The position numbers and the translations under genes were made by a program. Below the pieces are notes generated by a model. The model was given only the letters and a program-made list of their open reading frames with translations. It was not told where the DNA came from and searched no databases. Positions 1 to 64,000 of a DNA stretch of 64,000 bases are shown here, one piece after another. The stretch is from Lentzea alba (lineage in GTDB: Bacteria; Actinomycetota; Actinomycetes; Mycobacteriales; Pseudonocardiaceae): the NCBI RefSeq assembly GCF_011067745.1, contig NZ_JAAMPJ010000009.1, forward strand, positions 248,001 through 312,000. The letters run 5' to 3'. The number at the start of each line of letters is the position of its first letter. Position 1 is the stretch's first letter.

Positions 1-785
1 GTGAGCTCGTCGAGCCCGGCCAGTTCGGCCGCGAGCCGCGGTTCGTCCGGCAGCACCACCATCGCCTTGAGCAACGCCTGGACGTGCGCCGGTTGCGCGC
101 GGACGCACGCGGCCACCCGGTCGCGGGCTTGAGAGGTGCGCGAGGAGCGGACCGCTTCGGCGGTCACCGGCCGTCCGCCGACCGCCAGCGCGAGCACCAG
201 CGCGGAGAGCAGCATCGGGTTGCCGCCGGTCGCCTCGTGGCACGCGGAGGTGAACTCGTCGTCCCCGTCCCGTGCGAGCCGTTCGCGGACCACCGCCGCC
301 GTTCCCGTCACCGTCAACGGTTTCGGCCGCAGCGTGCACGTCGCGTTCGAGAGGACGGACGCCGCCGCGGGCCGGTCCGCACCCGCCTCGCCTTCACGGA
401 CCGTCATCACCACGACGGTGCGCAGGTCGTGCACGCGCCGCACCAACCGGTCCAGTTCGGACAGTGACCTGTCGTCCGTCCACTGCAGATCGTCGACGAG
501 CACGAGCAGCCGGTCGTCCCGACTGAACGGCAGCGCGAGCGTCCCGTCGCCCCAGTCGAGCAGCTGGCGGACGACCCCGAGGTCGAAGTCCTGTTCCAGC
601 GGCGAAGCGGACGCGCGCAGGACCGTGACGCCCTCCGCCTGTCCCGCGAAGGCTTGCACCAGCGCGGTTTTGCCGATGCCGAGCGGGCCGGCGACGACGA
701 TCGCACAGCCTGATCCGTCGGCGGCCTCGCGCAGTGCGCGGGCGACCAGGTCCAGTTCGGCGTCCCGTTCCACCAGAGTCGTCAT
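1..785 (-). CDS. LuxR/STAND-ATPase (LAL) regulator, N-terminal part, cut by window edge
   Basis: Reading back from an ATG at 785, the frame stays open to base 1, so about 261 N-terminal residues are visible and the C-terminus is outside the window. It opens with the LVERDAEL start typical of large ATP-binding LuxR regulators. An intact Walker A (GPLGIGKTAL, residues 33-42) follows, then a Walker B-like LLVLVDDLQW. The start overlaps the stop of the upstream regulator (ATGA), so it is the third gene of a three-gene operon. Its visible part clearly resembles the regulator at 50467-53187 (shared DDLQW, TVREG/TVRDG, CHEATGGNP/CHEITAGSP). Whether it carries a C-terminal HTH cannot be seen. Family membership is clear; the target genes are not. 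Confidence 0.85.
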   Translation of the reverse strand, partial: MTTLVERDAELDLVARALREAADGSGCAIVVAGPLGIGKTALVQAFAGQAEGVTVLRASASPLEQDFDLGVVRQLLDWGDGTLALPFSRDDRLLVLVDDLQWTDDRSLSELDRLVRRVHDLRTVVVMTVREGEAGADRPAAASVLSNATCTLRPKPLTVTGTAAVVRERLARDGDDEFTSACHEATGGNPMLLSALVLALAVGGRPVTAEAVRSSRTSQARDRVAACVRAQPAHVQALLKAMVVLPDEPRLAAELAGLDEL

Positions 786-3352
786 GTGCCCGGCACCCAC
801 CCGAGCGCTCTCGCCCGGTCGACCAGCTCGACCGCACCCGCCCTCGACGAGAGGTGCGCCGCCTCCCGCACGAGCGTTTCCGCCTGCGACGGATCGACGG
901 TCTCGGCGAGATCCAGCAACGCCGTCGCCCGCAGCGTGGTCACCGGGGAGTCCCGCAGCAGTTCGACCGCCTCGGTGAGATGTCGCCGATCTCCCAGCAC
1001 TTTCGCGCACACCAGCTGCGTTCGGGCGATCGGGGAGGGCGCGCCCCAGCGGCGGACGAGCGCGAGTTCCTCGTGGCACAACTCGGCCGCCCGTTCGGCG
1101 TTGCCACGGGCACTCCAGGCGACGGCGGCGAACGTGCGCCACGGCAGCACCGCCGGGTTCGGCGTCTGGCCCGGCCGCCACCGGCGTCCGGCTTCCTCCA
1201 GCCGTTCGATCGCCCGGTCGAGATCTCCGGCCCGCAACGCCACCACGCCGCTCGCGTACAGGAAGCCGGTCCAGGTGAAGCCGGGTCCCCACTCGGAGTC
1301 GGGCACGCTCGCGTCGAGTTCCCGTGCCTGGTCGAGCAAGCCGAGGCCGAGGCTCACCAGCATCTCGGTCGCGATGACCATCGGCCGGTGCTGCGGATGC
1401 CAGTTGGGCCGTTGCGCGGCGGCCAGCGCCAGGTCCGCCGCCGCTTCGCGGTAGTGGCCTCGGCGGAGGTTGACCCTGGCGCGCAACACCAGCGCGTAGG
1501 CCGCCACCGCAGGAAGGCCGCAGTCACGAGCCGCGGCGAGCGCCGCGTCCAGACCGGCGATCCCCCCGGCCAGGTCGTCGGTGAACGACAACGCGACGCT
1601 CGCGACGATCCGGCAGAGGATCGACACCGCCGGGCTGCCGAGCGCGAACCGGGCCAGCGAACCCGCGAGTCCGACGTCCATCCCGCGCGACACGGCCTCC
1701 CAGGCCGCCACGCCCGCGCGCTCCGGGTCGTCCGGCCAGCGCGGCAACGCCTCGACGTCGAGCACGCTCAGCTCGGGCATCTCCCGCTGCACGTCGCCGG
1801 TGAACCAGAACAGCGCCGTGATCCCATCCCGTTCCACCCCGGTCGCCCGCATCGCGGCGAACGTCCGGCGCGCCAGCATCCCGTCCCCACGAGCCAGCAA
1901 CTGGTCCGCCGCCGCGAGCCGCACCTCCGCGCACCCCTCGGGCTGCGGTTCCAGCAGCATCCTCGCCAGTCTCTGATCCCCGGCCTCCGGCGCGCACCGG
2001 CTCTCGGCCACCGCGAGCTCCAGCGTCAACTCGACCCGCGTGCGCGCGTCGACGGGTTCGCGCAACGCCCGCTCGCAATGACGCGCCGCGGCCGCCGAGT
2101 CACCACCCTCGTCCGCGCGCCGGGCAACGGTGCGCAGCAACGGCACCACCCACGGCTCACCGAGCGGCGGCGCCATCGCCACGATCCTGGCCAGCTCCAC
2201 CTCGTCGACCGCACACCGATGCCCCAACCGTGCGGCGCGCGCGTACAACTCCTGCCGCGCCTGCGGTGCCATGCCGTCCAACACCCGGTCGACCGGGTGC
2301 ACCGGCTTCCCGTCAGCGGTGACCAGCCCGGCCCCGACCAGCACGTCCACCGCCCGCGCGGCCGACCAGTCCCCCAACTCGACCAACGAACAAACGAGAT
2401 CGAGGTCGAACGCGGGCCCGCACACCGCAATCGCCCGCGCCAGCCCCGCCACCTCCACGGGCAACGAACGCACGGCCCGCGCCACCGCGTCGCCGACCAC
2501 CTCGCCCGCCGCGTCCCCGCGCCGCTCCAACACCTCGCGCACCAGCCGCGGCCTGCCCCCGGTCAGCTCAACGAGCTCCGCCAACGCCCCGGCCTCAAGC
2601 CGATCACCGCACACCGCCTCCGCGAGCACCGCGACATCGCCGCGCTCCAACGGCCGCGGCGTCAACACCACCGCGTCATCAAGGACCGGCCGCACACCAT
2701 CGCTCACCACGACGATCATCAGAGACGTGCCGGCGGCCCGCCTGCCGAGCGCCGCGAGCCACGCGCGCGCCTCGTGGTCGAGCCGGTCGCCGTCGTCGAC
2801 CGCGACCAGCACCGGCCGGGTGCGGGCGAGGGCGAGCACTGCGGAGGAGGCGGCGGAACCGGTGACCTCGGTCCCGCCCGTCGTCTCAGCCGACACCAGC
2901 CGCGCCTGCTCCGGCAACGTCCCGACCGCAGCAGCGGCGGCGGAACCGAAGTGGTCACCACCAGACACAGAACCAGAGGCTTCTCTCGCCACCACCCGCG
3001 CTCGTTCCGGCAACCGCCCAGCCGCGACCACGGCGGCAGAGGCAGCCGACCCCAGGCCAGCACCACCAGGCACGGAAGCGGAGACCTCGGCCTCTCCCGT
3101 CGCCTCAGCCGCCGCCACCCGCACCTGCGCCAGCAACTCCCCCACCACAACCGCACCCCCGGCGCCAGCCGCGTACAGCACCACCGCCCCAGCCCGCCGA
3201 GCAGCCGCCACCGCGTACCGCACCAGCGCGCTGCGTCCGACCCCGGCCAGCCCTGCGATCTCCACCAGCGCCGACGTGCCGGAAGCGAGCGACGCGGCCG
3301 CGCGGTCCAGCGCCGCCAGCTCAACGGATCGGCCCAGCAGCGGAGTTCTCAC
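782..3352 (-). CDS. LAL-like STAND ATPase regulator lacking the LuxR DNA-binding domain
   Basis: 856 residues from a GTG at 3352 that overlaps the upstream stop (GTGA). The N-terminus (LLGRSVEL) and a Walker A-like GLAGVGRSAL at residues 34-43 mark a STAND/AAA regulator, but the P-loop Lys is Arg. A Walker B-like VLVAVDDGD follows. The middle and end are TPR-like helical repeats. The protein ends at LGWVPGT with no LuxR helix-turn-helix, unlike both neighbours and unlike its closest in-window relative (53171-55885), which has one. Between the Walker motifs is an Ala/Gly/Glu-rich insert with degenerate repeats (LPERARVV..., LPEQARLV...). It may act only as a partner of the flanking regulators, or be decaying. 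Confidence 0.85.
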   Translation of the reverse strand: MRTPLLGRSVELAALDRAAASLASGTSALVEIAGLAGVGRSALVRYAVAAARRAGAVVLYAAGAGGAVVVGELLAQVRVAAAEATGEAEVSASVPGGAGLGSAASAAVVAAGRLPERARVVAREASGSVSGGDHFGSAAAAAVGTLPEQARLVSAETTGGTEVTGSAASSAVLALARTRPVLVAVDDGDRLDHEARAWLAALGRRAAGTSLMIVVVSDGVRPVLDDAVVLTPRPLERGDVAVLAEAVCGDRLEAGALAELVELTGGRPRLVREVLERRGDAAGEVVGDAVARAVRSLPVEVAGLARAIAVCGPAFDLDLVCSLVELGDWSAARAVDVLVGAGLVTADGKPVHPVDRVLDGMAPQARQELYARAARLGHRCAVDEVELARIVAMAPPLGEPWVVPLLRTVARRADEGGDSAAAARHCERALREPVDARTRVELTLELAVAESRCAPEAGDQRLARMLLEPQPEGCAEVRLAAADQLLARGDGMLARRTFAAMRATGVERDGITALFWFTGDVQREMPELSVLDVEALPRWPDDPERAGVAAWEAVSRGMDVGLAGSLARFALGSPAVSILCRIVASVALSFTDDLAGGIAGLDAALAAARDCGLPAVAAYALVLRARVNLRRGHYREAAADLALAAAQRPNWHPQHRPMVIATEMLVSLGLGLLDQARELDASVPDSEWGPGFTWTGFLYASGVVALRAGDLDRAIERLEEAGRRWRPGQTPNPAVLPWRTFAAVAWSARGNAERAAELCHEELALVRRWGAPSPIARTQLVCAKVLGDRRHLTEAVELLRDSPVTTLRATALLDLAETVDPSQAETLVREAAHLSSRAGAVELVDRARALGWVPGT

Positions 3353-5952
3353 CCGGCCGCCGAGGCGACCTGGACGGCGAGTTCCGCGCGGGTGCGCACG
3401 CCCAGTTTGCGGTAGGCGTTGGACAGGTGGCTCTCCACCGCGCGCACGGTCACGAACAGCGCCTCGGCGATCTCCCGGTTCGTCAGGCCCTGGGCGACCA
3501 GCTCGGCTACCCGGCGTTGGCCGCCGGTGAGCGTTTGCAGCGGGGTTGCCGACACCGCGCTCATGCGGCCGCCGGCGAGGGTCAGCGCGTCGCGGGCGGC
3601 TTCGGCGGCGGCGGTGTCGCCGCAGCGGACGGCCAGGTCCACGGCGGCGCGAAAGTGGGTGCGGGCGGTCTGGTCGTCACCTCGGCGCAGCAGGCCGGTG
3701 CCCAGTGCCAGGAGTGCCTGGACCTGCTGCAGGCGCGCGCCCGCGGCCGACAGCTCGGTGACGGCCCGCTCCAGCACGTCGATCTCGCCGGTGGTCAGGC
3801 CGGCGGCCAGCAGGGCGTAGCCGCGCGCCCGTGCGGTGTCCCACGTCGGCGACCGGAAGCGGTCGACGAGCGCCTCGGCCGAGCGGCCCAGTTCGACCAG
3901 GAGCGTGACGGCGTCGAGCCACCACGGCACGAACACCGGGTTGCGCACGCCCCAGTCGTCGAACTCGCGGCCGCAGTGCAGCAGCTCGGTGAGCGCGGCC
4001 TCGCGGTCGCCGCGGTTGCGCAGCCAGCGGGCCCGTGCAACCAGAGCCACGCCGCGTTCCAGCGGGTCCTGGCCGTCGAGGCCGACCAGCAACGGCTCGG
4101 CGCGGTCGTCCTCGCCTCGGCACACCAGCGCGTACGCGAGCACCGCGCGGTTGCGGGGGTGGTCCGCGATCAGGATCGCCTTCTCCGCGTCCACGACGGC
4201 GTCGACGAGTTCGCCGCAGTCGATCCGCACGAGCGCACGCGTGGCCATCGCCGCGCCGCCGGGGTCGGGTACGCGGTTCAGCACCGCCACCGCTTCCTCC
4301 GACGCGCCGCAGTGGTGCAACACCTGCCCCGTGAAGAGGTCCGAGTAGGAACACGCGCCGCTCGGCACCGCGGACCGGGCGAGCTCCAGCGCTCGGTCGG
4401 CCCGCTCACCCGCGTGCGCATCGGCTCTGGCCAGCTGACCCACGAGCCGCCGGCCCGGCGCGCTGAGGGAAGCGGGCGGTGAGATGTCCCGCGCCAGCTC
4501 CACCGCACGGACCGCGGTGCTCCGGTCGATCAGGCCGAGGGTGAGCAGCGTGGCCTCGACCGGTACGCGGTCGGTCACCTGCGGCAGCAAGCCGGACAGC
4601 ACCTCGAACCCCTCGCGCGACCGGTTCGCCCGCATCGCGGCGAGGCCGTACCGGAGCAGGGCGGCGTCCAGCAGTTCCTCGTCCTCGACGTGGGGAAGCG
4701 CCTCGGCGTACATGTCGCAGGCGGCGTGGCAGTCGGTGTCCGTCAGGACGTTCGCGAGTTCGAGCCGGGTCTCCACGCAGGCGGGCGCGGCCAGCATGGC
4801 CCGCCGCAGGTACGTGGCGGCGACGTCGGCCGGCGACTCCTCCGCCGCCCTGCGCAGCGTCACGATCATGCACATGTCGCTCAGCTCGCGAATCGGCACG
4901 ATCACGTCGGCGATCTCCGGGCACGACCGGCCCTCGTCCCACATCATCTGCGCCCCGCGGTAGCGCAGGTCGTCCAGCTCCTCCGGCGTGCACAGCCCGA
5001 GCACGGCGTCACGCAGCGCATGCGTGCGGTACCGGCCGTCCTCGTCGAGGATGCGGGCGTGGCCCAACATCGCCCTCGCCGGCTCCACCACGTGCGGAGG
5101 CAGCCCGCACAACGAGGCGACGGACCGCGGTTCGGCGCTCCCGATCACCGCCACCGCCGTGGCGTACCGAAGGAGGTCGGTCTCCTCCGCCAGCCACGCC
5201 ATCGTCAGCGCCGTGGCCTCCGCCGTCGCCTCGGCGCGCAACAGCGCGGCGGTCGCGGCGTCGGGCAGCCTGCCCTCCTCCCGCAACCGGGGGAACCACC
5301 GGCTCACGATCTGGGGATGGCCCGCGCAGACCTCGCCCCAGACGCGCAGGAAGTCCTCGTGCGGTGCCACGCCGAAGCACCGGCGCACGTGTTCCCGCAT
5401 GTCGGCCTCCGACAACGGGCCCAGCTCCAGTTGAGACGTGTCGAGCACCCCGGTGAGCTCGGCGAACAGCGACTCGATCACCGCCCGCGCGGTGAACGGG
5501 TACGCCAGCACCACGCACACCGGCTGCCCGGCCGCGCGGCGCGCGAGCAGGCCCAGCCAGCGCGCCGTGGCGGGGTCGCAGTGCTGCGCGTCGTCGAGCA
5601 CGACCACCAGCGGCCGGGTGGTGGCGAGGTCTCCCACGAGGCACTGGAGGGCTCGAGGAATCGTCCCTGCGTCCGGTGCGGTGGTGAGCAGGTGATCCGC
5701 GCCCGGACCGAACAACCCGCGCATGCCGTCGTAGTCCGCGCCGCCCTCCGCGCAGGCGGTGACGAGCATCGTCGCCTCGTCGCCCAGCGCCTGCCGCAGC
5801 AGCGCGAGCAACGACGACTTCCCGATGCCGGGTAGGCTGCCGACCAGGTGCACGAGCCCCGGCCTGCCCGACGCCGCGTCGCGCACGCGCGCCACCAATG
5901 CCGCCACTTCGGTCGCTCGTCCGATGAGGTTGTCCGGTGCCGCCTGCGACAT
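3349..5952 (-). CDS. LuxR-family LAL transcriptional regulator
   Basis: About 867 residues and first gene of the left regulator operon. The N-terminal ATPase begins LIGRATEV and has an intact P-loop (GSLPGIGKSSLL). The middle is TPR-like. The last 65 residues are a clear LuxR-type HTH (LTGGQRRVAELVAQGLTNREIAEALF, then VESHLSNAYRKLGV). The start is taken as the ATG at 5952, just before the GRATEV core; an in-frame ATG at 5979 is the alternative, and neither has a strong Shine-Dalgarno. It resembles the regulator at 55891-58680 (NPVFVPWWLD against NPVFAPWWVD). Such proteins usually activate secondary-metabolite promoters; the target here is inferred only. Confidence 0.88.
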   Translation of the reverse strand: MSQAAPDNLIGRATEVAALVARVRDAASGRPGLVHLVGSLPGIGKSSLLALLRQALGDEATMLVTACAEGGADYDGMRGLFGPGADHLLTTAPDAGTIPRALQCLVGDLATTRPLVVVLDDAQHCDPATARWLGLLARRAAGQPVCVVLAYPFTARAVIESLFAELTGVLDTSQLELGPLSEADMREHVRRCFGVAPHEDFLRVWGEVCAGHPQIVSRWFPRLREEGRLPDAATAALLRAEATAEATALTMAWLAEETDLLRYATAVAVIGSAEPRSVASLCGLPPHVVEPARAMLGHARILDEDGRYRTHALRDAVLGLCTPEELDDLRYRGAQMMWDEGRSCPEIADVIVPIRELSDMCMIVTLRRAAEESPADVAATYLRRAMLAAPACVETRLELANVLTDTDCHAACDMYAEALPHVEDEELLDAALLRYGLAAMRANRSREGFEVLSGLLPQVTDRVPVEATLLTLGLIDRSTAVRAVELARDISPPASLSAPGRRLVGQLARADAHAGERADRALELARSAVPSGACSYSDLFTGQVLHHCGASEEAVAVLNRVPDPGGAAMATRALVRIDCGELVDAVVDAEKAILIADHPRNRAVLAYALVCRGEDDRAEPLLVGLDGQDPLERGVALVARARWLRNRGDREAALTELLHCGREFDDWGVRNPVFVPWWLDAVTLLVELGRSAEALVDRFRSPTWDTARARGYALLAAGLTTGEIDVLERAVTELSAAGARLQQVQALLALGTGLLRRGDDQTARTHFRAAVDLAVRCGDTAAAEAARDALTLAGGRMSAVSATPLQTLTGGQRRVAELVAQGLTNREIAEALFVTVRAVESHLSNAYRKLGVRTRAELAVQVASAAG

Positions 5953-6080
5953 TGTGTCCCGCCCCGAAGCGTTCAGCATTTGGTACGACGTACGACTGTT
6001 GGTCCGCCGTGACCTGATGGTAACGCAGGGATGAGCCGATCAGAGTAGGGCCGTTCGCCGGTGCCGGGCCGCGCTGGAAC
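5953..6080. promoter_or_regulatory. Intergenic upstream region of the left LAL operon
   Basis: This 128-bp gap holds the presumed promoter of the left regulator operon and the 3' flank of the peptidase-like gene. GTACGAC occurs twice back to back in it (about 5985-5998), making a small symmetric GTACGACGTAC element. No terminator hairpin stands out. Confidence 0.3.
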
Positions 6081-6677
6081 TCAGCCGACCCGGAGGCCGC
6101 GCAGCTTCTCCGCGACAGCGCCCAACCGGGGATCGCCCGGCGGCACGTCGATCTGGAAGTGCGACTCCTTCACCGGCCGCAGGTCGCCGCCCCACCGGAC
6201 CACGCCCTCGCACTCGGCCAGCACGTCCCGGATCACCGCGAGCTCGTGGCCGAAGAACCCGCCGCCGATCCCGAGCGGGTAGCACGACGGCCGGATCGCG
6301 ATCGCGGTCCCGGACAGGTGGTTGCTCTCGTACTCCGCGGCCACGGCGCGGTCGGTGGTGTGCCCGCGCAGATCACCGTCGTGCCAGCGGCCACCGGCCC
6401 GGTAGCAGTACCGGCGCACGCAGTGCAGCAGCACCGCGGCCACGTCGCCGGGCAGCACGGACACGGCGAGACCGCTGCCCTGCACCCAGATCGGCGCGAC
6501 CTCGGGCACGACCGGCCAGCCGTTCTGGGTGTGCGCCGCGGTCCACTCCCGTGCCGCCGGCGCACCCTTCACCGCGGGCGCGCTCTGTGCCGCGGCACCG
6601 CGGGTCCCGAGCAGCGCGCCGCCGAAGACGCCCGCTCCCCCGGCCAGTGCCCGTCGCCTGCTCACTTCACGCCCCAC
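6081..6677 (-). CDS. Exported M15-type (VanY-like) peptidase relative with altered metal site
   Basis: 198 residues if started at GTG 6677. GTG 6665, giving VSRRRALAGG, is an equally good start with GGGG just upstream. The N-terminus is a twin-arginine-type signal (SRRRAL, a hydrophobic stretch, then AAAQSAPA). The C-terminal half has the M15_4 layout: SNHLSGTAIAI, then ESHFQID near the end. In active M15 enzymes the first motif is SxHxxGxAxD, with Asp as a zinc ligand; here that position is not acidic, so catalysis is doubtful. The start overlaps the end of the DUF1906 gene, so the two are co-transcribed and may act together in the cell envelope. Confidence 0.7.
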   Translation of the reverse strand: MGREVSRRRALAGGAGVFGGALLGTRGAAAQSAPAVKGAPAAREWTAAHTQNGWPVVPEVAPIWVQGSGLAVSVLPGDVAAVLLHCVRRYCYRAGGRWHDGDLRGHTTDRAVAAEYESNHLSGTAIAIRPSCYPLGIGGGFFGHELAVIRDVLAECEGVVRWGGDLRPVKESHFQIDVPPGDPRLGAVAEKLRGLRVG

Positions 6678-8193
6678 GTGCGGGCCTCCCGTCCGTTTCG
6701 TCCACAGAGGACACAGCCGCGTCCGTGCCGGGGCGGCAGGTGTTCGCGTCGATCTCGATCTTTCCGTCGCCGTCGCCGGTGGTCAGCGTCCGCACCTGGT
6801 TGAACGCCCAGTTCTCCGGCAGCCCGAACCCGAGGTTGCCCGAGTAGCCGATGGACATGCCGGCGACGAACGACCACCGCGCCTTCGTCTGCTTCGTGAC
6901 CTGGGTGCAGACGTTGCGCGAGCCGTAGACCCCGTGCCGGTACCTGCCGCCGGCGGCGTCCAGACCGGCGACGACACCGCGGAAGTACGGCACGACGTGG
7001 GAGTCGACCTCGTCCTGGGTGGCGTCGTAGTCGACCGCGAAGAAGATGACCGTGCCGGGCCGGAACCCGTTGCGCAGCGCGGCTGTGTGGGCGTCCCGCG
7101 CGTCCTGCCGGCCCTGCGCCTCGGTGAAGTAGTCGCGGTCACCGCCGTAGTACTGGGAGATCGGGAAGACCTGAAGGCCGTGCTCGAAGATCGTCTTCAG
7201 CTCGCCGGGCTTGATCTCCTTGTCGAGCGTCCCGTTCGGACGCTCGTCCAGGTAACGCCCGACCACCCGGTAACCGGCGGCGTGCAACGCCTTGGCCCGC
7301 GCGGGCGTGATCGTGGTGGCGGTGTCGCACGCGGCCGCGGGCTGGTCCGGGTCACCGTTCGAGGCGAGCAGCAGCGCCCACGTCGGGTAGTCGCCGCGAC
7401 CGGTGCGCGGCAGGGCGGCGAAGTCCTGGAACTCCTCGGTGGCGCGGACGAGCGAGCGGTCGAAGAAGTCGGTGAACGTACCGAGGCCGTTGACGATCAG
7501 ACTCGCGCTGTAGAGCCGCACCCACCGGCTCGTGTCGCCCTCGCCGACCGCGTGCTCCTTCAACCCGGCGCGGGTGCCCGGACCGAAGTTGCCGGTGGCC
7601 TGCTCGTCCGACAGCCCCAGCTCGAACTGGACCGCCAGGTACAGCGCGAAGTACACGTCCCGGGACGGCACGCCGTCGCAGGCGATGACGAGGAAGTTCT
7701 TCCGCTCGGCGTAGGTTCCGTTGAGCCAGCGCTGCACGGCGCGCACCCGGCGGTCGCCGCCCGGCACCAGCACGTGGGAGTCGGGCGACAGCAACGCCTT
7801 GAGCAGCTTGGGTTCCATCGCACCGTTCGGCGCGGGACTCAGCCCGGCGTCGAACCGCAGTGCCGCCGCGGCCGCCTGCGCGCGCGGCCCGAACGTCCCG
7901 TCGATCTCACCGGCGGCGTAACCGTGGCAGAGCAGGCCGGCCTGCACGACGCCGACGATGCCGCGGTTCTGCTCACTCGGCCGGACCCCGCCCCGTTCCT
8001 CGAGCTTGCCCAGCGTGCCGGGGCCGAAGTTGTCCGAGAGCGCTGTGATGCCGAGTTCGTGCTGCAGCGCGCGGATCAGGGCGTACCAGGTGGACGGACC
8101 GGCCTCGCCGTCCTCCGGGCACCTGGTGTAGCCGGGCACGGCGCCGTAAGCAGCGTTTACCCAGCGTTGGGCGAGCACGACCTTGTTGTCCAT
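6667..8193 (-). CDS. DUF1906 glycoside-hydrolase-like protein with N-terminal helical repeats
   Basis: 508 residues from ATG 8193, preceded by GGTGAAGG. The C-terminal ~220 residues fit the DUF1906 (Rv2525c-like) TIM-barrel family: YRVVGRYL, FPISQYYGG, GTVIFFAVDYDAT, YRHGVYGS, then a late W-rich segment and EIDANTC. The N-terminal ~280 residues contain peptidoglycan-binding-like repeats with FGPGT/FGPRA motifs (DNFGPGTLGKL, GTFGPRAQAA, GNFGPGTRAGL). No signal peptide is visible, although Rv2525c relatives are often exported. It is followed by the overlapping M15-like gene. A role in cell-wall glycan handling is inferred from family and neighbour. Confidence 0.75.
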   Translation of the reverse strand: MDNKVVLAQRWVNAAYGAVPGYTRCPEDGEAGPSTWYALIRALQHELGITALSDNFGPGTLGKLEERGGVRPSEQNRGIVGVVQAGLLCHGYAAGEIDGTFGPRAQAAAAALRFDAGLSPAPNGAMEPKLLKALLSPDSHVLVPGGDRRVRAVQRWLNGTYAERKNFLVIACDGVPSRDVYFALYLAVQFELGLSDEQATGNFGPGTRAGLKEHAVGEGDTSRWVRLYSASLIVNGLGTFTDFFDRSLVRATEEFQDFAALPRTGRGDYPTWALLLASNGDPDQPAAACDTATTITPARAKALHAAGYRVVGRYLDERPNGTLDKEIKPGELKTIFEHGLQVFPISQYYGGDRDYFTEAQGRQDARDAHTAALRNGFRPGTVIFFAVDYDATQDEVDSHVVPYFRGVVAGLDAAGGRYRHGVYGSRNVCTQVTKQTKARWSFVAGMSIGYSGNLGFGLPENWAFNQVRTLTTGDGDGKIEIDANTCRPGTDAAVSSVDETDGRPARGA

Positions 8194-8223
8194 CACACCT
8201 TCACCAGTTGCTCTACAAAGGAC

Positions 8224-8346
8224 ATGGTGTCCCGGCTCCAGACCTTCGCACGGCACAAGGAGTAACGCATGCCGACCCCGGGCGCTTCACCGGGTCCGCG
8301 TTATCCGAAGAACGAGGAATTTGCTCCGCGTCCTCCAAGAACGTGA
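8224..8346 (+). other. Two tiny ORFs with ribosome-binding sites ahead of the SnoaL-like gene
   Basis: In the 214-bp gap between the divergent DUF1906 and SnoaL-like genes, ATG 8224 (after AAAGGAC) opens a 13-residue ORF that stops at 8265. Its last codons form AAGGAG, a Shine-Dalgarno 6 nt before ATG 8269. That ATG opens a 25-residue, Pro-rich ORF ending at 8346. The spacing suggests translational coupling. They may be leader ORFs or chance; no homology is recognised. Confidence 0.25.
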
Positions 8347-8407
8347 TCGGGCCGCTCTTCCCCATCGCACACTCGAACCGCCGCCGTCAACGAGCAGGAG
8401 TGTCGTC

Positions 8408-8887
8408 TTGTCCAACACGATCACGCGGGCCGGGGTCGCGGTGGTGCTCGCCGCCGCGCTGAGCGCCTGCGCCGCCGCGGCCCAGTCACCAGCCCCTCAG
8501 GTTCCCGACCAGAAAATCGTCGGCGATCTGCTCGTCGCGTGGAAGAACGCGCTGGCCAGCGGTTCGGCCGAGAAGGTGGCTGACCTGTACGCACCGGACG
8601 CCGTGCTGCTTCCGTTCAACACCAACGACATCCGCACCGGTCGTCCGGACGTCGTCGACTACTACGAGCGGTTCCTGCTGAACTACCCCGTCGCCAGTGT
8701 CGAGCAGCAGCGCGTCGACATCCCCGACACCCACACCGCCACCGACACCGGCGTGCTGTCCTTCGTCCTGCACCAGGAGGGGAAGGAACCCGTCGTCCGC
8801 GCCCGCTACACCGTCATGTACGCGAAGGCCGGCGACAAGTGGCTGATCATCAACCACCACCTGTCTCAGCTGGTCACTTCGCAGTAG
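8408..8887 (+). CDS. SnoaL-like (nuclear transport factor 2 fold) lipoprotein
   Basis: 159 residues. The start is taken as TTG 8408 because AGGAG lies 7 nt upstream and because it places a proper lipoprotein signal at the N-terminus (TITRAGVAVVLAAALSAC, with lipobox LSAC). The mature part has the SnoaL/SgcJ-type fold: an N-terminal helix (VGDLLVAWKNALASG), YAPDAVLLPF, RTGRPDVVDYYERFL, and a C-terminal strand with KWLIINHHLSQL. Members include cyclases, isomerases and binding proteins, so no reaction can be assigned. It is transcribed away from the DUF1906 gene and is probably not part of the biosynthetic operon. Confidence 0.7.
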   Translation: MSNTITRAGVAVVLAAALSACAAAAQSPAPQVPDQKIVGDLLVAWKNALASGSAEKVADLYAPDAVLLPFNTNDIRTGRPDVVDYYERFLLNYPVASVEQQRVDIPDTHTATDTGVLSFVLHQEGKEPVVRARYTVMYAKAGDKWLIINHHLSQLVTSQ

Positions 8888-8987
8888 CGCCCGGCACGGG
8901 CGATCACCCCACGACGAGATTTCCGCACTCTGCGGATACCTTTCCTCAGTCTGTCCACTCGGGCAGGCCGACGGCCATGCTGGGGCC

Positions 8988-9902
8988 ATGAGTGGCCGTG
9001 GTCTCATGGACGTCTATGCGGAAGTTCTCCTCGAGTCGGTGCGCAAGGCGCTCGCCAGAACGTCCACCGACATGCCGGTCCTCACCGGGCGGGCGGCAAC
9101 CAGGCTGAGGTGGGGCCAGAGTCCGGACCTCCCCCGCGACCGGTTGTTCGCCGTGGTGGTGGCCGGCGCCATGTGCGGCCGGCCCGCCCAGGCACTGCCC
9201 GTGAGCACGCTTTCAACGCTGTGGTGGACCGGCATCGGCAGCGAGCTCAGCGACAGCACCATCCTCGCGCTGGGGCACATCGGCCGGATCCGTGCCCCGA
9301 AGGAACGCAAACTGGCGTGGGTGGACGACCTGACCTCGTCCACCGCGTCCGTCGCGGAAACCAGGCACGTGGCCAGCGCCCGCCGCTTCGCCCTGCCCCG
9401 CCGGGAGGACGTGCTGTCCGACCACCTCGGTGTCGACGGCGCCGCCTACGCCCGCGACGCGGTGATGGCCGCGCGGATCTGCGCGCCGCGCTCCATCGAG
9501 GCATGGCGCAGGTTCGGCGCCTTGTACGGACTTCTCCGCAGGCTCAACCAGGACCAACAGCAGTCCACAGTGGAACAGACCGCGAATCCCCAGCTGCGCG
9601 TGCCCGGCCTGCTGATGGCCCACGCCGGTGCCCTGGCCACGAGTGGCGTCCGCGCCGTTCTCGGCGACCTTCTCCGCGCCGCACCGCAGGACGTGCGGAC
9701 GCGGGCCACTGCGCGCGCCGTGCTGCGTTCTCCCGAGGTGGTCGCCGCGTATCGGACGGACCTGCTCGCGCTGCACCGCCGCGCCTGCAAGCGACTCGAC
9801 GAGCTGGCCCCCGAACCGGTGTACGGGGAGCTGCTGCGGTCGGCGTTGGACGAGGTGCTCGACGAGAGCTCACCGAAGCCGCGCGAACTGGTCGCGCTCT
9901 GA
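8988..9902 (+). CDS. Hypothetical helical protein, possible degenerate polyprenyl-synthetase fold
   Basis: 304 residues from ATG 8988; ATG 9006 is an alternative. It is mostly alpha-helical. Some stretches recall isoprenyl diphosphate synthases, such as LPVSTLSTLWWTGIGSELSDS where the first Asp-rich motif would lie, and AWRRFGALYGLLRRLNQDQQQS where the second would lie. Neither DDxxD motif is present, so prenyl transfer activity is not expected. It stands alone on the plus strand and is followed by a strong hairpin at 9905-9940. The family assignment is weak; it may simply be an uncharacterised protein. Confidence 0.4.
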   Translation: MSGRGLMDVYAEVLLESVRKALARTSTDMPVLTGRAATRLRWGQSPDLPRDRLFAVVVAGAMCGRPAQALPVSTLSTLWWTGIGSELSDSTILALGHIGRIRAPKERKLAWVDDLTSSTASVAETRHVASARRFALPRREDVLSDHLGVDGAAYARDAVMAARICAPRSIEAWRRFGALYGLLRRLNQDQQQSTVEQTANPQLRVPGLLMAHAGALATSGVRAVLGDLLRAAPQDVRTRATARAVLRSPEVVAAYRTDLLALHRRACKRLDELAPEPVYGELLRSALDEVLDESSPKPRELVAL

Positions 9903-9904
9903 CA

Positions 9905-9940
9905 CTGCTCGGCCGGAGCGGTGAACGTCCGGCCGAGCAG
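9905..9940 (+). terminator. Rho-independent-type hairpin after the 8988-9902 gene
   Basis: CTGCTCGGCCGGA (9905-9917) pairs perfectly with TCCGGCCGAGCAG (9928-9940) around a 10-nt loop, a few bases after the stop codon. There is no T-run, as is usual in high-GC actinobacteria. Confidence 0.75.
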
Positions 9941-9951
9941 CGACAACCGGC

Positions 9952-10062
9952 TCAGCGCACCGGCGTGATCACCTCTGGCTTCTCCACCGGCCCGGCCGAT
10001 CGCTTCCGCGCACCGCTTTCGAGCGCAGCGGCGATTTGATCAAGAGTTGGTAGTACTTGCAC
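9952..10062 (-). CDS. Possible small protein (36 residues)
   Basis: A minus-strand frame from GTG 10062, preceded by GGTGGG at 5 nt, encodes an amphipathic helix-like peptide beginning VQVLPTLDQIAAALESGARK and ending at TGA 9952-9954. It lies downstream of the hydrolase that ends the big operon and before the convergent terminator. Its composition looks protein-like, but no homology is recognised and it may not be expressed. Confidence 0.25.
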   Translation of the reverse strand: MQVLPTLDQIAAALESGARKRSAGPVEKPEVITPVR

Positions 10063-10158
10063 ACGACCCACCAGCAGAAACGATTTTGCTGGGGCCCTGC
10101 GGCGGGCGCCGGCTCAGCAAACGCTTGCGTCGGCGCGTTGCCCGCAACCACCCCGCGG

Positions 10159-11391
10159 TCAGCGCCGCAGGAGCCGCCAGTAGCGCCCCCACGGCACCAT
10201 CGCGACCCCACCCGCGATCAGCAGGCCGAGCCGCACCTTCACCGTGCCCGGCAGCCGCGGCCAGAGCCGTCTCGCCCGCACCGCGGTGGCGGCCGTGGCG
10301 GCCACCGTCGCCGCCGCCGTCCCCTGCAGGGCCAGCCAGGGCAGGGTCCGGCCACCTAACGTCGGTCCCAGCGCGGGCTCTTCCGAAGCGGTGACGCGGT
10401 ACAGGTACCCGAGCCAGCCCCCGACGGTGACCGAGCCGAGCACGGCGGCCCAGCGGCCGTGCCGCCCCAGACCGCCGGGGAACGCGGCGAGGAACAACAC
10501 CACGGCGGCGCACTGGACGCCGGTCGACTCCCACCACGCCAGCGGCTCGATCGCCCTGCTGCGCACGGCCTGCCGCGGTGGCGGAGCGTTCACGCCGGAC
10601 CGCGCGGTCGCCGGCAGGCCGGTGATCCACGACGTCACGAGCTCGACGTAACCAGCCGCGAGGGTCGACGAGCCCCGTGCGCGCACCCCGTGATCCGCCC
10701 CCGGGATCACCTGGAGGGTCAGCAGACCGTTGTCCGCCAACGCCTCGCGGAAGATCAGCAGGCTCTCCGCCGGCGGCACGACCCGGTCGTGCTCGCCCCA
10801 GATCGCCAGCACCGGCAGGCGCAACGCCCGGAGCACCGGCAGGCCGTCGTAGTCCGCCTCAGGAAACACGCCGGCCGCGCGAAGCTGCCGGATCCCCACG
10901 TCCGCCAGCGCGTCCACCATCGAGCCTCGCACCCCGTTGCGGCGCAGGTAGGACTCCAGCGCCCACGCCTGCTGGCGGACCGGTGGCAGCCCGCTGGCCC
11001 CTACCAGCACCAGGAACGCGATCTCGTCCGAACGGGACGCGGCAAGTGGCGCCACCCAGCCACCTTCGGAGAACCCCCAGAGCCCGACCCGCGCCGGGTC
11101 GGTCTCCGGTTGCGCGGCGAGCAGCCGGACCGCGGCGAGCGCGTCCCCGGCGAGCAGGCCGTAGTCGCGGCGGGTGGCGCTGTACCCCTCGGTGCGCTTG
11201 TCGTAGGTCAGCACGACGATGCCCGCACGGGCGAAGGCCTCAGCGTGTGCGGCGAGCGAAGACCGGCGGCCCGGCCCCGAACCGTGCACCAGCACGACAC
11301 CGGGTCTGCCGGTGCCGCGGGCCGGTAAGTGCAGCGTGCCGTGCAGGGTCGATCCCGCGTTCGCGAAGGACACCTCCCTGGTGAGGATCAC
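10159..11391 (-). CDS. Alpha/beta hydrolase with C-terminal membrane segments; contains TTA codons
   Basis: 410 residues from GTG 11391, overlapping the dehydratase stop. The N-terminal ~270 residues are an alpha/beta hydrolase: oxyanion region LVHGSGPGRRSS, nucleophile elbow GFSEGG, acid region IWGEHDRVVPP and catalytic His in GADHGV. The last ~120 residues hold three hydrophobic segments (CAAVVLFLAAF; WAAVLGSVTVGGWLGYLYRV; a final LLIAGGVAMV), so it is probably membrane-anchored. Two in-frame TTA leucine codons (11328-11326 and 10359-10357) are rare in such genomes and suggest bldA-tRNA dependence. As the last gene of the biosynthetic operon it may edit or release acyl intermediates, or process the product; the substrate is unknown. 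Confidence 0.8.
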   Translation of the reverse strand: MILTREVSFANAGSTLHGTLHLPARGTGRPGVVLVHGSGPGRRSSLAAHAEAFARAGIVVLTYDKRTEGYSATRRDYGLLAGDALAAVRLLAAQPETDPARVGLWGFSEGGWVAPLAASRSDEIAFLVLVGASGLPPVRQQAWALESYLRRNGVRGSMVDALADVGIRQLRAAGVFPEADYDGLPVLRALRLPVLAIWGEHDRVVPPAESLLIFREALADNGLLTLQVIPGADHGVRARGSSTLAAGYVELVTSWITGLPATARSGVNAPPPRQAVRSRAIEPLAWWESTGVQCAAVVLFLAAFPGGLGRHGRWAAVLGSVTVGGWLGYLYRVTASEEPALGPTLGGRTLPWLALQGTAAATVAATAATAVRARRLWPRLPGTVKVRLGLLIAGGVAMVPWGRYWRLLRR

Positions 11392-11858
11392 CTGGCGCCC
11401 TCCGCCACGGGCAGCGTTCCGGCCGGCCGGAACGCGAGCATGACGCGCTCCAGCGACAACACGACCTCTCCCCCGACCGTGGTCTCGCCCGAGACGATCA
11501 CGGTGCCGGGCACCACCCGCACGATCCGGACGTCGTGGTGCAGCACGTCACCCGGAACCACCCGGCGGCCGAACGTCAGCCCCGACAGCTTTCCCGCGAG
11601 CATGACGTGACCGGCGGGCACGTCGACCTCGCCGGTGAGGCAGAGCACCACCCCGGCGGCCTGCATCCACGACTCGACGAGCAACGTCCCGGGATAGCCG
11701 TGGTCATCGTCGTCACCGATGTCGTCGTACCAGGGTTCGTTGCAGGTGATTGCCTTGACCACCACCAAAGCGCCATCGTCCGTCCACATGGCACGGTCGA
11801 CCAGCAGCATCGGATACCTGTGCGGCAGCAACCTCTTGATCTCCGCGACACCGATCAC
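11388..11858 (-). CDS. FabZ-like 3-hydroxyacyl-ACP dehydratase subunit
   Basis: 156 residues from GTG 11858, overlapping the previous stop by 4 bp. It is a hot-dog-fold dehydratase with the FabZ-type catalytic His in LLPHRYPMLLVDRA near residue 13 and the acidic partner in GTLLVESWMQAAG. Length and motif order match FabZ. It sits beside a second, more divergent dehydratase. Two adjacent dehydratase genes are typical of highly reducing type II polyketide clusters, where they form a heterodimer dehydrating each beta-hydroxyacyl-ACP to leave double bonds. That pairing is inferred from context. Confidence 0.88.
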   Translation of the reverse strand: MIGVAEIKRLLPHRYPMLLVDRAMWTDDGALVVVKAITCNEPWYDDIGDDDDHGYPGTLLVESWMQAAGVVLCLTGEVDVPAGHVMLAGKLSGLTFGRRVVPGDVLHHDVRIVRVVPGTVIVSGETTVGGEVVLSLERVMLAFRPAGTLPVAEGAR

Positions 11859-12229
11859 GCCGTGCTCCTCTCCCCGATCCCGAGCCGGACCACCGCGGCC
11901 GTCCCCCGGACCGTGTCGACCTGAGCCGCACAACCGCGCCCATCCCACCGCAGCGAGACGGTGATCACGTCGTGCGGGAACACCGGCGCGTGGAACCTGA
12001 TCGAGTCCACGACGCCGAGCGTGGCCGGACTGTCCGGCACGACCTGGCGGACCGCCAGGTGGACGCATTCGACCAGGCAGACGCCCGGAAAGATGGGCAG
12101 GTCCGGGTAGTGCCCGGCGAAGACCGGCTCGAGCGGTGAGATCTCGAACTCCGCCTCCGCCGTCCAGACACCGTCCACTTCGGACGGCGGCCGGGTGAGC
12201 CGGGGCCGCACGCGCACCGGGCCCGTCAC
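11855..12229 (-). CDS. Hot-dog-fold dehydratase, second subunit
   Basis: 124 residues from GTG 12229, with 4-bp overlaps at both ends. It has the FabA/FabZ-type segment FAGHYPDLPIFPGVCLVE (His in GHYPD, Glu in VCLVE) and a short hot-dog domain. It is shorter than FabZ (about 150 residues) and lacks the HRYPFLLVD motif of its neighbour. It probably works with the adjacent dehydratase on ACP-bound beta-hydroxy intermediates. A thioesterase-like role is possible within this superfamily but less likely given the neighbours. Confidence 0.8.
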   Translation of the reverse strand: MTGPVRVRPRLTRPPSEVDGVWTAEAEFEISPLEPVFAGHYPDLPIFPGVCLVECVHLAVRQVVPDSPATLGVVDSIRFHAPVFPHDVITVSLRWDGRGCAAQVDTVRGTAAVVRLGIGERSTA

Positions 12230-13398
12230 CCGGCGACCCGTTCGACGTGGACCGACCGGTCCGACAAGGCGTTCGCCACCTTCATCCGCGTGTCCGCCGG
12301 ATCGATCACCTCGTCCACCGCGTCGGCCTCCACCCCGGACGACGACCAGGCGTACACCGTCGTCACGCCGGCAGAGCAGGCCTTCGCCACGAAGTACGCG
12401 CCCTTGTAGCACTCACGGGTGATCAGCACCGTCCGCGGGACGGACGTGGCCGCGAACGCGTCGAGAAGTTCCGCGCCGGTGCGCAAAACGTCTCCCCACC
12501 GTTCGTCGATCCCTGGCAGGACAGCGGGTACGTCCACGATGACGAGCAACGGCACGGAGAACGCGTCGCACATCCGCACGAACTGCGAGGCCTTCCGCGC
12601 CGCAGCCGCGTCGAGCATGCCCCAGCGGCGGCTCGGGTTGTTCGCCACGACGCCGATCGGGCGGCCACCCAGCCTGCCGAGACCGACCACGATGCTCGGC
12701 GCCGTCCCGCTCTTGAACTCCTCGAACACGCCGTCGTCCAGCAGAGCGCACACCAGCGGTTTGACGTCGTAAGGCACTTCCTCACTGGCCGGCAACAACT
12801 TCCGCAGGTCCTGGTGAGATCCGGCGCCGTCGCCATCGCCCGGTGACGTCAGCAACCGCAGAACGCGTGCGGTGGCAGCACATGCGTCCCGTTCGTTCGC
12901 CACGTCCAGGTGCGCCCCGCGCCCACCGACGGAGATCGCCACGTCGGCGAGTTCCACGCAGGCGGCCATTCCGCCGGCCGACGGTCCGGCGACGGTCAGG
13001 ATCTGGGGAATCCGGCCGGACACGCTGATCATCGCCGCGTACACGTGCACCAGTCCGCCGGACAGCTCGTCCGTGGTGACGGCCGCGGGGTCGATCCGCC
13101 ACAGGCCGATCACCGGAAGGTCCTCCCGGTCGGCGAGGTCGATCGCGGCGACGACGTGCCGGGATCGCACCTTCTCGAACGTGGCGTTCTCCCGGTCGAG
13201 TTCGACGACGTACAGGACAACGGGAACGCCGCCCAGCACGCCTCGCGCGGTGTACACACCCGCGCGGTCGTCGTCGACGAGCACAACGGCACTGCCGGGA
13301 TCAAGCCAGCTGGTGGCGTCGCCGCGAGGCGTCCCGCCAAAAGTGAGCTCACCGACGACGTGGCGAGCCACGCCACTGGCGCGAAGTGTTGACCTCAT
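12226..13398 (-). CDS. Acyl-CoA carboxylase carboxyltransferase-domain protein
   Basis: 390 residues from ATG 13398, overlapping the SbnB-like stop (ATGA). The sequence follows the crotonase-fold carboxyltransferase family: an N-terminal half with AGPSAGGMAACVELADVAISVGGRGAHL (oxyanion-type glycines) and a C-terminal half with LGGRPIGVVANNPSRRWGMLDAAAARKASQFVRMCDAFSVPLLVIVDVP, the usual second CT repeat. It is shorter than standard beta subunits (~520 residues). No biotin carboxylase or biotin carrier gene is in the window. It may supply malonyl-CoA together with a housekeeping alpha subunit, or handle another acyl-CoA. Its place between diaminopropionate and polyketide genes favours extender supply. 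Confidence 0.8.
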   Translation of the reverse strand: MRSTLRASGVARHVVGELTFGGTPRGDATSWLDPGSAVVLVDDDRAGVYTARGVLGGVPVVLYVVELDRENATFEKVRSRHVVAAIDLADREDLPVIGLWRIDPAAVTTDELSGGLVHVYAAMISVSGRIPQILTVAGPSAGGMAACVELADVAISVGGRGAHLDVANERDACAATARVLRLLTSPGDGDGAGSHQDLRKLLPASEEVPYDVKPLVCALLDDGVFEEFKSGTAPSIVVGLGRLGGRPIGVVANNPSRRWGMLDAAAARKASQFVRMCDAFSVPLLVIVDVPAVLPGIDERWGDVLRTGAELLDAFAATSVPRTVLITRECYKGAYFVAKACSAGVTTVYAWSSSGVEADAVDEVIDPADTRMKVANALSDRSVHVERVAG

Positions 13399-14429
13399 GA
13401 CCGTCCTCCGTATCGGTCGAGCTCGTCGAAGAAGCCGGGCACCGTGCGCAGTTCGCCCCCGGCGTCGAGCTGCTCGTGGACGTGCCTGGCCAGCGCCAGG
13501 TCCAGCACCCCGAGGCCGAACGGGGAGAACACCACGGGCCTGTCGGCCGGCAGGACCGCGTCGCCGGTCAGCAGTTCGGGCAGCGTCGCGTGCACGAAGT
13601 CGCGATGGCCCGCCTGCTGCTCGGCCAGGTGCGGTGAGGTGTTCGCCCGCAGGCAGTGATCGACGTCGTCCACCACGTTGATCGACGACAGGATGATCTC
13701 GGGGGCGAGATCGCGCAGCGACAGGTGCAGCACCAAAGGGTTGTGCCGCAACCACGACGGGTCGTGCACGTGCGGCGTCGAGGCCACCGTCGCGAACACC
13801 ACCACGTCGCTCGCGCGGACCAGCTCGCCCAGATCGGTGTGGACGCGGGCCTGGCCACCGGACCGTGCGACGTACGAGGAGAACCCGTCGGCGTGCGCCG
13901 GCGCCGTGTCGTACACGCCGATCTCGTCCAGGTCCCAGCCCGCGGCCTGGAGATACGTGTGCACGTACCTGGCGATGAGACCGGTACCGACGAACCCGAC
14001 TCGGGGCGCGTCCGGTCCCGCGCGCAGCAGCACTCCCGCCGCCACCGCGGCGGAGGCGGCTGTGCGAGCGGCGCTGATGACCGACGTCTCCAGGCACGCG
14101 AACGGATAGCCGTTGACCGGGTCGTTCAGCACGATCACGCCGGACGCCCTCGGCAGGCCGGCCGCCACGTTGCCGGGAAAGCTGGAGATCCACTTGATTC
14201 CGTCCACAGTGGAGTCACCGCCCAGCGAGGCCGGCAGCGCGATGATGCGGTCGGCGGGCCGGTCCGGGAACCTGAGGAAGTACGACGGCGGGTTGACCGT
14301 GTGCCCGGCGCCGTGCAGCCGGTAGGTGTCCGCCACGATGCGCATCACCTGTTGTTCCTGCCCGTGCAGTACCTTGCTCACCTGTTCGCCGGTGATGACG
14401 GCGAAGGACGGCGCCGCGGACTCGGTCAT
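13395..14429 (-). CDS. sbnB: SbnB-like 2,3-diaminopropionate biosynthesis dehydrogenase
   Basis: 344 residues from ATG 14429, overlapping the neighbouring stop. It belongs to the ornithine cyclodeaminase/mu-crystallin family and fits SbnB: NPPSYFLRFPDRPADRIIALPA near the start, GIKWISSFPGN (conserved Lys), SAARTAASAAVA, and a Rossmann GFVGTGLIARYVHTYL. Known SbnB enzymes oxidatively cleave N-(1-amino-1-carboxy-2-ethyl)-glutamate to L-2,3-diaminopropionate plus 2-oxoglutarate. The partner SbnA-like gene is in the same operon at 18782-19729, but unusually five polyketide genes separate the two. The expected user of the product is the last NRPS module. Confidence 0.9.
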   Translation of the reverse strand: MTESAAPSFAVITGEQVSKVLHGQEQQVMRIVADTYRLHGAGHTVNPPSYFLRFPDRPADRIIALPASLGGDSTVDGIKWISSFPGNVAAGLPRASGVIVLNDPVNGYPFACLETSVISAARTAASAAVAAGVLLRAGPDAPRVGFVGTGLIARYVHTYLQAAGWDLDEIGVYDTAPAHADGFSSYVARSGGQARVHTDLGELVRASDVVVFATVASTPHVHDPSWLRHNPLVLHLSLRDLAPEIILSSINVVDDVDHCLRANTSPHLAEQQAGHRDFVHATLPELLTGDAVLPADRPVVFSPFGLGVLDLALARHVHEQLDAGGELRTVPGFFDELDRYGGRS

Positions 14430-15490
14430 GCTGTCTCCTCCGGGATGCGGAAAAGCCCACACCCGACGTGACCATCGGGGTCGGCGGAGGTCACGAGGGC
14501 GATGGAGCCGGACGCGCCACCGCGGGCGATCGCCATCGCCAGCTGGAAGGCCGCCGAGGCCCCGTCCGTGTCACCGATCAGGCTCGCGGGTTCGCTCACC
14601 CGCCGGTCGGCACCGAAAACGTCCGCGACCGCGAGGAGTTCCGTCCGGGCGGAGCCGCGCGACACCACGACGGACGACACGTCGGCCACCGACGTACCGG
14701 CGGCGGTGAGCGCACGGCGGATCCGGGTGGCGAGCACCTCGGCGGCCGCGTCCGGGTTCGGGGCGACGCCGAGCTCCAGCGCGAGCGGTTCCGCCAGCGG
14801 CACGCGTCCGTGCTCGGCGGCCGCCTCGGCCGACTCGACGAGGAAGACGCAGCACCCCTCGCCCAGCGGGTCCGTCGCTCCGGCACCGTGCCCGTGCCAG
14901 GTGAGCCACGAACGCTGTGGTGTCAGGTCCTCGACCGCGGCGGCCAGCACGACCGGTGCCCGGCCCTGCCGATGCAGCCGCCGTGCGTAGGCGAGCACGG
15001 ACAGGCCCGTCATCCGGCCCGTCGTCACCGTGGTGTTCGGGCCGCGCAGGCCGAACCGGATCGCGCACTGCGCCGCCGAGTTGTTCATGACACTGCTCGG
15101 GAACGCCTTCGTGTCCACTTGGAACGGTTGCGAGCTGGTCATCGACTGGCGGGTCAGCATCATCGCCCGGTCCGTCCCGATGAGGTCGCCCCCGAGCACC
15201 ACGGCCTTGGCGATCGCGGGGTGTTCGGCGAGATCGTGGCGCCGCAACAGCAACCCGGCGGTCCCGACCGCGAGACCGGCCGCGCGGCCCGGCGCGGTGA
15301 GGTTCTTGGAGTCACCGATGATCGCTCCGAGGTCGAACTCCTCGACCACCCCCGCCGCGGTGTACGGCAACCCGCCGGACGGATCCACAGTGGACAAAGC
15401 CGTCCGACCGGCGAGCACACCGCTGGTGAAGGCGTCGGCACCGAGCCCGAACGGGGAGATCACCGACATCGCCGTGATGACCGGGTTCAT
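14426..15490 (-). CDS. Ketosynthase-like protein without active-site Cys (chain-length-factor-like)
   Basis: 354 residues from ATG 15490 with 4-bp overlaps. It has the thiolase fold of type II ketosynthases, including SSVMNNSAAQCAIRFGLRGPNTTVTTGRMTG. Where an active KS has the nucleophilic Cys, the sequence reads TTGRMTG, with Arg in the aligned place, and the two catalytic His motifs are absent. This is expected for a KS-beta/chain-length factor rather than a condensing enzyme. It is the second such protein in the operon (the other is 16224-17273) and may pair with either of the two active KSs. Confidence 0.85.
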   Translation of the reverse strand: MNPVITAMSVISPFGLGADAFTSGVLAGRTALSTVDPSGGLPYTAAGVVEEFDLGAIIGDSKNLTAPGRAAGLAVGTAGLLLRRHDLAEHPAIAKAVVLGGDLIGTDRAMMLTRQSMTSSQPFQVDTKAFPSSVMNNSAAQCAIRFGLRGPNTTVTTGRMTGLSVLAYARRLHRQGRAPVVLAAAVEDLTPQRSWLTWHGHGAGATDPLGEGCCVFLVESAEAAAEHGRVPLAEPLALELGVAPNPDAAAEVLATRIRRALTAAGTSVADVSSVVVSRGSARTELLAVADVFGADRRVSEPASLIGDTDGASAAFQLAMAIARGGASGSIALVTSADPDGHVGCGLFRIPEETA

Positions 15491-16224
15491 CCGCTGATGC
15501 CACCGTCGATCTCGAACACCGCGCCGGTGACGTAGGAAGCCCGGCCCGAGCTGAGGTAGGCGACCAGGTCGGCGACCTCCTCGCCGGTTCCCGCGCGGCG
15601 CAACGCGATCCGCTCGACCATGCGCGCGCGGACCTGGTCGGACAGACCGGCCGTCATGTCGGTCGCGATGAGACCGGGCGCGACGACGTTCGCCCGCACG
15701 CCGTACCTGCCGACCTCCTTGGCCAGCGCCTTGGTCATCCCGATGATGCCCGCCTTGGCCGCCGAGTAGTTGGCCTGGCCGGGGTTGCCGTGCACACCGG
15801 ACACCGACGACAACGTGACGATGCTGCCGCACTTGCGCTTCATCATCTTGAACGTCGCCGCCCGGCAGACGTGGAACGTGCCGTCCAGGTTCGTGCGCAG
15901 CACGTCGTCCCACCGCTCGTCGGACATCGTGGCGAACCCGCCGTCCGCGGTGACACCGGCCGACGTGACGACCGCGTGGATCGGGCCGAAATCCCGTTCC
16001 ACCTCGGCGACCCACGCCGTCACCGCGGCCGCGTCGGTCACGTCGACCTGGGTCGCGGACACCCTCGCCCCGTCCAGTTCCTTCACCAGCAGCCGCGCAG
16101 CCTCGGCGTCGGACCGGTAGGAGAACGCCACGTCGAACCCGTCGGCCACCAGCCGCGCGACGCACGCCCTGCCGATGCCGCGCGAACCTCCGCTCACCAA
16201 CGCGACCCGCGTGCCTTCCGCCAT
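15487..16224 (-). CDS. FabG-type 3-ketoacyl-ACP reductase
   Basis: 245 residues from ATG 16224, one base overlapping the preceding stop (TGATG). It is a classical SDR: glycine-rich VSGGSRGIGRA near residue 10, NxAG-equivalent TSAGVT, catalytic Ser in SSVSGV, and YSAAK as the YxxxK pair. Length and the C-terminal TGAVFEIDGGISG match FabG. Lying between two Cys-less KS genes, it is the ketoreductase of the discrete polyketide system and reduces the beta-keto group after each condensation on the ACP. Confidence 0.92.
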   Translation of the reverse strand: MAEGTRVALVSGGSRGIGRACVARLVADGFDVAFSYRSDAEAARLLVKELDGARVSATQVDVTDAAAVTAWVAEVERDFGPIHAVVTSAGVTADGGFATMSDERWDDVLRTNLDGTFHVCRAATFKMMKRKCGSIVTLSSVSGVHGNPGQANYSAAKAGIIGMTKALAKEVGRYGVRANVVAPGLIATDMTAGLSDQVRARMVERIALRRAGTGEEVADLVAYLSSGRASYVTGAVFEIDGGISG

Positions 16225-17273
16225 CACGCACCTCCCAAACGCAGCAACGCGCCACTCACGGCGCCGTTCGGATCCGTTGCCATCACGAGCACGTGCCGTC
16301 CCGCCGCCTCCGGCCACCTGGTCGCGATCCCCAGTGCGGTGGCGACGGCGAAAGCGGCCGACGCGGCACCGGTGTCCCCGATGCCGTCCGCAGCGGGGAT
16401 CCTGGTCAGCGCGTCCGGTCCGACGAGCCCGGCGACGGCCGCGCGTTCCCGCAGCGAGCCGCCCGCGTCGAGCACCGCCCAGACGTCACCGGGAGCGACT
16501 CCGGCGCGGTCCAGCAGGTCCTGGGTGCACGCCACCACGGCGGCGGGCAGATCGCAGCCGAGCGCGACCCGTCCGCTCACCGCGAGCACGTGCGCCAGCG
16601 GCTCCCGCGCTCCGGGCGGTTCCAGGCGGAACAGCACGCCGCCCTCGCCGAGCCGTTCCAGCCTGCGGCTGCAGGCGTGGTGGGTCAGCCAGGCCCTGGC
16701 CGGCGTGTACTCCTCGACCGCACCGGCGATCACCCGACCGGCGCGGCCCGCGGCGAGCAGCCGGCCCGCGTAGTCCAGCGCGTGCAGTCCCGCGGCGCGG
16801 CCACCGGCGATCGTGGTGTTCGGGCCGGTGATGCCGAAGCGGATCGCACACTGGGCGGCCGCACAGTTCATCGTGCCGCTGGCCAGCGTTTTCGGGTCGA
16901 GCAGATGCGGCCGGCGGCCCTTCAACGAGGCGCGCATGTGGTCCATCTCGGTCTGCACGCTGCCCAGCGCCGTGCCCAGCACCAGCCCGGCGCGTTCACC
17001 GGTGTCCAGGTCGTGGTCCACCAGGTCGCTCAGCGTCGCGAGCGCGAGCTGGCTCGCGCGGTCGAGGTGCCGGACCCCCTTGCCGTCGAGGATCGCCGCC
17101 GGGTCGAGACCGGGCACCGTGCACGCCCGCGCGTCGGGCAGCGCGGACCCGTCGCCGCCGACCGGCCTGGCCGTGTCGCCGCCACTCAACAATCCGTCCA
17201 CATAGGACTCACTGCCGAAGCCGTACGGTGACACCACCGACCAGCCGGTGATCACCGTCGCCGTGTCGTTCAT
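16224..17273 (-). CDS. Ketosynthase-like chain-length factor (active-site Cys replaced)
   Basis: 349 residues from ATG 17273, overlapping the KS stop (ATGA). It carries type II KS features (GTMNCAAAQCAIRFGITGPNTTIAGGRAAG). The segment that should hold the catalytic Cys reads IAGGRAAG, with Arg in its place, as in the paralogue at 14426-15490. Directly following an active KS and overlapping it, it is the likely KS-beta/chain-length factor that forms the heterodimer with 17270-18505 and sets chain length. Confidence 0.88.
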   Translation of the reverse strand: MNDTATVITGWSVVSPYGFGSESYVDGLLSGGDTARPVGGDGSALPDARACTVPGLDPAAILDGKGVRHLDRASQLALATLSDLVDHDLDTGERAGLVLGTALGSVQTEMDHMRASLKGRRPHLLDPKTLASGTMNCAAAQCAIRFGITGPNTTIAGGRAAGLHALDYAGRLLAAGRAGRVIAGAVEEYTPARAWLTHHACSRRLERLGEGGVLFRLEPPGAREPLAHVLAVSGRVALGCDLPAAVVACTQDLLDRAGVAPGDVWAVLDAGGSLRERAAVAGLVGPDALTRIPAADGIGDTGAASAAFAVATALGIATRWPEAAGRHVLVMATDPNGAVSGALLRLGGA

Positions 17274-18505
17274 CGTTCCTCCCGGCCGTACCTGCCGAGC
17301 ACGACGACGGCGTTGTCGCCGCCGAAGGCGAACCCGTTGTTCTGCACCACGTCCACCCGAGCGGGGCGAGCCACGTTCGGCACGCAGTCGACGTCGCAGG
17401 CCGGATCGGTCTGCCGGTGGTTGATCGTCGGCGGGATGAACTCCTCGGTCATCGCCAGCGCGCACGCGATGGCCGCGAGGGCACTCGCGGCGCCCATCGT
17501 GTGGCCCAGCATCGACTTGAGCGAGACCACCGGAGGCGTGCGATCGCCGTAGACGTCCCGGATCGCGTCGCACTCGGTGATGTCGTTGAGCTGGGTGCCG
17601 GTGCCGTGGGCGGAGATGAACCCGACCTCTTCCGGTTTCACCCCGGCGTCCTCCAGCGCGAGCCGCATGCAGCGCCCGACGCTCGCCCGGGAGGGTGCGA
17701 CGGGATGTTCGCCGTCGCAGTTCAACCCGTAGCCGAGCACCTCGGCGTGGACGCGGGCCCCGCGGGCGGCCGCGTGCTCGGCGCTTTCGAGCAGCAGCAC
17801 ACCGGCTCCCTCGCCGGTGACGATGCCGCGCCGTTCCGCGTCGAACGGACGGCACGCGTCCGGGGCGACCAACCCGAGCCGGTGGAACGCGGCGAACGTC
17901 TTGCGGCTCACCGCGTCCGAACCGCCGCACAGCACGTAGTCGGCGAGGCCCAGCCGGATCGCGTCCAGCCCTTCACCGATGGCGTAGTTGCCCGCCGAAC
18001 ACGCGGTTCCGATCACCCGTGCGTCGACATCGGACAGTCCGAGCTCCCGCGCGACCGAGGTCGCGATGGTCTGCGGCGGCACCCGGCGAGCCAGTTCCGG
18101 ACGCATGCGGTCCGGCCCCTCCCGCACGTCCGCCGCGGTCAGCTCGTCGACGTCCTGCGACTCGCCGTTCGTCGTGCCGATGGTGACGAGTCCCCTGCAC
18201 CGCGCCAGCGTCTCCGGTTCGAGCCCGGCGTCCTGCACGGCCATCCTCGCCGCGGCGGCGGCGAACTGCGCGGCCCGTCCCAGCCGGGCTGGATCCAGCG
18301 TGCGGATCCAGTCGCCCGGGACGAAGCCGCGCACCTCGCACACGATCTCCGAGGGAAACCCCGTGGTGTCGAACGAGGTCGCCGGAGCGGCCGCACTGCG
18401 GCCGGCCCGCAACGCGTCCGCGAACTCGCGCAGTCCGACACCGATGCCGGACACGGCACCCATGCCGGTCACCACCACGCGGCGCCCGGCGACCGGGGCC
18501 GTCAC
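17270..18505 (-). CDS. Type II beta-ketoacyl synthase (KS-alpha)
   Basis: 411 residues from GTG 18505, overlapping the ACP stop (GTGA). It has the full catalytic triad of a condensing enzyme: Cys in GTACSAGNYA, His in ISAHGTGTQLND and His in SMLGHTMGAA. Length and fold match FabF-type KS-alpha. It lies between the ACP and a Cys-less KS, the usual KS-CLF order. With KR, two dehydratases and no aromatase or cyclase nearby, the set looks like a highly reducing type II PKS that makes conjugated or unsaturated chains rather than aromatic rings. Confidence 0.93.
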   Translation of the reverse strand: MTAPVAGRRVVVTGMGAVSGIGVGLREFADALRAGRSAAAPATSFDTTGFPSEIVCEVRGFVPGDWIRTLDPARLGRAAQFAAAAARMAVQDAGLEPETLARCRGLVTIGTTNGESQDVDELTAADVREGPDRMRPELARRVPPQTIATSVARELGLSDVDARVIGTACSAGNYAIGEGLDAIRLGLADYVLCGGSDAVSRKTFAAFHRLGLVAPDACRPFDAERRGIVTGEGAGVLLLESAEHAAARGARVHAEVLGYGLNCDGEHPVAPSRASVGRCMRLALEDAGVKPEEVGFISAHGTGTQLNDITECDAIRDVYGDRTPPVVSLKSMLGHTMGAASALAAIACALAMTEEFIPPTINHRQTDPACDVDCVPNVARPARVDVVQNNGFAFGGDNAVVVLGRYGREER

Positions 18506-18780
18506 CGGCTCGCCGCGTTCTCGTCAACAGGCCAGCCGGCGACCTCCGCCACGAGCTCGTAGACGGCTCCGACGCTGGTCATGCGGCGGATCGACTCCGG
18601 CTCGATCTCGATCTCGAACTCGGTCTCCAGCGCGGCCAGCAGGTCGATCGCGTTGAGCGAGTCGACGCCGAGGTCCTCGACGAAGTCCGTCTCGTCGTTC
18701 ATCTGGTCCGGTGCGACCTCGAACGAGGCACAGGCCAGCTGCTTGATCCTGCTCTTGCGGTCACTGATCAACGTGCTCAT
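18502..18780 (-). CDS. Acyl carrier protein
   Basis: 92 residues from ATG 18780. It has the phosphopantetheine site Ser in DLGVDSLNAIDLLAALE at about residue 40 and the acidic composition normal for ACPs. It starts one base after the SbnA-like stop and overlaps the KS downstream. It is the only free-standing carrier protein in the window, so it should carry the growing polyketide and present the finished acyl chain to the free condensation domain. Confidence 0.95.
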   Translation of the reverse strand: MSTLISDRKSRIKQLACASFEVAPDQMNDETDFVEDLGVDSLNAIDLLAALETEFEIEIEPESIRRMTSVGAVYELVAEVAGWPVDENAASR

Positions 18781-18781
18781 C

Positions 18782-19729
18782 TCATGTCCAATCCGTTGCG
18801 TAGTTGGTGTGCAACCAGTTCTCGTCGTAGACGGAACCGAGGTAGCGCTCCCCCAGATCAGGTGCGATCAACACCGCGGTCGGGTGTTCACGCCGGTCGT
18901 GCCCGGCCAGCCAGCGCAGTGCACCGGCGACGACCGTGCCGGTGGAACCACCGAAGAGGAAGCCGTGCGCGGCGAGCCGGTGGCAGGCCCGGATCGCGTC
19001 CGGCTCGGCCACGTGCACGACGTCGTCCACAAAGGACGGATCGAGGATCTCCGGACGCCGGCTGGTGCCGAGGCCCGGGATCAACCGGCGTGCGGGTTCC
19101 TGGCCGAACGTCACCGATCCCACCGCGTCGACCGCGACCACGGTGACCGGCAGGCCCTCGTCGCGGAAGAACCGGGCGCAGCCCATCAGGGTCCCGGTGG
19201 TCCCCGCTCCGACGAACAACAGGCCCAGATCGGGGAACTGCTTGAGGATCTGCGGCGCGGTGGTCGTGTAGTGCGCCCTCCAGTTGCCCTCGTTCGCGTA
19301 CTGGTTCAGCCACACGTACGAGTCGTCGCCGGCACACAGCTCCCGCACCCGTTCCAGCCTGGCGCCGAGCAGGCCACCCTCCGCGTCCGGGCGGGAGACC
19401 ACCTCCACCCGCGCCCCCAACGCCCGCATCATGCGCACGGCGGGTTCGGTGCACCTGGTGTCGGTGACGCACACGAACCGGTAGCCGCGATGGGCGGCGA
19501 TCATGCTCAGGGCCACGCCGAGGTTGCCCGACGACGACTCCACGAGCGTGTTTCCCGGCCGGAGCAGCCCCGTGGCCTCGGCGGCCTCGACCATGCCGGC
19601 CGCGGCCTTGAGCTTGATCGAACCCGCGAGGTTGAGCCCCTCGCACTTGAGGTGGAGGTGGTGCCCCACAACGCCGTGCAGGTCGACGTACAGATCATCG
19701 ACCGTGAAGGCGTCGGGGGCGGAGATCAC
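18782..19729 (-). CDS. sbnA: SbnA-like PLP-dependent synthase for 2,3-diaminopropionate
   Basis: 315 residues from GTG 19729, overlapping the DAHP-synthase stop (GTGA). It belongs to the cysteine synthase fold: PLP Lys in LAGSIKLKAA, ESSSGNLGVAL for substrate binding, VGAGTTGTLMGCARF as the phosphate-binding glycine loop, and GGSTGTVVAG near the end. With an SbnB-like gene in the operon, the best fit is SbnA, which joins O-phospho-L-serine and L-glutamate. A plain cysteine synthase is less likely given that partner. Length is close to the usual ~325. Confidence 0.88.
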   Translation of the reverse strand: MISAPDAFTVDDLYVDLHGVVGHHLHLKCEGLNLAGSIKLKAAAGMVEAAEATGLLRPGNTLVESSSGNLGVALSMIAAHRGYRFVCVTDTRCTEPAVRMMRALGARVEVVSRPDAEGGLLGARLERVRELCAGDDSYVWLNQYANEGNWRAHYTTTAPQILKQFPDLGLLFVGAGTTGTLMGCARFFRDEGLPVTVVAVDAVGSVTFGQEPARRLIPGLGTSRRPEILDPSFVDDVVHVAEPDAIRACHRLAAHGFLFGGSTGTVVAGALRWLAGHDRREHPTAVLIAPDLGERYLGSVYDENWLHTNYATDWT

Positions 19730-20592
19730 CGGCACGCCCGGCCACCGGCCTCGACCGCGACGGGCACTTCGGCCACGGCGCGGCCGGCCAACCGCGGCAC
19801 GTCCTTCATCAGCGCGGCCAGTTCCGGCATGTCCTCGGGTCCCAGCGCCTGCGGGCCGTCGCACAGCGCCACCTCGGGCACGGGGTGGCACTCGATGATC
19901 AGCCCGTCGGCGCCGACCGCGACGGCCGCCCTGCTCAGCGGCAGCACGAGATCGCGCCGTCCACCGGAGTGCGACGGGTCGACGATGACCGGCAGGTGGG
20001 TCATCTTCTGCACCACCGGCACCGCGCTGATGTCGAGCGTGTTCCTGGTCGCGTTCTCGAACGTGCGGATGCCGCGTTCGCACAACACGATGTTCTCGTT
20101 GCCGGCGGCCGCGATGTACTCGGCGGCCAGCAGCCACTCGTCGATGGTGGCGCTCAGTCCACGCTTGAGCAGCACCGGGCGCCTGGTCGTGCCCACCGCG
20201 CGCAGCAGCGCGAAGTTCTGCATGTTCCTGGCCCCGATCTGGAGCATGTCGGCGTGGTCCGCGACGAGGTCCACGTCGCGCGTGTCGAGCACCTCCGTGA
20301 CGAACGGCACCCCGGTCGCGGCCCGCACGTCGGAGAGGATCCGCAGCCCGGCCGGGCCCAGTCCGTGGAAGGCGTAGGGCGAGGTGCGCGGTTTGAACGC
20401 GCCGCCCCGCAACAGGGAGGCGCCCGCCGAGACCGCCATCTGGGCGGCCTGCAGCGTCTGCTCCGCCGACTCCACCGCACAGGGTCCCGCGATCAGGGTG
20501 AACGTTCCGGGCCCGATCTCCGCCCCTCCCACCTCGACCGTGGACCGCCCGGCCCGTCCGTGCGCGCCCACCAGCTCAATTGGATCGGCCAT
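19726..20592 (-). CDS. 3-deoxy-7-phosphoheptulonate (DAHP) synthase, type I-beta
   Basis: 288 residues from ATG 20592, preceded by AAGGAG. It shows the KDO8PS/DAHPS I-beta core: TLIAGPCAVES, LLRGGAFKPRTSPYAFHGLG, DMLQIGARNMQNFALL, VLLKRGLSATIDEW, ENIVLCERGIRTFE, PVIVDPSHSGGRR and LIIECHP. It has no regulatory ACT or chorismate-mutase extension, so it should not be feedback-inhibited in the usual way. A cluster copy of the first shikimate-pathway enzyme fits the CHC cassette at 36.8-43.8 kb, which starts from shikimate-derived material. Confidence 0.94.
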   Translation of the reverse strand: MADPIELVGAHGRAGRSTVEVGGAEIGPGTFTLIAGPCAVESAEQTLQAAQMAVSAGASLLRGGAFKPRTSPYAFHGLGPAGLRILSDVRAATGVPFVTEVLDTRDVDLVADHADMLQIGARNMQNFALLRAVGTTRRPVLLKRGLSATIDEWLLAAEYIAAAGNENIVLCERGIRTFENATRNTLDISAVPVVQKMTHLPVIVDPSHSGGRRDLVLPLSRAAVAVGADGLIIECHPVPEVALCDGPQALGPEDMPELAALMKDVPRLAGRAVAEVPVAVEAGGRACR

Positions 20593-20660
20593 CACCAGCT
20601 CCTTGACATGTGTCGACGTAGAGCGATCTGTGTGCGGCCGGTCTCGCCCGGCCCTCCGCG
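20593..20660. other. Short gap between exporter and DAHP synthase genes
   Basis: This 68-bp gap is the longest in the large operon. It contains a GGCCGG...CCGGCC inverted repeat around 20636-20653 and the AAGGAG site of the DAHP synthase gene. It could be a weak processing or termination point, or an internal promoter. Confidence 0.25.
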
Positions 20661-21905
20661 TCACGCGGAATCTGACTTCGGTTCCTGGCGAAAGGAGCGC
20701 GTTCCTGGGCTGATCGCGGCGAACAGGACCAGCAGGAACATCACGCCCATGGCGGCGATCACGGTCTGCCGGACGCCGAGGAGGTCGAGCGCGGCACCTC
20801 CGAGTGCCGAACCGACCGCGAGCGGCCCGTAGGCGAGCAGCGTCACGGCACCGGCGATCCGGCCGCGCATGTCCTCCGGCGCCACCCCGAAGAGGTAGGC
20901 GCTGATGGCCACCGCCCACACCCCGGCGGCACCGGCGGACAGGGCGAAGGCGACTCCCAGCACGACTGGCGCGGTCGCGAACGCCACGACGAGCAAAGCG
21001 CACGCCCACAGCAGGTTCGTCGTGATCATGAGGCGCGGCAGCGTGGTCCTGCGCAGCCACCAGGGCGTGCTCAACGCACCGATCACCCCGCCGACTCCGG
21101 CGGAACCGGTGACGAGTGCCGCGACGAACTCCGAGCCACCGTTGCCGCGCACCACGACGAGCACCGCGAGCTGCATGATCGGGAACAGCAGGTTGGTCAC
21201 CGCGATCAGGCCGATCGCGATCCCCGCGAACCGCTGCCCGCGCAACCACCGCAGCGACTCGGCCACCTCCCGCCACACGTTGCCGTGGGGCGTCTGCCGT
21301 TGCGACTGCAGCGGCACCCGGATCCTCAGCAGCATCAGCAACGACAGGACGTGGGTGATCGCGGTGAACAGGAACGGCGCCCAGGCGGACAGCGCGGCGA
21401 ACAACCCGGCACCCGGTTGTCCCAGCAGGCCGGCCGCGCGTTCCCTGGCCTCGTTGCGCGCCGTCGCCGCGCCGATGAACTCCGTTGCGACGACACTCGG
21501 CAGCGCGGCGCGCTCGGCAACCCGGTACACGACCGTGAAGCTGCTTTCGACGAAGCCGAGCACCGCGAGAGGCACCGGGTGCACGCCCTTCATCAGGACG
21601 TACGCAACCACGAGACCGACGACGACAACCCGGCCCACGTCGCAGATGACCATCAGCTTCCTGCGGTCGACGCGGTCCGCGAGCACCCCGGCCGGCAGCT
21701 GCACCACCAGGTACGGCAGCTGCGCGGCCGCGGCCACCAGACCGGACGCCGTCGCCGACCCGGTGGCCCACAACACGATGAGCGGATAGGCGTAGGCGCT
21801 GACCCTGGACCCGAGGAAGGACAACCCGGCGCCTGCCCAGAGCAGCAGGAAGTCCGTGTTCCCCTTCAGTCCCGGCGTGGGCGGCCGGGTCGCCGTCGCG
21901 GTCAT
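20661..21905 (-). CDS. MFS exporter (EntS-like)
   Basis: 414 residues if started at ATG 21905, 8 bp after the NRPS stop. GTG 21923 is an in-frame alternative that overlaps the NRPS end. About 12 hydrophobic segments are visible. The conserved MFS loop LADRVDRRKLMV follows the second segment, with a central cytosolic loop (RVPLQSQRQTPHGNVWREVAESL). It resembles EntS-type exporters of peptide metabolites and siderophores. Placed directly after the NRPS genes, it probably exports the finished product and may give self-resistance. Confidence 0.9.
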   Translation of the reverse strand: MTATATRPPTPGLKGNTDFLLLWAGAGLSFLGSRVSAYAYPLIVLWATGSATASGLVAAAAQLPYLVVQLPAGVLADRVDRRKLMVICDVGRVVVVGLVVAYVLMKGVHPVPLAVLGFVESSFTVVYRVAERAALPSVVATEFIGAATARNEARERAAGLLGQPGAGLFAALSAWAPFLFTAITHVLSLLMLLRIRVPLQSQRQTPHGNVWREVAESLRWLRGQRFAGIAIGLIAVTNLLFPIMQLAVLVVVRGNGGSEFVAALVTGSAGVGGVIGALSTPWWLRRTTLPRLMITTNLLWACALLVVAFATAPVVLGVAFALSAGAAGVWAVAISAYLFGVAPEDMRGRIAGAVTLLAYGPLAVGSALGGAALDLLGVRQTVIAAMGVMFLLVLFAAISPGTRSFRQEPKSDSA

Positions 21906-21912
21906 GGAAGGA

Positions 21913-24900
21913 TCACCGTCCACTGTCTTCTGTGGACAGTTGCCCGATCACCTCGCGCAGCACCGCCGCGAGCTCCGGCACCCGTGCCGCCGCCAGCACG
22001 TCCTCGTGCCCGCCGGACACCCGCCGCACGTCGAGACCGCCGACGGCGAGCTCGGTCCAGTGCTGCACGTACTCGGGGTAGAGGCGGCCGCGCAGCACGC
22101 CGTGCCCGCGCTCCGCGCAGTCGTCCGTCGCCAGCAGGAGAACCGGCGTCTCGATGACCGGGTAGTGGTAGGAGTACATGGCTTTGGTGAGCATCCGCAT
22201 CCGGTTCAGCTGCAACCGCACGGTCTCCCGATCGGACTCGGCGCCGGACAGCCGCGCGAGCCCGAGCAGCACGGCGACCTCGTCGTCCGTCACCGCAGCA
22301 CCGTTCGTCATCAGCTCGACGAGCCGCTCGACGACGGGATCGGTGGTCACGACGCCGGACAGGCCGGCCGGATCACCGGTCGGGTCGACCAGGACCACCG
22401 CCGCCGCAGGGGTGCCCGCCGCGGCCAGTTGCGCGGCCATCTCCCAGGCGAGGGTCGCGGCCGAGGACCAGCCGAGCAGGATCCGCGGACCGTCCGCCAT
22501 CTCACCGATGTAGCGGCCGGCGAGCTCGCGGAGATCGATCGTCCTCTCGCCGAGCGACACCGGTGCCTCGAACGCCGCCACCGCGCAGTCGTCCCCGACG
22601 GCGTCGGCGAGCGGGACGAACCAGTGGGCGCTGCCGCCCTGCGGGTGCACGCAGTACACGGCGGGCTTGCCCTCGCCCGGACGCAGCCACACCAACGCCT
22701 TCTCCTCGTCGGACGCCCCGTCCTGAGCGGCGAGGCCCGCGATCGTCCGATGCGCGAAGACGTCCCGCACGGTCAGCCGGAAACCGTTGGCCCGCATCGC
22801 GGACACCAGTGTCAGCGTGCGGATGGAGTCACCGCCCACGGCGAAGAAGTCGTCCTCGACACCGATCTCGTCGACCCCGAGCACGGTCCGCCACACCTCG
22901 ACGAGACGTGCCTCGGCGGGCGTGCGGGGTGCGACGATCTCCCCCGCCCCCAACGCGCTGCGGTCCGGTGCGGGCAGCGCCTTGCGATCGACCTTCCCGT
23001 TGGCCGTCAACGGCAGCACGGGCAGTTCGACAAGCGCGGACGGCACCAGGTGCTCCGGCAGTGCCGCCGTCAGCAGTCGCCGGATCTCCGCGGGATCGGC
23101 CGGCCCGGCGAAGTAGCCGACGAGACTGCCGGCGTGGACCTTCGCGGCGGCGTCCGTCACGCCGGGGCACGCCCGCAGCGCCGACTCGACCTCACCGAGC
23201 TCCACCCGCTGGCCGCGGATCTTGACCTGGTTGTCGCGCCTGCCGATGAACTCGAGCTGCCCGTCCGTCCGGTACCGCACGCGGTCACCGGTGCGGTACA
23301 TCAGCCCGCCGCCGAAAGGGTCCTCGACGAACGCCTGCGCGGTGCGCTCCGGGTCGTTGAGGTAGCCCCGGCCCACGCCCGCGCCCGCCACGTGCAGCTC
23401 GCCGGGAATGCCGACGGGCACGGGCATGCGGTTGGGGTCGAGCACGTACAACTTGGTGTTGCGAATGGCCTTGCCGATGGGCACGATCGGCCCCTCGATC
23501 GGTGTTGCCGCGTCGAGGAACGCGTGCGTGACGTCGTCGGAGCACTCCGTCGGCCCGTAGGCGTTGACCATCGGCACGTGTGGGAAGAGCGCGAACCACC
23601 GCGTGCACAACTCCGGCGGCAGCGCTTCACCGGTGACCATGAGCCAGCGCAGGGACGTGAGGTCCGGCAGCGGCGCGCCCGCCTCCCAGTCGTCCAATGC
23701 CGCGCGCAGCAACGAGGGAACCACTTCCAGCACCGTCGCGGCCTCGAAGGTCACCGCGCCGAACAGCGCGGCCGGGTCCGCCGCGGCCGACCGGTCCACC
23801 ACGTGCACCGTGCCGCCGACGACGAGCGGGGCGAGCATCTGCCACACCGACACGTCGAAGGTGAGCGGAGCGTTCTGCACCACGATGTCGTCCGCGGTCA
23901 GCGCGAGGTCCTCCACCTTGGCCAGCAGGTGGTTGGCCATGCCGCGCCGGTGCACCATGGCGCCCTTCGGCATGCCGGTCGACCCGGAGGTGTAGATGAC
24001 GTACGCAAGATCGTTCTCGTCCCCGATCGGGGTGGACCACTCCGCCCGCGTGTGCCCCGCCGGCACCATCACCAGCACGTCGACGGGCAGGCCGGCGACC
24101 GCGGCCCTGGCGTGCTCGACGTGCTGCGGAGCCGCCAGCACCACCCGTGCACCGCTGTCGGCCAGAAGCTTGGCCGTCCGCGGCACCGGCGCCGCGGTGT
24201 CGAGCGGGATGTAGGCGCACCCAGCGCCGATCACGCCCAGCACGGCGGAGACGAAACCCACGCCGGAGTCGGCGAGGACCGGCACCACCGAACCGCGCGG
24301 CAGACCGGCGAGCCGGGCGCTGACGACGCTGGCCCGGCCGGCGAGCGTCCGATAGGTCACCCACTCGTCGCGGTCCACCACGGCGATCTTCTCCGGCGTG
24401 CGCTCGGCGAAGTCGCGCACCCGCTCGACCACGCCCCGCGCGCTGAGCTCGCGCTCGGTCCGGTTCCACTGCGCCAGCACCAGAGCGCGCTCGCCGGGCG
24501 GCAGGTAGGTGGCCTGCGCGTCACCGTCGAGATCGGCGATCATCGCTTCGAGCACCGCGCGGAACATCGCCATGAGGCGTTCACCGTTGGCCTTGCTGAG
24601 CACGCTCGTGTTGGTGTGCAACAACAACACGTCGCGCATGTTCGCGATGGTCAACGCGAACTCGTTGGGGCTGTCGTCCATCACGGTGTCGGGCTCGACG
24701 AGGTCGGCGTCGACCACGTGGAAGTCGAGGTAGATGAAGAACGTGTCGATCAGCCGGCCGGTCGCGCCCGCCTCGCGGTGGATCTCCGGCAGCGGGAACC
24801 GGCGGTGCGGCCACAGTTCGACGTGCTTGGCGAAGGTCTGCTTCACCAGATCACGCCACGTCTTCGCGGACCTGTCGTAAGAGAACGGCAGGGTGTTGAG

Positions 24901-27900
24901 GTACATGCCCGCGACCCGGTCGGCGCCGAGCACCTCGGGCCGGGTGTCGCACACCAGTCCGGTGAAGAACTCCTCCGAGTCGGTGAGCGTGCTCATCACC
25001 TTCAGGTAGGCGCTGTGCAGCACGGCCTTGACGGACACGTCCGCGCGCCGGGCGATGTCGCGCAACGAGTCCATGATGTCGCGGCAGGACAGGTCGAGGC
25101 GGTAGCGCTCGGCCGGTTCCTCACCGCGCCACGCCGACGGCAGCTCGAACGCCGGGAACCGGGTGACGACGTCTCGCCAGTACCCTCTGTCCTCAACGGA
25201 GGCGACGGACTTCTGTTCCGCGGCCACGAAATCGGCGTAACGAACGGCGGGCGTCGGTGGCTCGACCGGCGCCGGGCGGCCGGCGCTCAGTTCGAAGTAG
25301 GCCCCGAGCAGCTGCATCAGCAACGAGTGGTAGCTCCAGCCCTCCAGGATCGGGTGGCATTCGGTGATGGACACCCACCAGCCGTCGTCGACGACGTGGG
25401 CGAAGTACCGCAGCAGCGCGGGACGTCCGACGTCGAACCGGCGTTCCCGTTCCTCCAGCGTCCACTGCCGGATGGCCGCCTCCGCCGAGGCCCGGTCCAT
25501 CCCGCGCAGATCACGGGTGCCGATCTCCATCTCGGCGTGCGCGTGCACCACCTGCATCGGCACGGAGAACGCCTCGGGGTGCAACGAGGTGCGCAGGATC
25601 TCGTGCCTGGCCACCAGCAACCGTCCGGCTTCGAGCAGCGCGTCGTAGTCGAAGGTGTTGGGATCCTTGACCTTGAACGAGCTCACGTTGTGGTAGAGGT
25701 TGGTGTCACCGCTGGCCATCATCTCGATCAGCATGATCATCTGCAGCTGCGACATCGGGTAGGCGTCGGTGACGCCCGGCCCCAGCAGCGCCCGGTCCTC
25801 CGGGGAGATCAGCGCGAACCGTTCGACCGGCGGCTCCTCCGGCGCGGGCGCGGTCTGCTGTTCGAGGTGATCGGCGAGCCGCGCGACCGTGCGGTGTTCG
25901 AAGACGTCGCGCACCGAGACCGCGAAACCCTCCGCCCGCAGCGAACCGACGAGCGACACCGCGCGGATCGAGTCCCCGCCGAGGTCGAAGAACCCGTCGT
26001 GCACGCTGACCGTCTCGACGTCCAGCACGTCCCGCCACACCGCGGCCAGCCGCGCCTCGGTGACGGTGCGCGGCGCGACGATCTCGCCACGGGCCCGCAT
26101 CGCGCTCTCGTCCGGTGCCGGCAGTGCCCGCTGGTCCAGCTTTCCGTTGGGCGTCAGCGGGATGGCGCCGATCGTCACGAACGCGGACGGCACCATGTAG
26201 TCGGGCAGCCGGCCGCCGGCCACCGCCCGCAGTTCACCGGGGTCGGGCGCCTCCTCGCCGGCGGGCACGACATACGCCACGAGCCTGCGGTCGCCAGGAG
26301 AGTCCTCGCGCAGCACCACGACCGCCTCACGGACGCCGGGGTGCTCGGCGAGCGCCGCGGTGATCTCACCGAGCTCGATCCGGAACCCGCGCAGCTTCAC
26401 CTGGTGGTCGATGCGGCCGAGGAACTGCAGGCTCCCGTCGGGGAGCCTGCGGGCCAGGTCGCCACTGCGGTACAGCTTCGCGCCGGGGGCGTACGGGTCG
26501 TCGAGGAACCGTTGCGCGGTCAGCTCCGGCCGCTTGAGGTAGCCGCGGGTGACACCGGGACCGCCCACGTGGATCTCGCCGGGCACCCCGATCGGCACCA
26601 GTTCGCCGTGCTGGTCGAGCAAGTGGATGCGCAGGTCGTCGAGCGGGTAGCCGATCGGGTTGCCCGCGTTCGGCGCGAGATCGGTCTCAGTGACGCGGTG
26701 GAACGTCGAGTGCACTGTGGTCTCGGTGATGCCGTACATGTTGACCAGCGCGGGTTCGGCCAGACCGAACCGTGTGATCCACGGCGCGAGATCGGCGAGT
26801 TCGAGCTTCTCGCCCGCGAAGACGACCGCGCGCAACCGGAGACCGGCGAGCCGGCCGGGGTCGTTCTCCGCCAGCGTGACGAGCCCGCGGAACGCCGACG
26901 GCGTTTGCGAGAGGATGGTGACTCCGTTGTCCACCAACAGAGCGCAGAAGTCCTCCGGAGAGCGGGACACGTCGAACGAGACGACGACGAGCTTTCCGCC
27001 GTGCAGCAACGCCCCCCAGAGTTCCCACACCGACACGTCGAACGAGTACGAGTGGAACATCGACCACGCGTCGTGCTCGTCGAACCCGAAGTACCGGTCA
27101 CTTGAGGTGAACAGGCGCAACACGTTGGCGTGCGTGACGCAGACACCCTTGGGACGCCCGGTGGAGCCCGACGTGTAGATCACGTAGGCCAGGTCGTCCG
27201 GGGTGCTCACCACCTCGGGATCGGTGTCCGGCCGCGCGGCCAGCGCGTCGGCGTCGGTGTCGACCACCACCACGAGTCCGGAGTGGACGGCGGCGAGCGC
27301 GGGCAGGTGCCGCGAGGTCGTCACGACGACCTCGACCTCCGCGTCGGCGAGCATGAACCCGAGCCGGTCGGCCGGGTAGGCAGGGTCGAGCGGCAGGTAA
27401 CCGGCACCCGACTTGGTCACGCCGAGCAGCGCGGGCACCAGCTCACCGTCGCGATCGAGGCAGACACCGACGAGCTTGCCGGGACCGGCGCCCAGCTCCA
27501 GGAGGTGGTGGGCGAGCCGGTTCGCCCGCGCGTTCAGCTCCGCGTACGACAGCACCTCGCCCTCGAACGCGACGGCCGGCGCGTCAGGGGTCCTCGCGAC
27601 CTGCTCGGCGAACACCTCGTGCAGACAACGGTCCGGCAGCGGCACCTGCACACCGGAGCCGCTCGTCAACAGCTCGCGTTCCGCCTCGCCGAGCAGGTCG
27701 AGCGAACGCACCGACGCCTCCGGTGCGGCGGCGATCGCGTCCAGCAGGCGGACGAAGTGGTCCGCCATGCGCGTGATCGTCTCCGCGGTGAAGAGATCGG
27801 TCGCGTACTCGAACACCGCGCCGATCGAGCCGTCGGGCAGCTCGGCGAGCCTCAGCCCGAGGTCGACCTTCGCGACGTTCCAGGCCAGGTCGGCGTGCTC

Positions 27901-29070
27901 GATCCGCAGCCCGGCCACCTCCACCTCGCCGGGCGGGAGGTCGTGCATGGTGATCGCAGCCTGGAACAGCGGCGTCACCGACATGTCGCGTTCGGGCTGC
28001 AGGTCGTCCACGAGCCGCGCGAACGGCACGTCCTGGTGGTCGAACGCGTCGAGCACGGTGTTGCGCACGGTGGTGAGCAGGTCTGTGAAGCTCGGCGCGC
28101 CGTCGATCCTGGTGCGCAGCACCAGGTTGTTGATGAGGTAGCCGACGGTGCCCGCGAGGCGCGGGTCGGTGCGCCCGGACACCACGGTGCCCACGGTGAT
28201 GTCGTCCTGGCCGCTGTAGCGGGCCAGCAGCACCTGGAACGCGGTCAGCAGCGCCATGAACGGCGTCGCGCGGCCGGCGATGGCGAGCTCGCGCAACGAC
28301 TTGGCGGTCGCGGCGGGCACGACGATCTCGACCGCCGCACCGTGCCAGCCCCGCACGGCCGGACGCGGGAGGTCGGTCGGCAGCTCCAGCCTGGGCACCC
28401 CGGCGAGCTGGGCGCGCCAGTACCGCAGGTCGCGTTCTACCCGGTCGTCGGAGAGCCGCTTCTGCTGCCACACCGCGAAGTCCGCGTACTGGACCTCCGG
28501 TTCGGGCAGCGGCGAGGGCAGGCCCGCGCTGAAGGCGTGGTACAGGGCGCCCAGTTCGCCGAGCAGCACCTGTTGCGACACCTGGTCGGACGCGACGTGG
28601 TGGAAAGTCGCGACCAGCAGGTGGTCGTCGGCGGCGAGGCGCACCAGGGTGAGCCGGAGCGGGTGGTCGTGCTCCAGGTCGAACGGAAGCCGAGTCTCGT
28701 GGGCGGCGAGCGCCAGGGCGGCGTCCTCGCGTTCCGCCGCGGCCACGTGCGTGAGGTCCGCGACGGCCCACCGGGGCGCGGCGGGCGGGTCGATCACCTG
28801 GATCGGCTGGTCGCCGTGCAGCTCGTACCGGGTGCGCAGGATCTCGTGCCGCGCCACCAGTTCTGTCCACACGCGGCGCAACGCGTCCTCGTTCAGCACA
28901 CCGCGCAACCGCAGCACCAGCGGGACGAGGTACTCGGCGCTGTCGGGCGCGAGCCGGTTGAGGAACCAGAGCTGTCGCTGCCCCTCCGACAACGGCAGGG
29001 GGCCGGTGCGGTCCGCTGTCCACTGTGGATCCCGCTCGGACCGGACGAAGCCGATCTCCTGCATGGTCAT
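21913..29070 (-). CDS. Two-module NRPS, C-A-PCP-C-A-PCP-TE
   Basis: 2385 residues from ATG 29070, overlapping the first NRPS stop (ATGA). C1 has FHHVASDQ near residue 158. A1 spans about 470-990, with [11 protein letters not shown] and pocket residues read by eye as D-V-W-S-V-A-M-V-H-K, nearest the Thr family but not identical. PCP1 has LGGDS near 1030. C2 (about 1090-1520) has CHPILEG in place of HHxxxDG. A2 (about 1545-2000) has pocket residues D-V-W-E-M-T-A-D-D-K, close to the diaminobutyrate-type DIWELTADDK, so L-2,3-diaminopropionate is the likely substrate. PCP2 has VGGDS near 2077. The TE (about 2100-2385) has Ser in GWSSA and His in SGGHED. No epimerase or methylase domain is seen. 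It forms the last two modules and releases the product. Confidence 0.95.
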
Positions 29071-32000
29071 GGCAGTTGCCTTTCGTCGGCCCTGGTCTCG
29101 TCTTCCAGCACGGCGGCCAGCTCGGCCACTGTCGGTTTGTCGAACAACGTGCGGACGCCGATGTCGGCGTCGAACTCCTGCCGGAGCAGGGCCGTCAGCT
29201 TCGCGGCGCTGAGCGAGTGCCCGCCGAGCGCGAAGAAGTCGTCGTGCAGACCGGTTTCGGCGCCCAGCACCGCGGTCCAGATCTCGGCCACCCGCCGTTG
29301 CACGGCCGTCCAGTCCGCCCGGTCGCCGGGCTCGCCGGCGGAACCGGACTCCGGCACCGGCAGCGCCTTGCGGTCGACCTTGCCGTTGGCGGTCAACGGC
29401 AGTTCCTCCAGCCAGACGAGCAGGTCCGGCACCTGGTGCGCCGGCAGGCGTTCGGCGAGGAACTCCCGCACCTCACCGGAACCTTCGCCCACGCAGTAGG
29501 CGACGAGCCGCTGCCCACGTCCGCCGTTGTCGTCCAGCACGAGCACCACTTCGCGCACGGCCGGATGCCGCAGCAGCGCGGCTTCGACCTCCCCCAGCTC
29601 GACCCGGTAACCGCGGATCTTGACCTGGTTGTCGGCCCGGCCGCGGAACTCCACGTCCCCGGTGGCGGTCAGCCGGCCGAGGTCGCCGGTGCGGTAGAGC
29701 CGCGAGCCCGGCGGTCCGAACGGATCGGGCACGAACCGGTCCGCGGTGAGTTCGGCGTTGCCGTGATAGCCCCGCGCCACCCCGGTTCCGCCGACGCAGA
29801 TCTCGCCGAGCACACCGCGCGGCACCGGCTGCAGGAACTCGTCGAGCACGTACATCGTGGTGCCGGGGATCGCACGGCCGATGGACAGGTGCTCGCCTTC
29901 CCACGGCTGGTCCGCGTCGAACGCCGAGTTGCCGACGGTGATCTCGGTCGGGCCGTACTCGCCCATGAACCTGGTGTCCGGCTGACCGGTCACCTCACGC
30001 CAGCGGTCGCGCATCGTGGCCGGCACCCAGTCGCCGGCGGCGCTCACCACCGCGGCGAGCGGCACCGGCGGACGGTCCGCCAGCTGTCCGATGATCAGTT
30101 CCAGCTGCGCGGGCGCGAGCTTGATGAACGAGAAGGGCCCGGCGTCGGCAAGTGCGGCCCCGAGCTTGGCCAGGTCGAGGTCCTGCGCGAACACGTGCAC
30201 GGGCTGCCCGGTGAGCAGCGGGGTGTACAGGTTCGGCACGCCGAGGTCGAAGGCGATGGAGGACACCACGGGCGCGCCTCCGGTGCCGTGCGCGGCGTAG
30301 GTGTCGACCGTCCACATCAGATAGTTGGCGAGGCCGCGGTGCGAGACCGCGACGCCCTTCGGCCGTCCGGTGGACCCGGAGGTGTAGATGACGTAGGCGA
30401 GCCGGTCGAGGTCGTCGGCGACCTCCGGCGCGGCCGCGGACTCGGCGGCGATCTCGCGGCGGTCGACGTCGAGCAGCACGCGGTCACCGGTGAACCCGTC
30501 GGCGAGCTTCACCAGGCGGGAGTCGCTGATCAACGCCTCGGCGCGGGAGTCGGCGAGCACGACCCGGACCCGTTCGGCCGGGAACGTGGGATCCATCGGC
30601 ACGTAGGCCGCCCCCGCCTTCCAGATGCCCAGCAGGCACGGCAGGAGGTCGGTGTCGCGGTCGAGCAGCACGCCGACCACGGACTCCACCCCGACACCAC
30701 GGGCGCGCAGCACGTTCGCGATCCGGTTCGCCCGCGCGTCCAGCTCGGCGAACGTGAGCGTGCCACCGGGACCGGTCACGGCCGTCGCGTCCGGCCAGTC
30801 GGCCGTCCGTGCGGTGATCATGGCGTGCGTGGGCGCGAGCGGACCGGTGGCCGCGATGTCGTTGGGGCGGCGCACCACGAGGTCGTACTCGGCCGCACCG
30901 ATCATCGGCAACAGCCCGACCGGCGTCTCCGGTGCGGTCACGAGTGCCGTGACGAGCCGGGTGTAGTTCTCCGCGAGCCCGCGGATCGTCGCCTCGTCGA
31001 ACAACGCCGTGGCGTACTCGAGAACGCCCTGCAGGCTGCCGTCGGCGTGCCGGCGCATGATCAGCGTCAGGTCGGTCTTCGCCGTCCGCCAGATCTCGCC
31101 CATCGCCGCGTCGTCGGCCGCGGTCGTGGCCGCCAGGTCGCCCTCGTGCAGGTCGAAGATGACCTGGAACAACGGGGTCCTGGACAGGTCGCGGTCCGGC
31201 TGGACCTCCTCCAGCACCCGCTCGAACGGGATGTCCGAGTGGGCGAACGCCGCGGTGCTGACCTCACGGGTCCGCGCCAGGGCGTCGGCGAAGGTGTGGT
31301 GCGGCCGGATCCTGTTGCGCAGCACCAGGGAGTTGAGGAAGAAACCGACGGTCGCCCTGGTCTCCTCACCGGTCCGGCCCGCGACCGGGGTGCCGACCGC
31401 GAAGTCCCAGCCGCGCTGGTAGCGGCCGAGCAGCACGTCGAACACGGTCAGCAGCGTCATGAACGCCGTGGCCCCGTGCCGGCGTCCGGCGTCGAGCAAC
31501 GGACCGGCGACCTCGGGTGGCAGCACGAAGTCCAGCGCCGCGCCGTCCGATCGGCGTTCGGCCGCGCGCGGCCGGTCGGCCGGCAGCTCCAGCGGCGGCA
31601 GACCGGCGAGCTCGTCCCGCCAGTGCGCCAGCTGGGCCGACGCCACGTCACCGGTGAGCGCGGCGCGTTGCCGTGCGGCGTGATCGGCGTACTGGACCGC
31701 CACCGCGGGGAGTTTCTCCCCAGCGCACAACCTCGCGAACTCGTCGGACAGCACGGCGACGGAATGGCCGTCGACCGCGATGTGGTGGACGGTCAGCAAC
31801 AACCGGGCGTCTTCGCGTTCCGGCCGGATCAGCAACGCGCGCAGCACCGGGCCGTGTTCGAGATCGAAGCCCCGCGCCAGTTCCGCGCGGAACTCCTCGA
31901 CGTCCTCGTGCGCGGGACCGTCGGTGGTCCTCAGCTCGACGGGTGCCGGTGGATCGACGACCTGGCGGGGTTCGCCGTGCCGGGCGGGATCGTTCTGGGC

Positions 32001-33923
32001 GGGATAACGGGTCCGCAGCACCTCGTGCCGGGCGACGAGCTCGTCGAGTGCCCGGCGGATCGTGGCGGTGCTCGCCGCGGGCGGCACTCGCAGGAACACC
32101 GGGACGACGTACTCCTTCGTCCCCGGCGTCAGCTTGTCCAGCACCCACAACCGCTGCTGGCCGAACGACAACAGCGATCGGTCGGCCGGTTCCGGCACGG
32201 CCGGGGCGTCCTCGTCCGCGTCCGACAACAGCAAAGCCTGTGCCCGCACGGTGGTCGCGGCGAACAGCCGCCGGACCTCGATCTGCCGCCCGGACGCGGC
32301 GCGCAGACCCTCGGCGAGCCTGGTGATGAGCAACGAGTGACCGCCGAGCTGGAAGAAGTCGTCGGTGGCGCCGACGCCGTCCACGCCGAGCAGTTCCCGC
32401 CACAGACCCGCCACCAGCCGTTCGGCGTCGGTTTCGAGCGGCACGTCCCCCGCGGCCGTCGTGTGGGGCGCGAGGTCGATGCCCCGCAAGGCACTCCGGT
32501 CGATCTTGGCGCCGACCGTCAGCGGCATGGCGGCGAGCGGCACGAAAACGGTGGGGATGAAGTAGTCCGGCAGCCGGTCGCGCAGATACGCGCGCAGCTC
32601 GGCGGGACCGGGCACGTCCTTTCCGGCGACTGCCGCGACGTAGGCGACGAGTCGTTTCTCGCCGTCGATCTCGATCGCGAGCACCGCGCAGGACGCCACG
32701 TCGGGATGACCGAGCACCGCCGACTCGACCTCGGCGGGTTCGACGCGGACGCCGCTGATCTTGACCTGGCCGTCCATCCGGCCCAGCCACTCCAGCCGGC
32801 CGTCCTCCCGCCAGCGAACCCGGTCACCGGTGCGGTACACGCGCGATCCCGGTGGTCCCAACGGATCGGGCAGGAACCGGTCGGCTGTGAGATCCGGGCG
32901 TCCGATGTACCCGCGCCCGACCTGCACACCGCCGACCCACAGCTCACCGGGCACGCCGACGGGAAGCAGCTCGCCGCGGTCGTCGACGACGATCAGCCGA
33001 CAGCCTTCGATCGGGCGGCCGATCGGCACCGGTCCCTCGGTCTGCGCCCGGTCGCAGAGGTGCTCGGACTGTTCGACCGCGCACTCGGACGGGCCGCAGG
33101 TGTTCCAGATCTCGACGTCCGGCAGCCGGTCCCACACCTGGTGGCAGAGCTCGGCGTGCAGCAGTTCCCCGCCCGTGGTCAGGAAACGCAGGCTCGTGCA
33201 CTCGCCGAGCAACGGGTCGGCGACGAGCATCCGCAACACCGACGGCACGAGCTGCAACACCGTGGCTTGGTGCCGGACGACGGCGGCGAGCATCGTGGCC
33301 GAGTCGCGTTCGGCGCCGTCCGGGGCCATGACGACCACACCGCCGGAGATCGGCGGGGAAAACAGTTCCGTGACCGAGGCGTCGAAGCTCAGCGCCGACT
33401 TCTGCAGCCAGCGGTCGGCCGGCCCGAGGTCACGGCCCTCGACCGTCGTCACGATGCGGTTCGCCACGTTTCCGTGCGTCACCACGGCGGCCTTGGGACG
33501 TCCGGTCGAGCCGGACGTGTAGGTGACGTACGCGGCGTCGTCGTCGGTGACGGCGACCGCGGCCACGGGCTCCCTGCCGTGGGCGAGCGCGCCGACGCTC
33601 TGCTCGGTGAGCACGAACCGGCAACCGGTGTCGGCGATGATGCCCTCGATGCGCTCGGCCGGGTGGTTGGGGTCGAGCGGCACGTAGGCCCCGCCCGCCT
33701 TCCAGATGCCCCACACGGCAACGGCGAGCGCGGTGCACCGGCGCATCCGCACGCCGACCATGGCGCCCAGGCCGTGCCCGGCCTCGATCAGTGCGGCGGC
33801 CAGCCGGCCGGACTCGCGGTCGAGCTCGGCGTAGGTCAGCTCGCCCTCGTCGTCGACGACGGCCACCGCGTCCGGCGTCCGTTCGACCTGGCGCGCGAAG
33901 AGTTCCGGCAGCAGCGCGGTCAC
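29067..33923 (-). CDS. Two-module NRPS, A-PCP-C-A-PCP
   Basis: 1618 residues from GTG 33923, overlapping the MbtH stop. A1 covers residues 5-500 ([11 protein letters not shown] at 135-145; pocket D-A-T-Q-L-T-T-V-E-K, unusual A5 NTCGPSE), and I cannot assign its substrate. PCP1 has LGGHSL near 530. The C domain has a canonical HHIAVDG near 714. A2 covers about 1030-1530 (pocket read as D-L-P-K-S-A-E-V-G-K, similar to the Asn code DLTKLGEVGK). PCP2 has LGGHSL near 1565. It starts with an A domain and has no own starter C domain, which the free C protein at 34135-35544 can supply. It should load residues 1 and 2 and pass them to the downstream NRPS. Confidence 0.95.
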   Translation of the reverse strand: MTALLPELFARQVERTPDAVAVVDDEGELTYAELDRESGRLAAALIEAGHGLGAMVGVRMRRCTALAVAVWGIWKAGGAYVPLDPNHPAERIEGIIADTGCRFVLTEQSVGALAHGREPVAAVAVTDDDAAYVTYTSGSTGRPKAAVVTHGNVANRIVTTVEGRDLGPADRWLQKSALSFDASVTELFSPPISGGVVVMAPDGAERDSATMLAAVVRHQATVLQLVPSVLRMLVADPLLGECTSLRFLTTGGELLHAELCHQVWDRLPDVEIWNTCGPSECAVEQSEHLCDRAQTEGPVPIGRPIEGCRLIVVDDRGELLPVGVPGELWVGGVQVGRGYIGRPDLTADRFLPDPLGPPGSRVYRTGDRVRWREDGRLEWLGRMDGQVKISGVRVEPAEVESAVLGHPDVASCAVLAIEIDGEKRLVAYVAAVAGKDVPGPAELRAYLRDRLPDYFIPTVFVPLAAMPLTVGAKIDRSALRGIDLAPHTTAAGDVPLETDAERLVAGLWRELLGVDGVGATDDFFQLGGHSLLITRLAEGLRAASGRQIEVRRLFAATTVRAQALLLSDADEDAPAVPEPADRSLLSFGQQRLWVLDKLTPGTKEYVVPVFLRVPPAASTATIRRALDELVARHEVLRTRYPAQNDPARHGEPRQVVDPPAPVELRTTDGPAHEDVEEFRAELARGFDLEHGPVLRALLIRPEREDARLLLTVHHIAVDGHSVAVLSDEFARLCAGEKLPAVAVQYADHAARQRAALTGDVASAQLAHWRDELAGLPPLELPADRPRAAERRSDGAALDFVLPPEVAGPLLDAGRRHGATAFMTLLTVFDVLLGRYQRGWDFAVGTPVAGRTGEETRATVGFFLNSLVLRNRIRPHHTFADALARTREVSTAAFAHSDIPFERVLEEVQPDRDLSRTPLFQVIFDLHEGDLAATTAADDAAMGEIWRTAKTDLTLIMRRHADGSLQGVLEYATALFDEATIRGLAENYTRLVTALVTAPETPVGLLPMIGAAEYDLVVRRPNDIAATGPLAPTHAMITARTADWPDATAVTGPGGTLTFAELDARANRIANVLRARGVGVESVVGVLLDRDTDLLPCLLGIWKAGAAYVPMDPTFPAERVRVVLADSRAEALISDSRLVKLADGFTGDRVLLDVDRREIAAESAAAPEVADDLDRLAYVIYTSGSTGRPKGVAVSHRGLANYLMWTVDTYAAHGTGGAPVVSSIAFDLGVPNLYTPLLTGQPVHVFAQDLDLAKLGAALADAGPFSFIKLAPAQLELIIGQLADRPPVPLAAVVSAAGDWVPATMRDRWREVTGQPDTRFMGEYGPTEITVGNSAFDADQPWEGEHLSIGRAIPGTTMYVLDEFLQPVPRGVLGEICVGGTGVARGYHGNAELTADRFVPDPFGPPGSRLYRTGDLGRLTATGDVEFRGRADNQVKIRGYRVELGEVEAALLRHPAVREVVLVLDDNGGRGQRLVAYCVGEGSGEVREFLAERLPAHQVPDLLVWLEELPLTANGKVDRKALPVPESGSAGEPGDRADWTAVQRRVAEIWTAVLGAETGLHDDFFALGGHSLSAAKLTALLRQEFDADIGVRTLFDKPTVAELAAVLEDETRADERQLP

Positions 33924-34135
33924 GCCGGCTCCCCGGCCAGTCGCCTGCGCACGCTCAACGGCGTGATGTCGTGCCACACCTGGCCGATGTGCTCCAGGCA
34001 CTCCTCGCGGGTGCCCTCCACGCCCTCGGCCCGCCAGCCGTCCGGCAGTTCCCGGTCGAGCCACCAGACCGAGTACTGCTCCTCGTCGTTGACGACCACC
34101 CGATGGGTGAGACCGCTCTCACGTTGCGCTGTCAT
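33920..34135 (-). CDS. MbtH-family NRPS accessory protein
   Basis: 71 residues from ATG 34135, one base overlapping the free C-domain stop (TGATG) and 4 bp overlapping the NRPS start. It has the family signature NDEEQYSVWWLDRELPDGW and WHDITPLSVRRRL. The usual SLWP and WTDxRP are SVWW and WHDITP here, moderate variants. MbtH proteins bind adenylation domains and are often needed for their folding or activity; it probably serves one or more of the four A domains encoded just downstream. Confidence 0.97.
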   Translation of the reverse strand: MTAQRESGLTHRVVVNDEEQYSVWWLDRELPDGWRAEGVEGTREECLEHIGQVWHDITPLSVRRRLAGEPA

Positions 34136-35544
34136 CAGCTCGCTCCTTCGGCGAGGTGGGACCGGCCGGTGGCGAAGGCCAGCAGCCGCTCACGTTCTGT
34201 CTGATCGACCAGCCCGACCGCGGACACCCTCCGGCCGGGGTTGTCCGCGGCGGCGCGCAGGAGCCGCACGAAGTGCTCCCCCAGCCGCCGGATGGTGCCG
34301 GGCAGGAACAGGTCCGCGTCGTACTTGACCGCGCAGTGCACCGAGGTCCTGCTCCTGATCACCTCGAGGGTCAGGTCGGACTGACCCGCCTGCTGCGGCA
34401 TGTCCAGTGCGGTGAGGGAAAGACCGGCGTGGTCCACCGCGGAACCGTTCGACCGGGTCGCCAGTGCCACCAGCGGATCGGCCGGGTTGACCGTGATCAT
34501 GCTGACCGCGGCCTGCGCCAGCGCGGCACCGGAGCGGCTCGACAGGCCGAGCGCGCGGTGCAGCATCGAGAACGGGAAGTCCGTGTGCGGCGCGCCTTCC
34601 GTCAGCTGCCGGTGCACCCCGGTGACGAGGTCCGCGAAGGTGGTGAACTCGTCGCACCGGGCGCGCAGCACCACGCGGTTCGCGTAGTAACCGGCAACTC
34701 CCTTGTGGGACAAGGACATCCCCGACGCGGTGTCGCAGCCGACCAGGAGGTCGTCCTGACCGGTGTAGCGCTGCACCAGTGCCTGGAACACACCGATGAG
34801 GTGCCGCACCGGCGTCACCCGCATCACACGGGCGGCGGGCTGGAGACCCGCCACGACGTCGGCGGGGAGCTGGAACGTGTGCACCGCACCGCGGTAGCGG
34901 CGCTCGGCCGGGCGTGGCCGGTCGAGCGGGAGTGCCAGCTCGGTGGGAGCACCCGCCAGCGCGGAGCGCCAGTAAGCAGCCATCTCCTCGCCTCGCGGCG
35001 AGTCGAGCAACCGCCGTTCCGCGGTGACGAAGTCGTCGTAGGTGTGCCGCAACGGCCGCCAGTCCGGGTCGGTGCCGGCCAGCACCGCTTGGTAGGCCTC
35101 GAAAAGCTCACGCACGACCAGGGAGAGCGACGCGAAGTCGGTGGCGATGTGGTGCGTGACGAGCACCAGTGCCGCGTCCTCGGGCCCCACCGGGATGAGC
35201 ACCAGCCGGGCCGCACCACCGGTCTCCAGCTCGAACGGCCTGGCGATCTCGTCGTGCACGAGCTCCCGCAGCCGCTCGTCGCCGGCGCCTGACCCGTCCC
35301 TGATCTCCAGCGCCGTCAGCGGCTCGGCGCACACGATTCGCCGCGGCACTCCCCCGCGTTCGACGAACCGCGAGCGCAACAGGTCCTGGCGTGCTGCCAC
35401 CAGACCGAAGGCCCGGCGCAACGCGGCGACGTCGAACGGGCCGCGCACCCTCATCGCCCACGCGACGTTGTAGGCCGCGGAGCGCGGAGCCATGCGGTAC
35501 AGGAGCCACAACGCTTCCTGCCCCACGGACAACATGCGTTCCAT
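34135..35544 (-). CDS. Free-standing condensation domain (lipo-initiation candidate)
   Basis: 469 residues from ATG 35544, with GGAG about 12 nt upstream; a GTG at 35598 would add 18 residues. It is a single complete condensation domain with the active motif LVTHHIATDFAS near residue 135 and later SHKGVAGYYANRVVLRA. There is no A or PCP domain. It is the first gene of the minus-strand operon, and the next NRPS lacks an N-terminal C domain, so it most likely joins the ACP-bound polyketide acyl chain to the first amino acid. Its promoter carries one arm of the operator pair at 35615-35715. Confidence 0.92.
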   Translation of the reverse strand: MERMLSVGQEALWLLYRMAPRSAAYNVAWAMRVRGPFDVAALRRAFGLVAARQDLLRSRFVERGGVPRRIVCAEPLTALEIRDGSGAGDERLRELVHDEIARPFELETGGAARLVLIPVGPEDAALVLVTHHIATDFASLSLVVRELFEAYQAVLAGTDPDWRPLRHTYDDFVTAERRLLDSPRGEEMAAYWRSALAGAPTELALPLDRPRPAERRYRGAVHTFQLPADVVAGLQPAARVMRVTPVRHLIGVFQALVQRYTGQDDLLVGCDTASGMSLSHKGVAGYYANRVVLRARCDEFTTFADLVTGVHRQLTEGAPHTDFPFSMLHRALGLSSRSGAALAQAAVSMITVNPADPLVALATRSNGSAVDHAGLSLTALDMPQQAGQSDLTLEVIRSRTSVHCAVKYDADLFLPGTIRRLGEHFVRLLRAAADNPGRRVSAVGLVDQTERERLLAFATGRSHLAEGAS

Positions 35545-35614
35545 AGCGATCCGATCTCCCAGCCGGCCTGCCGACAACCTGCGAGCAGGGAGAACCATCG
35601 CCGCGCGCCATCGA

Positions 35615-35715
35615 GGTCACATCACCCATGTGGCTACGAGGATCCGCAATTCCCCGAGCTCTGGTCCTTTTCGGATCGAGCGGTTGCGCGGTGTGTCCAC
35701 ATGGGTGATGTGACC
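35615..35715. promoter_or_regulatory. Divergent promoter with a perfect 19-bp inverted operator pair
   Basis: GGTCACATCACCCATGTGG (35615-35633) and its exact reverse complement CCACATGGGTGATGTGACC (35697-35715) face each other across 63 bp. They lie between the NRPS operon (minus) and the oxygenase/CHC operon (plus). The right copy ends 54 bp before the oxygenase ATG; the left copy begins 70 bp from the C-domain ATG. A related pair sits at 48465-48546. This is probably the binding site of a cluster regulator controlling both operons. Confidence 0.8.
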
Positions 35716-35769
35716 GCACCGGGCGCCTCACCAGGCTGATCCCAACCCCGGCGAGGAAGGAGCTGCTCC

Positions 35770-36777
35770 ATGACGACGCGGCTCGGCAACAACGACCCGG
35801 CGCTCGACGAAGGCCCGGATCCCGCAGCGGTGTTCGTGCTCGACGAGTCGGACGGACTACTGCTCGGTGACCTGGTCACCGAGCTGACCGCCGATCCGGA
35901 CGCCCGCATCGACGCGGACGGCTGGGCCGACACCGCCCGCACGCTGTCCAACCAGCTGCCCGTACGGCTGCGCCAGGCCGTCCGGCGGTTCCGCCGCGAC
36001 CCCGGTGTGGACGGCGTGCTGCTGATCCGCGGCCTGCCCGTCGCTGCGGAGACCCTGCCCGAGACGCCGAGGGATTCCGGCTCGGTGGAACGCCGTGCCA
36101 CGACGTCCGCGGCGGCGCTCATGCTGGTCAGCGCGCAGTTCGGCGAGATGGGCGCGTTCCGGCAGGAGAAGAGCGGCGCGCTGGTGCAGAACATCGTGCC
36201 GATCGCGGGCAACGAGTCCTTCCAGGGCAACGAGGGCTCCGCGAACCTGAAGATGCACATCGAGGACGGCTTCCACCAGCACCGGCCGGACTACGTCGGC
36301 CTGCTCTGCCTGCGCAACGACCACGACAACGTGGCAGGGCTGCGCACCGCGAGCATCCGCCGCGCGCTACCGCTGCTGCCGGAGAAGACCCTTGCGATCC
36401 TGCGCGAACCCCGCTTCGTCACGCACGCGCCGGCGTCGTTCGGCGCCGGGCTTCCGCCCGCCTCTCCCCGTCCGCTGCTCGAAGGCGATCCAGCGGACCC
36501 CGACATCCAGGTCGACTTCGCCTGCACCGAACCGCAGGGCGCCGAAGCCGAGGCGGCGATGGCCGAGCTGTCCCGCGCGCTCGACGAGGTCGCCCTCACG
36601 TTCGTGCTGGAGCCCGGTGATCTGGCCGTGCTCGACAACCGCCTGGCGCTGCACGGCCGCACATCCTTCCGCCCCCGCTACGACGGCGCGGACCGATGGC
36701 TGCAGCGCTCTTTCATGCACCTCGACGCGCGCCGCACCCGGCCGGTCCGCGAAGCCGACGGCAACGTCCTGGCCTGA
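35770..36777 (+). CDS. Fe(II)/2-oxoglutarate oxygenase, AsnO/VioC-type amino acid beta-hydroxylase
   Basis: 335 residues from ATG 35770 with AAGGAG upstream. It belongs to the clavaminate-synthase-like family: proximal metal ligands in MHIEDGFH (His-x-Glu), then HRPDYVGLLCLRNDHDNVAGLR, and distal His plus 2OG-binding Arg in ALHGRTSFRPRYDG...RWLQR. Known relatives AsnO and VioC hydroxylate free Asn or Arg at C3. An Asn-like adenylation pocket in the first NRPS makes beta-hydroxy-Asn a reasonable guess; Arg or another residue is possible. A paralogue at 48604-49596 shares gene context and promoter motif. It is first in the plus-strand operon with the CHC genes. Confidence 0.9.
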   Translation: MTTRLGNNDPALDEGPDPAAVFVLDESDGLLLGDLVTELTADPDARIDADGWADTARTLSNQLPVRLRQAVRRFRRDPGVDGVLLIRGLPVAAETLPETPRDSGSVERRATTSAAALMLVSAQFGEMGAFRQEKSGALVQNIVPIAGNESFQGNEGSANLKMHIEDGFHQHRPDYVGLLCLRNDHDNVAGLRTASIRRALPLLPEKTLAILREPRFVTHAPASFGAGLPPASPRPLLEGDPADPDIQVDFACTEPQGAEAEAAMAELSRALDEVALTFVLEPGDLAVLDNRLALHGRTSFRPRYDGADRWLQRSFMHLDARRTRPVREADGNVLA

Positions 36778-36807
36778 CCGGCCTTCGACCACCAAACGGA
36801 AGTCATC

Positions 36808-39762
36808 ATGCACCTTCTGCTCGAACGCAGCCGGCGCCCGCTGACAGGCGAAATCGTCGTTCCCCCGTCGAAGTACCACGCGCACCGGGCGCTCATCCTC
36901 GCCTCGCTCGCCGAGGGCACCAGCCGGATCAACGGCCTGTGCGACGCCCGGCACGTGCGCTACACCGAGAAACTGCTGCGCGACCTCGGCACCGTCATCC
37001 GGCGCGACGAGTCGGGCTACACCGTCCGCGGCGGCCCGTACCGGCCCCTGCGCGACACCGTCTCGGTTGGTTCTTCCGGCACCACGCTGTACTTCATGCT
37101 CGGCCTCGCCGCGCTCGCCGACCGGCCGGTGACGATCAAGGGCCAGAAGTACTTCCAGCGCAGGCCGGTCGGCCCGTTGCTCACAGCGTTGCGCGACCTC
37201 GGCCTCGACGTGAGCAGCACCGGCGACCGACCTCCCGTACTGGTACAGCCCGGCAGGCCGGCGGGCGGGCACGTCCAGATCCCCGGCACGTTGTCCCAGT
37301 GGATCTCCGGACTGGTGCTGCTCGCGCCGTTCGCCACCGGCCGCACCGTCGTCGAGGTCGACGGCGAGCTCAACGAACGCCCGTACGTCGAACTGACGGT
37401 GGAGATGATGCGCCGCTTCGGTCTCGAGGTCGAGGTGTCGCCCGACTGGCAGCGCTTCGAGATCGAACCGAACCAGCGCGCGACCGCCACCGAACTGACA
37501 CTGCCGCCCGACCTCGGCTCGGCCGCGTTCGGTGTCGTCGCCGCCGCCATCCAGCCCGCCGACGTCCTGTTGCGCGGCATCACGGCGTTGGACGGCGACG
37601 CGGCGGACCACCCGGAGTCGGCGTTCCTGCGCATCATCCGCGACATGGGCGTGCCACTCGCGCTCGAACCCGACGGACTGCGCATCCGCCACGACGGCGT
37701 GCCGCTGCGGCCGACGACGATCGACTGCCGCGAGGTGCCCGACATGCTGCCGGTCCTGAGCACCCTGGCCTGTCACGCCGAGGGCGAGACCGTCTTCGAG
37801 AACGTGAGCCACGTGCGGCTGAAGGAGTCCGACCGCGTGGCCGCGATGACGCAGCTCAACCAGATGGGCGGAGACCTCCGCGAGGACGGCGCCGACCGGC
37901 TGGTCGTGCGCGGCGTCCCCCGGCTGACCGGCGCCGCGCTGTCCTCGTTCAACGACCACCGCGTGCTGATGTCGTTGGCACTGGCGGGATCCGTGGCCGA
38001 CGGGCAGACCAGGCTCAGCTACCCCAACGCCTACCGGATCTCGTACCCGGACTTCCTGCGCGACATGACCGGCATCGGCATGCGGGTCTTCCCGCGTGAC
38101 GGCGGCTTCCGCGCCCCCGCGGCGTCGCTGCCGGAGCTGCTGCGGAGGTGGGCCGTCGAACGGCCCGACGACACCGCCGTCGTGGACGTCCGGCCCGAAG
38201 GCACCCGGCGCACGACCTGGCGGGAGCTCGACGCCGGCGTGGACCGGGCCGCGGCGGCGTTGCTGGCGCTGGGCGTGCGTCCCGGCGAACCCGTCGCGTG
38301 CCAGCTGCCCAACTGGACGGAGTTCGTCCAGGTCGCGCTGGCCACGCTGCGGATCGGCGCGGTGTGCTGCCCGCTCATGCCCATCTTCCGCAACCGGGAG
38401 ATCGGTTTCATGCTCCGCAAGGCGGGCGCCAGGGTGCTGGTGACCACGGACGAGTTCCGCGGCCGGGCCCACGCGACCGAGATCGCGGCGGCGCTGGTGG
38501 AGAACGGCGAGGAGCTCGCCTGCCTGGACCACGTGATCGTCGTCGGCGCCGGCCGGGGGCCGACCTCGGTTCCGCTGCGCCTGGGCCACGTGCGCTGGCA
38601 CGACTGGCGAACCCTGCTCGACAAGTCCACTGTGGACAGTGACGCAATCGAGGCCCGCCGCCCGGCACCGGACGCCACCGCGCAGCTGCTGTTCACCTCC
38701 GGCACCACCGGCGAGCCCAAAGGCGTGCGGCACCGGCACGACACGCTGGGCCGCGCGGTGCTGGCCCAGACCGAACGGCTGAAGCTCACCGGCACCGACG
38801 TCGTCTACATCCCCTCACCGCTGGCCCACCAGACCGGTTTCCTCTACGGCATGTGGCTGGCCCTGACCCTGGGCACCACGTCACTGCTGCAGGCGGTCTG
38901 GGACGCGGCAACGGGATTGCGCGCGTTGAACGAGCACGGCGGCACGTTCGTCCAGGCGGCGACACCGTTCCTGGCGGACCTCACCAAGGCGGTCGAGGAG
39001 GGCGAGCCGCCCGCACCGTCCCTGCGGATCTTCGTCGCGACCGGCACGACCGTGCCGCGCACACTGGCGGCCCGTGCGGTGAACCGGCTCGGCGTCGCGG
39101 TGTGCGGTGCGTTCGGCACCACGGAGACGTGCCTCGGCTCGCTCTCCGGCCCGCACGACCCGCCCGGCAAAGTGTGGTCCACCGACGGGCGGGCGATGGA
39201 CGGCACCCGCCTGCGGGTCACCGACGACGACGGCAAGCTGCTGCCACCCGGCACGGAGGGCAACTTCGAGCTGCGGTCGCAGACCTGCTTCGAGGGCTAC
39301 CACGACAGTCCGGACCTCACCGCGGACGCCTACACGCCCGACGGCTGGTACCGCACCGGCGACCTGGCCGTCATCGACGCCGACGGCTACGTCCAGATCA
39401 CCGGACGGGTGCGCGACGTCATCAACCGCGGCGGGGAGAAGGTGCCGGCGGCCGAGATCGAGGACCTCCTGCACGGCCATCCGGCCGTGGCGGACGTCGC
39501 GATCGTCGGGATGCCCGACGAACGGCTCGGCGAGCGGGCGTGCGCGTTCGTCGTGCTCGCGCCGGACACCCGCCTCGACCTGGAGGACGTGCGCAAGCAC
39601 CTCGACCGGCACGCCGTGTCCAAGTACTACTGGCCGGAACGGCTCGAGATCGTCGCGCGGCTTCCCCGCAACCCCAGCGGCAAGGTGCAGAAGTTCCTCC
39701 TCCGCGAGCAGGCCAAGTCCCTGCGTCCGCAACCACTGATTCCCGAGGTGCAGAGCGCATGA
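36808..39762 (+). CDS. plmJK: EPSP synthase-like / acyl-CoA ligase fusion (PlmJK-type)
   Basis: 984 residues from ATG 36808 (GGAAG upstream). Residues 1 to about 433 are EPSP synthase-like: PPSKYHAHRALILASLAEG, GSSGTT in place of the usual GNAGTxxR, IPGTLSQWISGL, LKESDRVAAM and FNDHRVLMSLALAG. The changed substrate loops suggest a reaction other than normal enolpyruvyl transfer. Residues about 434-984 are an AMP-dependent acyl-CoA ligase: LLFTSGTTGEPKGV, FGTTETC, GWYRTGDL, GRVRDVINRGGEKV and PRNPSGKVQK. The same fusion, PlmJK, occurs in the phoslactomycin cluster (AnsJ/AnsK in ansatrienin), where it belongs to cyclohexanecarboxyl-CoA formation from shikimate. The symbol is given by analogy. 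Confidence 0.92.
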   Translation: MHLLLERSRRPLTGEIVVPPSKYHAHRALILASLAEGTSRINGLCDARHVRYTEKLLRDLGTVIRRDESGYTVRGGPYRPLRDTVSVGSSGTTLYFMLGLAALADRPVTIKGQKYFQRRPVGPLLTALRDLGLDVSSTGDRPPVLVQPGRPAGGHVQIPGTLSQWISGLVLLAPFATGRTVVEVDGELNERPYVELTVEMMRRFGLEVEVSPDWQRFEIEPNQRATATELTLPPDLGSAAFGVVAAAIQPADVLLRGITALDGDAADHPESAFLRIIRDMGVPLALEPDGLRIRHDGVPLRPTTIDCREVPDMLPVLSTLACHAEGETVFENVSHVRLKESDRVAAMTQLNQMGGDLREDGADRLVVRGVPRLTGAALSSFNDHRVLMSLALAGSVADGQTRLSYPNAYRISYPDFLRDMTGIGMRVFPRDGGFRAPAASLPELLRRWAVERPDDTAVVDVRPEGTRRTTWRELDAGVDRAAAALLALGVRPGEPVACQLPNWTEFVQVALATLRIGAVCCPLMPIFRNREIGFMLRKAGARVLVTTDEFRGRAHATEIAAALVENGEELACLDHVIVVGAGRGPTSVPLRLGHVRWHDWRTLLDKSTVDSDAIEARRPAPDATAQLLFTSGTTGEPKGVRHRHDTLGRAVLAQTERLKLTGTDVVYIPSPLAHQTGFLYGMWLALTLGTTSLLQAVWDAATGLRALNEHGGTFVQAATPFLADLTKAVEEGEPPAPSLRIFVATGTTVPRTLAARAVNRLGVAVCGAFGTTETCLGSLSGPHDPPGKVWSTDGRAMDGTRLRVTDDDGKLLPPGTEGNFELRSQTCFEGYHDSPDLTADAYTPDGWYRTGDLAVIDADGYVQITGRVRDVINRGGEKVPAAEIEDLLHGHPAVADVAIVGMPDERLGERACAFVVLAPDTRLDLEDVRKHLDRHAVSKYYWPERLEIVARLPRNPSGKVQKFLLREQAKSLRPQPLIPEVQSA

Positions 39763-40949
39763 GTGTCGACATGATCGAGCGGACGGCGCGGTCCGCGGGC
39801 ATCGCCGCGGCCGAGCTGGACGAACTGCTGACCGACGTCGCGGCCTACGTCGCGGGTCCGGGCGAACGCTGGGCCGAACGGATCGAGCGCACCGGCGAGG
39901 TGCCGGAGGAGCTCTGGACGGAGCTGCGCGACCGGGGCTACCTGTCGCTCGCCGCTCCCGTCGAGTACGGCGGCCGCGGCGTCTCGTTCCCGCAGTGGAT
40001 GCGGCTCATGGAGGTGTTCGCGCGGTCGCACGGGTCGTTGCGGATGATCGTGCACGTCGTGAACGGCACCTGGCGGGCGATGGACGAGTTCGCCACCCCC
40101 GAGCAGCGGGCCAAATTCGTGCTGCCCTCGATCGCGAGCCGGATCAAGGTCGCGTTCACCCTCACCGAGCCCGGCGCGGGTTCCGGCGCGGACATCAGGG
40201 CGACCGTCGAACGGTCCGGCGACCACTACCTGCTCTCCGGCGTCAAACACCTGATCACCTTCGGCGTGCGGTGCGACTACTGGCTCGTGACGGCGCGGCT
40301 GGACGGGAGCAGCGGTCACAACGGCACGGTGGCGCTGATGGTGCCCCGCGACAGCGCGGGCGTGACGGTGGTGGACACCTCCGAGACCATGGGCGTCACC
40401 GGCACCGACCACGCGCACCTCACGTTCGACCGCACCCCCGTGCCGATCGCCAACCGGCTCGGCGAAGTGGGCCAGGGCCTGGCCGTCGCGCTCGGTGGTT
40501 TCCTCACCCCGTCCCGGATCTCGGTCGCGATGAGCTGTGTCGGACTCGCCCGCCGCGCGCAGGAGCTCGCGGTGGACTACGCGAGGGAACGCGTGACGTT
40601 CGGCAAACCGCTGACGTCCCGGCAGGCCGTCCAGTTCATGCTCGCGGAGAACGAGGCGGAGATCGAGGCCGCGAAGCAGCTGGTGCTGCACGGCGCGCAG
40701 GCGTGGGAGGACGACGATCCCGCCGCCCCGGCGCTGTCGTCGATGGCGAAGATGATCGCCGTCGACATGCTCACCAGGGTGACCGACAAGGCGCTGCAGA
40801 TCCACGGCGGTTCCGGTTACTGGCGGACCAGCGCGATCGAGCGCGTGTACCGCGACGCGCGGGCGCAGCGGTTCGAGGAGGGCACCAACGAGGCGCAGAA
40901 GTCCGTGGTGTTCCGGGAGATGCAGGCCCGTTGGGAGGACGCGCGATGA
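39759..40949 (+). CDS. plmL: Acyl-CoA dehydrogenase (PlmL-type)
   Basis: 396 residues from ATG 39759, overlapping the previous stop (ATGA). It is a standard acyl-CoA dehydrogenase: YGGRGVSF, FTLTEPGAGSGAD for FAD binding, RVTFGKPLTSRQAVQ, LQIHGGSGYWRTSAIERVYRDARAQRFEEGTNEAQ with Glu at the catalytic-base position of the EGT motif. In the CHC pathway such an enzyme forms a ring double bond in the CoA-bound intermediate. The order ligase fusion, dehydrogenase, ChcA, dienoyl reductase supports PlmL. Confidence 0.92.
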   Translation: MSVDMIERTARSAGIAAAELDELLTDVAAYVAGPGERWAERIERTGEVPEELWTELRDRGYLSLAAPVEYGGRGVSFPQWMRLMEVFARSHGSLRMIVHVVNGTWRAMDEFATPEQRAKFVLPSIASRIKVAFTLTEPGAGSGADIRATVERSGDHYLLSGVKHLITFGVRCDYWLVTARLDGSSGHNGTVALMVPRDSAGVTVVDTSETMGVTGTDHAHLTFDRTPVPIANRLGEVGQGLAVALGGFLTPSRISVAMSCVGLARRAQELAVDYARERVTFGKPLTSRQAVQFMLAENEAEIEAAKQLVLHGAQAWEDDDPAAPALSSMAKMIAVDMLTRVTDKALQIHGGSGYWRTSAIERVYRDARAQRFEEGTNEAQKSVVFREMQARWEDAR

Positions 40950-41758
40950 GCCGCCGGGTCGCGGTCATCACCGGGGCGTCGCGGGGCATCGGCCGGGAGC
41001 TCGCGCTGCAGCTGGCGGGCTCCGGGGTCGACCTGGTGATCAACTACAAGAAGAACGAGGAACTGGCCGAGAAGACCGCGGCCGAGGTGGAGGCGCTCGG
41101 CGCCCGTGCCGTGGTGGTGCGGGCCGACGTCGAGACGGAGGAGGGCACGGACTCGCTGTTCGACGCGACGCACGCGGCGTTCGGCAGGCTCGACTACTTC
41201 GTGTCAAACGCCGCGGCCAGCGCGTTCAAGAACATCATGGATCTGAAGCCGCACCACCTCGACCGGTCGTACGCGATGAACCTGCGATCGTTCGTGCTGG
41301 GCGCTCAACACGCCGTGCGGCTGATGGACAACGGCGGCCGGATCGTCGCGTTGTCCAGCTACGGCAGCATTCGCGCCTACCCGACCTATGCCGCGCTCGG
41401 CGCGATGAAGGCCGCCATCGAGGCGTGGGTGCGGTACATGGCGGTCGAGTTCGCGCCGTACGGCATCAACGTCAACGCGGTGAACGGCGGGCTGATCCAG
41501 TCGGACTCGCTCGACTACTTCTACGGCGTCCCCGGCATGCCGGACATCGGCACCGTGCTCGACCGCGTGCCCAAGGGACGCCCCGGCACGCTGCCGGAGG
41601 TGGCGGCGACCGTCGCGTTCCTGCTGTCGCCGCAGGCCGAGTACATCACCGGCCAGACCGTCGTCGTCGACGGCGGGCTGAGCGTGGTCGCACCGCCGTT
41701 CTTCGCCGACGCGACAGCACCGCTGCGCCTGCCACCGCGCCCCGCGCGAACGGAGTGA
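40946..41758 (+). CDS. chcA: ChcA-type 1-cyclohexenylcarbonyl-CoA reductase (SDR enoyl reductase)
   Basis: 270 residues from ATG 40946, overlapping the dehydrogenase stop. Rossmann motif ITGASRGIGRE is at residue 9. The active site reads SSYGSIRAYPTYAALGAMKAA, so the Tyr and Lys are spaced as Y-x6-K. That is the enoyl-reductase (FabI/FabL) spacing, not the YxxxK of ketoreductases. ChcA from the ansatrienin producer reduces the ring double bonds to give cyclohexanecarboxyl-CoA using NADPH. Context inside the complete CHC set makes this assignment strong. It was not checked by alignment. Confidence 0.9.
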   Translation: MSRRVAVITGASRGIGRELALQLAGSGVDLVINYKKNEELAEKTAAEVEALGARAVVVRADVETEEGTDSLFDATHAAFGRLDYFVSNAAASAFKNIMDLKPHHLDRSYAMNLRSFVLGAQHAVRLMDNGGRIVALSSYGSIRAYPTYAALGAMKAAIEAWVRYMAVEFAPYGINVNAVNGGLIQSDSLDYFYGVPGMPDIGTVLDRVPKGRPGTLPEVAATVAFLLSPQAEYITGQTVVVDGGLSVVAPPFFADATAPLRLPPRPARTE

Positions 41759-41762
41759 TCCG

Positions 41763-43778
41763 TTGCTGCGGCGAGTGTTCCAGCCGGGCATGATCGGGCG
41801 GATGCGGCTGCCCAACCGCATCGTGATGGGCTCGATGCACCTCAACCTCGAAACACGTGACGACGGTGGCGCGGCCGTGGCGGAGTTCTACGCGGAGCGC
41901 GCGCGTGGCGGGGTCGGGCTCATCATCACCGGCGGTTGCGCGGTGAACCGGCAGGGCTCGGGGGGCCGGGGGTACGTCGTGCTGAGCGATCCCGCTCAGC
42001 ACGACGCCCTCGCCCGGTGGGCCACCGCCGTGCACGCGGAAGGCGGCCGGATCGCCCTTCAGCTGTTCCACGCCGGCCGGCTCACCTCCAGCCGGTACAC
42101 GGGCCTGCCGCCGCTCGGTCCGTCCACAGTCGCCAGTCGGATGTTCCCGGACGAGCCGCCGGTCGCGATGACGACCGGGCAGATCGAGGACACCATCGCC
42201 GACTTCGCCCGTGCCGCGGCGCTGGCGGGCGAACTGGGCTTCGACGCGGTCGAGGTGATGGGGTCGGAGGGGTACCTCGTCAACCAGTTCGGGTCGCCGC
42301 TGACGAACACCCGCACCGACGCGTGGGGCGGCGACGCGCGCCGGCGGAACCGGTTCGCACTGGCCGTCGTGGCGGCGATCAGGGACCGCGTGGCCGGACT
42401 CCCGGTGCTGTTCCGGATGTCCGGCGACGACCTGATGCCCGGTTCGTCCACAGTGGACGAGCAGAGGGCGTTCGCGGTCGAGCTCGCATTGGCCGGCGTG
42501 CACGCCGTCAACGTGGGCGTCGGCTGGCACGAGTCACGGGTCCCGACCGTGCAGGGGATGGTGCCGCCCGGCACGTGGAGCCACTACGCGGCCGGCGTGA
42601 AACTGGCCCTCGCGGCCGAACGCCTCGCCGTGCCGGTGATCACGGCCAACAGGTACACCCGCCTCGACCAGGCCGAGCGGGCGCTGGCCGAGGGGCAGGC
42701 CGACTTCGTGTCGATGGCCCGCCCGTTGCTGGCCGATCCCGCCATCGTGGCGAAGGCCCGGACGAACGAGCCGGTCAACACCTGCATCGCCTGCAACGAG
42801 GCGTGCATCGACAGGTCGCTCGGCGACGAACCGGTGTCCTGCGTGGTGAACCCCCGCGCGGGCCGGGAACTCGTCTTCCCCCGCCTCACCGTGCGCCGCG
42901 CCCGCCGGTACGCGGTCATCGGCGGCGGCCCGGCGGGCATGGAGGCCGCGCGCGCCCTGGCGTCGCTCGGCAACAGCGTCTCGCTCTTCGAGGCCTCCAG
43001 CGAACTCGGCGGCCAGTTCCGCCTTGCCCGGCGCGTGCCGGGCAAGGCGGACTTCGGCGCGACGATCGGCTACTTCACCGACGAACTCACCCGGCTAGGC
43101 GTAGACCTGCGCCTGGACACCCCGATCACCACGGCCAACCTCGCCCTGATCGAGCAGACCGACGGCGTGGTGCTGGCGACCGGCGTGACACCCCGCGAAC
43201 TCGACCTGCCGGGAGCCGACCTGCCGCACGTCGTGCGCTACCCGCGCGCGTTCCGCGAACCGGAGTCGCTCGGCGAGCGAGTGGTGATCATCGGCGGCGG
43301 TGGCATCGCGGTGGACCTGGCGCACCTGCTAGGCCACGTGCCGAGCCCGCTCGACGCGCGGACGCGGTTCCTCGTCGACCACGGCCTGACCGAGGGACCA
43401 GCTCCAGCGCCCCCATCACGCTCGCTGACGATCCTGCGCCGCCAGGGCCGCATCGGGACAGGCATGGGCCGCAGCACCCGCTGGGCGGCCGTAGACGCGC
43501 TGCGCCGCCAGGGCACGGAACTGCTCAGCGGCGTCCGCTGCGAGGCCATCACCCCCGACGGCGTGTGCGTCACCGACGAAACCGGAACCCGCCGACTGAT
43601 CCCGGCCGACTCGGTGGTCGTGGCGATCGGCCAGGAACCCCGCGCCACCCTGCTCCCCTTGCTGGCCAATACCGGCCTCCCCCTCCAGTTGGTCGGCGGC
43701 TCCGCCAGCGCCACCGGCCTCAACGCCACCCGCGCCTTCGAAGACGGCCTACGCGCCGCCCACACCCTGGGCCGCTGA
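41763..43778 (+). CDS. plmM: 2,4-dienoyl-CoA reductase-like flavoprotein (PlmM-type)
   Basis: 671 residues from TTG 41763, 4 bp after the ChcA stop. The N-terminal ~360 residues are an old-yellow-enzyme barrel (FQPGMIGRMRLPNRIVMG, LFHAGR, FVSMARPLLADP). An iron-sulfur site follows (CIACNEACIDRSLGDEPVSC, spacing C-x2-C-x3-C-x11-C). The C-terminal half binds FAD and NAD(P)H (IGGGPAGMEAARAL; VIIGGGGIAVDLAHLL). This is the FadH/2,4-dienoyl-CoA reductase architecture. It completes the plmJK-plmL-chcA-plmM set and would reduce a conjugated diene in the ring. The operon ends here, before the palindrome array. Confidence 0.9.
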   Translation: MLRRVFQPGMIGRMRLPNRIVMGSMHLNLETRDDGGAAVAEFYAERARGGVGLIITGGCAVNRQGSGGRGYVVLSDPAQHDALARWATAVHAEGGRIALQLFHAGRLTSSRYTGLPPLGPSTVASRMFPDEPPVAMTTGQIEDTIADFARAAALAGELGFDAVEVMGSEGYLVNQFGSPLTNTRTDAWGGDARRRNRFALAVVAAIRDRVAGLPVLFRMSGDDLMPGSSTVDEQRAFAVELALAGVHAVNVGVGWHESRVPTVQGMVPPGTWSHYAAGVKLALAAERLAVPVITANRYTRLDQAERALAEGQADFVSMARPLLADPAIVAKARTNEPVNTCIACNEACIDRSLGDEPVSCVVNPRAGRELVFPRLTVRRARRYAVIGGGPAGMEAARALASLGNSVSLFEASSELGGQFRLARRVPGKADFGATIGYFTDELTRLGVDLRLDTPITTANLALIEQTDGVVLATGVTPRELDLPGADLPHVVRYPRAFREPESLGERVVIIGGGGIAVDLAHLLGHVPSPLDARTRFLVDHGLTEGPAPAPPSRSLTILRRQGRIGTGMGRSTRWAAVDALRRQGTELLSGVRCEAITPDGVCVTDETGTRRLIPADSVVVAIGQEPRATLLPLLANTGLPLQLVGGSASATGLNATRAFEDGLRAAHTLGR

Positions 43779-43786
43779 CCGACCCC

Positions 43787-44077
43787 GCACGCGGGGCCCT
43801 CCCGTGCCGCAGCAGTACACAAAAGCTCCCCGCGTGCACCACCCAACAACGCAAACCAGACAAACCAGCCACCACCCAACCCACCACAGCCGCAGCATCC
43901 CGAACTGCACGCGGGGCCCTTCCGTACCGTCAGACAGTACGAAAGCTCCCCGCGTGCACCACCCCACAACACAAACCAGACAAAACGGCCACTGTCCGAG
44001 CCGCCGCGGCCGCAGCATGACTGACCGCACGCGGGGAGCTTTCGTACTGTCACGCAGTACGGAAGGGCCCCGCGTGC
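43787..44077. repeat. Three 51-bp palindromes at 120-bp period between convergent operons
   Basis: Copies at 43787-43837, 43907-43957 and 44027-44077 each begin GCACGCGGGG and end CCCCGCGTGC, with an inner GTAC...GTAC pair. The first two have the same orientation; the third reads as the reverse complement. The ~69-bp spacers are also related (shared CAAACCAGACAAA). They fill the 311-bp gap between the CHC operon and the second KS gene, both of whose transcripts run into it. A bidirectional terminator array is likely; dispersed REP-like elements are an alternative. Confidence 0.85.
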
Positions 44078-44089
44078 GGTCAGCGGTGG

Positions 44090-45286
44090 TTAGGGGGTGT
44101 AGCGGCCCAGGACTACGGCGGCGTTCGCGCCGCCGAAGCCGAGAGCGTTCACCAGCACGACGTCCGGCCGGCCGGCCCGTGAGGTGTTGGGCACGCAGTC
44201 GATCGGACACTCCGGGTCGAGCACGCGGTGGTTGATCGTCGGCGGCAGAAATCCTTCCTGCACCGCGAGAACAGCGGCGGTGCAGGCGTGCGCCGCCGCG
44301 GCCCCCATGGTGTGGCCGATCATGGACTTGATCGCGGCGACGGGCGGGACGGCACCCTGCCCGAAGACCTCCGCGAGCGCCGCGCACTCCATGGGGTCGT
44401 TGGCTTTCGTGCCGGTGCCGTGGGCCAGCACGAGACCGACCTCGTGCGGCGCGACACCCGCGTCGGCCAGCGCGCCGCGCAGGCACTCGGTCACCATCTC
44501 CTGCAGCGGCCGGGTCGGGTGGTACGCGTCGCAGGTCAGGCTGTAGCCGAGCACCTCGGCGTGAATGGTGGCGCCACGGGCCAGCGCGAAGTCCAGCGCC
44601 TCCAACACGAGCACCGCCGCGCCCTCGCCGAACACCACGCCTTTCCGGTCGGCGTCGAACGGCCGGCACGCGTCCGGTGCGAGCGCTCCCAGGCGGTACA
44701 TGTTCGCGAAGACCTTGCGGTTGGGCGTGTCCCCGCCGCCGCACAGCGCGAAGTCGACCTCGCCGGAACGAATCGCGTCCAAGCCGTAGCCCACGGCGTA
44801 GTTCCCGGCCGCGCAGACGTTCGGCAAAGTGATCGCCTCGACGTCGGACAGGCCCAGGTCGGCCGCCACCGCCAGCGGCATCCGGCTCATCCGGAACCTC
44901 TTGGCCAGCAACGGATCGAGGTGCGGCAACCCCTGCGCCAACTCCATCTCGGTCAACACGTCGACGTCGCGCGCGTCGCCGTCGGTGGTGCCGATCGAGA
45001 TGAGCCCCGGCACGTCACGCAGCTCCCCCAACGAAACCGCGGCGTCCTCCACCGCCATCCGGGCCGCGGCCACCGTCATCCGAGTGGCCAGGCCTTGTTC
45101 CGAGTCGCCGTCGGGGAAATCGGGCACCTCGCACATCCGGTCGTGCGCGAACCCGGTCGTGTCGAAGAACGAGATCGGGCCCGCTCCGCTGCGGCCTTCC
45201 CGCAGCCCAGCGCCGAACCCGCTTCTGCCGTTGCCGATGCTCGACACGACACCGAGCCCGGTGACGACAGTCCTGCGTGCGGTCAT
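44090..45286 (-). CDS. Second type II beta-ketoacyl synthase
   Basis: 398 residues from ATG 45286 with GAGGAG upstream. The catalytic triad is intact: Cys in LPNVCAAGNYA, His in LAHGTGTKAND and His in SMIGHTMGAA. It is clearly related to the KS at 17270-18505 (shared FDTTGF, GTTDG/GTTNG, PDACRPFDA, FLPPTINH/FIPPTINH). It lies outside the main polyketide block, 12 bp after the LAL regulator at 45299 and in the same direction. It may act on a different chain-length stage, or start the chain from the cyclohexyl unit, pairing with one of the two Cys-less KS proteins. Confidence 0.92.
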   Translation of the reverse strand: MTARRTVVTGLGVVSSIGNGRSGFGAGLREGRSGAGPISFFDTTGFAHDRMCEVPDFPDGDSEQGLATRMTVAAARMAVEDAAVSLGELRDVPGLISIGTTDGDARDVDVLTEMELAQGLPHLDPLLAKRFRMSRMPLAVAADLGLSDVEAITLPNVCAAGNYAVGYGLDAIRSGEVDFALCGGGDTPNRKVFANMYRLGALAPDACRPFDADRKGVVFGEGAAVLVLEALDFALARGATIHAEVLGYSLTCDAYHPTRPLQEMVTECLRGALADAGVAPHEVGLVLAHGTGTKANDPMECAALAEVFGQGAVPPVAAIKSMIGHTMGAAAAHACTAAVLAVQEGFLPPTINHRVLDPECPIDCVPNTSRAGRPDVVLVNALGFGGANAAVVLGRYTP

Positions 45287-45298
45287 TCCTGCTCCTCG

Positions 45299-47986
45299 TC
45301 ACGCGATCCGATGACGCAACCCGGTCAGCTCGACGCGGGAGGTGATGCCGAGCTTGCGGAAGATCCGGCCGAGGTGCGCGTGCACGGTGTGCGGGGACAC
45401 GAACATCCGCGCGGCGACCTGACGGTTGGTGAGTCCTCCCGCGACGAGCTCGGCGACCTCGCGTTCGGTGTCGGTGAGGCTGTCCCAGCCCGTCGACGGC
45501 CGGTCGGCGTAGCTCCAGTGCCTGCGCCGGACGCCGGCCTCGCGCAGCTTGCTCCTGATCCTCGCCGCGTCCCTGGTCGAGCCCGCCGCCGTGTAGCCGG
45601 TCATCGCCGTCTCCAGCGCCGCCACGGCCCCGGCGCCGTCCACCGCGGCCAGGTCCTCGGCGGCCGACGCCCGTGCCCACGGGTCGCCGTACTGGTCCAG
45701 CGCCGCGGTGAGCGACGCGGCGTCTCCCCTGGCCACGCCACGGGCGTGCGCCGCCGCGGCGGCCAGCACCGCGACGCCGGGATTGCGCCTGGCCACCTCG
45801 GCCGACGCGGCGACGACCATCCGCACCAGGTCCCGGTCGTCGGCCGAGAGGGCCGCGCGAACCAGCCAGGCGGCCGCGCCCGGCTCCAGCAGCAACGGTG
45901 CGGGCTGGTCCAGCAGTTCGGGATGGCTCGCGGCCAACGCCGACAGCGCCTCGCCCGGACTCGTGCGCGCGGCCTCGACCTGCAGCGCCGTCCACACGTG
46001 ACCGGCGCGGAAGTACGGCAGGTGACACTCGGGCGCCTGGCCGAGGTGCAGCCGGGCGGCGGTGACGTCCCCCCGGCGCAGGGCGGCCGTGGCGAGCACC
46101 GTCGTCATCAACGAGGCGGGCCAGGTCACCCCGAGCTCCTCGGAGAGCTCGAAGGCGGCCTCCACCACCTCGGTGGCCTCCGCGACACGGCCGGTCCGCG
46201 CCTTCACCCTGGCTCCCACCACCCGGAGCAGCAGCTCGCTGCCGACGTCGGTCGCGTGTCCCACCAGGCTTTCCGCCGCGGCGAACGCCTCCTCGGCCGC
46301 GCGCAGGTCGCCGACGCCGGCCAGCGCGACGGTGAGCACGAGCTGCGGATGCGGCACCGGCACGTCCCGCCACCCACCCGGCCCGCAGCGCATCGCCTCG
46401 TTCAGCAGGTCGACACAGGCCGTGACGTCGCCGGCGGCCCACCGACGGGTCGCGAGCACCAGCCGTGCCGTCCCGGCGAGCACCGACCGGTCCTCGGCAC
46501 CGGCGAGCGCATCCTCGGCGAGCCGGCCCGCGTCCTCGTCGTCACCGTTGGCGAGGAGCGCGAACAGCCGTGTGGCCTGCAGCCGCTCGTCGTCGGCGCC
46601 ACTGGCCAACAGCTGTTCCGCCACCGCGACCGCCGACCGGTAACGGCCGTTCAGCACCCGCACCGTCGCCAGCGCCGTGCCCAGCCGCACCGCCTGGTCC
46701 TCCGGCGGGGTCACCGCGAGCCCCGCCGAGGCGAGCTCCTCGGCCTCGGTGAGCCTGCCCAGCCGCAGCAGCGCGGTCACCCGGAGGTCGAGGAGCCGGT
46801 GGTGGTCCGCCGCGCCGGGGCGGGTGAGCCGCAACGCTCTCAGCGAGATCTCCGCGGCCGCCGCCGGCGCGGTGTCGAGCGCCTGCGCCGCCGCGTCGGC
46901 GAGAGCCCGGATCGCCTGGGTGTCCCCCGGCAGCGCGCCCCGCACGAGATGATCGGCCGCGTCGGCGGCGGTACCGGTGCGGCGCAACAACAACAGGCCG
47001 ATCTCCCGGTGCAGTGCGGCGGCGACCGACGGCGTCACCGACTCCCGCAGCACCCTCCGCATGAGGTGGTACCGGAACGCCAAGGTGTCCGGTTCGTCAC
47101 CGGGGACGACCATCCCCGCCCGCATCGCCTCGCGCACCGCCAGCAGGATGTCGCCCGCGGACCGGCCGAGCACGTCCGCGACGTCGGCGACCCGGAACGT
47201 CGCGCCGAAGAGCGCCGCGACCTCCAGCACGGAGATCACCTCGTCGCTGCCCCCGTCCAGCATCCGCCGCACGACGGTGACGACCTTGCCCGGCAACGGC
47301 CGCGACGACCAGGCCGCGGCGCTGTCGCCGCGCTGCACGTCGTACTCCTCGCGAAGACCGTCCAGCAGGGCGTTCAACAGGGCGGGGTTGCCGCCCGCCC
47401 CGGCCGCGAGCAGGACCAGGCCACCGTCCGGGCGGCCACCGGCGAAGTCGGTCACGATCCGCTCGACCTCGGCCGCCGACAACGGCCGGACCCGCAGCCG
47501 CGTGGCACCTTCGGACTCGAGGTGGTCGAACAGCCGGTCCACCTCCGTCGCCGCGCCGATGCCGTCGCGGCGCACCAGCAGCCACAGCACCGGGCGATCC
47601 CCCAGCACCGACGGAAAGGACCTCAGGGCCGAGAGCGTCGTCGGATCAGCCCAGTGCAGGTTGTCGAGCCCGATGAACACGGGTCCGGAGCCGCTGCGCC
47701 CCTCGATCGACCGCAACAGTTGCGCCGCCTCCGCTTTCCAGGCCGTTTCTCCGAGAGCCTCGGCGAGAACGGCGAGCGGAGCCCACCTGGCCAGTTCGTC
47801 CGCGCGGGCCGAACAAATGGACACGCCGTGGGAAAGCGCCAGGTTCCGCGCGAAGGCGAGCAGGCGGCCGCATCCCACGCCCGCCTCGCCTTCCACCAGC
47901 ACGACACCGCCGTGGCCCTCGGCAACTGCGGAAAGCGCTGTGCGCAGACATGCCCGAACCTCTGCCCAGTCGTCCCCGTTCACCAC
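45299..47986 (-). CDS. LAL-type LuxR regulator with degenerate P-loop
   Basis: 895 residues from GTG 47986 (GTG 47983 possible), with GGGAAGGGG upstream. The N-terminal ATPase has LVEGEAGVGCGRLLAF, where the Walker A Lys and Ser/Thr are Cys and Gly, so nucleotide binding may be lost. The C-terminus carries a LuxR HTH (LTDTEREVAELVAGGLTNRQVAARMFVSPHTVHAHLGRIFRKLG). Its gene is co-directional with the second KS. Upstream are a 22-bp palindrome, a second inverted repeat, a hairpin and the Asn-rich mini-ORF, suggesting complex control. Confidence 0.88.
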   Translation of the reverse strand: MVNGDDWAEVRACLRTALSAVAEGHGGVVLVEGEAGVGCGRLLAFARNLALSHGVSICSARADELARWAPLAVLAEALGETAWKAEAAQLLRSIEGRSGSGPVFIGLDNLHWADPTTLSALRSFPSVLGDRPVLWLLVRRDGIGAATEVDRLFDHLESEGATRLRVRPLSAAEVERIVTDFAGGRPDGGLVLLAAGAGGNPALLNALLDGLREEYDVQRGDSAAAWSSRPLPGKVVTVVRRMLDGGSDEVISVLEVAALFGATFRVADVADVLGRSAGDILLAVREAMRAGMVVPGDEPDTLAFRYHLMRRVLRESVTPSVAAALHREIGLLLLRRTGTAADAADHLVRGALPGDTQAIRALADAAAQALDTAPAAAAEISLRALRLTRPGAADHHRLLDLRVTALLRLGRLTEAEELASAGLAVTPPEDQAVRLGTALATVRVLNGRYRSAVAVAEQLLASGADDERLQATRLFALLANGDDEDAGRLAEDALAGAEDRSVLAGTARLVLATRRWAAGDVTACVDLLNEAMRCGPGGWRDVPVPHPQLVLTVALAGVGDLRAAEEAFAAAESLVGHATDVGSELLLRVVGARVKARTGRVAEATEVVEAAFELSEELGVTWPASLMTTVLATAALRRGDVTAARLHLGQAPECHLPYFRAGHVWTALQVEAARTSPGEALSALAASHPELLDQPAPLLLEPGAAAWLVRAALSADDRDLVRMVVAASAEVARRNPGVAVLAAAAAHARGVARGDAASLTAALDQYGDPWARASAAEDLAAVDGAGAVAALETAMTGYTAAGSTRDAARIRSKLREAGVRRRHWSYADRPSTGWDSLTDTEREVAELVAGGLTNRQVAARMFVSPHTVHAHLGRIFRKLGITSRVELTGLRHRIA

Positions 47987-48031
47987 CGCGACCCCTTCCC
48001 TGGCGAGCCGTCACCCGTGCGCGGAAGTGAA

Positions 48032-48107
48032 CGTCCGTCGAATTCGACGGACGACAATGCGAACACGGATTCGAAAAAGTCACCTGATAGTGGCGAAAAC
48101 CTATCAG
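48032..48107. promoter_or_regulatory. Two inverted repeats upstream of the LAL gene
   Basis: A perfect 22-bp palindrome with half CGTCCGTCGAA fills 48032-48053, centred on GAATTC. A second element, CTGATAG (48084-48090) and CTATCAG (48101-48107), is separated by 10 bp. Both lie within about 120 bp of the GTG at 47986 and are candidate operators for that gene. AT content is higher around the second element, as expected for a promoter. Confidence 0.55.
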
Positions 48108-48220
48108 AGTGATCTTCTCGCAAACCGGGGGAAACATGACTCAATTGGTAAAACTGTGGTACGGGACAGCAGGGGTTCGGTACCTTCGAATGACCACCCC
48201 CAGTGTCTGAACACACCGAA

Positions 48221-48255
48221 AGCCGGGGCCGGACGTGGATCGTCCGACCCCGGCT
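48221..48255 (-). terminator. Strong hairpin downstream of the Asn-rich ORF
   Basis: AGCCGGGGCCGGACG (48221-48235) pairs with CGTCCGACCCCGGCT (48241-48255) with one mismatch and a 5-nt loop. On the minus strand it begins 28 nt after the Asn-rich ORF stop and is followed by TTT. A competing 6-bp hairpin (48247-48252 with 48260-48265) uses part of the same arm, so two exclusive structures are possible. Confidence 0.7.
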
Positions 48256-48283
48256 CAAACGGGGTTCACAACCAGGCGGTCGT

Positions 48284-48382
48284 TCAGTTCGCCGCGTTGT
48301 TGTTGTTCGCGTTGTTGTTGTTCAGGTTGTTGTTGTTCAGGTTGTTGTTCGGGTTGTTCGCGTTGCGGTTGTTGTTGTTCAT
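48284..48382 (-). CDS. Asn-rich mini-protein or leader peptide (32 residues, 23 Asn)
   Basis: ATG 48382 is preceded by GAGGTGG at 7 nt. The frame encodes Met followed by blocks of 2-4 Asn separated by single Arg, Ala, Pro or Leu, ending at TGA 48284-48286. All Asn codons are AAC. On the DNA this is a GTT-rich tract that is striking in a high-GC genome. It is divergent from the second oxygenase gene across an operator pair. Downstream on the same strand come a hairpin and then the LAL regulator. It could be an Asn-sensing leader, a small secreted or structural peptide, or a low-complexity accident. No signal peptide is seen. Confidence 0.5.
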   Translation of the reverse strand: MNNNNRNANNPNNNLNNNNLNNNNANNNNAAN

Positions 48383-48464
48383 TTCAGCCACCTCGTGCTC
48401 GAAGGGAACCCAGCGGACCGTCGACCGGGCCGCGCTAAGAGCCTCCGGTCCACGCCGAGCACCG

Positions 48465-48546
48465 CACATCACCCGAGTTGGCACGGCGAACGGAGTGACA
48501 ACGCCCAGGATTTCGCGGCACCGCTGACAGGTTGGGCGATGTGACC
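48465..48546. promoter_or_regulatory. Divergent promoter with inverted operator pair related to that at 35.6 kb
   Basis: CACATCACCC (48465-48474) and GGGCGATGTGACC (48534-48546) match the core of the 35615/35697 motif in the same inward-facing arrangement, separated by 59 bp. The right copy ends 57 bp before the oxygenase ATG at 48604, almost the same distance as in the first promoter (54 bp). The left copy lies 82 bp from the Asn-rich ORF start. Confidence 0.65.
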
Positions 48547-48603
48547 GGTTGGCGGGCCGCGCGAAGCTGACGCCGTCCCGACCCTCGAGAGGGGAAGTCA
48601 GCC

Positions 48604-49596
48604 ATGACGTCTCAGATGGACGCGCCCGTGAACACGGACGGCACGATCTCGTTGGAGCTCACGGAAGACGAGCGGCACGCCGTCCGGCGGCTCACGACCA
48701 CCCTCACCGCGAACCCGCTGGCGCTGATCGACGGCACCGAGTGGGTGCAACAGGCGTTGGACCTGTCGTGCGAGCTTCCCCTGCGACTGCGTGAGGCGCT
48801 GCGCCGCTTCCGCAGGCATCCCGGCGCCGAGGCGGTGCTGCTGGTGCGCGGTCTGCCCGTCGACGAGAACGACCTGCCGCCCACTCCGAACGTGCCGGGT
48901 TCGGTCGAGAAGCACCCGACCACGCCGGCCGCGGCACTGGCGCTCACCAGCCTGCAGCTGGGCGACGTCACGGCGTTCCGCCAGGAGAAGGGCGGCGCTC
49001 TGGTGCAGAACGTGGTCCCGGTGCCGGGAAAGGAGGACTTCCAGGGCAACGCGGGCTCGACCACGCTGACCATGCACGTGGAGAACGCCTTCCACACACA
49101 CCGGCCGGACTACGTCGCGCTGCTGTGCCTGCGCAACGACCACGACAACGTGGCGGGGCTGCGCACCGCGAGCGTGCGCACCGCACTTTCCTTGCTGTCA
49201 CCCGAAATGCGGGCCGTCCTCGGCGAACCCCGGTTCATCACGGACGCGCCGCCCTCCTTCGGGGACAGCGTGCCGTCGGCGAAACCGTGCGCCCTGCTGA
49301 ACGGCGCTCCGGAGGACCCTGACATCGTGGTGGACTTCCACGCCACGCAGCCTCAGGACGAAGTCGCCGCGGCCGCGTTCCGCGCGCTCGGCGACGCGCT
49401 GGACCAGGTGCGGCGCACGTTCATCCTGCGCACGGGCGACCTGGCGATCGTCGACAACCGGCTCGCGCTGCACGGCCGCACCGCCTTCAAACCCCGGTAC
49501 GACGGCAGGGACCGCTGGCTGCAGCGCACCTACATCCACCTGGACGCCCGGCGCACCAGGCCGTACCGGGAAGCGAACGGCAACGTGCTGTCCTGA
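48604..49596 (+). CDS. Second Fe(II)/2-oxoglutarate oxygenase (AsnO/VioC-type)
   Basis: 330 residues from ATG 48604 with GAGGGGAAG upstream. It is paralogous to 35770-36777, with the same blocks: FRQEKGGALVQNVVP, MHVENAFHTHRPDYVALLCLRNDHDNVAGLR (metal His-x-Glu) and LALHGRTAFKPRYDGRDRWLQR (distal His and Arg). It probably hydroxylates a free or carrier-bound amino acid at C3. Two such genes suggest two hydroxylated residues or two different substrates. Its stop is 4 bp from the convergent PAS-LuxR stop. Confidence 0.9.
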   Translation: MTSQMDAPVNTDGTISLELTEDERHAVRRLTTTLTANPLALIDGTEWVQQALDLSCELPLRLREALRRFRRHPGAEAVLLVRGLPVDENDLPPTPNVPGSVEKHPTTPAAALALTSLQLGDVTAFRQEKGGALVQNVVPVPGKEDFQGNAGSTTLTMHVENAFHTHRPDYVALLCLRNDHDNVAGLRTASVRTALSLLSPEMRAVLGEPRFITDAPPSFGDSVPSAKPCALLNGAPEDPDIVVDFHATQPQDEVAAAAFRALGDALDQVRRTFILRTGDLAIVDNRLALHGRTAFKPRYDGRDRWLQRTYIHLDARRTRPYREANGNVLS

Positions 49597-49600
49597 CCGG

Positions 49601-50305
49601 TCAGCTGGCGGCCGCGCGCCGCGCCCTCGGCGGCCACTGACCGAGCTCCAGGACACCGAGCGAGTACGCCTTGGACACCAGCGACGCCCGGTTGTGCACG
49701 CCGAGCCGGCGGATCATGGCACTGACCCGGTACTCGACCCCCTGCTGGCTCAGGTGCAGCTTGCGCGCCAGCTGCGCACCGGACTCACCGGCCGCGATCC
49801 CTTCCAGGATCTGGGTGTCGGCCTCACCGAACAGGGCGGAGGGCGCCGTGTTCCCCGCGACGGCGGGCTCCGGCTTCACCAGCACCACAACGCAAACAAG
49901 GCGTTCGAGCGCGTCCCTGACCGGCACCGCGGCCACCTGGCACCGGAACGCCGGTTCGCCGGGCGCGGCACCGGCGGCGGCCATCCGATCGAGCATCTGC
50001 GGCCGTCTGCTGTCGGAGAGGCGGGCGAACTTCCGGCGCGCCCGGACCTGGGCGCCGGGGTGCAGCAGATCGAGGAACGGGCATCCGTAGAGATCGCCGG
50101 GGGTCTTGCGGAACTGCCTCAGGAACTCGGCGTTGGCCTGGACGATCCGCATCGCGCCGTCGAGCCGGGCGACGCCCGCCCCCGACTCGACGGACAACCA
50201 CCGGAACAGGTCGACCCAGGCGTCCGGGTGGCTGGTGGTGTCCTGGGTCAGCAACGCGTCGGCGACGGCTGCACTCGCCTCTGACAGTCCGGCGGCCACT
50301 TTCAT
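49601..50305 (-). CDS. PAS-LuxR transcriptional regulator
   Basis: 234 residues from ATG 50305, preceded by AGGTCAGG. Residues ~35-140 look like a PAS domain (VARLDGAMRIVQANAEFLRQFRKTPGDLYGCPFLDLLHP). The C-terminal ~70 residues are a LuxR HTH (FGEADTQILEGIAAGESGAQLARKLHLSQQGVEYRVSAMIRRLGVHNRASLV). Size and layout match PAS-LuxR regulators of the PimM type, which activate polyketide genes. I did not find a clear PimM-type box in the window. It stands as a single gene convergent with the second oxygenase. Confidence 0.88.
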   Translation of the reverse strand: MKVAAGLSEASAAVADALLTQDTTSHPDAWVDLFRWLSVESGAGVARLDGAMRIVQANAEFLRQFRKTPGDLYGCPFLDLLHPGAQVRARRKFARLSDSRRPQMLDRMAAAGAAPGEPAFRCQVAAVPVRDALERLVCVVVLVKPEPAVAGNTAPSALFGEADTQILEGIAAGESGAQLARKLHLSQQGVEYRVSAMIRRLGVHNRASLVSKAYSLGVLELGQWPPRARRAAAS

Positions 50306-50466
50306 CTCGACCTGACCTTTCGGGGGGAGGAGGCTTTGTGGTGAGAAGGCTAGAAACCCGTTCTCCGTGCGGTCAACGACACTGCGGGAAGCGAACGGCA
50401 ACTCTGTGGGAGCGCTCTCTCGGGGTACGGAGCCCGCACTCCGGCGTCGCGGACATGTCCACACGA

Positions 50467-53187
50467 CTACTCGGTGAGCGGTGCCGTGCCGGACCCCTGT
50501 GCGAAGCCGAGAACGTCGAGCAACCCCGTCCTGCCCGCGACCCCGAGCTTGCGATAGCAGTTGGTGAGGCGCTTCTCGACGGCTCGTCTGCTGACCTCGA
50601 GCAGTTCGGCGATCTCCCCGTTGGTCAGGCCCTCCGCGACGAGTTCGGCGACCCGGCTCTCCCCTTCGGTGAGCGCCGGGATGCCGGACGCGGAGTCCGC
50701 ACCGGAGGGCAGCGGCCCGGCCGCGAGGGAGTCCGGGTCGCTCAACGCGAGGCGGTGGGCACGGGCGGCCGCACGTTCGTGGCCGGGCAGTTCCGCGGCC
50801 CGCAGCCGGTTGGCGAGCGACCACACGGTCGCGGCGACCTCCTGCGGGCGGACAGCCGACTCCAGCACGTCGACGGCGTCCTGCAACAGCGCCACGCCAC
50901 GCGCGCCTTCGGTCATCTCGCCGAGCAGGCGCAACGCCCGTCCGTGGGTCCGCGGTTCGCCCCACGTCGCCGCGAGACGACGTTGTTCGTCCGCGAGCCG
51001 CCGGGCCTCCGGCAGGTCGCCGAGCCTGCGGTGCAGCCGCGCCGCCCAGGCCCGCCACGGGACCAACGCCGGATTCCGCCAGCCGAGCCGCTCGAACTCG
51101 CTCCCGCACTCCAGCACGTATGAGAGCGCACCCACGTCGTCCTCGCCGTCGGCCAGCGACGCCCGCAGCAACCGCACGGCCGCCGGCACCGGCCGGTCCA
51201 CCGGAACGTGGGCCTCACAACGCTCCAGCACCAGGCGGGTGAGGTCCGGGTCCTCGCACTCGATCGCGGTCAGCACCATCGAGCGCACGAACGGCGACTC
51301 CGGTACCGCCCAGTCCGGCACCGGCGCCCGCGCCGCGGCGACCGCCAGCGCGACCGCGTCCGCCGTCGCACCCTGATGCGCCCGCACCAGAGCGCGATCG
51401 GCGTCGATCAGCGCGAGCTCCAGACCTCCGTCGAGCGGACTCGCCAGGTCGGCCGCGGTGTCGAGCCACGACAACGCCTCGTCGAGCGCTCCGGCGGTGA
51501 CCAGAACTTTGATCAGCAGACGTGCCGGGGTGTGGACGTGGCCCCGTGCGGCCGGTTCGCGGTCGAGGATTCGCTTGGCCGTCCTGGCCGCGTCGGGTGC
51601 GGAGATCCGGACCGAGAGCATGCTCGAGTGCAGCAGCACGATGAGCAACTCCCGTTCCGCGCCACCGGTGATGGCGGGTTCGCTGCCGAGTTCGGCCAGT
51701 CTCCGGGCCGAGGCCGCGAGCACGTTCGGGTCACCACAGCCGAGGTAGCGGGTCCTCGCCTCCAGCCGCAACGCCAGGTCCCGGTCGACGCCGGTGAGCG
51801 TGGCGACGTCGCCGAGCTCCGCCGTGACACCGCGGATCAGGTCGGCCACCGGCTGGGGTGCCCTCGCGAGCCAGGACGGTTCCAGGCGCATCAACGCCGC
51901 GCCGCGTTCGCGTGCGGAGCCGAGGTGGGGAAGGGCCGCGACGATGTGGCGGGTGGCGACCGCCGGGTCGGTGTCGCGGATGGCCACGGCGAGATCCACC
52001 AGCAGCCGTGCCCGCCGCGGACCGTCCTCCGGTACCGCGAACACCGCCCTGCGCAGGCACCGCGCGGCCAGCACGGGCTCGCCCCGGTCGAGCGCCAGCC
52101 TGCCCGCCTCCCGCAACGCCGAGATCGCCCACTCGTCGAGCGGCATGGTCACGGCGAGCAGGTGCGCGGCGACCTGCTCGGCGGGGCGGCCCCGGTGGTG
52201 TCCCAGTTCCGCCGCCCGCAGGTGGAGGACTTCCCGTTCCCGCGCCGGCATGGCGTGCTCGACCGCGTCGGCGGCGAACACGTGGGCGAACCGCGGCCGC
52301 AGACCGGCGGCGAACAGGCCGAGGCGGGTCAGCCGGCGCACGGTGTCGCTCCAGCGGATCGGATCGAGCCGGGCCAGCAGCCGCGCCGTCTCCTCGTCCG
52401 CGTCGTCCCCCAGCGCCGCCACCGCGTGCACGACGGCGCGGGTGGACGCGGGCAACGCGCGCACGCACGAGACCAGCCTCGCCCGCAGCGATTCGGGCCG
52501 CCTGGCCGACAGGTCTTCCACGCTGCTCACCGCCGGGCGGATCCCGTCCGCTGCCAGGTCCGCGAGGAGGGCGGTCAGCGCGATGGGGCTCCCGGCGGTG
52601 ATCTCGTGGCACCGCCGCACGAACTTCTCGTCACCCGGCTCGCCGAACGCACTCGCGACCAGCTCACCGGTCGCGGCCGGCGACAGGTCCCGCGGCCGCA
52701 GCACCACCGCGGCCGCGTCGAGCACCTCCCGCACCAGCGGCGTCTCCGTGCCGGGGTCGCCGTCGCGCACGGTCACCACCAGCACCACGGGCAGCCTGCC
52801 GATCCGGCAGGCCAGCCGCGCCAAGGCCCGCAACGAAGCCTCGTCACTCCACTGCAGGTCGTCGACGAGCAACGCGAGCGGCTCGCCGGTGCTCAGCGCG
52901 TGCACGATCGAGTCCACAGTGGACTCACTGACCGCGGGCTCACCGTGCTGACCCAGGGCGAGCAGCTGGAGCACGACGCCGAGCACGAAGTCGCTCTCCA
53001 GCGGCGACGCGGCGGCCCACCGGACCTGGTACCCCGCCCGTCGCGCCCAGGCCGCCCCGGCGAGCAGCAGCGCGGACCGGCCCACGCCGAGCGGGCCGCT
53101 GATCACGACGGTCGCCCCCGCACCCGTCCGCGCTTGGTCGAACACCGCGGCGAGGTGGCCGAGCTCGACGTCACGCTCCAGCGTCAT
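50467..53187 (-). CDS. LAL-type LuxR regulator, third gene of right triplet
   Basis: 906 residues from ATG 53187, overlapping the previous gene by 17 bp. It opens LERDVELGHL and has a P-loop variant GPLGVGRSALLL (Lys to Arg), Walker B-like LALLVDDLQWSDEASL, a long helical-repeat middle, and a C-terminal HTH (LTEGESRVAELVAEGLTNGEIAELLEVSRRAVEKRLTNCYRKLGV). It resembles the partial gene at 1-785, the third gene of the left triplet. The three overlapping genes 58680-50467 form one operon. Confidence 0.88.
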   Translation of the reverse strand: MTLERDVELGHLAAVFDQARTGAGATVVISGPLGVGRSALLLAGAAWARRAGYQVRWAAASPLESDFVLGVVLQLLALGQHGEPAVSESTVDSIVHALSTGEPLALLVDDLQWSDEASLRALARLACRIGRLPVVLVVTVRDGDPGTETPLVREVLDAAAVVLRPRDLSPAATGELVASAFGEPGDEKFVRRCHEITAGSPIALTALLADLAADGIRPAVSSVEDLSARRPESLRARLVSCVRALPASTRAVVHAVAALGDDADEETARLLARLDPIRWSDTVRRLTRLGLFAAGLRPRFAHVFAADAVEHAMPAREREVLHLRAAELGHHRGRPAEQVAAHLLAVTMPLDEWAISALREAGRLALDRGEPVLAARCLRRAVFAVPEDGPRRARLLVDLAVAIRDTDPAVATRHIVAALPHLGSARERGAALMRLEPSWLARAPQPVADLIRGVTAELGDVATLTGVDRDLALRLEARTRYLGCGDPNVLAASARRLAELGSEPAITGGAERELLIVLLHSSMLSVRISAPDAARTAKRILDREPAARGHVHTPARLLIKVLVTAGALDEALSWLDTAADLASPLDGGLELALIDADRALVRAHQGATADAVALAVAAARAPVPDWAVPESPFVRSMVLTAIECEDPDLTRLVLERCEAHVPVDRPVPAAVRLLRASLADGEDDVGALSYVLECGSEFERLGWRNPALVPWRAWAARLHRRLGDLPEARRLADEQRRLAATWGEPRTHGRALRLLGEMTEGARGVALLQDAVDVLESAVRPQEVAATVWSLANRLRAAELPGHERAAARAHRLALSDPDSLAAGPLPSGADSASGIPALTEGESRVAELVAEGLTNGEIAELLEVSRRAVEKRLTNCYRKLGVAGRTGLLDVLGFAQGSGTAPLTE

Positions 53188-55885
53188 CGCGCTCCCCCTC
53201 CTCGACGACGGCCAGGTCGAGCAGGGCCCTGAGCTGGTGCCGCCGCGTGACGCCGGTCTTGCGGTAAATGCCGCTGAGATGCCACTCGACCGTGCGGCGG
53301 CTGACGGCGAGCTGCGTTGCGATGTCCACGTTGGACAGTCCGCAGCCGGCCAGTTCGGTGATCCTGCGCTCGGTGGGGGACAACAGGTCCCCGATCCGCG
53401 CCGCCGTGGCGCGGAGGTGCTCGGCGAGGTGGAGGGAGCCGAACTCGCCGGCCAGCTGGTCGGATTCGAGCAACAGGTCGAGCGCCTCCCCGATCGCTCC
53501 GGACGACACCCGGTACCTGGCGAGCTCGGCGAGCGCCTGCGCGTACCGGAACCTCCACGCCGAGCCGCGCAACAGCCGAACCGCCTCGGCGCAGTGCTGT
53601 TCGGCCTCGGCCCCCGTGAGCACGAGCGAGGCGACCAGGTGTCCGCTCCCGACCGCTGTGCGCGTCCCCCACCGCCCGGCGAGCCCGAGTTCCTCCATGA
53701 TCAGTGCCGCGGCCTCCTCCTGCCGGCCGAGTGCCCGCAGTGCGATCGCGGTGAGCGCGCGCCAGCCGAGCAGGGCCGGGTTCGTCCAGCCCCGCGCCAG
53801 CAGCCGCCGGCCGCACTCGCGCAGGTGGGTCACCGCGTCGGCCGGCCGGTCCCGGTGCAGGTCGAGCACGCCCTGGGCCAGCAGGACCTGCGCCCAGCCG
53901 AACCCGCGCCGGGCCCTCGGCTCCCACTCGACGTCGAGCAGTGACTCGGCCAGGGAGACGTGCCCCCGTTCCAGCGCCAGCACCGCCTCGAACGCCACCA
54001 GACCGGGCAGCGCCACGGGATGCCAGCACTGCCGCGGATGCTGGGCCAGGGCGGTCTCGAGGTCCGCGGCCGCCTCCTCGAACCTGCCGTCGCGGGCGTG
54101 CACCTTGCCTCGGGCCAGATGCGCCACGGCACCGAGCACGCCGGAACCTCGCTCCTGCGCGAGTGCGATGGCCCTGCCCAGACCGGCCAGGGCCTCGGTC
54201 GAGTCGTCGGTCAGCATCAGCGTGCGGCACACCAGCACCTGCGAGGTGACCAGCCGGGTCTCGCCCTCCAACGCCGTCATCGCCAGCGCGCGGGTCGCGG
54301 CCAGGTCGACGCCTCGCACCGCGAGCTGCCACGCCGCCACGCCGGCCTCGTCCGGCCCGTCGGGGCGGCCGGGCTGGTCCACCGACACGGGCAGCTCGAA
54401 CTCGGTCACGTCGTGCGAGGCATCGTCGGCGATCCAGTACAGCGCCGACAACGCCGCCCGTTCGGCCGGCGTCACCCCGGCCCTGCCGCAGGCCGTCCCG
54501 ATCGCCGACCGGGCCTCGACGTCGTCGCCCTTGGCCACCAGCAGGTCGGCCGCGTCCAGCCGGACGTCCACCAGGTCGGGCCCACCCTCGCGCAGCAGCA
54601 CTCGCCGCAGCAACCGTTCTCCCGCCAGGGGAGAGTCCGGTGTGCTGGCGATCGCGAGGTCGATCTCCAGCACGGCCCTGCGCAGGTCGTCGAGAGGTTC
54701 CCGCAGTGCCCTGGCGAGCAGCTCGACGGCGGTGCCGAACTCGCGCACGTTCCTCGCGCGCGTCGCCTCCCGGCACAGCGTCTCGACCACCCAGCGCTCG
54801 CCGATCGGCCGGGCTCGCAGCAGCAGCCGCGCGACGTCCTGGTCCGGCAGCGCGCCGCGGTGGGCGATGGTCGCGGCCCTGGCGTAGAGGTCCGCCCTGT
54901 GCTGGGCGTCCAGGCCGGTGAGAATCCGGTCGGCGGCAGGTGCGAGCGGGGTGCCGCCCGCGCCCAGTGCCAGGCCGCTCACCAGTTCCCGCGCTTCGGC
55001 CGGCGACATCGTCCGCACCCCGGCCAGTGCGCAGACCAGCTCGAAGTCGAGGTTCCCCGGTTCGAGCGCGAGCACCCGGACGAGGTCGGCGAGCTCGGTG
55101 GGCAGTCCGGCGACGAGGGCCGCGGCCCGGTCGGCGAACGCCTCCGCACAACGCCGGACCAGCTCGGCCTCCCCGCACGGGTGCGGACCGGCGGCGAGGA
55201 GGTCGGCGGCGTCGTGGACCAGTGCGGGACGTCCTCCGGTCGACTCGGCCACGACGTGCGCGGTCCCGGGGTCGATCGTGTCTCCCGCGCGGGCTCGCAG
55301 CACCGCCAGCACCGCGGGTTCGCTCAACGGCCGCAGCCGCCGGACGGTCATCGCCGCGGGGAGGCTGCGGATGCCGTACTCCTGCCAGTCCCGCGCGAAC
55401 GGATCGGTGACCGCGAAGACCACGGCCACCGGCCGGTGGGCGGGCCTGGTGATCATGGAACGCAGCCACCGCGCCGAAGCCCGGTCGATCCACTGCACGT
55501 CGTCGAGCAGGAGCAGCAACGGCCGCCGCGCCGCGTCTTCGAGCAGGGTGGCCTTCATCGTGGTGGCCAGGTCCTCGGAGTCCCCCTGGCGCAGCGGGTC
55601 CAGCTGCGCCACCAACCCGAACCGCCTGGCCGTCTCGCCGCGGGAACACCGGCCGACGAGGACCCGGCACCCGGCCGTCTCGGCGTGCGTCCGAGTCCAG
55701 CGCAACAGGGCGCTGCGTCCCGCCCCGCCGGGACCGCGCAACAACACCGTGCGTGGTGTGCCCGACACCAGATCGCCCACCACGCCGCGCAGCACGTCGA
55801 TTTCCTGCTCTCGTTCGACCAGAACGTGCCCGCTGCAAGGATCCGCGGTCCGTCTTCGGCCCTTCTCCGCCACCGCCGTCTCCAT
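53171..55885 (-). CDS. LAL-type LuxR regulator, second gene of right triplet
   Basis: 904 residues from ATG 55885; GTG 55894, which would overlap the upstream stop, is an alternative. The P-loop reads GPGGAGRSALLRW (Lys to Arg) and the Walker B-like segment LLLLLDDVQWIDRAS. The C-terminal HTH is intact (LSPTERRITELAGCGLSNVDIATQLAVSRRTVEWHLSGIYRKTGV). Its middle aligns by eye with the HTH-less protein at 782-3352 (DEAGVAAWQLAVRGVDL against ERAGVAAWEAVSRGMDV; CWHPVALPGLVAFE against NWHPQHRPMVIATE). The two are therefore paralogues in the same operon position. Confidence 0.88.
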   Translation of the reverse strand: METAVAEKGRRRTADPCSGHVLVEREQEIDVLRGVVGDLVSGTPRTVLLRGPGGAGRSALLRWTRTHAETAGCRVLVGRCSRGETARRFGLVAQLDPLRQGDSEDLATTMKATLLEDAARRPLLLLLDDVQWIDRASARWLRSMITRPAHRPVAVVFAVTDPFARDWQEYGIRSLPAAMTVRRLRPLSEPAVLAVLRARAGDTIDPGTAHVVAESTGGRPALVHDAADLLAAGPHPCGEAELVRRCAEAFADRAAALVAGLPTELADLVRVLALEPGNLDFELVCALAGVRTMSPAEARELVSGLALGAGGTPLAPAADRILTGLDAQHRADLYARAATIAHRGALPDQDVARLLLRARPIGERWVVETLCREATRARNVREFGTAVELLARALREPLDDLRRAVLEIDLAIASTPDSPLAGERLLRRVLLREGGPDLVDVRLDAADLLVAKGDDVEARSAIGTACGRAGVTPAERAALSALYWIADDASHDVTEFELPVSVDQPGRPDGPDEAGVAAWQLAVRGVDLAATRALAMTALEGETRLVTSQVLVCRTLMLTDDSTEALAGLGRAIALAQERGSGVLGAVAHLARGKVHARDGRFEEAAADLETALAQHPRQCWHPVALPGLVAFEAVLALERGHVSLAESLLDVEWEPRARRGFGWAQVLLAQGVLDLHRDRPADAVTHLRECGRRLLARGWTNPALLGWRALTAIALRALGRQEEAAALIMEELGLAGRWGTRTAVGSGHLVASLVLTGAEAEQHCAEAVRLLRGSAWRFRYAQALAELARYRVSSGAIGEALDLLLESDQLAGEFGSLHLAEHLRATAARIGDLLSPTERRITELAGCGLSNVDIATQLAVSRRTVEWHLSGIYRKTGVTRRHQLRALLDLAVVEEGERDDAGA

Positions 55886-55890
55886 GCCCC

Positions 55891-58680
55891 TCACCCCCGG
55901 GACCCGGAGCCCGTGCGGGGGACGAGCGCTCCGGCGAGCTGCCGCCGTCCGCTCACCCCCAGCTTGCGGTAAGCGCTGGTCAGGTGGATCTCGACGGTGC
56001 GCAGCGACACCACCAGCGACTCGGCGATCTGGCGGTTGGAGGCTCCGGCGGCAGCCAGGTCCACGATCCTGCGCTCGCTCGGGGTGAGCGAGCCCGTCCA
56101 CACCTCGTCCCGCCGTCCCATCCGGCCACCAAGGCTTTCGAGGCCGGCGCGCGCCCAGGACGCGTGTGCCAGCTGGCCCCAGCGCACCGCGAGATCGACC
56201 GCGTGCCGCAGGCGTGCGCGTCCGGCTCTCAGGTCACCACCGCGGGCCAGTGCGAGCCCGAGGAGGTGCTCGGCCTGCACCTGGCGCACCCGGTCCCCCG
56301 CGGCGGCCAGCAGTTCGACGGCCTCGCTCAGCAGTGCGGGCGCCCGGTCGTGACGGGCGATCGCGCCCTGCGCGAGCCGGGCGAGTCCCAGTGCCTGCCG
56401 CGTGCCCCAGCGGCGGGCCAGTTCCGTTCCCCGTTCGACCGCCTCCACAGCCTCGTCGGCTCGGCCGAGATCGGCGAGCAGCCGGGCGAGATCCACCCAC
56501 CACGGCGCGAAGACCGGGTTGGTCACGCCCACCTCGCGCAGGCTGTCGCCACAGGCGACCAGGTCGGTCAGCGCCGCCTGCGCATCTCCCTGGGCCCAGC
56601 GGATTCTGGCCCTGGTCATCAGGTACTCGTAGTACTCGCGGACCCTGCTGGTCGTCGCCTCGCCCAGCACCGTCTCGGCCGTGTCCGCCTCGTCGAGCAG
56701 CACCAGCACCGAGGCCAGTGCCACGCGCGGCGCGACGGTGTGTTTGCGGCCCGCCGCACCGGAGAGTTCCACCGCCCGGCACGCGTCCGCGTAGGCGCCG
56801 GAGAGTTCGTCGGACTCGGCCCGGATCATGGCCCGCATGGCGAGTGCCGCGCTTTCCGCCCGAGAGTTGTTCGACGCCGCGCTGTCCTCGATCAGACGGC
56901 CGAGCGTCGCCAGCGAGGTGGTCCGATCGCCGGCGAGGTAACACACGAAAGCTCCCACGGACGAACCTGCCGTGGGCTCGCCCGGTCCGATGAGCCGGAC
57001 CGCCGTGGTCGCGTGTGCGAGTGCGATGCGAGCCGGCTCGCCCTGGATGGCGGCGAGCGCGCTCCGCGCCGCCGCGCTCAGCCGTTCGGCGACGGTGTCA
57101 CCACCGGTGCCGAAGTCGGCGGGCAACAGGGCCCGGGCACTCGGCGCCGCGGTTCCGATCGTGGTCAGATCCGTGATACCTCCGAGGACCCGGATCGCGG
57201 TGAGGTAGCCCACGAGGTCCCGATGAGCGGCGTCGCCGGCTTCGGCCACCGGCCCCAGTTCGGCCAGCACCTCGTCGACCTGGTCGAGCACCTCGGGCGC
57301 GCGGCCGGCGGCGAGCCCCGCGGCGGCGAGCTTGCCGACGACCGACGCGCGCTCCCTGACGTCCGCGGTGAGCGTCAGCGCCTCGCGCAACAGTTCCAGG
57401 GCGCGGTCCGGGTCGCTCAGCCCCACGACCGCGGCGAGATCGATCCGGTTGCGCGGATCGCGCGGACCGGACCGGTACACCGCGAACAGGAAGCGGCGGC
57501 GCGACTGGAGAGGAGCCTGCCGGGCGGCTTCCCGCAGGATGTCGAGCATCCACGGCGGTGGCTGTTCCGGCAGCGGCAACAGCTGCTCCGCGACGTGCGT
57601 GGCCGGATACCCCGCAACGCTGAGCAGCCACCCGGCCCGGCCGCGGAGCTCCTCGCGCCGCAGCGCGGACAAGCCGTGCAGCACCGGTGCGACCACCTGG
57701 ACCGCCGATCCGCGTTCGTCGAGGAAGTCGTTGCACCGCAACAGCTCTACCACCTCCTGCACCCGGACCACGGGCACCTCGGCGAGCATGGCGACGAGTT
57801 CGGCGTCCGTCGTGCCCAGCGCACCCACGGCCCTGGCCACGTCGAGTGCGTGGCCGGTCTGGCCGAGCACGGCGAGCACGTCCCGCGGCGCGACCGTCCT
57901 GCCGATCTCCGCCACCCGCGACGCCTCACCGTTCACCGGCGGGACGCGCCGGCCGTTCAGCACCTCGATCAGGCGCGACAACGTTCCGGGGTTCCCGTCG
58001 GCGACGCGGGCGCACTGCTCGGTGAAACCGGCCTCCGCCCTCGGTCCCAGCGCGCTCGCGGCCAGCACCGCCGCGTCGGCGGGCGGCAGCGGGCCGAGGT
58101 CGAGGACCGTGCCGCTGTGCCGCTCCAGCAATCCGAACGGCGGGGACGCCGACGCGAACGCCTCCGTGCGCAGACCGAGCACGACCAGCAACGGCAGTTC
58201 CGCCGCCCGGCGCAGGGTGAAGTCCAGCCAGCGCAGCGTCGCGGCGTCGCAGTGCTGCACGTCGTCGATCACCAGCACGAGCTCACCCGCGCGATCGACG
58301 GCGTCCAGCACGACCCGGTGCAGCAGGCGCAGGATCGACCGGAAGACGGCCTGTCTCTCGCCGCGGTGGTCCTCGTCGCCGGCACCGTCGTCGAGCGAGC
58401 GCAACACCGGCAGCTTCCAGCGCAACGGTTCCGCGCCGGGAGTGGAGCCGAGCAACCCGCACGCCGCGTCGAAGGCGGCTGTTTCGGGAGCACAGGTCGT
58501 CCTCAGGACGGCGCTGGGCCGCAGATCCTCCAGCGCGGCGTCGAGCAAGGCCGACTTGCCGATTCCGCTCGGTCCGCGCACGAGCACGACTCGCGGTGTG
58601 CCGGCGCGTACCGCGGCCGCGGCGTCAGCGAAGAGACGTAATTCCCGATCTCTGCCGACCAGCGTGCCTCCGGTCATCAT
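55891..58680 (-). CDS. LAL-type LuxR regulator with early TTA codon, first gene of right triplet
   Basis: 929 residues from ATG 58680 (AAGG 6 nt upstream; GTG 58683 and ATG 58677 are alternatives). The P-loop GPSGIGKSALLDA is intact, and the Walker B-like segment reads LVLVIDDVQHCD. The C-terminal HTH reads LTPSERRIVDLAAAGASNRQIAESLVVSLRTVEIHLTSAYRKLGV. Codon 14 is TTA (58641-58639), rare in these genomes and typical of genes whose translation waits for the bldA tRNA. It leads the right triplet and is related to 3349-5952. It is a likely main activator of the cluster. Confidence 0.9.
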   Translation of the reverse strand: MMTGGTLVGRDRELRLFADAAAAVRAGTPRVVLVRGPSGIGKSALLDAALEDLRPSAVLRTTCAPETAAFDAACGLLGSTPGAEPLRWKLPVLRSLDDGAGDEDHRGERQAVFRSILRLLHRVVLDAVDRAGELVLVIDDVQHCDAATLRWLDFTLRRAAELPLLVVLGLRTEAFASASPPFGLLERHSGTVLDLGPLPPADAAVLAASALGPRAEAGFTEQCARVADGNPGTLSRLIEVLNGRRVPPVNGEASRVAEIGRTVAPRDVLAVLGQTGHALDVARAVGALGTTDAELVAMLAEVPVVRVQEVVELLRCNDFLDERGSAVQVVAPVLHGLSALRREELRGRAGWLLSVAGYPATHVAEQLLPLPEQPPPWMLDILREAARQAPLQSRRRFLFAVYRSGPRDPRNRIDLAAVVGLSDPDRALELLREALTLTADVRERASVVGKLAAAGLAAGRAPEVLDQVDEVLAELGPVAEAGDAAHRDLVGYLTAIRVLGGITDLTTIGTAAPSARALLPADFGTGGDTVAERLSAAARSALAAIQGEPARIALAHATTAVRLIGPGEPTAGSSVGAFVCYLAGDRTTSLATLGRLIEDSAASNNSRAESAALAMRAMIRAESDELSGAYADACRAVELSGAAGRKHTVAPRVALASVLVLLDEADTAETVLGEATTSRVREYYEYLMTRARIRWAQGDAQAALTDLVACGDSLREVGVTNPVFAPWWVDLARLLADLGRADEAVEAVERGTELARRWGTRQALGLARLAQGAIARHDRAPALLSEAVELLAAAGDRVRQVQAEHLLGLALARGGDLRAGRARLRHAVDLAVRWGQLAHASWARAGLESLGGRMGRRDEVWTGSLTPSERRIVDLAAAGASNRQIAESLVVSLRTVEIHLTSAYRKLGVSGRRQLAGALVPRTGSGSRG

Positions 58681-59237
58681 CACACACCTTCATCCCACCC
58701 TGGGGGCATCTCGATTGGTGATTTTCACCGATGACGTGACCGGTCACGCACATTGCCGGAGGCTACCAATCAAAAGGAACCAACCACCTCAGGTCGCAGG
58801 GTTTTACCTGGGAAACCCTTATACCACTGAACATCACTTGCACAAACGAACAGCACCATCTGAGAAATACGTGAAAAATGTTCACGAACAGTTCTTTCGA
58901 TTCGTTCGACGACCGGTCGTCGAACAGGTTCGACAACGCAGCGTGCACATCCCCCAACAGCTACTACGCTGCGAAATCACGTTCTCGGCCACTCATGGTC
59001 AGCAAGCCCCCCGGGCAACCCCGAAAAACAAGGAATGGCTTCCGAAGAACGCGGACGACCGAGGTCGTCTCAGACGGATCCGGCCGCCGCCGGACACTCG
59101 CCCAACTGAGATGACAACAGTGGAGAACATTCCAGTTCCGGCGCGTTCGGGATGCACACCCGTCCACCTGGGATCCATGCGCACTTCATCCAACGTTTTT
59201 CTTCGAACTTGAACGGCGCGATCCCGGTGGATCCGAC
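58681..59237. promoter_or_regulatory. 557-bp AT-richer intergenic region with palindromic operators
   Basis: No convincing gene is seen here. Near the LAL start are GGTGA-TTT-TCACC (58717-58729) and a perfect 14-bp palindrome CGTGACCGGTCACG (58735-58748). A perfect 22-bp palindrome with half GTTCGACGACC lies at 58904-58925. The stretch 58770-58900 is clearly less GC-rich than its surroundings and probably holds the promoter of the right regulator triplet. A 64-codon minus-strand frame at 58763-58957 is probably spurious. Confidence 0.6.
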
Positions 59238-60287
59238 TCACACCGCTTCGCGGACCGCGTGGAACAGGTGATGCCGAACCGACGACCGGGCGCCCGCCGA
59301 CATCGACACCTTGAGCGCGAATCCCGCGGCCCGCAGCGCGGATTCCCAGACACCGCCGTCCGGGAAGATCTGCCCTCCGCGCAGGACCTCACCGCCCGGC
59401 ACCGGCGAGTGCAGGAAGTGCGTCGAGACGAGAGCGGCGGGATCGTCCCCGGCCGGAACGCTGAACACCAGTTCACCGCCGGGCACGAGCAGGCGGTGGA
59501 TCCGCATCAGCGCGCGGCCGATGTTGGTCGCGTGATGCAACGAGTGACCCGCCACGACCACGTCGGCCGAGGCGTCCGCGAAACCCTGGTCCGCGAAGTC
59601 CTGGTTGACGTCGAGAATCTCGGCGCGAAGCTCCGGACGCGCCCGCACCACGGCCCACAGGACCTCTTCGCAGACGTCGGTGAACCGGTAGCACGCGATC
59701 GCGGAAGGCAGCACGTCCAGCAGCGCGTCGGTGGTCCGCCCGGTGCCGCCACCGATCTCCACCACCCGGACCGCGCGCCGGCGGACCAGGGCACCGGAGC
59801 CGACGAGCTGCGCACAGTCCTCGTCGAGCTCATCGGTGCAGGAACTCAAGCCCTCACCCGCCAGCGCTGCGCACGCCGAGCCGTCCGGTGCGAGCAGTGC
59901 TCCCGCCGTGACCTCGTCCCTGAGCAGTTCGGGCAGACGCCTGACCGCCCGCTCGTGCAACCGCGCCGCGTTGCGCGGAATCCTCAGCCGCCGGTACGAC
60001 GAGCTCAGATCCTCGGGCCTGAGGCGGCGAACCTCCCCGAGCACGCGGTACCCGCGGCCGTCGAACTCGATCACCCCGCGCAACGCCAGGGTGCGCAACC
60101 ACCGCAGCACCAGCCACTCGTGCCGTGGTGCGATGCGCAGGGCTCGTGCGGTCACGTCCAGCGACGCCCGCGCACCGGGCTCCAGCTCCAGTGCCGAGAC
60201 CATCGCGGCAACGCTGACCTCGTCGAGGTACGTCAGCGACGCGGACCTGCGACCGAACACGCGCGGGAGCACGATCGGCAAGTTCAT
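59238..60287 (-). CDS. SAM-dependent methyltransferase
   Basis: 349 residues from ATG 60287, overlapping the small upstream gene (ATGA). The C-terminal half is a class I methyltransferase: VVEIGGGTGRTTDALLDVLP (motif I), DVNQDFADQGFADASADVVVAGHSLHHATNIGRALMRIHRLLVPGGELVFS. The N-terminal ~150 residues form a winged-helix-like or dimerisation region. The general look resembles methyltransferases associated with PKS/NRPS systems. The substrate could be the product of the adjacent cluster or something unrelated, since a 557-bp promoter region separates it from the regulator triplet. Confidence 0.85.
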   Translation of the reverse strand: MNLPIVLPRVFGRRSASLTYLDEVSVAAMVSALELEPGARASLDVTARALRIAPRHEWLVLRWLRTLALRGVIEFDGRGYRVLGEVRRLRPEDLSSSYRRLRIPRNAARLHERAVRRLPELLRDEVTAGALLAPDGSACAALAGEGLSSCTDELDEDCAQLVGSGALVRRRAVRVVEIGGGTGRTTDALLDVLPSAIACYRFTDVCEEVLWAVVRARPELRAEILDVNQDFADQGFADASADVVVAGHSLHHATNIGRALMRIHRLLVPGGELVFSVPAGDDPAALVSTHFLHSPVPGGEVLRGGQIFPDGGVWESALRAAGFALKVSMSAGARSSVRHHLFHAVREAV

Positions 60288-60532
60288 CCCAGGAACCCGA
60301 ACCTGATCGGGCCCGCCGACTCGAGGCTGGAGTGCAGCAGGTCGGCGTGGAACTTCACCCGCGCAGCATCCTCACGCGCCAGCGCACACACGATCTCGTC
60401 GGCCGCGACGGTCGCCATCATCAGGTTCAGCACCTGGTCCGCGCCCGTCAGGTCACCGCGCGCCGCAAGGCCCGCCCGCATCCGGTGCAGGCAGGCCACC
60501 AGCTCCGCGCACGTTTCGGAAAGTTCACCCAT
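60284..60532 (-). CDS. Small hypothetical helical protein upstream of the methyltransferase
   Basis: 82 residues from ATG 60532; the frame is open further upstream and a longer start is possible. It appears helical (CAELVACLHRMRAGLAARGDLTGADQVLNLMMATVAADEIVCALAREDAARVKF). It is not recognised. Its stop overlaps the methyltransferase start by 4 bp, so the two are translationally coupled and may form a complex. Confidence 0.6.
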   Translation of the reverse strand: MGELSETCAELVACLHRMRAGLAARGDLTGADQVLNLMMATVAADEIVCALAREDAARVKFHADLLHSSLESAGPIRFGFLG

Positions 60533-60645
60533 CTTCGGAGAGTCCCACGTGGACGGCCCGACGAACGTCCTGTTCGGACACTGTCGGAACTCCGTCCGCA
60601 AAGCCCGGAAAACCCGGAAAACACAGCCGGCGCACCGGCCGCGGC

Positions 60646-61416
60646 TCAGTACATCGTGACCTTGGCCGTGGCGAGGTCGTACGACGCGCCGACCACCCGC
60701 AGCTTGCCCGCCTTGATCGCCTCGGCGAGCGAGGGCGTGCCCTCCAGCGTCGCGACGACACTGCGCACGTGCGCCTCCAGGGCGGAGGCGTAGACGTCCT
60801 CGCCCTTGGCCGCCTTCGCGGCGGGCAGCAAGGCGGACACCAGCGCGCCCAGCGCACCGGTCGGCAGCTTGCTCGGGTCCTTCATCGCGTCCACGGCCGC
60901 CTTCACCGCACCGCAGTTCTGGTGCCCGAGCACCATGATCAGCGGCGTGTTCAACGCCAGCACCCCGTACTCGATGGTGCCGATCGTGGGCTCCGACAAC
61001 ACGTTCCCGGCCGTGCGCGTCACGAAGACGTCACCGAAGTCCTCGTCGAAGACCACCTCGACCGGCACGCGCGAGTCCGCGCACCCGAACACCTGCGCGT
61101 ACGGCGACTGTCCGGTGGCGTGCTTGCGGATGTCCGACAGCGTCTGCACGTGCAGCCGCTCGTTCGCCAGCAGTCGCTTGTTGCCCTCCAGCAACCGCTG
61201 CAACGCACCGTCGGGCGTCTTGGGCAGGTCCGTGCTCTGCGGCGCGGGCACCGTCGTCGCGGCACCCTCTCCAGCCGCCTTGCTGCCGCCGGACGCACAG
61301 GCGCTCACGGCGACCGAGATCCCGCCGAGAGCGAGGCCGCGCAGCAGCGTTCGCCTGGCGGAGACGCCCTGCGGGCGTTCTTCAACAGTCATGTCAACAG
61401 TTTCCACAGTGGACAT
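60646..61416 (-). CDS. Exported beta-carbonic anhydrase (Tat lipoprotein)
   Basis: 256 residues from ATG 61416; ATG 61392 is an alternative with weaker context. The N-terminus has a twin-arginine lipoprotein signal (SARRTLLRGLALGGISVAVSAC, then ASGG), so it should be anchored outside the membrane. The mature part is a beta-carbonic anhydrase: FGCADSRVPVE with zinc Cys and the Asp/Arg pair, GHQNCGAV with zinc His and Cys, and TRTAGNVLSEPTIGTIEYGV. It would interconvert CO2 and bicarbonate. Two TCCACAGTGGA copies lie at its start region (61403-61413, 61429-61439). It is probably a housekeeping flank of the cluster. Confidence 0.93.
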   Translation of the reverse strand: MSTVETVDMTVEERPQGVSARRTLLRGLALGGISVAVSACASGGSKAAGEGAATTVPAPQSTDLPKTPDGALQRLLEGNKRLLANERLHVQTLSDIRKHATGQSPYAQVFGCADSRVPVEVVFDEDFGDVFVTRTAGNVLSEPTIGTIEYGVLALNTPLIMVLGHQNCGAVKAAVDAMKDPSKLPTGALGALVSALLPAAKAAKGEDVYASALEAHVRSVVATLEGTPSLAEAIKAGKLRVVGASYDLATAKVTMY

Positions 61417-61704
61417 GCTAAGCAGTCGTCCACAGTGGACCATTCGACGTCTGTCGCACGATCGCGTGACGTACTACGAGGAAAACCCGCCGGATTCAGG
61501 GCTGAATGTCCGAATTTCCAGACGTTACCGACGTCGGGTGAGTTCCTCGATCCCCGGAGAACCTTCCGCGAACCGAGGAACCCGGGGCGGCCGCACGACG
61601 GCAGGCAGCACCCCGGGAACGCACCCGCGGCCGGCCCGCCGCTGACGGACCGGACCGCCCACCTCTCCAACGAAGCCGAGTTCTCAAAGGACGCGGAAAA
61701 GCAG

Positions 61705-62562
61705 TCAGCCCTGCTCACGACGCAGTGCCCTGCGCAGCGCTTCCGCGATGTCACACCCGTCACCGGGGTCGAGACAGGCGTGGATCAGCGCCTCGACGGA
61801 CGCCACGAACAGGTCGCGGTTGTCCGCGGTGTCGTCACCGGTGCCGGCGATGTGCTGCGCGAAACCCGACGTCTGCGCGGACACCATCATGCTGAGCTTC
61901 TCCGGTGTGACGCCGGGCCGGAACCGCACGCCGAGCAGCTTCAAGCCCTCCTCGTACACCGGCGCCCAGCGGGTGGAGTACGCGTCGAGCATTTCGCGGT
62001 AGGCGGTCGTGGCCACCGACTGCCACTTGGCGTCGATCGTCAGCGAGAGCTGGAACAGCCAGTACCTCGCCAACCGGATGCGCATGCGCAGGTCGTGCGT
62101 GGCGATCTTCGCGATGAGATCGGTGAGTTCGAGCTCGCCCTTGCGCACCCTGGGCAGTTCGGCGAGCGCCCGGCGCGGGCCGTAGTCGAGGAAAAGGCCC
62201 CAGCGCGGTGCCGTGCAGGTGTACTTGATGAGGCACGTGAAGAAGTTCGCCATGCCGCCGCGGCTCGGCCAGCGGTCGCGGAACGCTCCTTCCCCGGCGC
62301 TCACGGCGCACGGCAGTTCGGCGGCCATCGTGGCGGCGCGGCGCACGATGATCTTGCGCGTCAGCCGGGCGCCCGCGAGCTCGTCGCGGCTGCGCGAGTT
62401 GCGGCCGGACAGCTGGTCGTCGATCTCCTTGAGGCCGGCTTCGAGGAAGACCATCGTGGTGACGTAGGCGGAGCGGCGCGGATTGCGCGGATCGGCGAGG
62501 CCGGGTCGGGAAATGTGCTCTCGGAAGACTTCTGGCCAGTCGACTTCGTCGTTGAAGTGCAC
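61705..62562 (-). CDS. Hypothetical helical protein
   Basis: 285 residues from GTG 62562, chosen because AGGGGG lies 4 nt upstream; the frame is open further. It is mostly alpha-helical and rich in Arg and Ala, with no signal peptide or membrane span. The C-terminal half (TAYREMLDAYSTRWAPVYEEGLKLLGVRFRPGVTPEKLSMMVSAQTSGFAQHIAG, then LFVASVEALIHACLDPGDG) vaguely recalls TetR C-terminal ligand domains, but no HTH is seen at the N-terminus. Function unknown. Confidence 0.7.
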   Translation of the reverse strand: MHFNDEVDWPEVFREHISRPGLADPRNPRRSAYVTTMVFLEAGLKEIDDQLSGRNSRSRDELAGARLTRKIIVRRAATMAAELPCAVSAGEGAFRDRWPSRGGMANFFTCLIKYTCTAPRWGLFLDYGPRRALAELPRVRKGELELTDLIAKIATHDLRMRIRLARYWLFQLSLTIDAKWQSVATTAYREMLDAYSTRWAPVYEEGLKLLGVRFRPGVTPEKLSMMVSAQTSGFAQHIAGTGDDTADNRDLFVASVEALIHACLDPGDGCDIAEALRRALRREQG

Positions 62563-62707
62563 GGCACCCCCTAAAAGGATCACCTCATTCGAGCACGACG
62601 GCCGCGGCACCGGCAACGGTCACAGCCCATCCTGACCAGGAGGATGACGGGTCCCCTTTCCCGCGTCATCGTGGAGTCACGCGGATTCGGCTGAAAGGGG
62701 AAGTCCG

Positions 62708-62821
62708 ATGCGAATCGTGGTGGAGACGTCGTTGTTGTCCGCTCGGGTCATCGAGGTGCTGCTGGTCCTGCTGACCGCCACCGTGTGCGGAGTGCGCCGC
62801 CGCAAACCTCCTCCGCGATGA
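62708..62821 (+). CDS. Possible small membrane peptide (37 residues)
   Basis: ATG 62708 is preceded by AGGGGAAG at 5 nt. The frame encodes a short head, one hydrophobic segment (VIEVLLVLLTATVCGV) and a basic tail (RRRKPPPR), ending TGA 62819-62821, 10 bp before the convergent Lnt-like stop. Good ribosome-binding site, a single membrane span and positive-inside tail suggest a real small protein. No homology is recognised. Confidence 0.4.
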   Translation: MRIVVETSLLSARVIEVLLVLLTATVCGVRRRKPPPR

Positions 62822-62831
62822 CGGCCGCGGA

Positions 62832-64000
62832 TCAGCGGTTCACCCGCTGGCGCCGCACCGCGACGACCACCGCCGCCACGGCGATCACCAGGCACAGCCA
62901 GGCGAACCAGTCGCCGAGGCGGGTGTACGCCGTGGCTCCGGGTCCCGCGGGCAGGCCGGCGACCACCGTCGTGAAGGTGTCCGGCCCGCCGGTGCGGGCC
63001 TCGGCCACGATCCGGCCCATCCCGTCGGACACCATCAGCACGCCCGTCCGGCCGGACCAGGCCACGCCGAACCCGTTCTCCACCCCGCGCAGCGACGCCA
63101 CTCTCGCGTGCTGCCAGCCGTTCGCCTTCTCGTCCGCGGCAGGGATCGCCATCGTGCGCGCACCGGCGGCCGCGTAGTCCCGGCTCGGGTTGGCGAGGTT
63201 GACCTCCCCGCAGATCTGCACGCCCGCACCCGCCGCGTGGACCAGTTCACCGGTCCCGCGGACGTACGCGTTCGGTGCGCCACCGTCCGCGGGGATGGCG
63301 AGCGCGGTGTTGAGCTTCGCTCCCCCGGACCGCCGCACGTAGCCGACCACGACGTCGGCACCCCGGTCGCGCGCGGCGCGGGTGAGCGGCGCGACCAACG
63401 ACGGCAGGCTCGCGTCGTCGACGCCGAACTCGCCCTCGGGCAGCACGACCAGCCGGACTCCCTCCGGCAACGTCGCGATCCGGTCCGCGTAGGCCTTGAC
63501 CAGTCGCTCGCCGTCCGCCGTCGCGACGTCCACCGCCCAATGCCCCTGGTTCGGCGCGATGAGCGCGACCTGGTGCGACGGCCCGGTCTCGCCCGCCAGC
63601 CGGACGACTCCGAAGCCCAGCACGCCGACGAGCACCACGCCCAGCGCCACCCCGATCCGCCACCGGGACACCGTCGAGCCGACCATCGCCGCGATGCCCG
63701 CGGGCACCAGCAGCAGCACGAACTCGATGCCCCAGAACCCGGTGACCGACGCGATCTGCAGCACCACCGGCACGTCGCCCATGCTGTTGGCCGGAGTGCC
63801 CATCACGCCGGTCGGGTTCGTCACCCCCACCAGGTACAGCACACCGGTCCACACGGCGGGCGCGCTCACCGTGGCCAGCAACGGCATGCCACGCACGACC
63901 AGGGCGCGGAAGAGCAACACCGCGGCAGTCAGCGTGGCCGCCGAGCCGGCGCTGATCCCCAGCGCCATCGGCAGCGGAACGTCGGTGGAGTGCAGGGAAT
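62832..64000 (-). CDS. Apolipoprotein N-acyltransferase-like protein, cut by right window edge
   Basis: The frame is open to base 64000, so the N-terminus is missing; about 389 residues are visible. N-terminal visible part: several membrane segments. Then comes a nitrilase-type domain with the expected triad region: LVVLPEGEFGVDD (Glu), a Lys-containing segment near RRSGGAKLNTA, and GVQICGEVNLANPSRDY (Cys). A last hydrophobic segment and basic tail follow (WLCLVIAVAAVVVAV). This is the Lnt layout for N-acylating lipoproteins in the membrane. The Glu follows PEG rather than the usual PE(S/T), and overall similarity seems modest, so a related amidase is possible. Confidence 0.8.
   Translation of the reverse strand, partial: SLHSTDVPLPMALGISAGSAATLTAAVLLFRALVVRGMPLLATVSAPAVWTGVLYLVGVTNPTGVMGTPANSMGDVPVVLQIASVTGFWGIEFVLLLVPAGIAAMVGSTVSRWRIGVALGVVLVGVLGFGVVRLAGETGPSHQVALIAPNQGHWAVDVATADGERLVKAYADRIATLPEGVRLVVLPEGEFGVDDASLPSLVAPLTRAARDRGADVVVGYVRRSGGAKLNTALAIPADGGAPNAYVRGTGELVHAAGAGVQICGEVNLANPSRDYAAAGARTMAIPAADEKANGWQHARVASLRGVENGFGVAWSGRTGVLMVSDGMGRIVAEARTGGPDTFTTVVAGLPAGPGATAYTRLGDWFAWLCLVIAVAAVVVAVRRQRVNR

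What the first reader, a model, noticed from the sequence alone, without database searches (positions are those of the whole stretch)
10159..49596. Predicted hybrid pathway: cyclohexyl-primed highly reducing type II polyketide joined to a four-module NRPS
Seen: discrete ACP, two active KSs, two Cys-less KSs, FabG-type KR and two dehydratases in one operon with a free C domain, MbtH, two NRPSs and a TE, divergent from a complete plmJK-plmL-chcA-plmM-like set. Known: that set makes cyclohexanecarboxyl-CoA in the ansatrienin and phoslactomycin pathways, where it primes modular PKSs. Inferred: here the CHC unit primes a type II system and the unsaturated omega-cyclohexyl chain is passed by the free C domain to a peptide containing diaminopropionate and a beta-hydroxylated residue. 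I do not recall a described product of this type.
Basis: partly seen in the sequence, partly recalled or inferred. Interest (0 to 1): 0.88.

Follow-up and report, generated by a model that had tools for sequence, protein, structure and literature searches.

The report
Cyclohexyl-primed polyene lipopeptide gene cluster
A soil actinomycete carries a gene cluster that most likely builds an unsaturated fatty chain ending in a cyclohexane ring and joins it to a four-residue peptide; relatives keep the same peptide machinery beside genes for an aromatic starter instead, which suggests how such compounds swap their tails.

Summary
The gene set is real: all reported parts are present, and 28 compared genes show purifying selection against a Lentzea aerocolonigenes orthologue. 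The cluster runs further than reported (to about 58,587, with LuxR-type regulators). The main inference is supported. [quoted passage not shown] a sister cluster keeps an EPSP-synthase-like gene in the same slot; three clusters of another genus keep the same NRPS, free C domain and both KS/CLF pairs but carry an aromatic lyase and a ligase instead (starter swap). The union with a peptide was not found in what I could search. Added here: KS2/CLF2 goes with ring-starter genes (9 of 9 clusters that have it, 0 of 16 that lack it; three genera only); two AsnO-like oxygenases and an Asn-like A2 code point to hydroxy-Asn; C4 resembles dehydrating C domains, with deviations; an Asn-rich mini-ORF plus hairpin occurs in all six orthologous clusters and nowhere else in 2.86 Mb scanned. 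Product, chain length and residue 1 are unknown. New variant of a known kind.

The parts
10159..11391 (-). alpha/beta hydrolase-type protein; role unknown
   Evidence: conserved in G001 (78%), no match in the G019 or g11 clusters
11388..11858 (-). FabZ-like dehydratase DH1
11855..12229 (-). second, weak FabZ-like hotdog protein DH2
12226..13284 (-). carboxyltransferase-like protein; role unknown
   Evidence: in the three Lentzea clusters only
13395..14429 (-). SbnB, diaminopropionate biosynthesis
   Evidence: TIGR03944 414.5 bits, over cut-off
14426..15490 (-). CLF2, Cys-less KS
   Evidence: relatives
15487..16227 (-). FabG-type ketoreductase
16224..17273 (-). CLF1, Cys-less KS
   Evidence: best solved relative 6kxd_B, 224.7 bits
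17270..18505 (-). KS1, active-site Cys present
   Evidence: best solved relative 6kxd_A, 489.6 bits
18502..18780 (-). discrete ACP
   Evidence: DSL motif
18782..19735 (-). SbnA, diaminopropionate biosynthesis
   Evidence: TIGR03945 382.1 bits, over cut-off
19726..20595 (-). DAHP synthase, probable shikimate supply
   Evidence: in the three Lentzea clusters, no match in g11
20661..21905 (-). MFS transporter
21913..29070 (-). NRPS2, C-A-PCP-C-A-PCP-TE (modules 3 and 4)
29067..33923 (-). NRPS1, A-PCP-C-A-PCP (modules 1 and 2)
33920..34135 (-). MbtH-like protein
   Evidence: PF03621 65.2 bits
34135..35544 (-). free condensation domain, motif HHIATDF
35770..36777 (+). OX1, AsnO-like oxygenase
   Evidence: 2og5 AsnO 307.5 bits, next 165.6
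36808..39762 (+). JK, EPSP-synthase-like plus CoA-ligase fusion
39759..40949 (+). plmL-like acyl-CoA dehydrogenase
40946..41758 (+). chcA-like SDR reductase
41763..43778 (+). plmM-like FMN oxidoreductase
44090..45286 (-). KS2, active-site Cys present
   Evidence: 6kxd_A 428 bits
45299..47902 (-). LAL1, LuxR-type regulator
48218..48382 (-). Asn-rich mini-ORF (48382 to 48284) and GC-rich hairpin after it; candidate regulatory leader
48604..49596 (+). OX2, AsnO-like oxygenase
   Evidence: 2og5 AsnO 290.7 bits, next 152.1
49601..50305 (-). PAS-LuxR regulator
   Evidence: 82% in G001
50467..58587 (-). LAL2, LAL3 and LAL4 regulators (50467-53187, 53171-55795, 55891-58587)
   Evidence: conserved in G001, G019, G161, G134 and G165

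Best explanation
A biosynthetic cluster for an omega-cyclohexyl, unsaturated acyl tetrapeptide. Inferred from families: DAHP synthase raises shikimate supply; JK, L, ChcA and M convert shikimate to cyclohexanecarboxyl-CoA; two KS/CLF pairs (KS1/CLF1 and KS2/CLF2, the second probably the one that takes the ring starter) with ACP, KR and hotdog dehydratases extend it to a polyenoyl-ACP (no enoyl reductase of the chain was found in the cluster); the free C domain passes it to residue 1 on NRPS1, which has no N-terminal C domain of its own. The NRPS adds a probable 3-hydroxy-Asn (A2 code, AsnO-like oxygenases), a Ser/Thr-type residue that C4 may dehydrate, and Dap (SbnA/SbnB, Dab/Dap-type A4 code); the TE releases the product. 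Shown: gene content, synteny, relatives, active-site residues. Not shown: any enzyme activity, any product.
For: All parts confirmed. The CHC cassette is enclosed by cluster genes and conserved in G001 with dN/dS 0.14-0.27. G019's orthologous cluster has an intact EPSPS-like gene in the same slot and the full cassette elsewhere. Three g11 clusters keep NRPS1, NRPS2, free C domain, ACP, KR and both KS/CLF pairs but carry lyase plus ligase and no CHC genes. Ring-starter genes: 9 of 9 clusters with a close CLF2, 0 of 16 without (for the window itself). A2 to A4 codes agree in six clusters. The genome has its own separate EPSPS.
Against: No product or assay. G019's cluster lacks ligase, plmL, chcA and plmM, so supply in trans there is a guess. 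No dehydratase-like match was found in the 60-kb g11 stretches. The TE motif is GWSSA here instead of GWSSG in G019 and g11, and the free C domain has HHIATDF in the Lentzea clusters. The own genome has four MIO-type lyase matches, none in the window, so an aromatic starter in trans is not excluded. Residue 1 is unassigned; code meanings are recalled.
Confidence: 0.72

Rival explanations
1. Two clusters side by side: the CHC cassette serves another product (omega-cyclohexyl fatty acids or a separate polyketide) and only happens to lie by the NRPS cluster.
For: CHC cassettes occur in many settings: 80 loci examined, most of them without a matching NRPS within 10 kb.
Against: It is enclosed by OX1 on one side and KS2, LAL1 and OX2 on the other, conserved in G001, with an EPSPS-like gene in the same slot in G019 and aromatic starter genes within the related g11 clusters.
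Confidence: 0.1
2. CHC-CoA is used without extension: CHC or a short chain is attached directly to the peptide, and the type II PKS makes something else or only a short enoyl chain.
For: Chain length cannot be read from sequence; the fusion contains its own CoA ligase domain.
Against: ACP, KR and both KS/CLF pairs are conserved with the NRPS in six clusters of two genera, and KS2/CLF2 goes with ring starters.
Confidence: 0.12
3. A known product already characterised under another name; the cluster is a new member of that family.
For: MIBiG and antiSMASH could not be run and most subscription papers are not held. L. aerocolonigenes is reported to hold a low-identity match to atratumycin (14-34% given for a group of three agents; passage in PMC9120177); I did not verify that it is this locus.
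Against: Nine full-text searches that bear on the product listed no CHC-primed NRPS product that I recognised; enamidonin-type peptides (Phe-Dpr-Dpr-Gly, PMC11204786) do not fit the A codes.
Confidence: 0.12

Closest known systems
Asukamycin (manumycin type; MIBiG BGC0000187, T2PKS)
   Same: Cyclohexyl-ended unsaturated chain on a type II PKS (passages in PMC11213898, PMC7284804); the window's EPSPS domain groups with loci that carry GriH/NAT-type genes.
   Different: No AHBA (GriH, GriI) genes among the genes annotated here; the chain goes to a four-module NRPS rather than to an aminohydroxybenzoate core.
Ishigamide-type (polyene) type II PKS
   Same: KS1/CLF1 closest to 6kxd_A/6kxd_B among solved structures, with discrete ACP, KR and dehydratase-like genes. 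That 6kxd is the ishigamide Iga11-Iga12 pair is recalled.
   Different: A second KS/CLF pair, a ring-starter cassette and an NRPS.
Skyllamycin, kitacinnamycin and other cinnamoyl-containing peptides
   Same: Type II PKS chain joined to an NRPS peptide (passages in PMC6510318).
   Different: Chain capped by a starter from a CHC cassette; no isomerase-type gene among the annotated cluster genes; four modules.
CHC pathway of phoslactomycin
   Same: Cyclohexanecarboxyl-CoA as starter (passages in PMC7496768, PMC9730843). The same set of JK, L, ChcA and M genes is recalled.
   Different: There it loads a modular type I PKS.
Enamidonin, autucedine and kutzneridine lipopeptides
   Same: Dap-containing acyl tetrapeptides from actinomycetes (PMC11204786, first part read; PMC12843350, passages).
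   Different: Peptide Phe-Dpr-Dpr-Gly and branched acyl-dehydro-beta-alanine; A codes here show one Dab/Dap-type domain, in last place.

Membership tests
Polyene (highly reducing) type II PKS | KS with active-site Cys and Cys-less partner, both closest to the 6kxd pair | tested here: met
Polyene (highly reducing) type II PKS | Discrete ACP, KR and dehydratase | tested here: met
   (second dehydratase weak)
Polyene (highly reducing) type II PKS | Polyene product | not testable with these tools
   no product known
CHC-CoA pathway | EPSPS-like, CoA ligase, acyl-CoA dehydrogenase, chcA-type SDR and FMN reductase together | tested here: met
   the same four genes in G001
CHC-CoA pathway | CHC-CoA formed | not testable with these tools
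   needs labelling or enzymology
Cinnamoyl-containing nonribosomal peptides | Type II PKS and NRPS genes together | tested here: met
Cinnamoyl-containing nonribosomal peptides | Isomerase gene (Sky27 type; PMC6510318, passage) | tested here: inconclusive
   no isomerase family among the Pfam/NCBIfam hits of the cluster genes, but Sky27 itself was not used as a query
Manumycin/asukamycin type | AHBA genes (GriH, GriI) and arylamine N-acyltransferase | tested here: not met
   none among the Pfam hits of the cluster genes; present in G019 C10
AsnO-type asparagine beta-hydroxylases | Closest to AsnO rather than to Arg, Lys or clavaminate enzymes | tested here: met
   nearly twice the next score
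AsnO-type asparagine beta-hydroxylases | Hydroxylation of free L-Asn | not testable with these tools
   needs enzymology
Dehydrating (CmodAA) C domain, for C4 | Closest to known dehydrating C domains | tested here: met
   McyA 193.8 and AmbE 182.5 bits, next 96.0; the other C domain of NRPS2 does not prefer them. That the McyA domain dehydrates is recalled
Dehydrating (CmodAA) C domain, for C4 | DG of HHxxxDG, and His of [K/R]SVLLAAH (PMC11342130, section 8) | tested here: not met
   C4 has ECHPILEGW (EG) and Tyr at the place of that His
Enamidonin type | Phe-Dpr-Dpr-Gly peptide | tested here: not met
   A codes, (code meanings recalled); peptide from PMC11204786

The most novel reading that the evidence does not exclude
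One conserved tetrapeptide NRPS with its free C domain has been paired in nature with two chemically different ring starters, cyclohexanecarboxyl in Lentzea and an aryl acid from a lyase in another genus, each taken up by a dedicated KS2/CLF2 pair; and the cluster is gated by an Asn-rich leader peptide and hairpin that report charged tRNA-Asn, the cluster's own substrate.
Probability: 0.3. Interest if true: 0.75.

Novelty: new variant of a known kind. Interest (0 to 1): 0.6.

Why it matters
If right, it is a natural example of starter-unit exchange (aryl against cyclohexyl) on one intact lipopeptide line, with a candidate pair of subunits (KS2/CLF2) that decides it: a handle for changing lipopeptide tails. 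The Asn-rich leader would be a case of an NRPS cluster sensing its own amino-acid substrate, testable with a simple reporter. A named strain, L. aerocolonigenes NBRC 13195, carries the orthologue.

Tried and rejected
Considered and rejected: (a) an enamidonin/autucedine-type product: peptide and A codes differ. (b) The view that CHC primes only modular PKSs: rejected on asukamycin (passages in PMC11213898 and PMC7284804) and on the EPSPS tree. (c) An arginine/enduracididine hydroxylase or clavaminate synthase as nearest kin of the oxygenases, suggested by NCBIfam scores below cut-off: AsnO scores nearly twice as high. (d) The Asn-rich ORF as a common motif: of 21 matches to ATGAAYAAYAAYAAY in 18 of 390 family genomes, 2 are Asn-rich ORFs of 15 residues or more, both in this cluster family. 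That pattern finds only 2 of the 6 leaders (the other four begin with three Asn), so it is a limited control. (e) A known RNA family at that site: four matches at E up to 5, all far below gathering scores.

Led nowhere: the product in print; a role for the carboxyltransferase-like gene and the hydrolase; an antiterminator partner for the hairpin; naming residue 1. The terminator scan, which needs a T run, does not report the hairpin. The 271-base fold is only mildly better than shuffles (z -2.27, 3 of 200 as good). In one search (mononucleotide shuffles, 75 bases after the stop) z is -2.0 to -6.2 for five leaders and 0.2 for G019, where the 75 bases cut the hairpin that one search finds at -35.9 kcal/mol. 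The Asn codons are AAC in 104 of 105 cases, so codon choice cannot tell selection on the peptide from a DNA repeat.
Full report
Place and boundaries. The window is G000:C34:248001-312000 of a 10.2-Mb genome, in the same genus as Lentzea aerocolonigenes. G001 is taken to be L. aerocolonigenes NBRC 13195 and G019 Lentzea sp. NBRC 105346, because contig lengths and positions agree with NZ_BBOJ01000006.1 and NZ_BSTQ01000010.1. G001 keeps the 29 genes from 10159 to 58587 in the same order and strand; the genes of the window outside that stretch have only short or weak regulator-type matches in the 80 kb of G001 examined. The cluster therefore runs from about 10.2 to 58.6 kb.

Observation. KS1 and KS2 have the active-site Cys and HGTGT; CLF1 and CLF2 lack the Cys. 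KS1 and CLF1 are closest among solved structures to the two subunits of 6kxd (489.6 and 224.7 bits), KS2 also to 6kxd_A (428 bits); that 6kxd is the ishigamide pair is recalled. NRPS1 starts with an A domain, so the free C domain fits as the missing first C domain. SbnA and SbnB exceed their curated cut-offs. The genome has a separate EPSPS at C1:1100801 (387.5 bits), so the fused one is not the only one.

The CHC cassette belongs to the cluster. In G001 its four genes are 86-92% identical with dN/dS 0.14-0.27, within the range of the other cluster genes. In G019 the orthologous cluster (C2:448529-490332) has an intact EPSPS-like gene alone in the same slot, between an AsnO-like gene and KS2; it ends in a clean stop and no ligase remnant was found in the 2,000 bases taken around it (best E 1.1). 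G019's full four-gene cassette lies at C10:121340-128208, beside genes for a 3-dehydroquinate-synthase-II-type protein, a DeoC-type aldolase, an arylamine N-acetyltransferase-type protein and a FAD monooxygenase, as expected of an asukamycin-type cluster (expectation recalled). Whether G019 supplies CHC in trans is inference.

Starter swap. Three genomes of another genus (g11: G161, G134, G165) carry the same NRPS1, NRPS2, MbtH, free C domain, an AsnO-like oxygenase, SbnA, SbnB, ACP, KS1/CLF1, KR, KS2/CLF2 and MFS (49-69% identical) and four LAL regulators (34-47%), but in 60 kb each no CHC cassette, DAHP synthase, DH1, DH2 or carboxyltransferase match. In the same clusters lie an aromatic amino-acid lyase (PF00221, 534.5 bits in G161), an AMP-binding ligase and a carbamoyltransferase. 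The lyase's best solved relatives are tyrosine aminomutase (305 bits), then a histidine lyase (282), AdmH (269) and others, so lyase or aminomutase is open. A2, A3 and A4 codes are the same or nearly so in six clusters (DLPKVAEVG, in G019 DLPKVAEIG; DVWSVAMVH; DVWEVTADD, in the window DVWEMTADD), while A1 differs (DATQLTTVE or DATQMSTVE in Lentzea, DAWQLSTID in g11). The meanings (Asn-like, Ser/Thr-like, Dab/Dap-like) are recalled; the last is backed by SbnA/SbnB. The own genome has four PF00221 matches, none in the window, so an aromatic acid could be available in trans.

KS2/CLF2 marks ring starters. CLF1 relatives are common (107 of 390 family genomes at E up to 1e-30); CLF2 relatives at E up to 1e-60 occur in 10 of 390. 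Nine of these clusters, the window included, have CLF2 at 49% identity or more, and all nine have CHC genes (2), an EPSPS-like gene (1) or lyase plus ligase (6) nearby; the tenth (G010, weakest) showed none in 60 kb. Sixteen related clusters without a close CLF2 (36-43%; G010 and G741 among them) showed none in the 40-60 kb examined; weak 25-35% matches to the ligase or SDR there are generic. Limits: the nine come from three genera; the sixteen were picked as strong CLF1 hits or relatives, not at random; one stretch (G225) holds 3,495 N; one (G019 C10a) lies on the contig that bears G019's CHC cassette, about 86 kb away. Over the phylum, 1 of 396 genomes besides the window had a CLF2 match at 1e-40: G741, which has a related NRPS and no ring-starter genes found.

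Spread of the CHC cassette. A scan of named genomes gave 111 relatives of the fused EPSPS-ligase, of which 80 were returned and examined, with at most 10 kb on each side, so distant KS or NRPS genes would be missed. One of 80 (L009, L. aerocolonigenes) has this NRPS; L055 (Micromonospora rosaria) has another NRPS-like protein (36%) about 8 kb away; L064 (Streptomyces ardesiacus) has a discrete KS (54%), a CLF, ACP and KR close by; GriH-like genes lie in 3 of 80 (L010, L012, L043); L080 has a KS in a 1,656-residue frame. In an EPSPS-domain tree of 82 rows the window groups with L009 (100/99), with G019 C2 (97/74), with L010 (100/99), then with L012, L043, L011, L075 and L021 (99/93). The cassette's nearest kin are thus loci of asukamycin type or with discrete KS genes; L021 showed no KS in its 17.9 kb.

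Peptide. Both oxygenases are closest to AsnO (307.5 and 290.7 bits; next best 165.6 and 152.1). With the A2 code this points to hydroxy-Asn. The C domain of module 4 scores McyA (193.8) and AmbE (182.5) about twice as high as the next solved protein (96.0), while the other C domain of NRPS2 prefers Txo1 (298.9; AmbE 70.4, McyA 62.6). AmbE-C2 is a characterised dehydrating C domain (PMC10880069, passages); that the McyA domain is one is recalled. In C4 the first His of HHxxxDG is Cys, as reported for two side-chain-conjugating CmodAA domains, but DG, called strictly conserved there, is EG, and the His of the [K/R]SVLLAAH motif is Tyr (PMC11342130, section 8). Dehydration of the Ser/Thr-type residue is a fair guess, not a result.

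Asn-rich leader. Between LAL1 and the second oxygenase lies a mini-ORF, 48382 to 48284 (-), 23 Asn of 32, with a GC-rich hairpin after it. All six clusters have one (12 Asn of 19 to 24 of 34), each followed by a hairpin of -28 to -41 kcal/mol starting 2-31 bases after the stop. In g11 it lies just upstream of the free C domain gene, first of the NRPS genes; in G000 and G001 upstream of LAL1, in G019 upstream of a small gene before LAL1. Between G161/G165 and G134 one stem pair changes from C-G to T-A (sequences). In 143 stretches (2,857,077 bases), mini-ORFs of 15-70 residues with at least 45% Asn were found seven times, all in these six clusters (one counted twice through L009 and L131). In the own genome ATGAAYAAYAAYAAY occurs once, here. 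I read it as a candidate leader that senses Asn supply. The results that do not help are given under Tried and rejected.

Known or not. Each pair of ideas is known: a cyclohexyl end on a type II PKS chain (asukamycin), type II PKS with NRPS (skyllamycin, kitacinnamycin, PMC6510318; proposed for pachycephalamides, PMC11446937), Dap in lipopeptides (PMC11204786). The combination was not found in nine searches of the open library that bear on it (the tenth was on C domains); MIBiG itself was not available. Of the papers cited only passages were seen, except the first of three parts of PMC11204786 and section 8 of PMC11342130; Rui 2010 on asukamycin was not held and is recalled.

Noticed in passing
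window 48218-48382 (-): Asn-rich mini-ORF followed by a strong hairpin, with counterparts in all six orthologous clusters; perhaps a leader that senses asparagine supply.
   Followed up: partly
G019:C10:108565-131653 (L138, L139; L010): A Lentzea genome holds what looks like an asukamycin/manumycin-type cluster with a complete CHC cassette and a class-II DAHP synthase.
   Followed up: partly
L019, L020, L022, L023, L029, L031, L051, L079 (Eremiobacterota bins): CHC cassettes next to a discrete KS (33-36% to KS1) and a DAHP-synthase-like gene in an uncultured phylum, a setting I do not recall.
   Followed up: no
L028, L032, L033, L041, L044, L047 (Cellulomonas, Arthrobacter): EPSPS-ligase fusion with plmL- and plmM-like genes but no chcA-like match; perhaps another cyclohexyl product or fatty acid.
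   Followed up: no
window 12226-13284 (-): Short carboxyltransferase-like protein (352 residues), in the three Lentzea clusters but with no match in g11; role unknown.
   Followed up: no
L194:6491-9858 (G071); L203-L206 (G069, G074): Lyase plus ligase with a CLF2-type subunit in a genus with 5-Mb genomes: apparently another ring-primed type II PKS, without this NRPS.
   Followed up: partly
G741:C19:1815000-1846018 (L197, L198): A related NRPS (41-45%) with SbnA/SbnB, carbamoyltransferase and type II PKS genes in another family, without ring-starter genes; a halogenase gene lies close by.
   Followed up: partly
window 10159-11391 (-): Among the window genes checked, TTA codons occur only in this hydrolase gene (two) and in the gene at 61705-62583 (one).
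   Followed up: no
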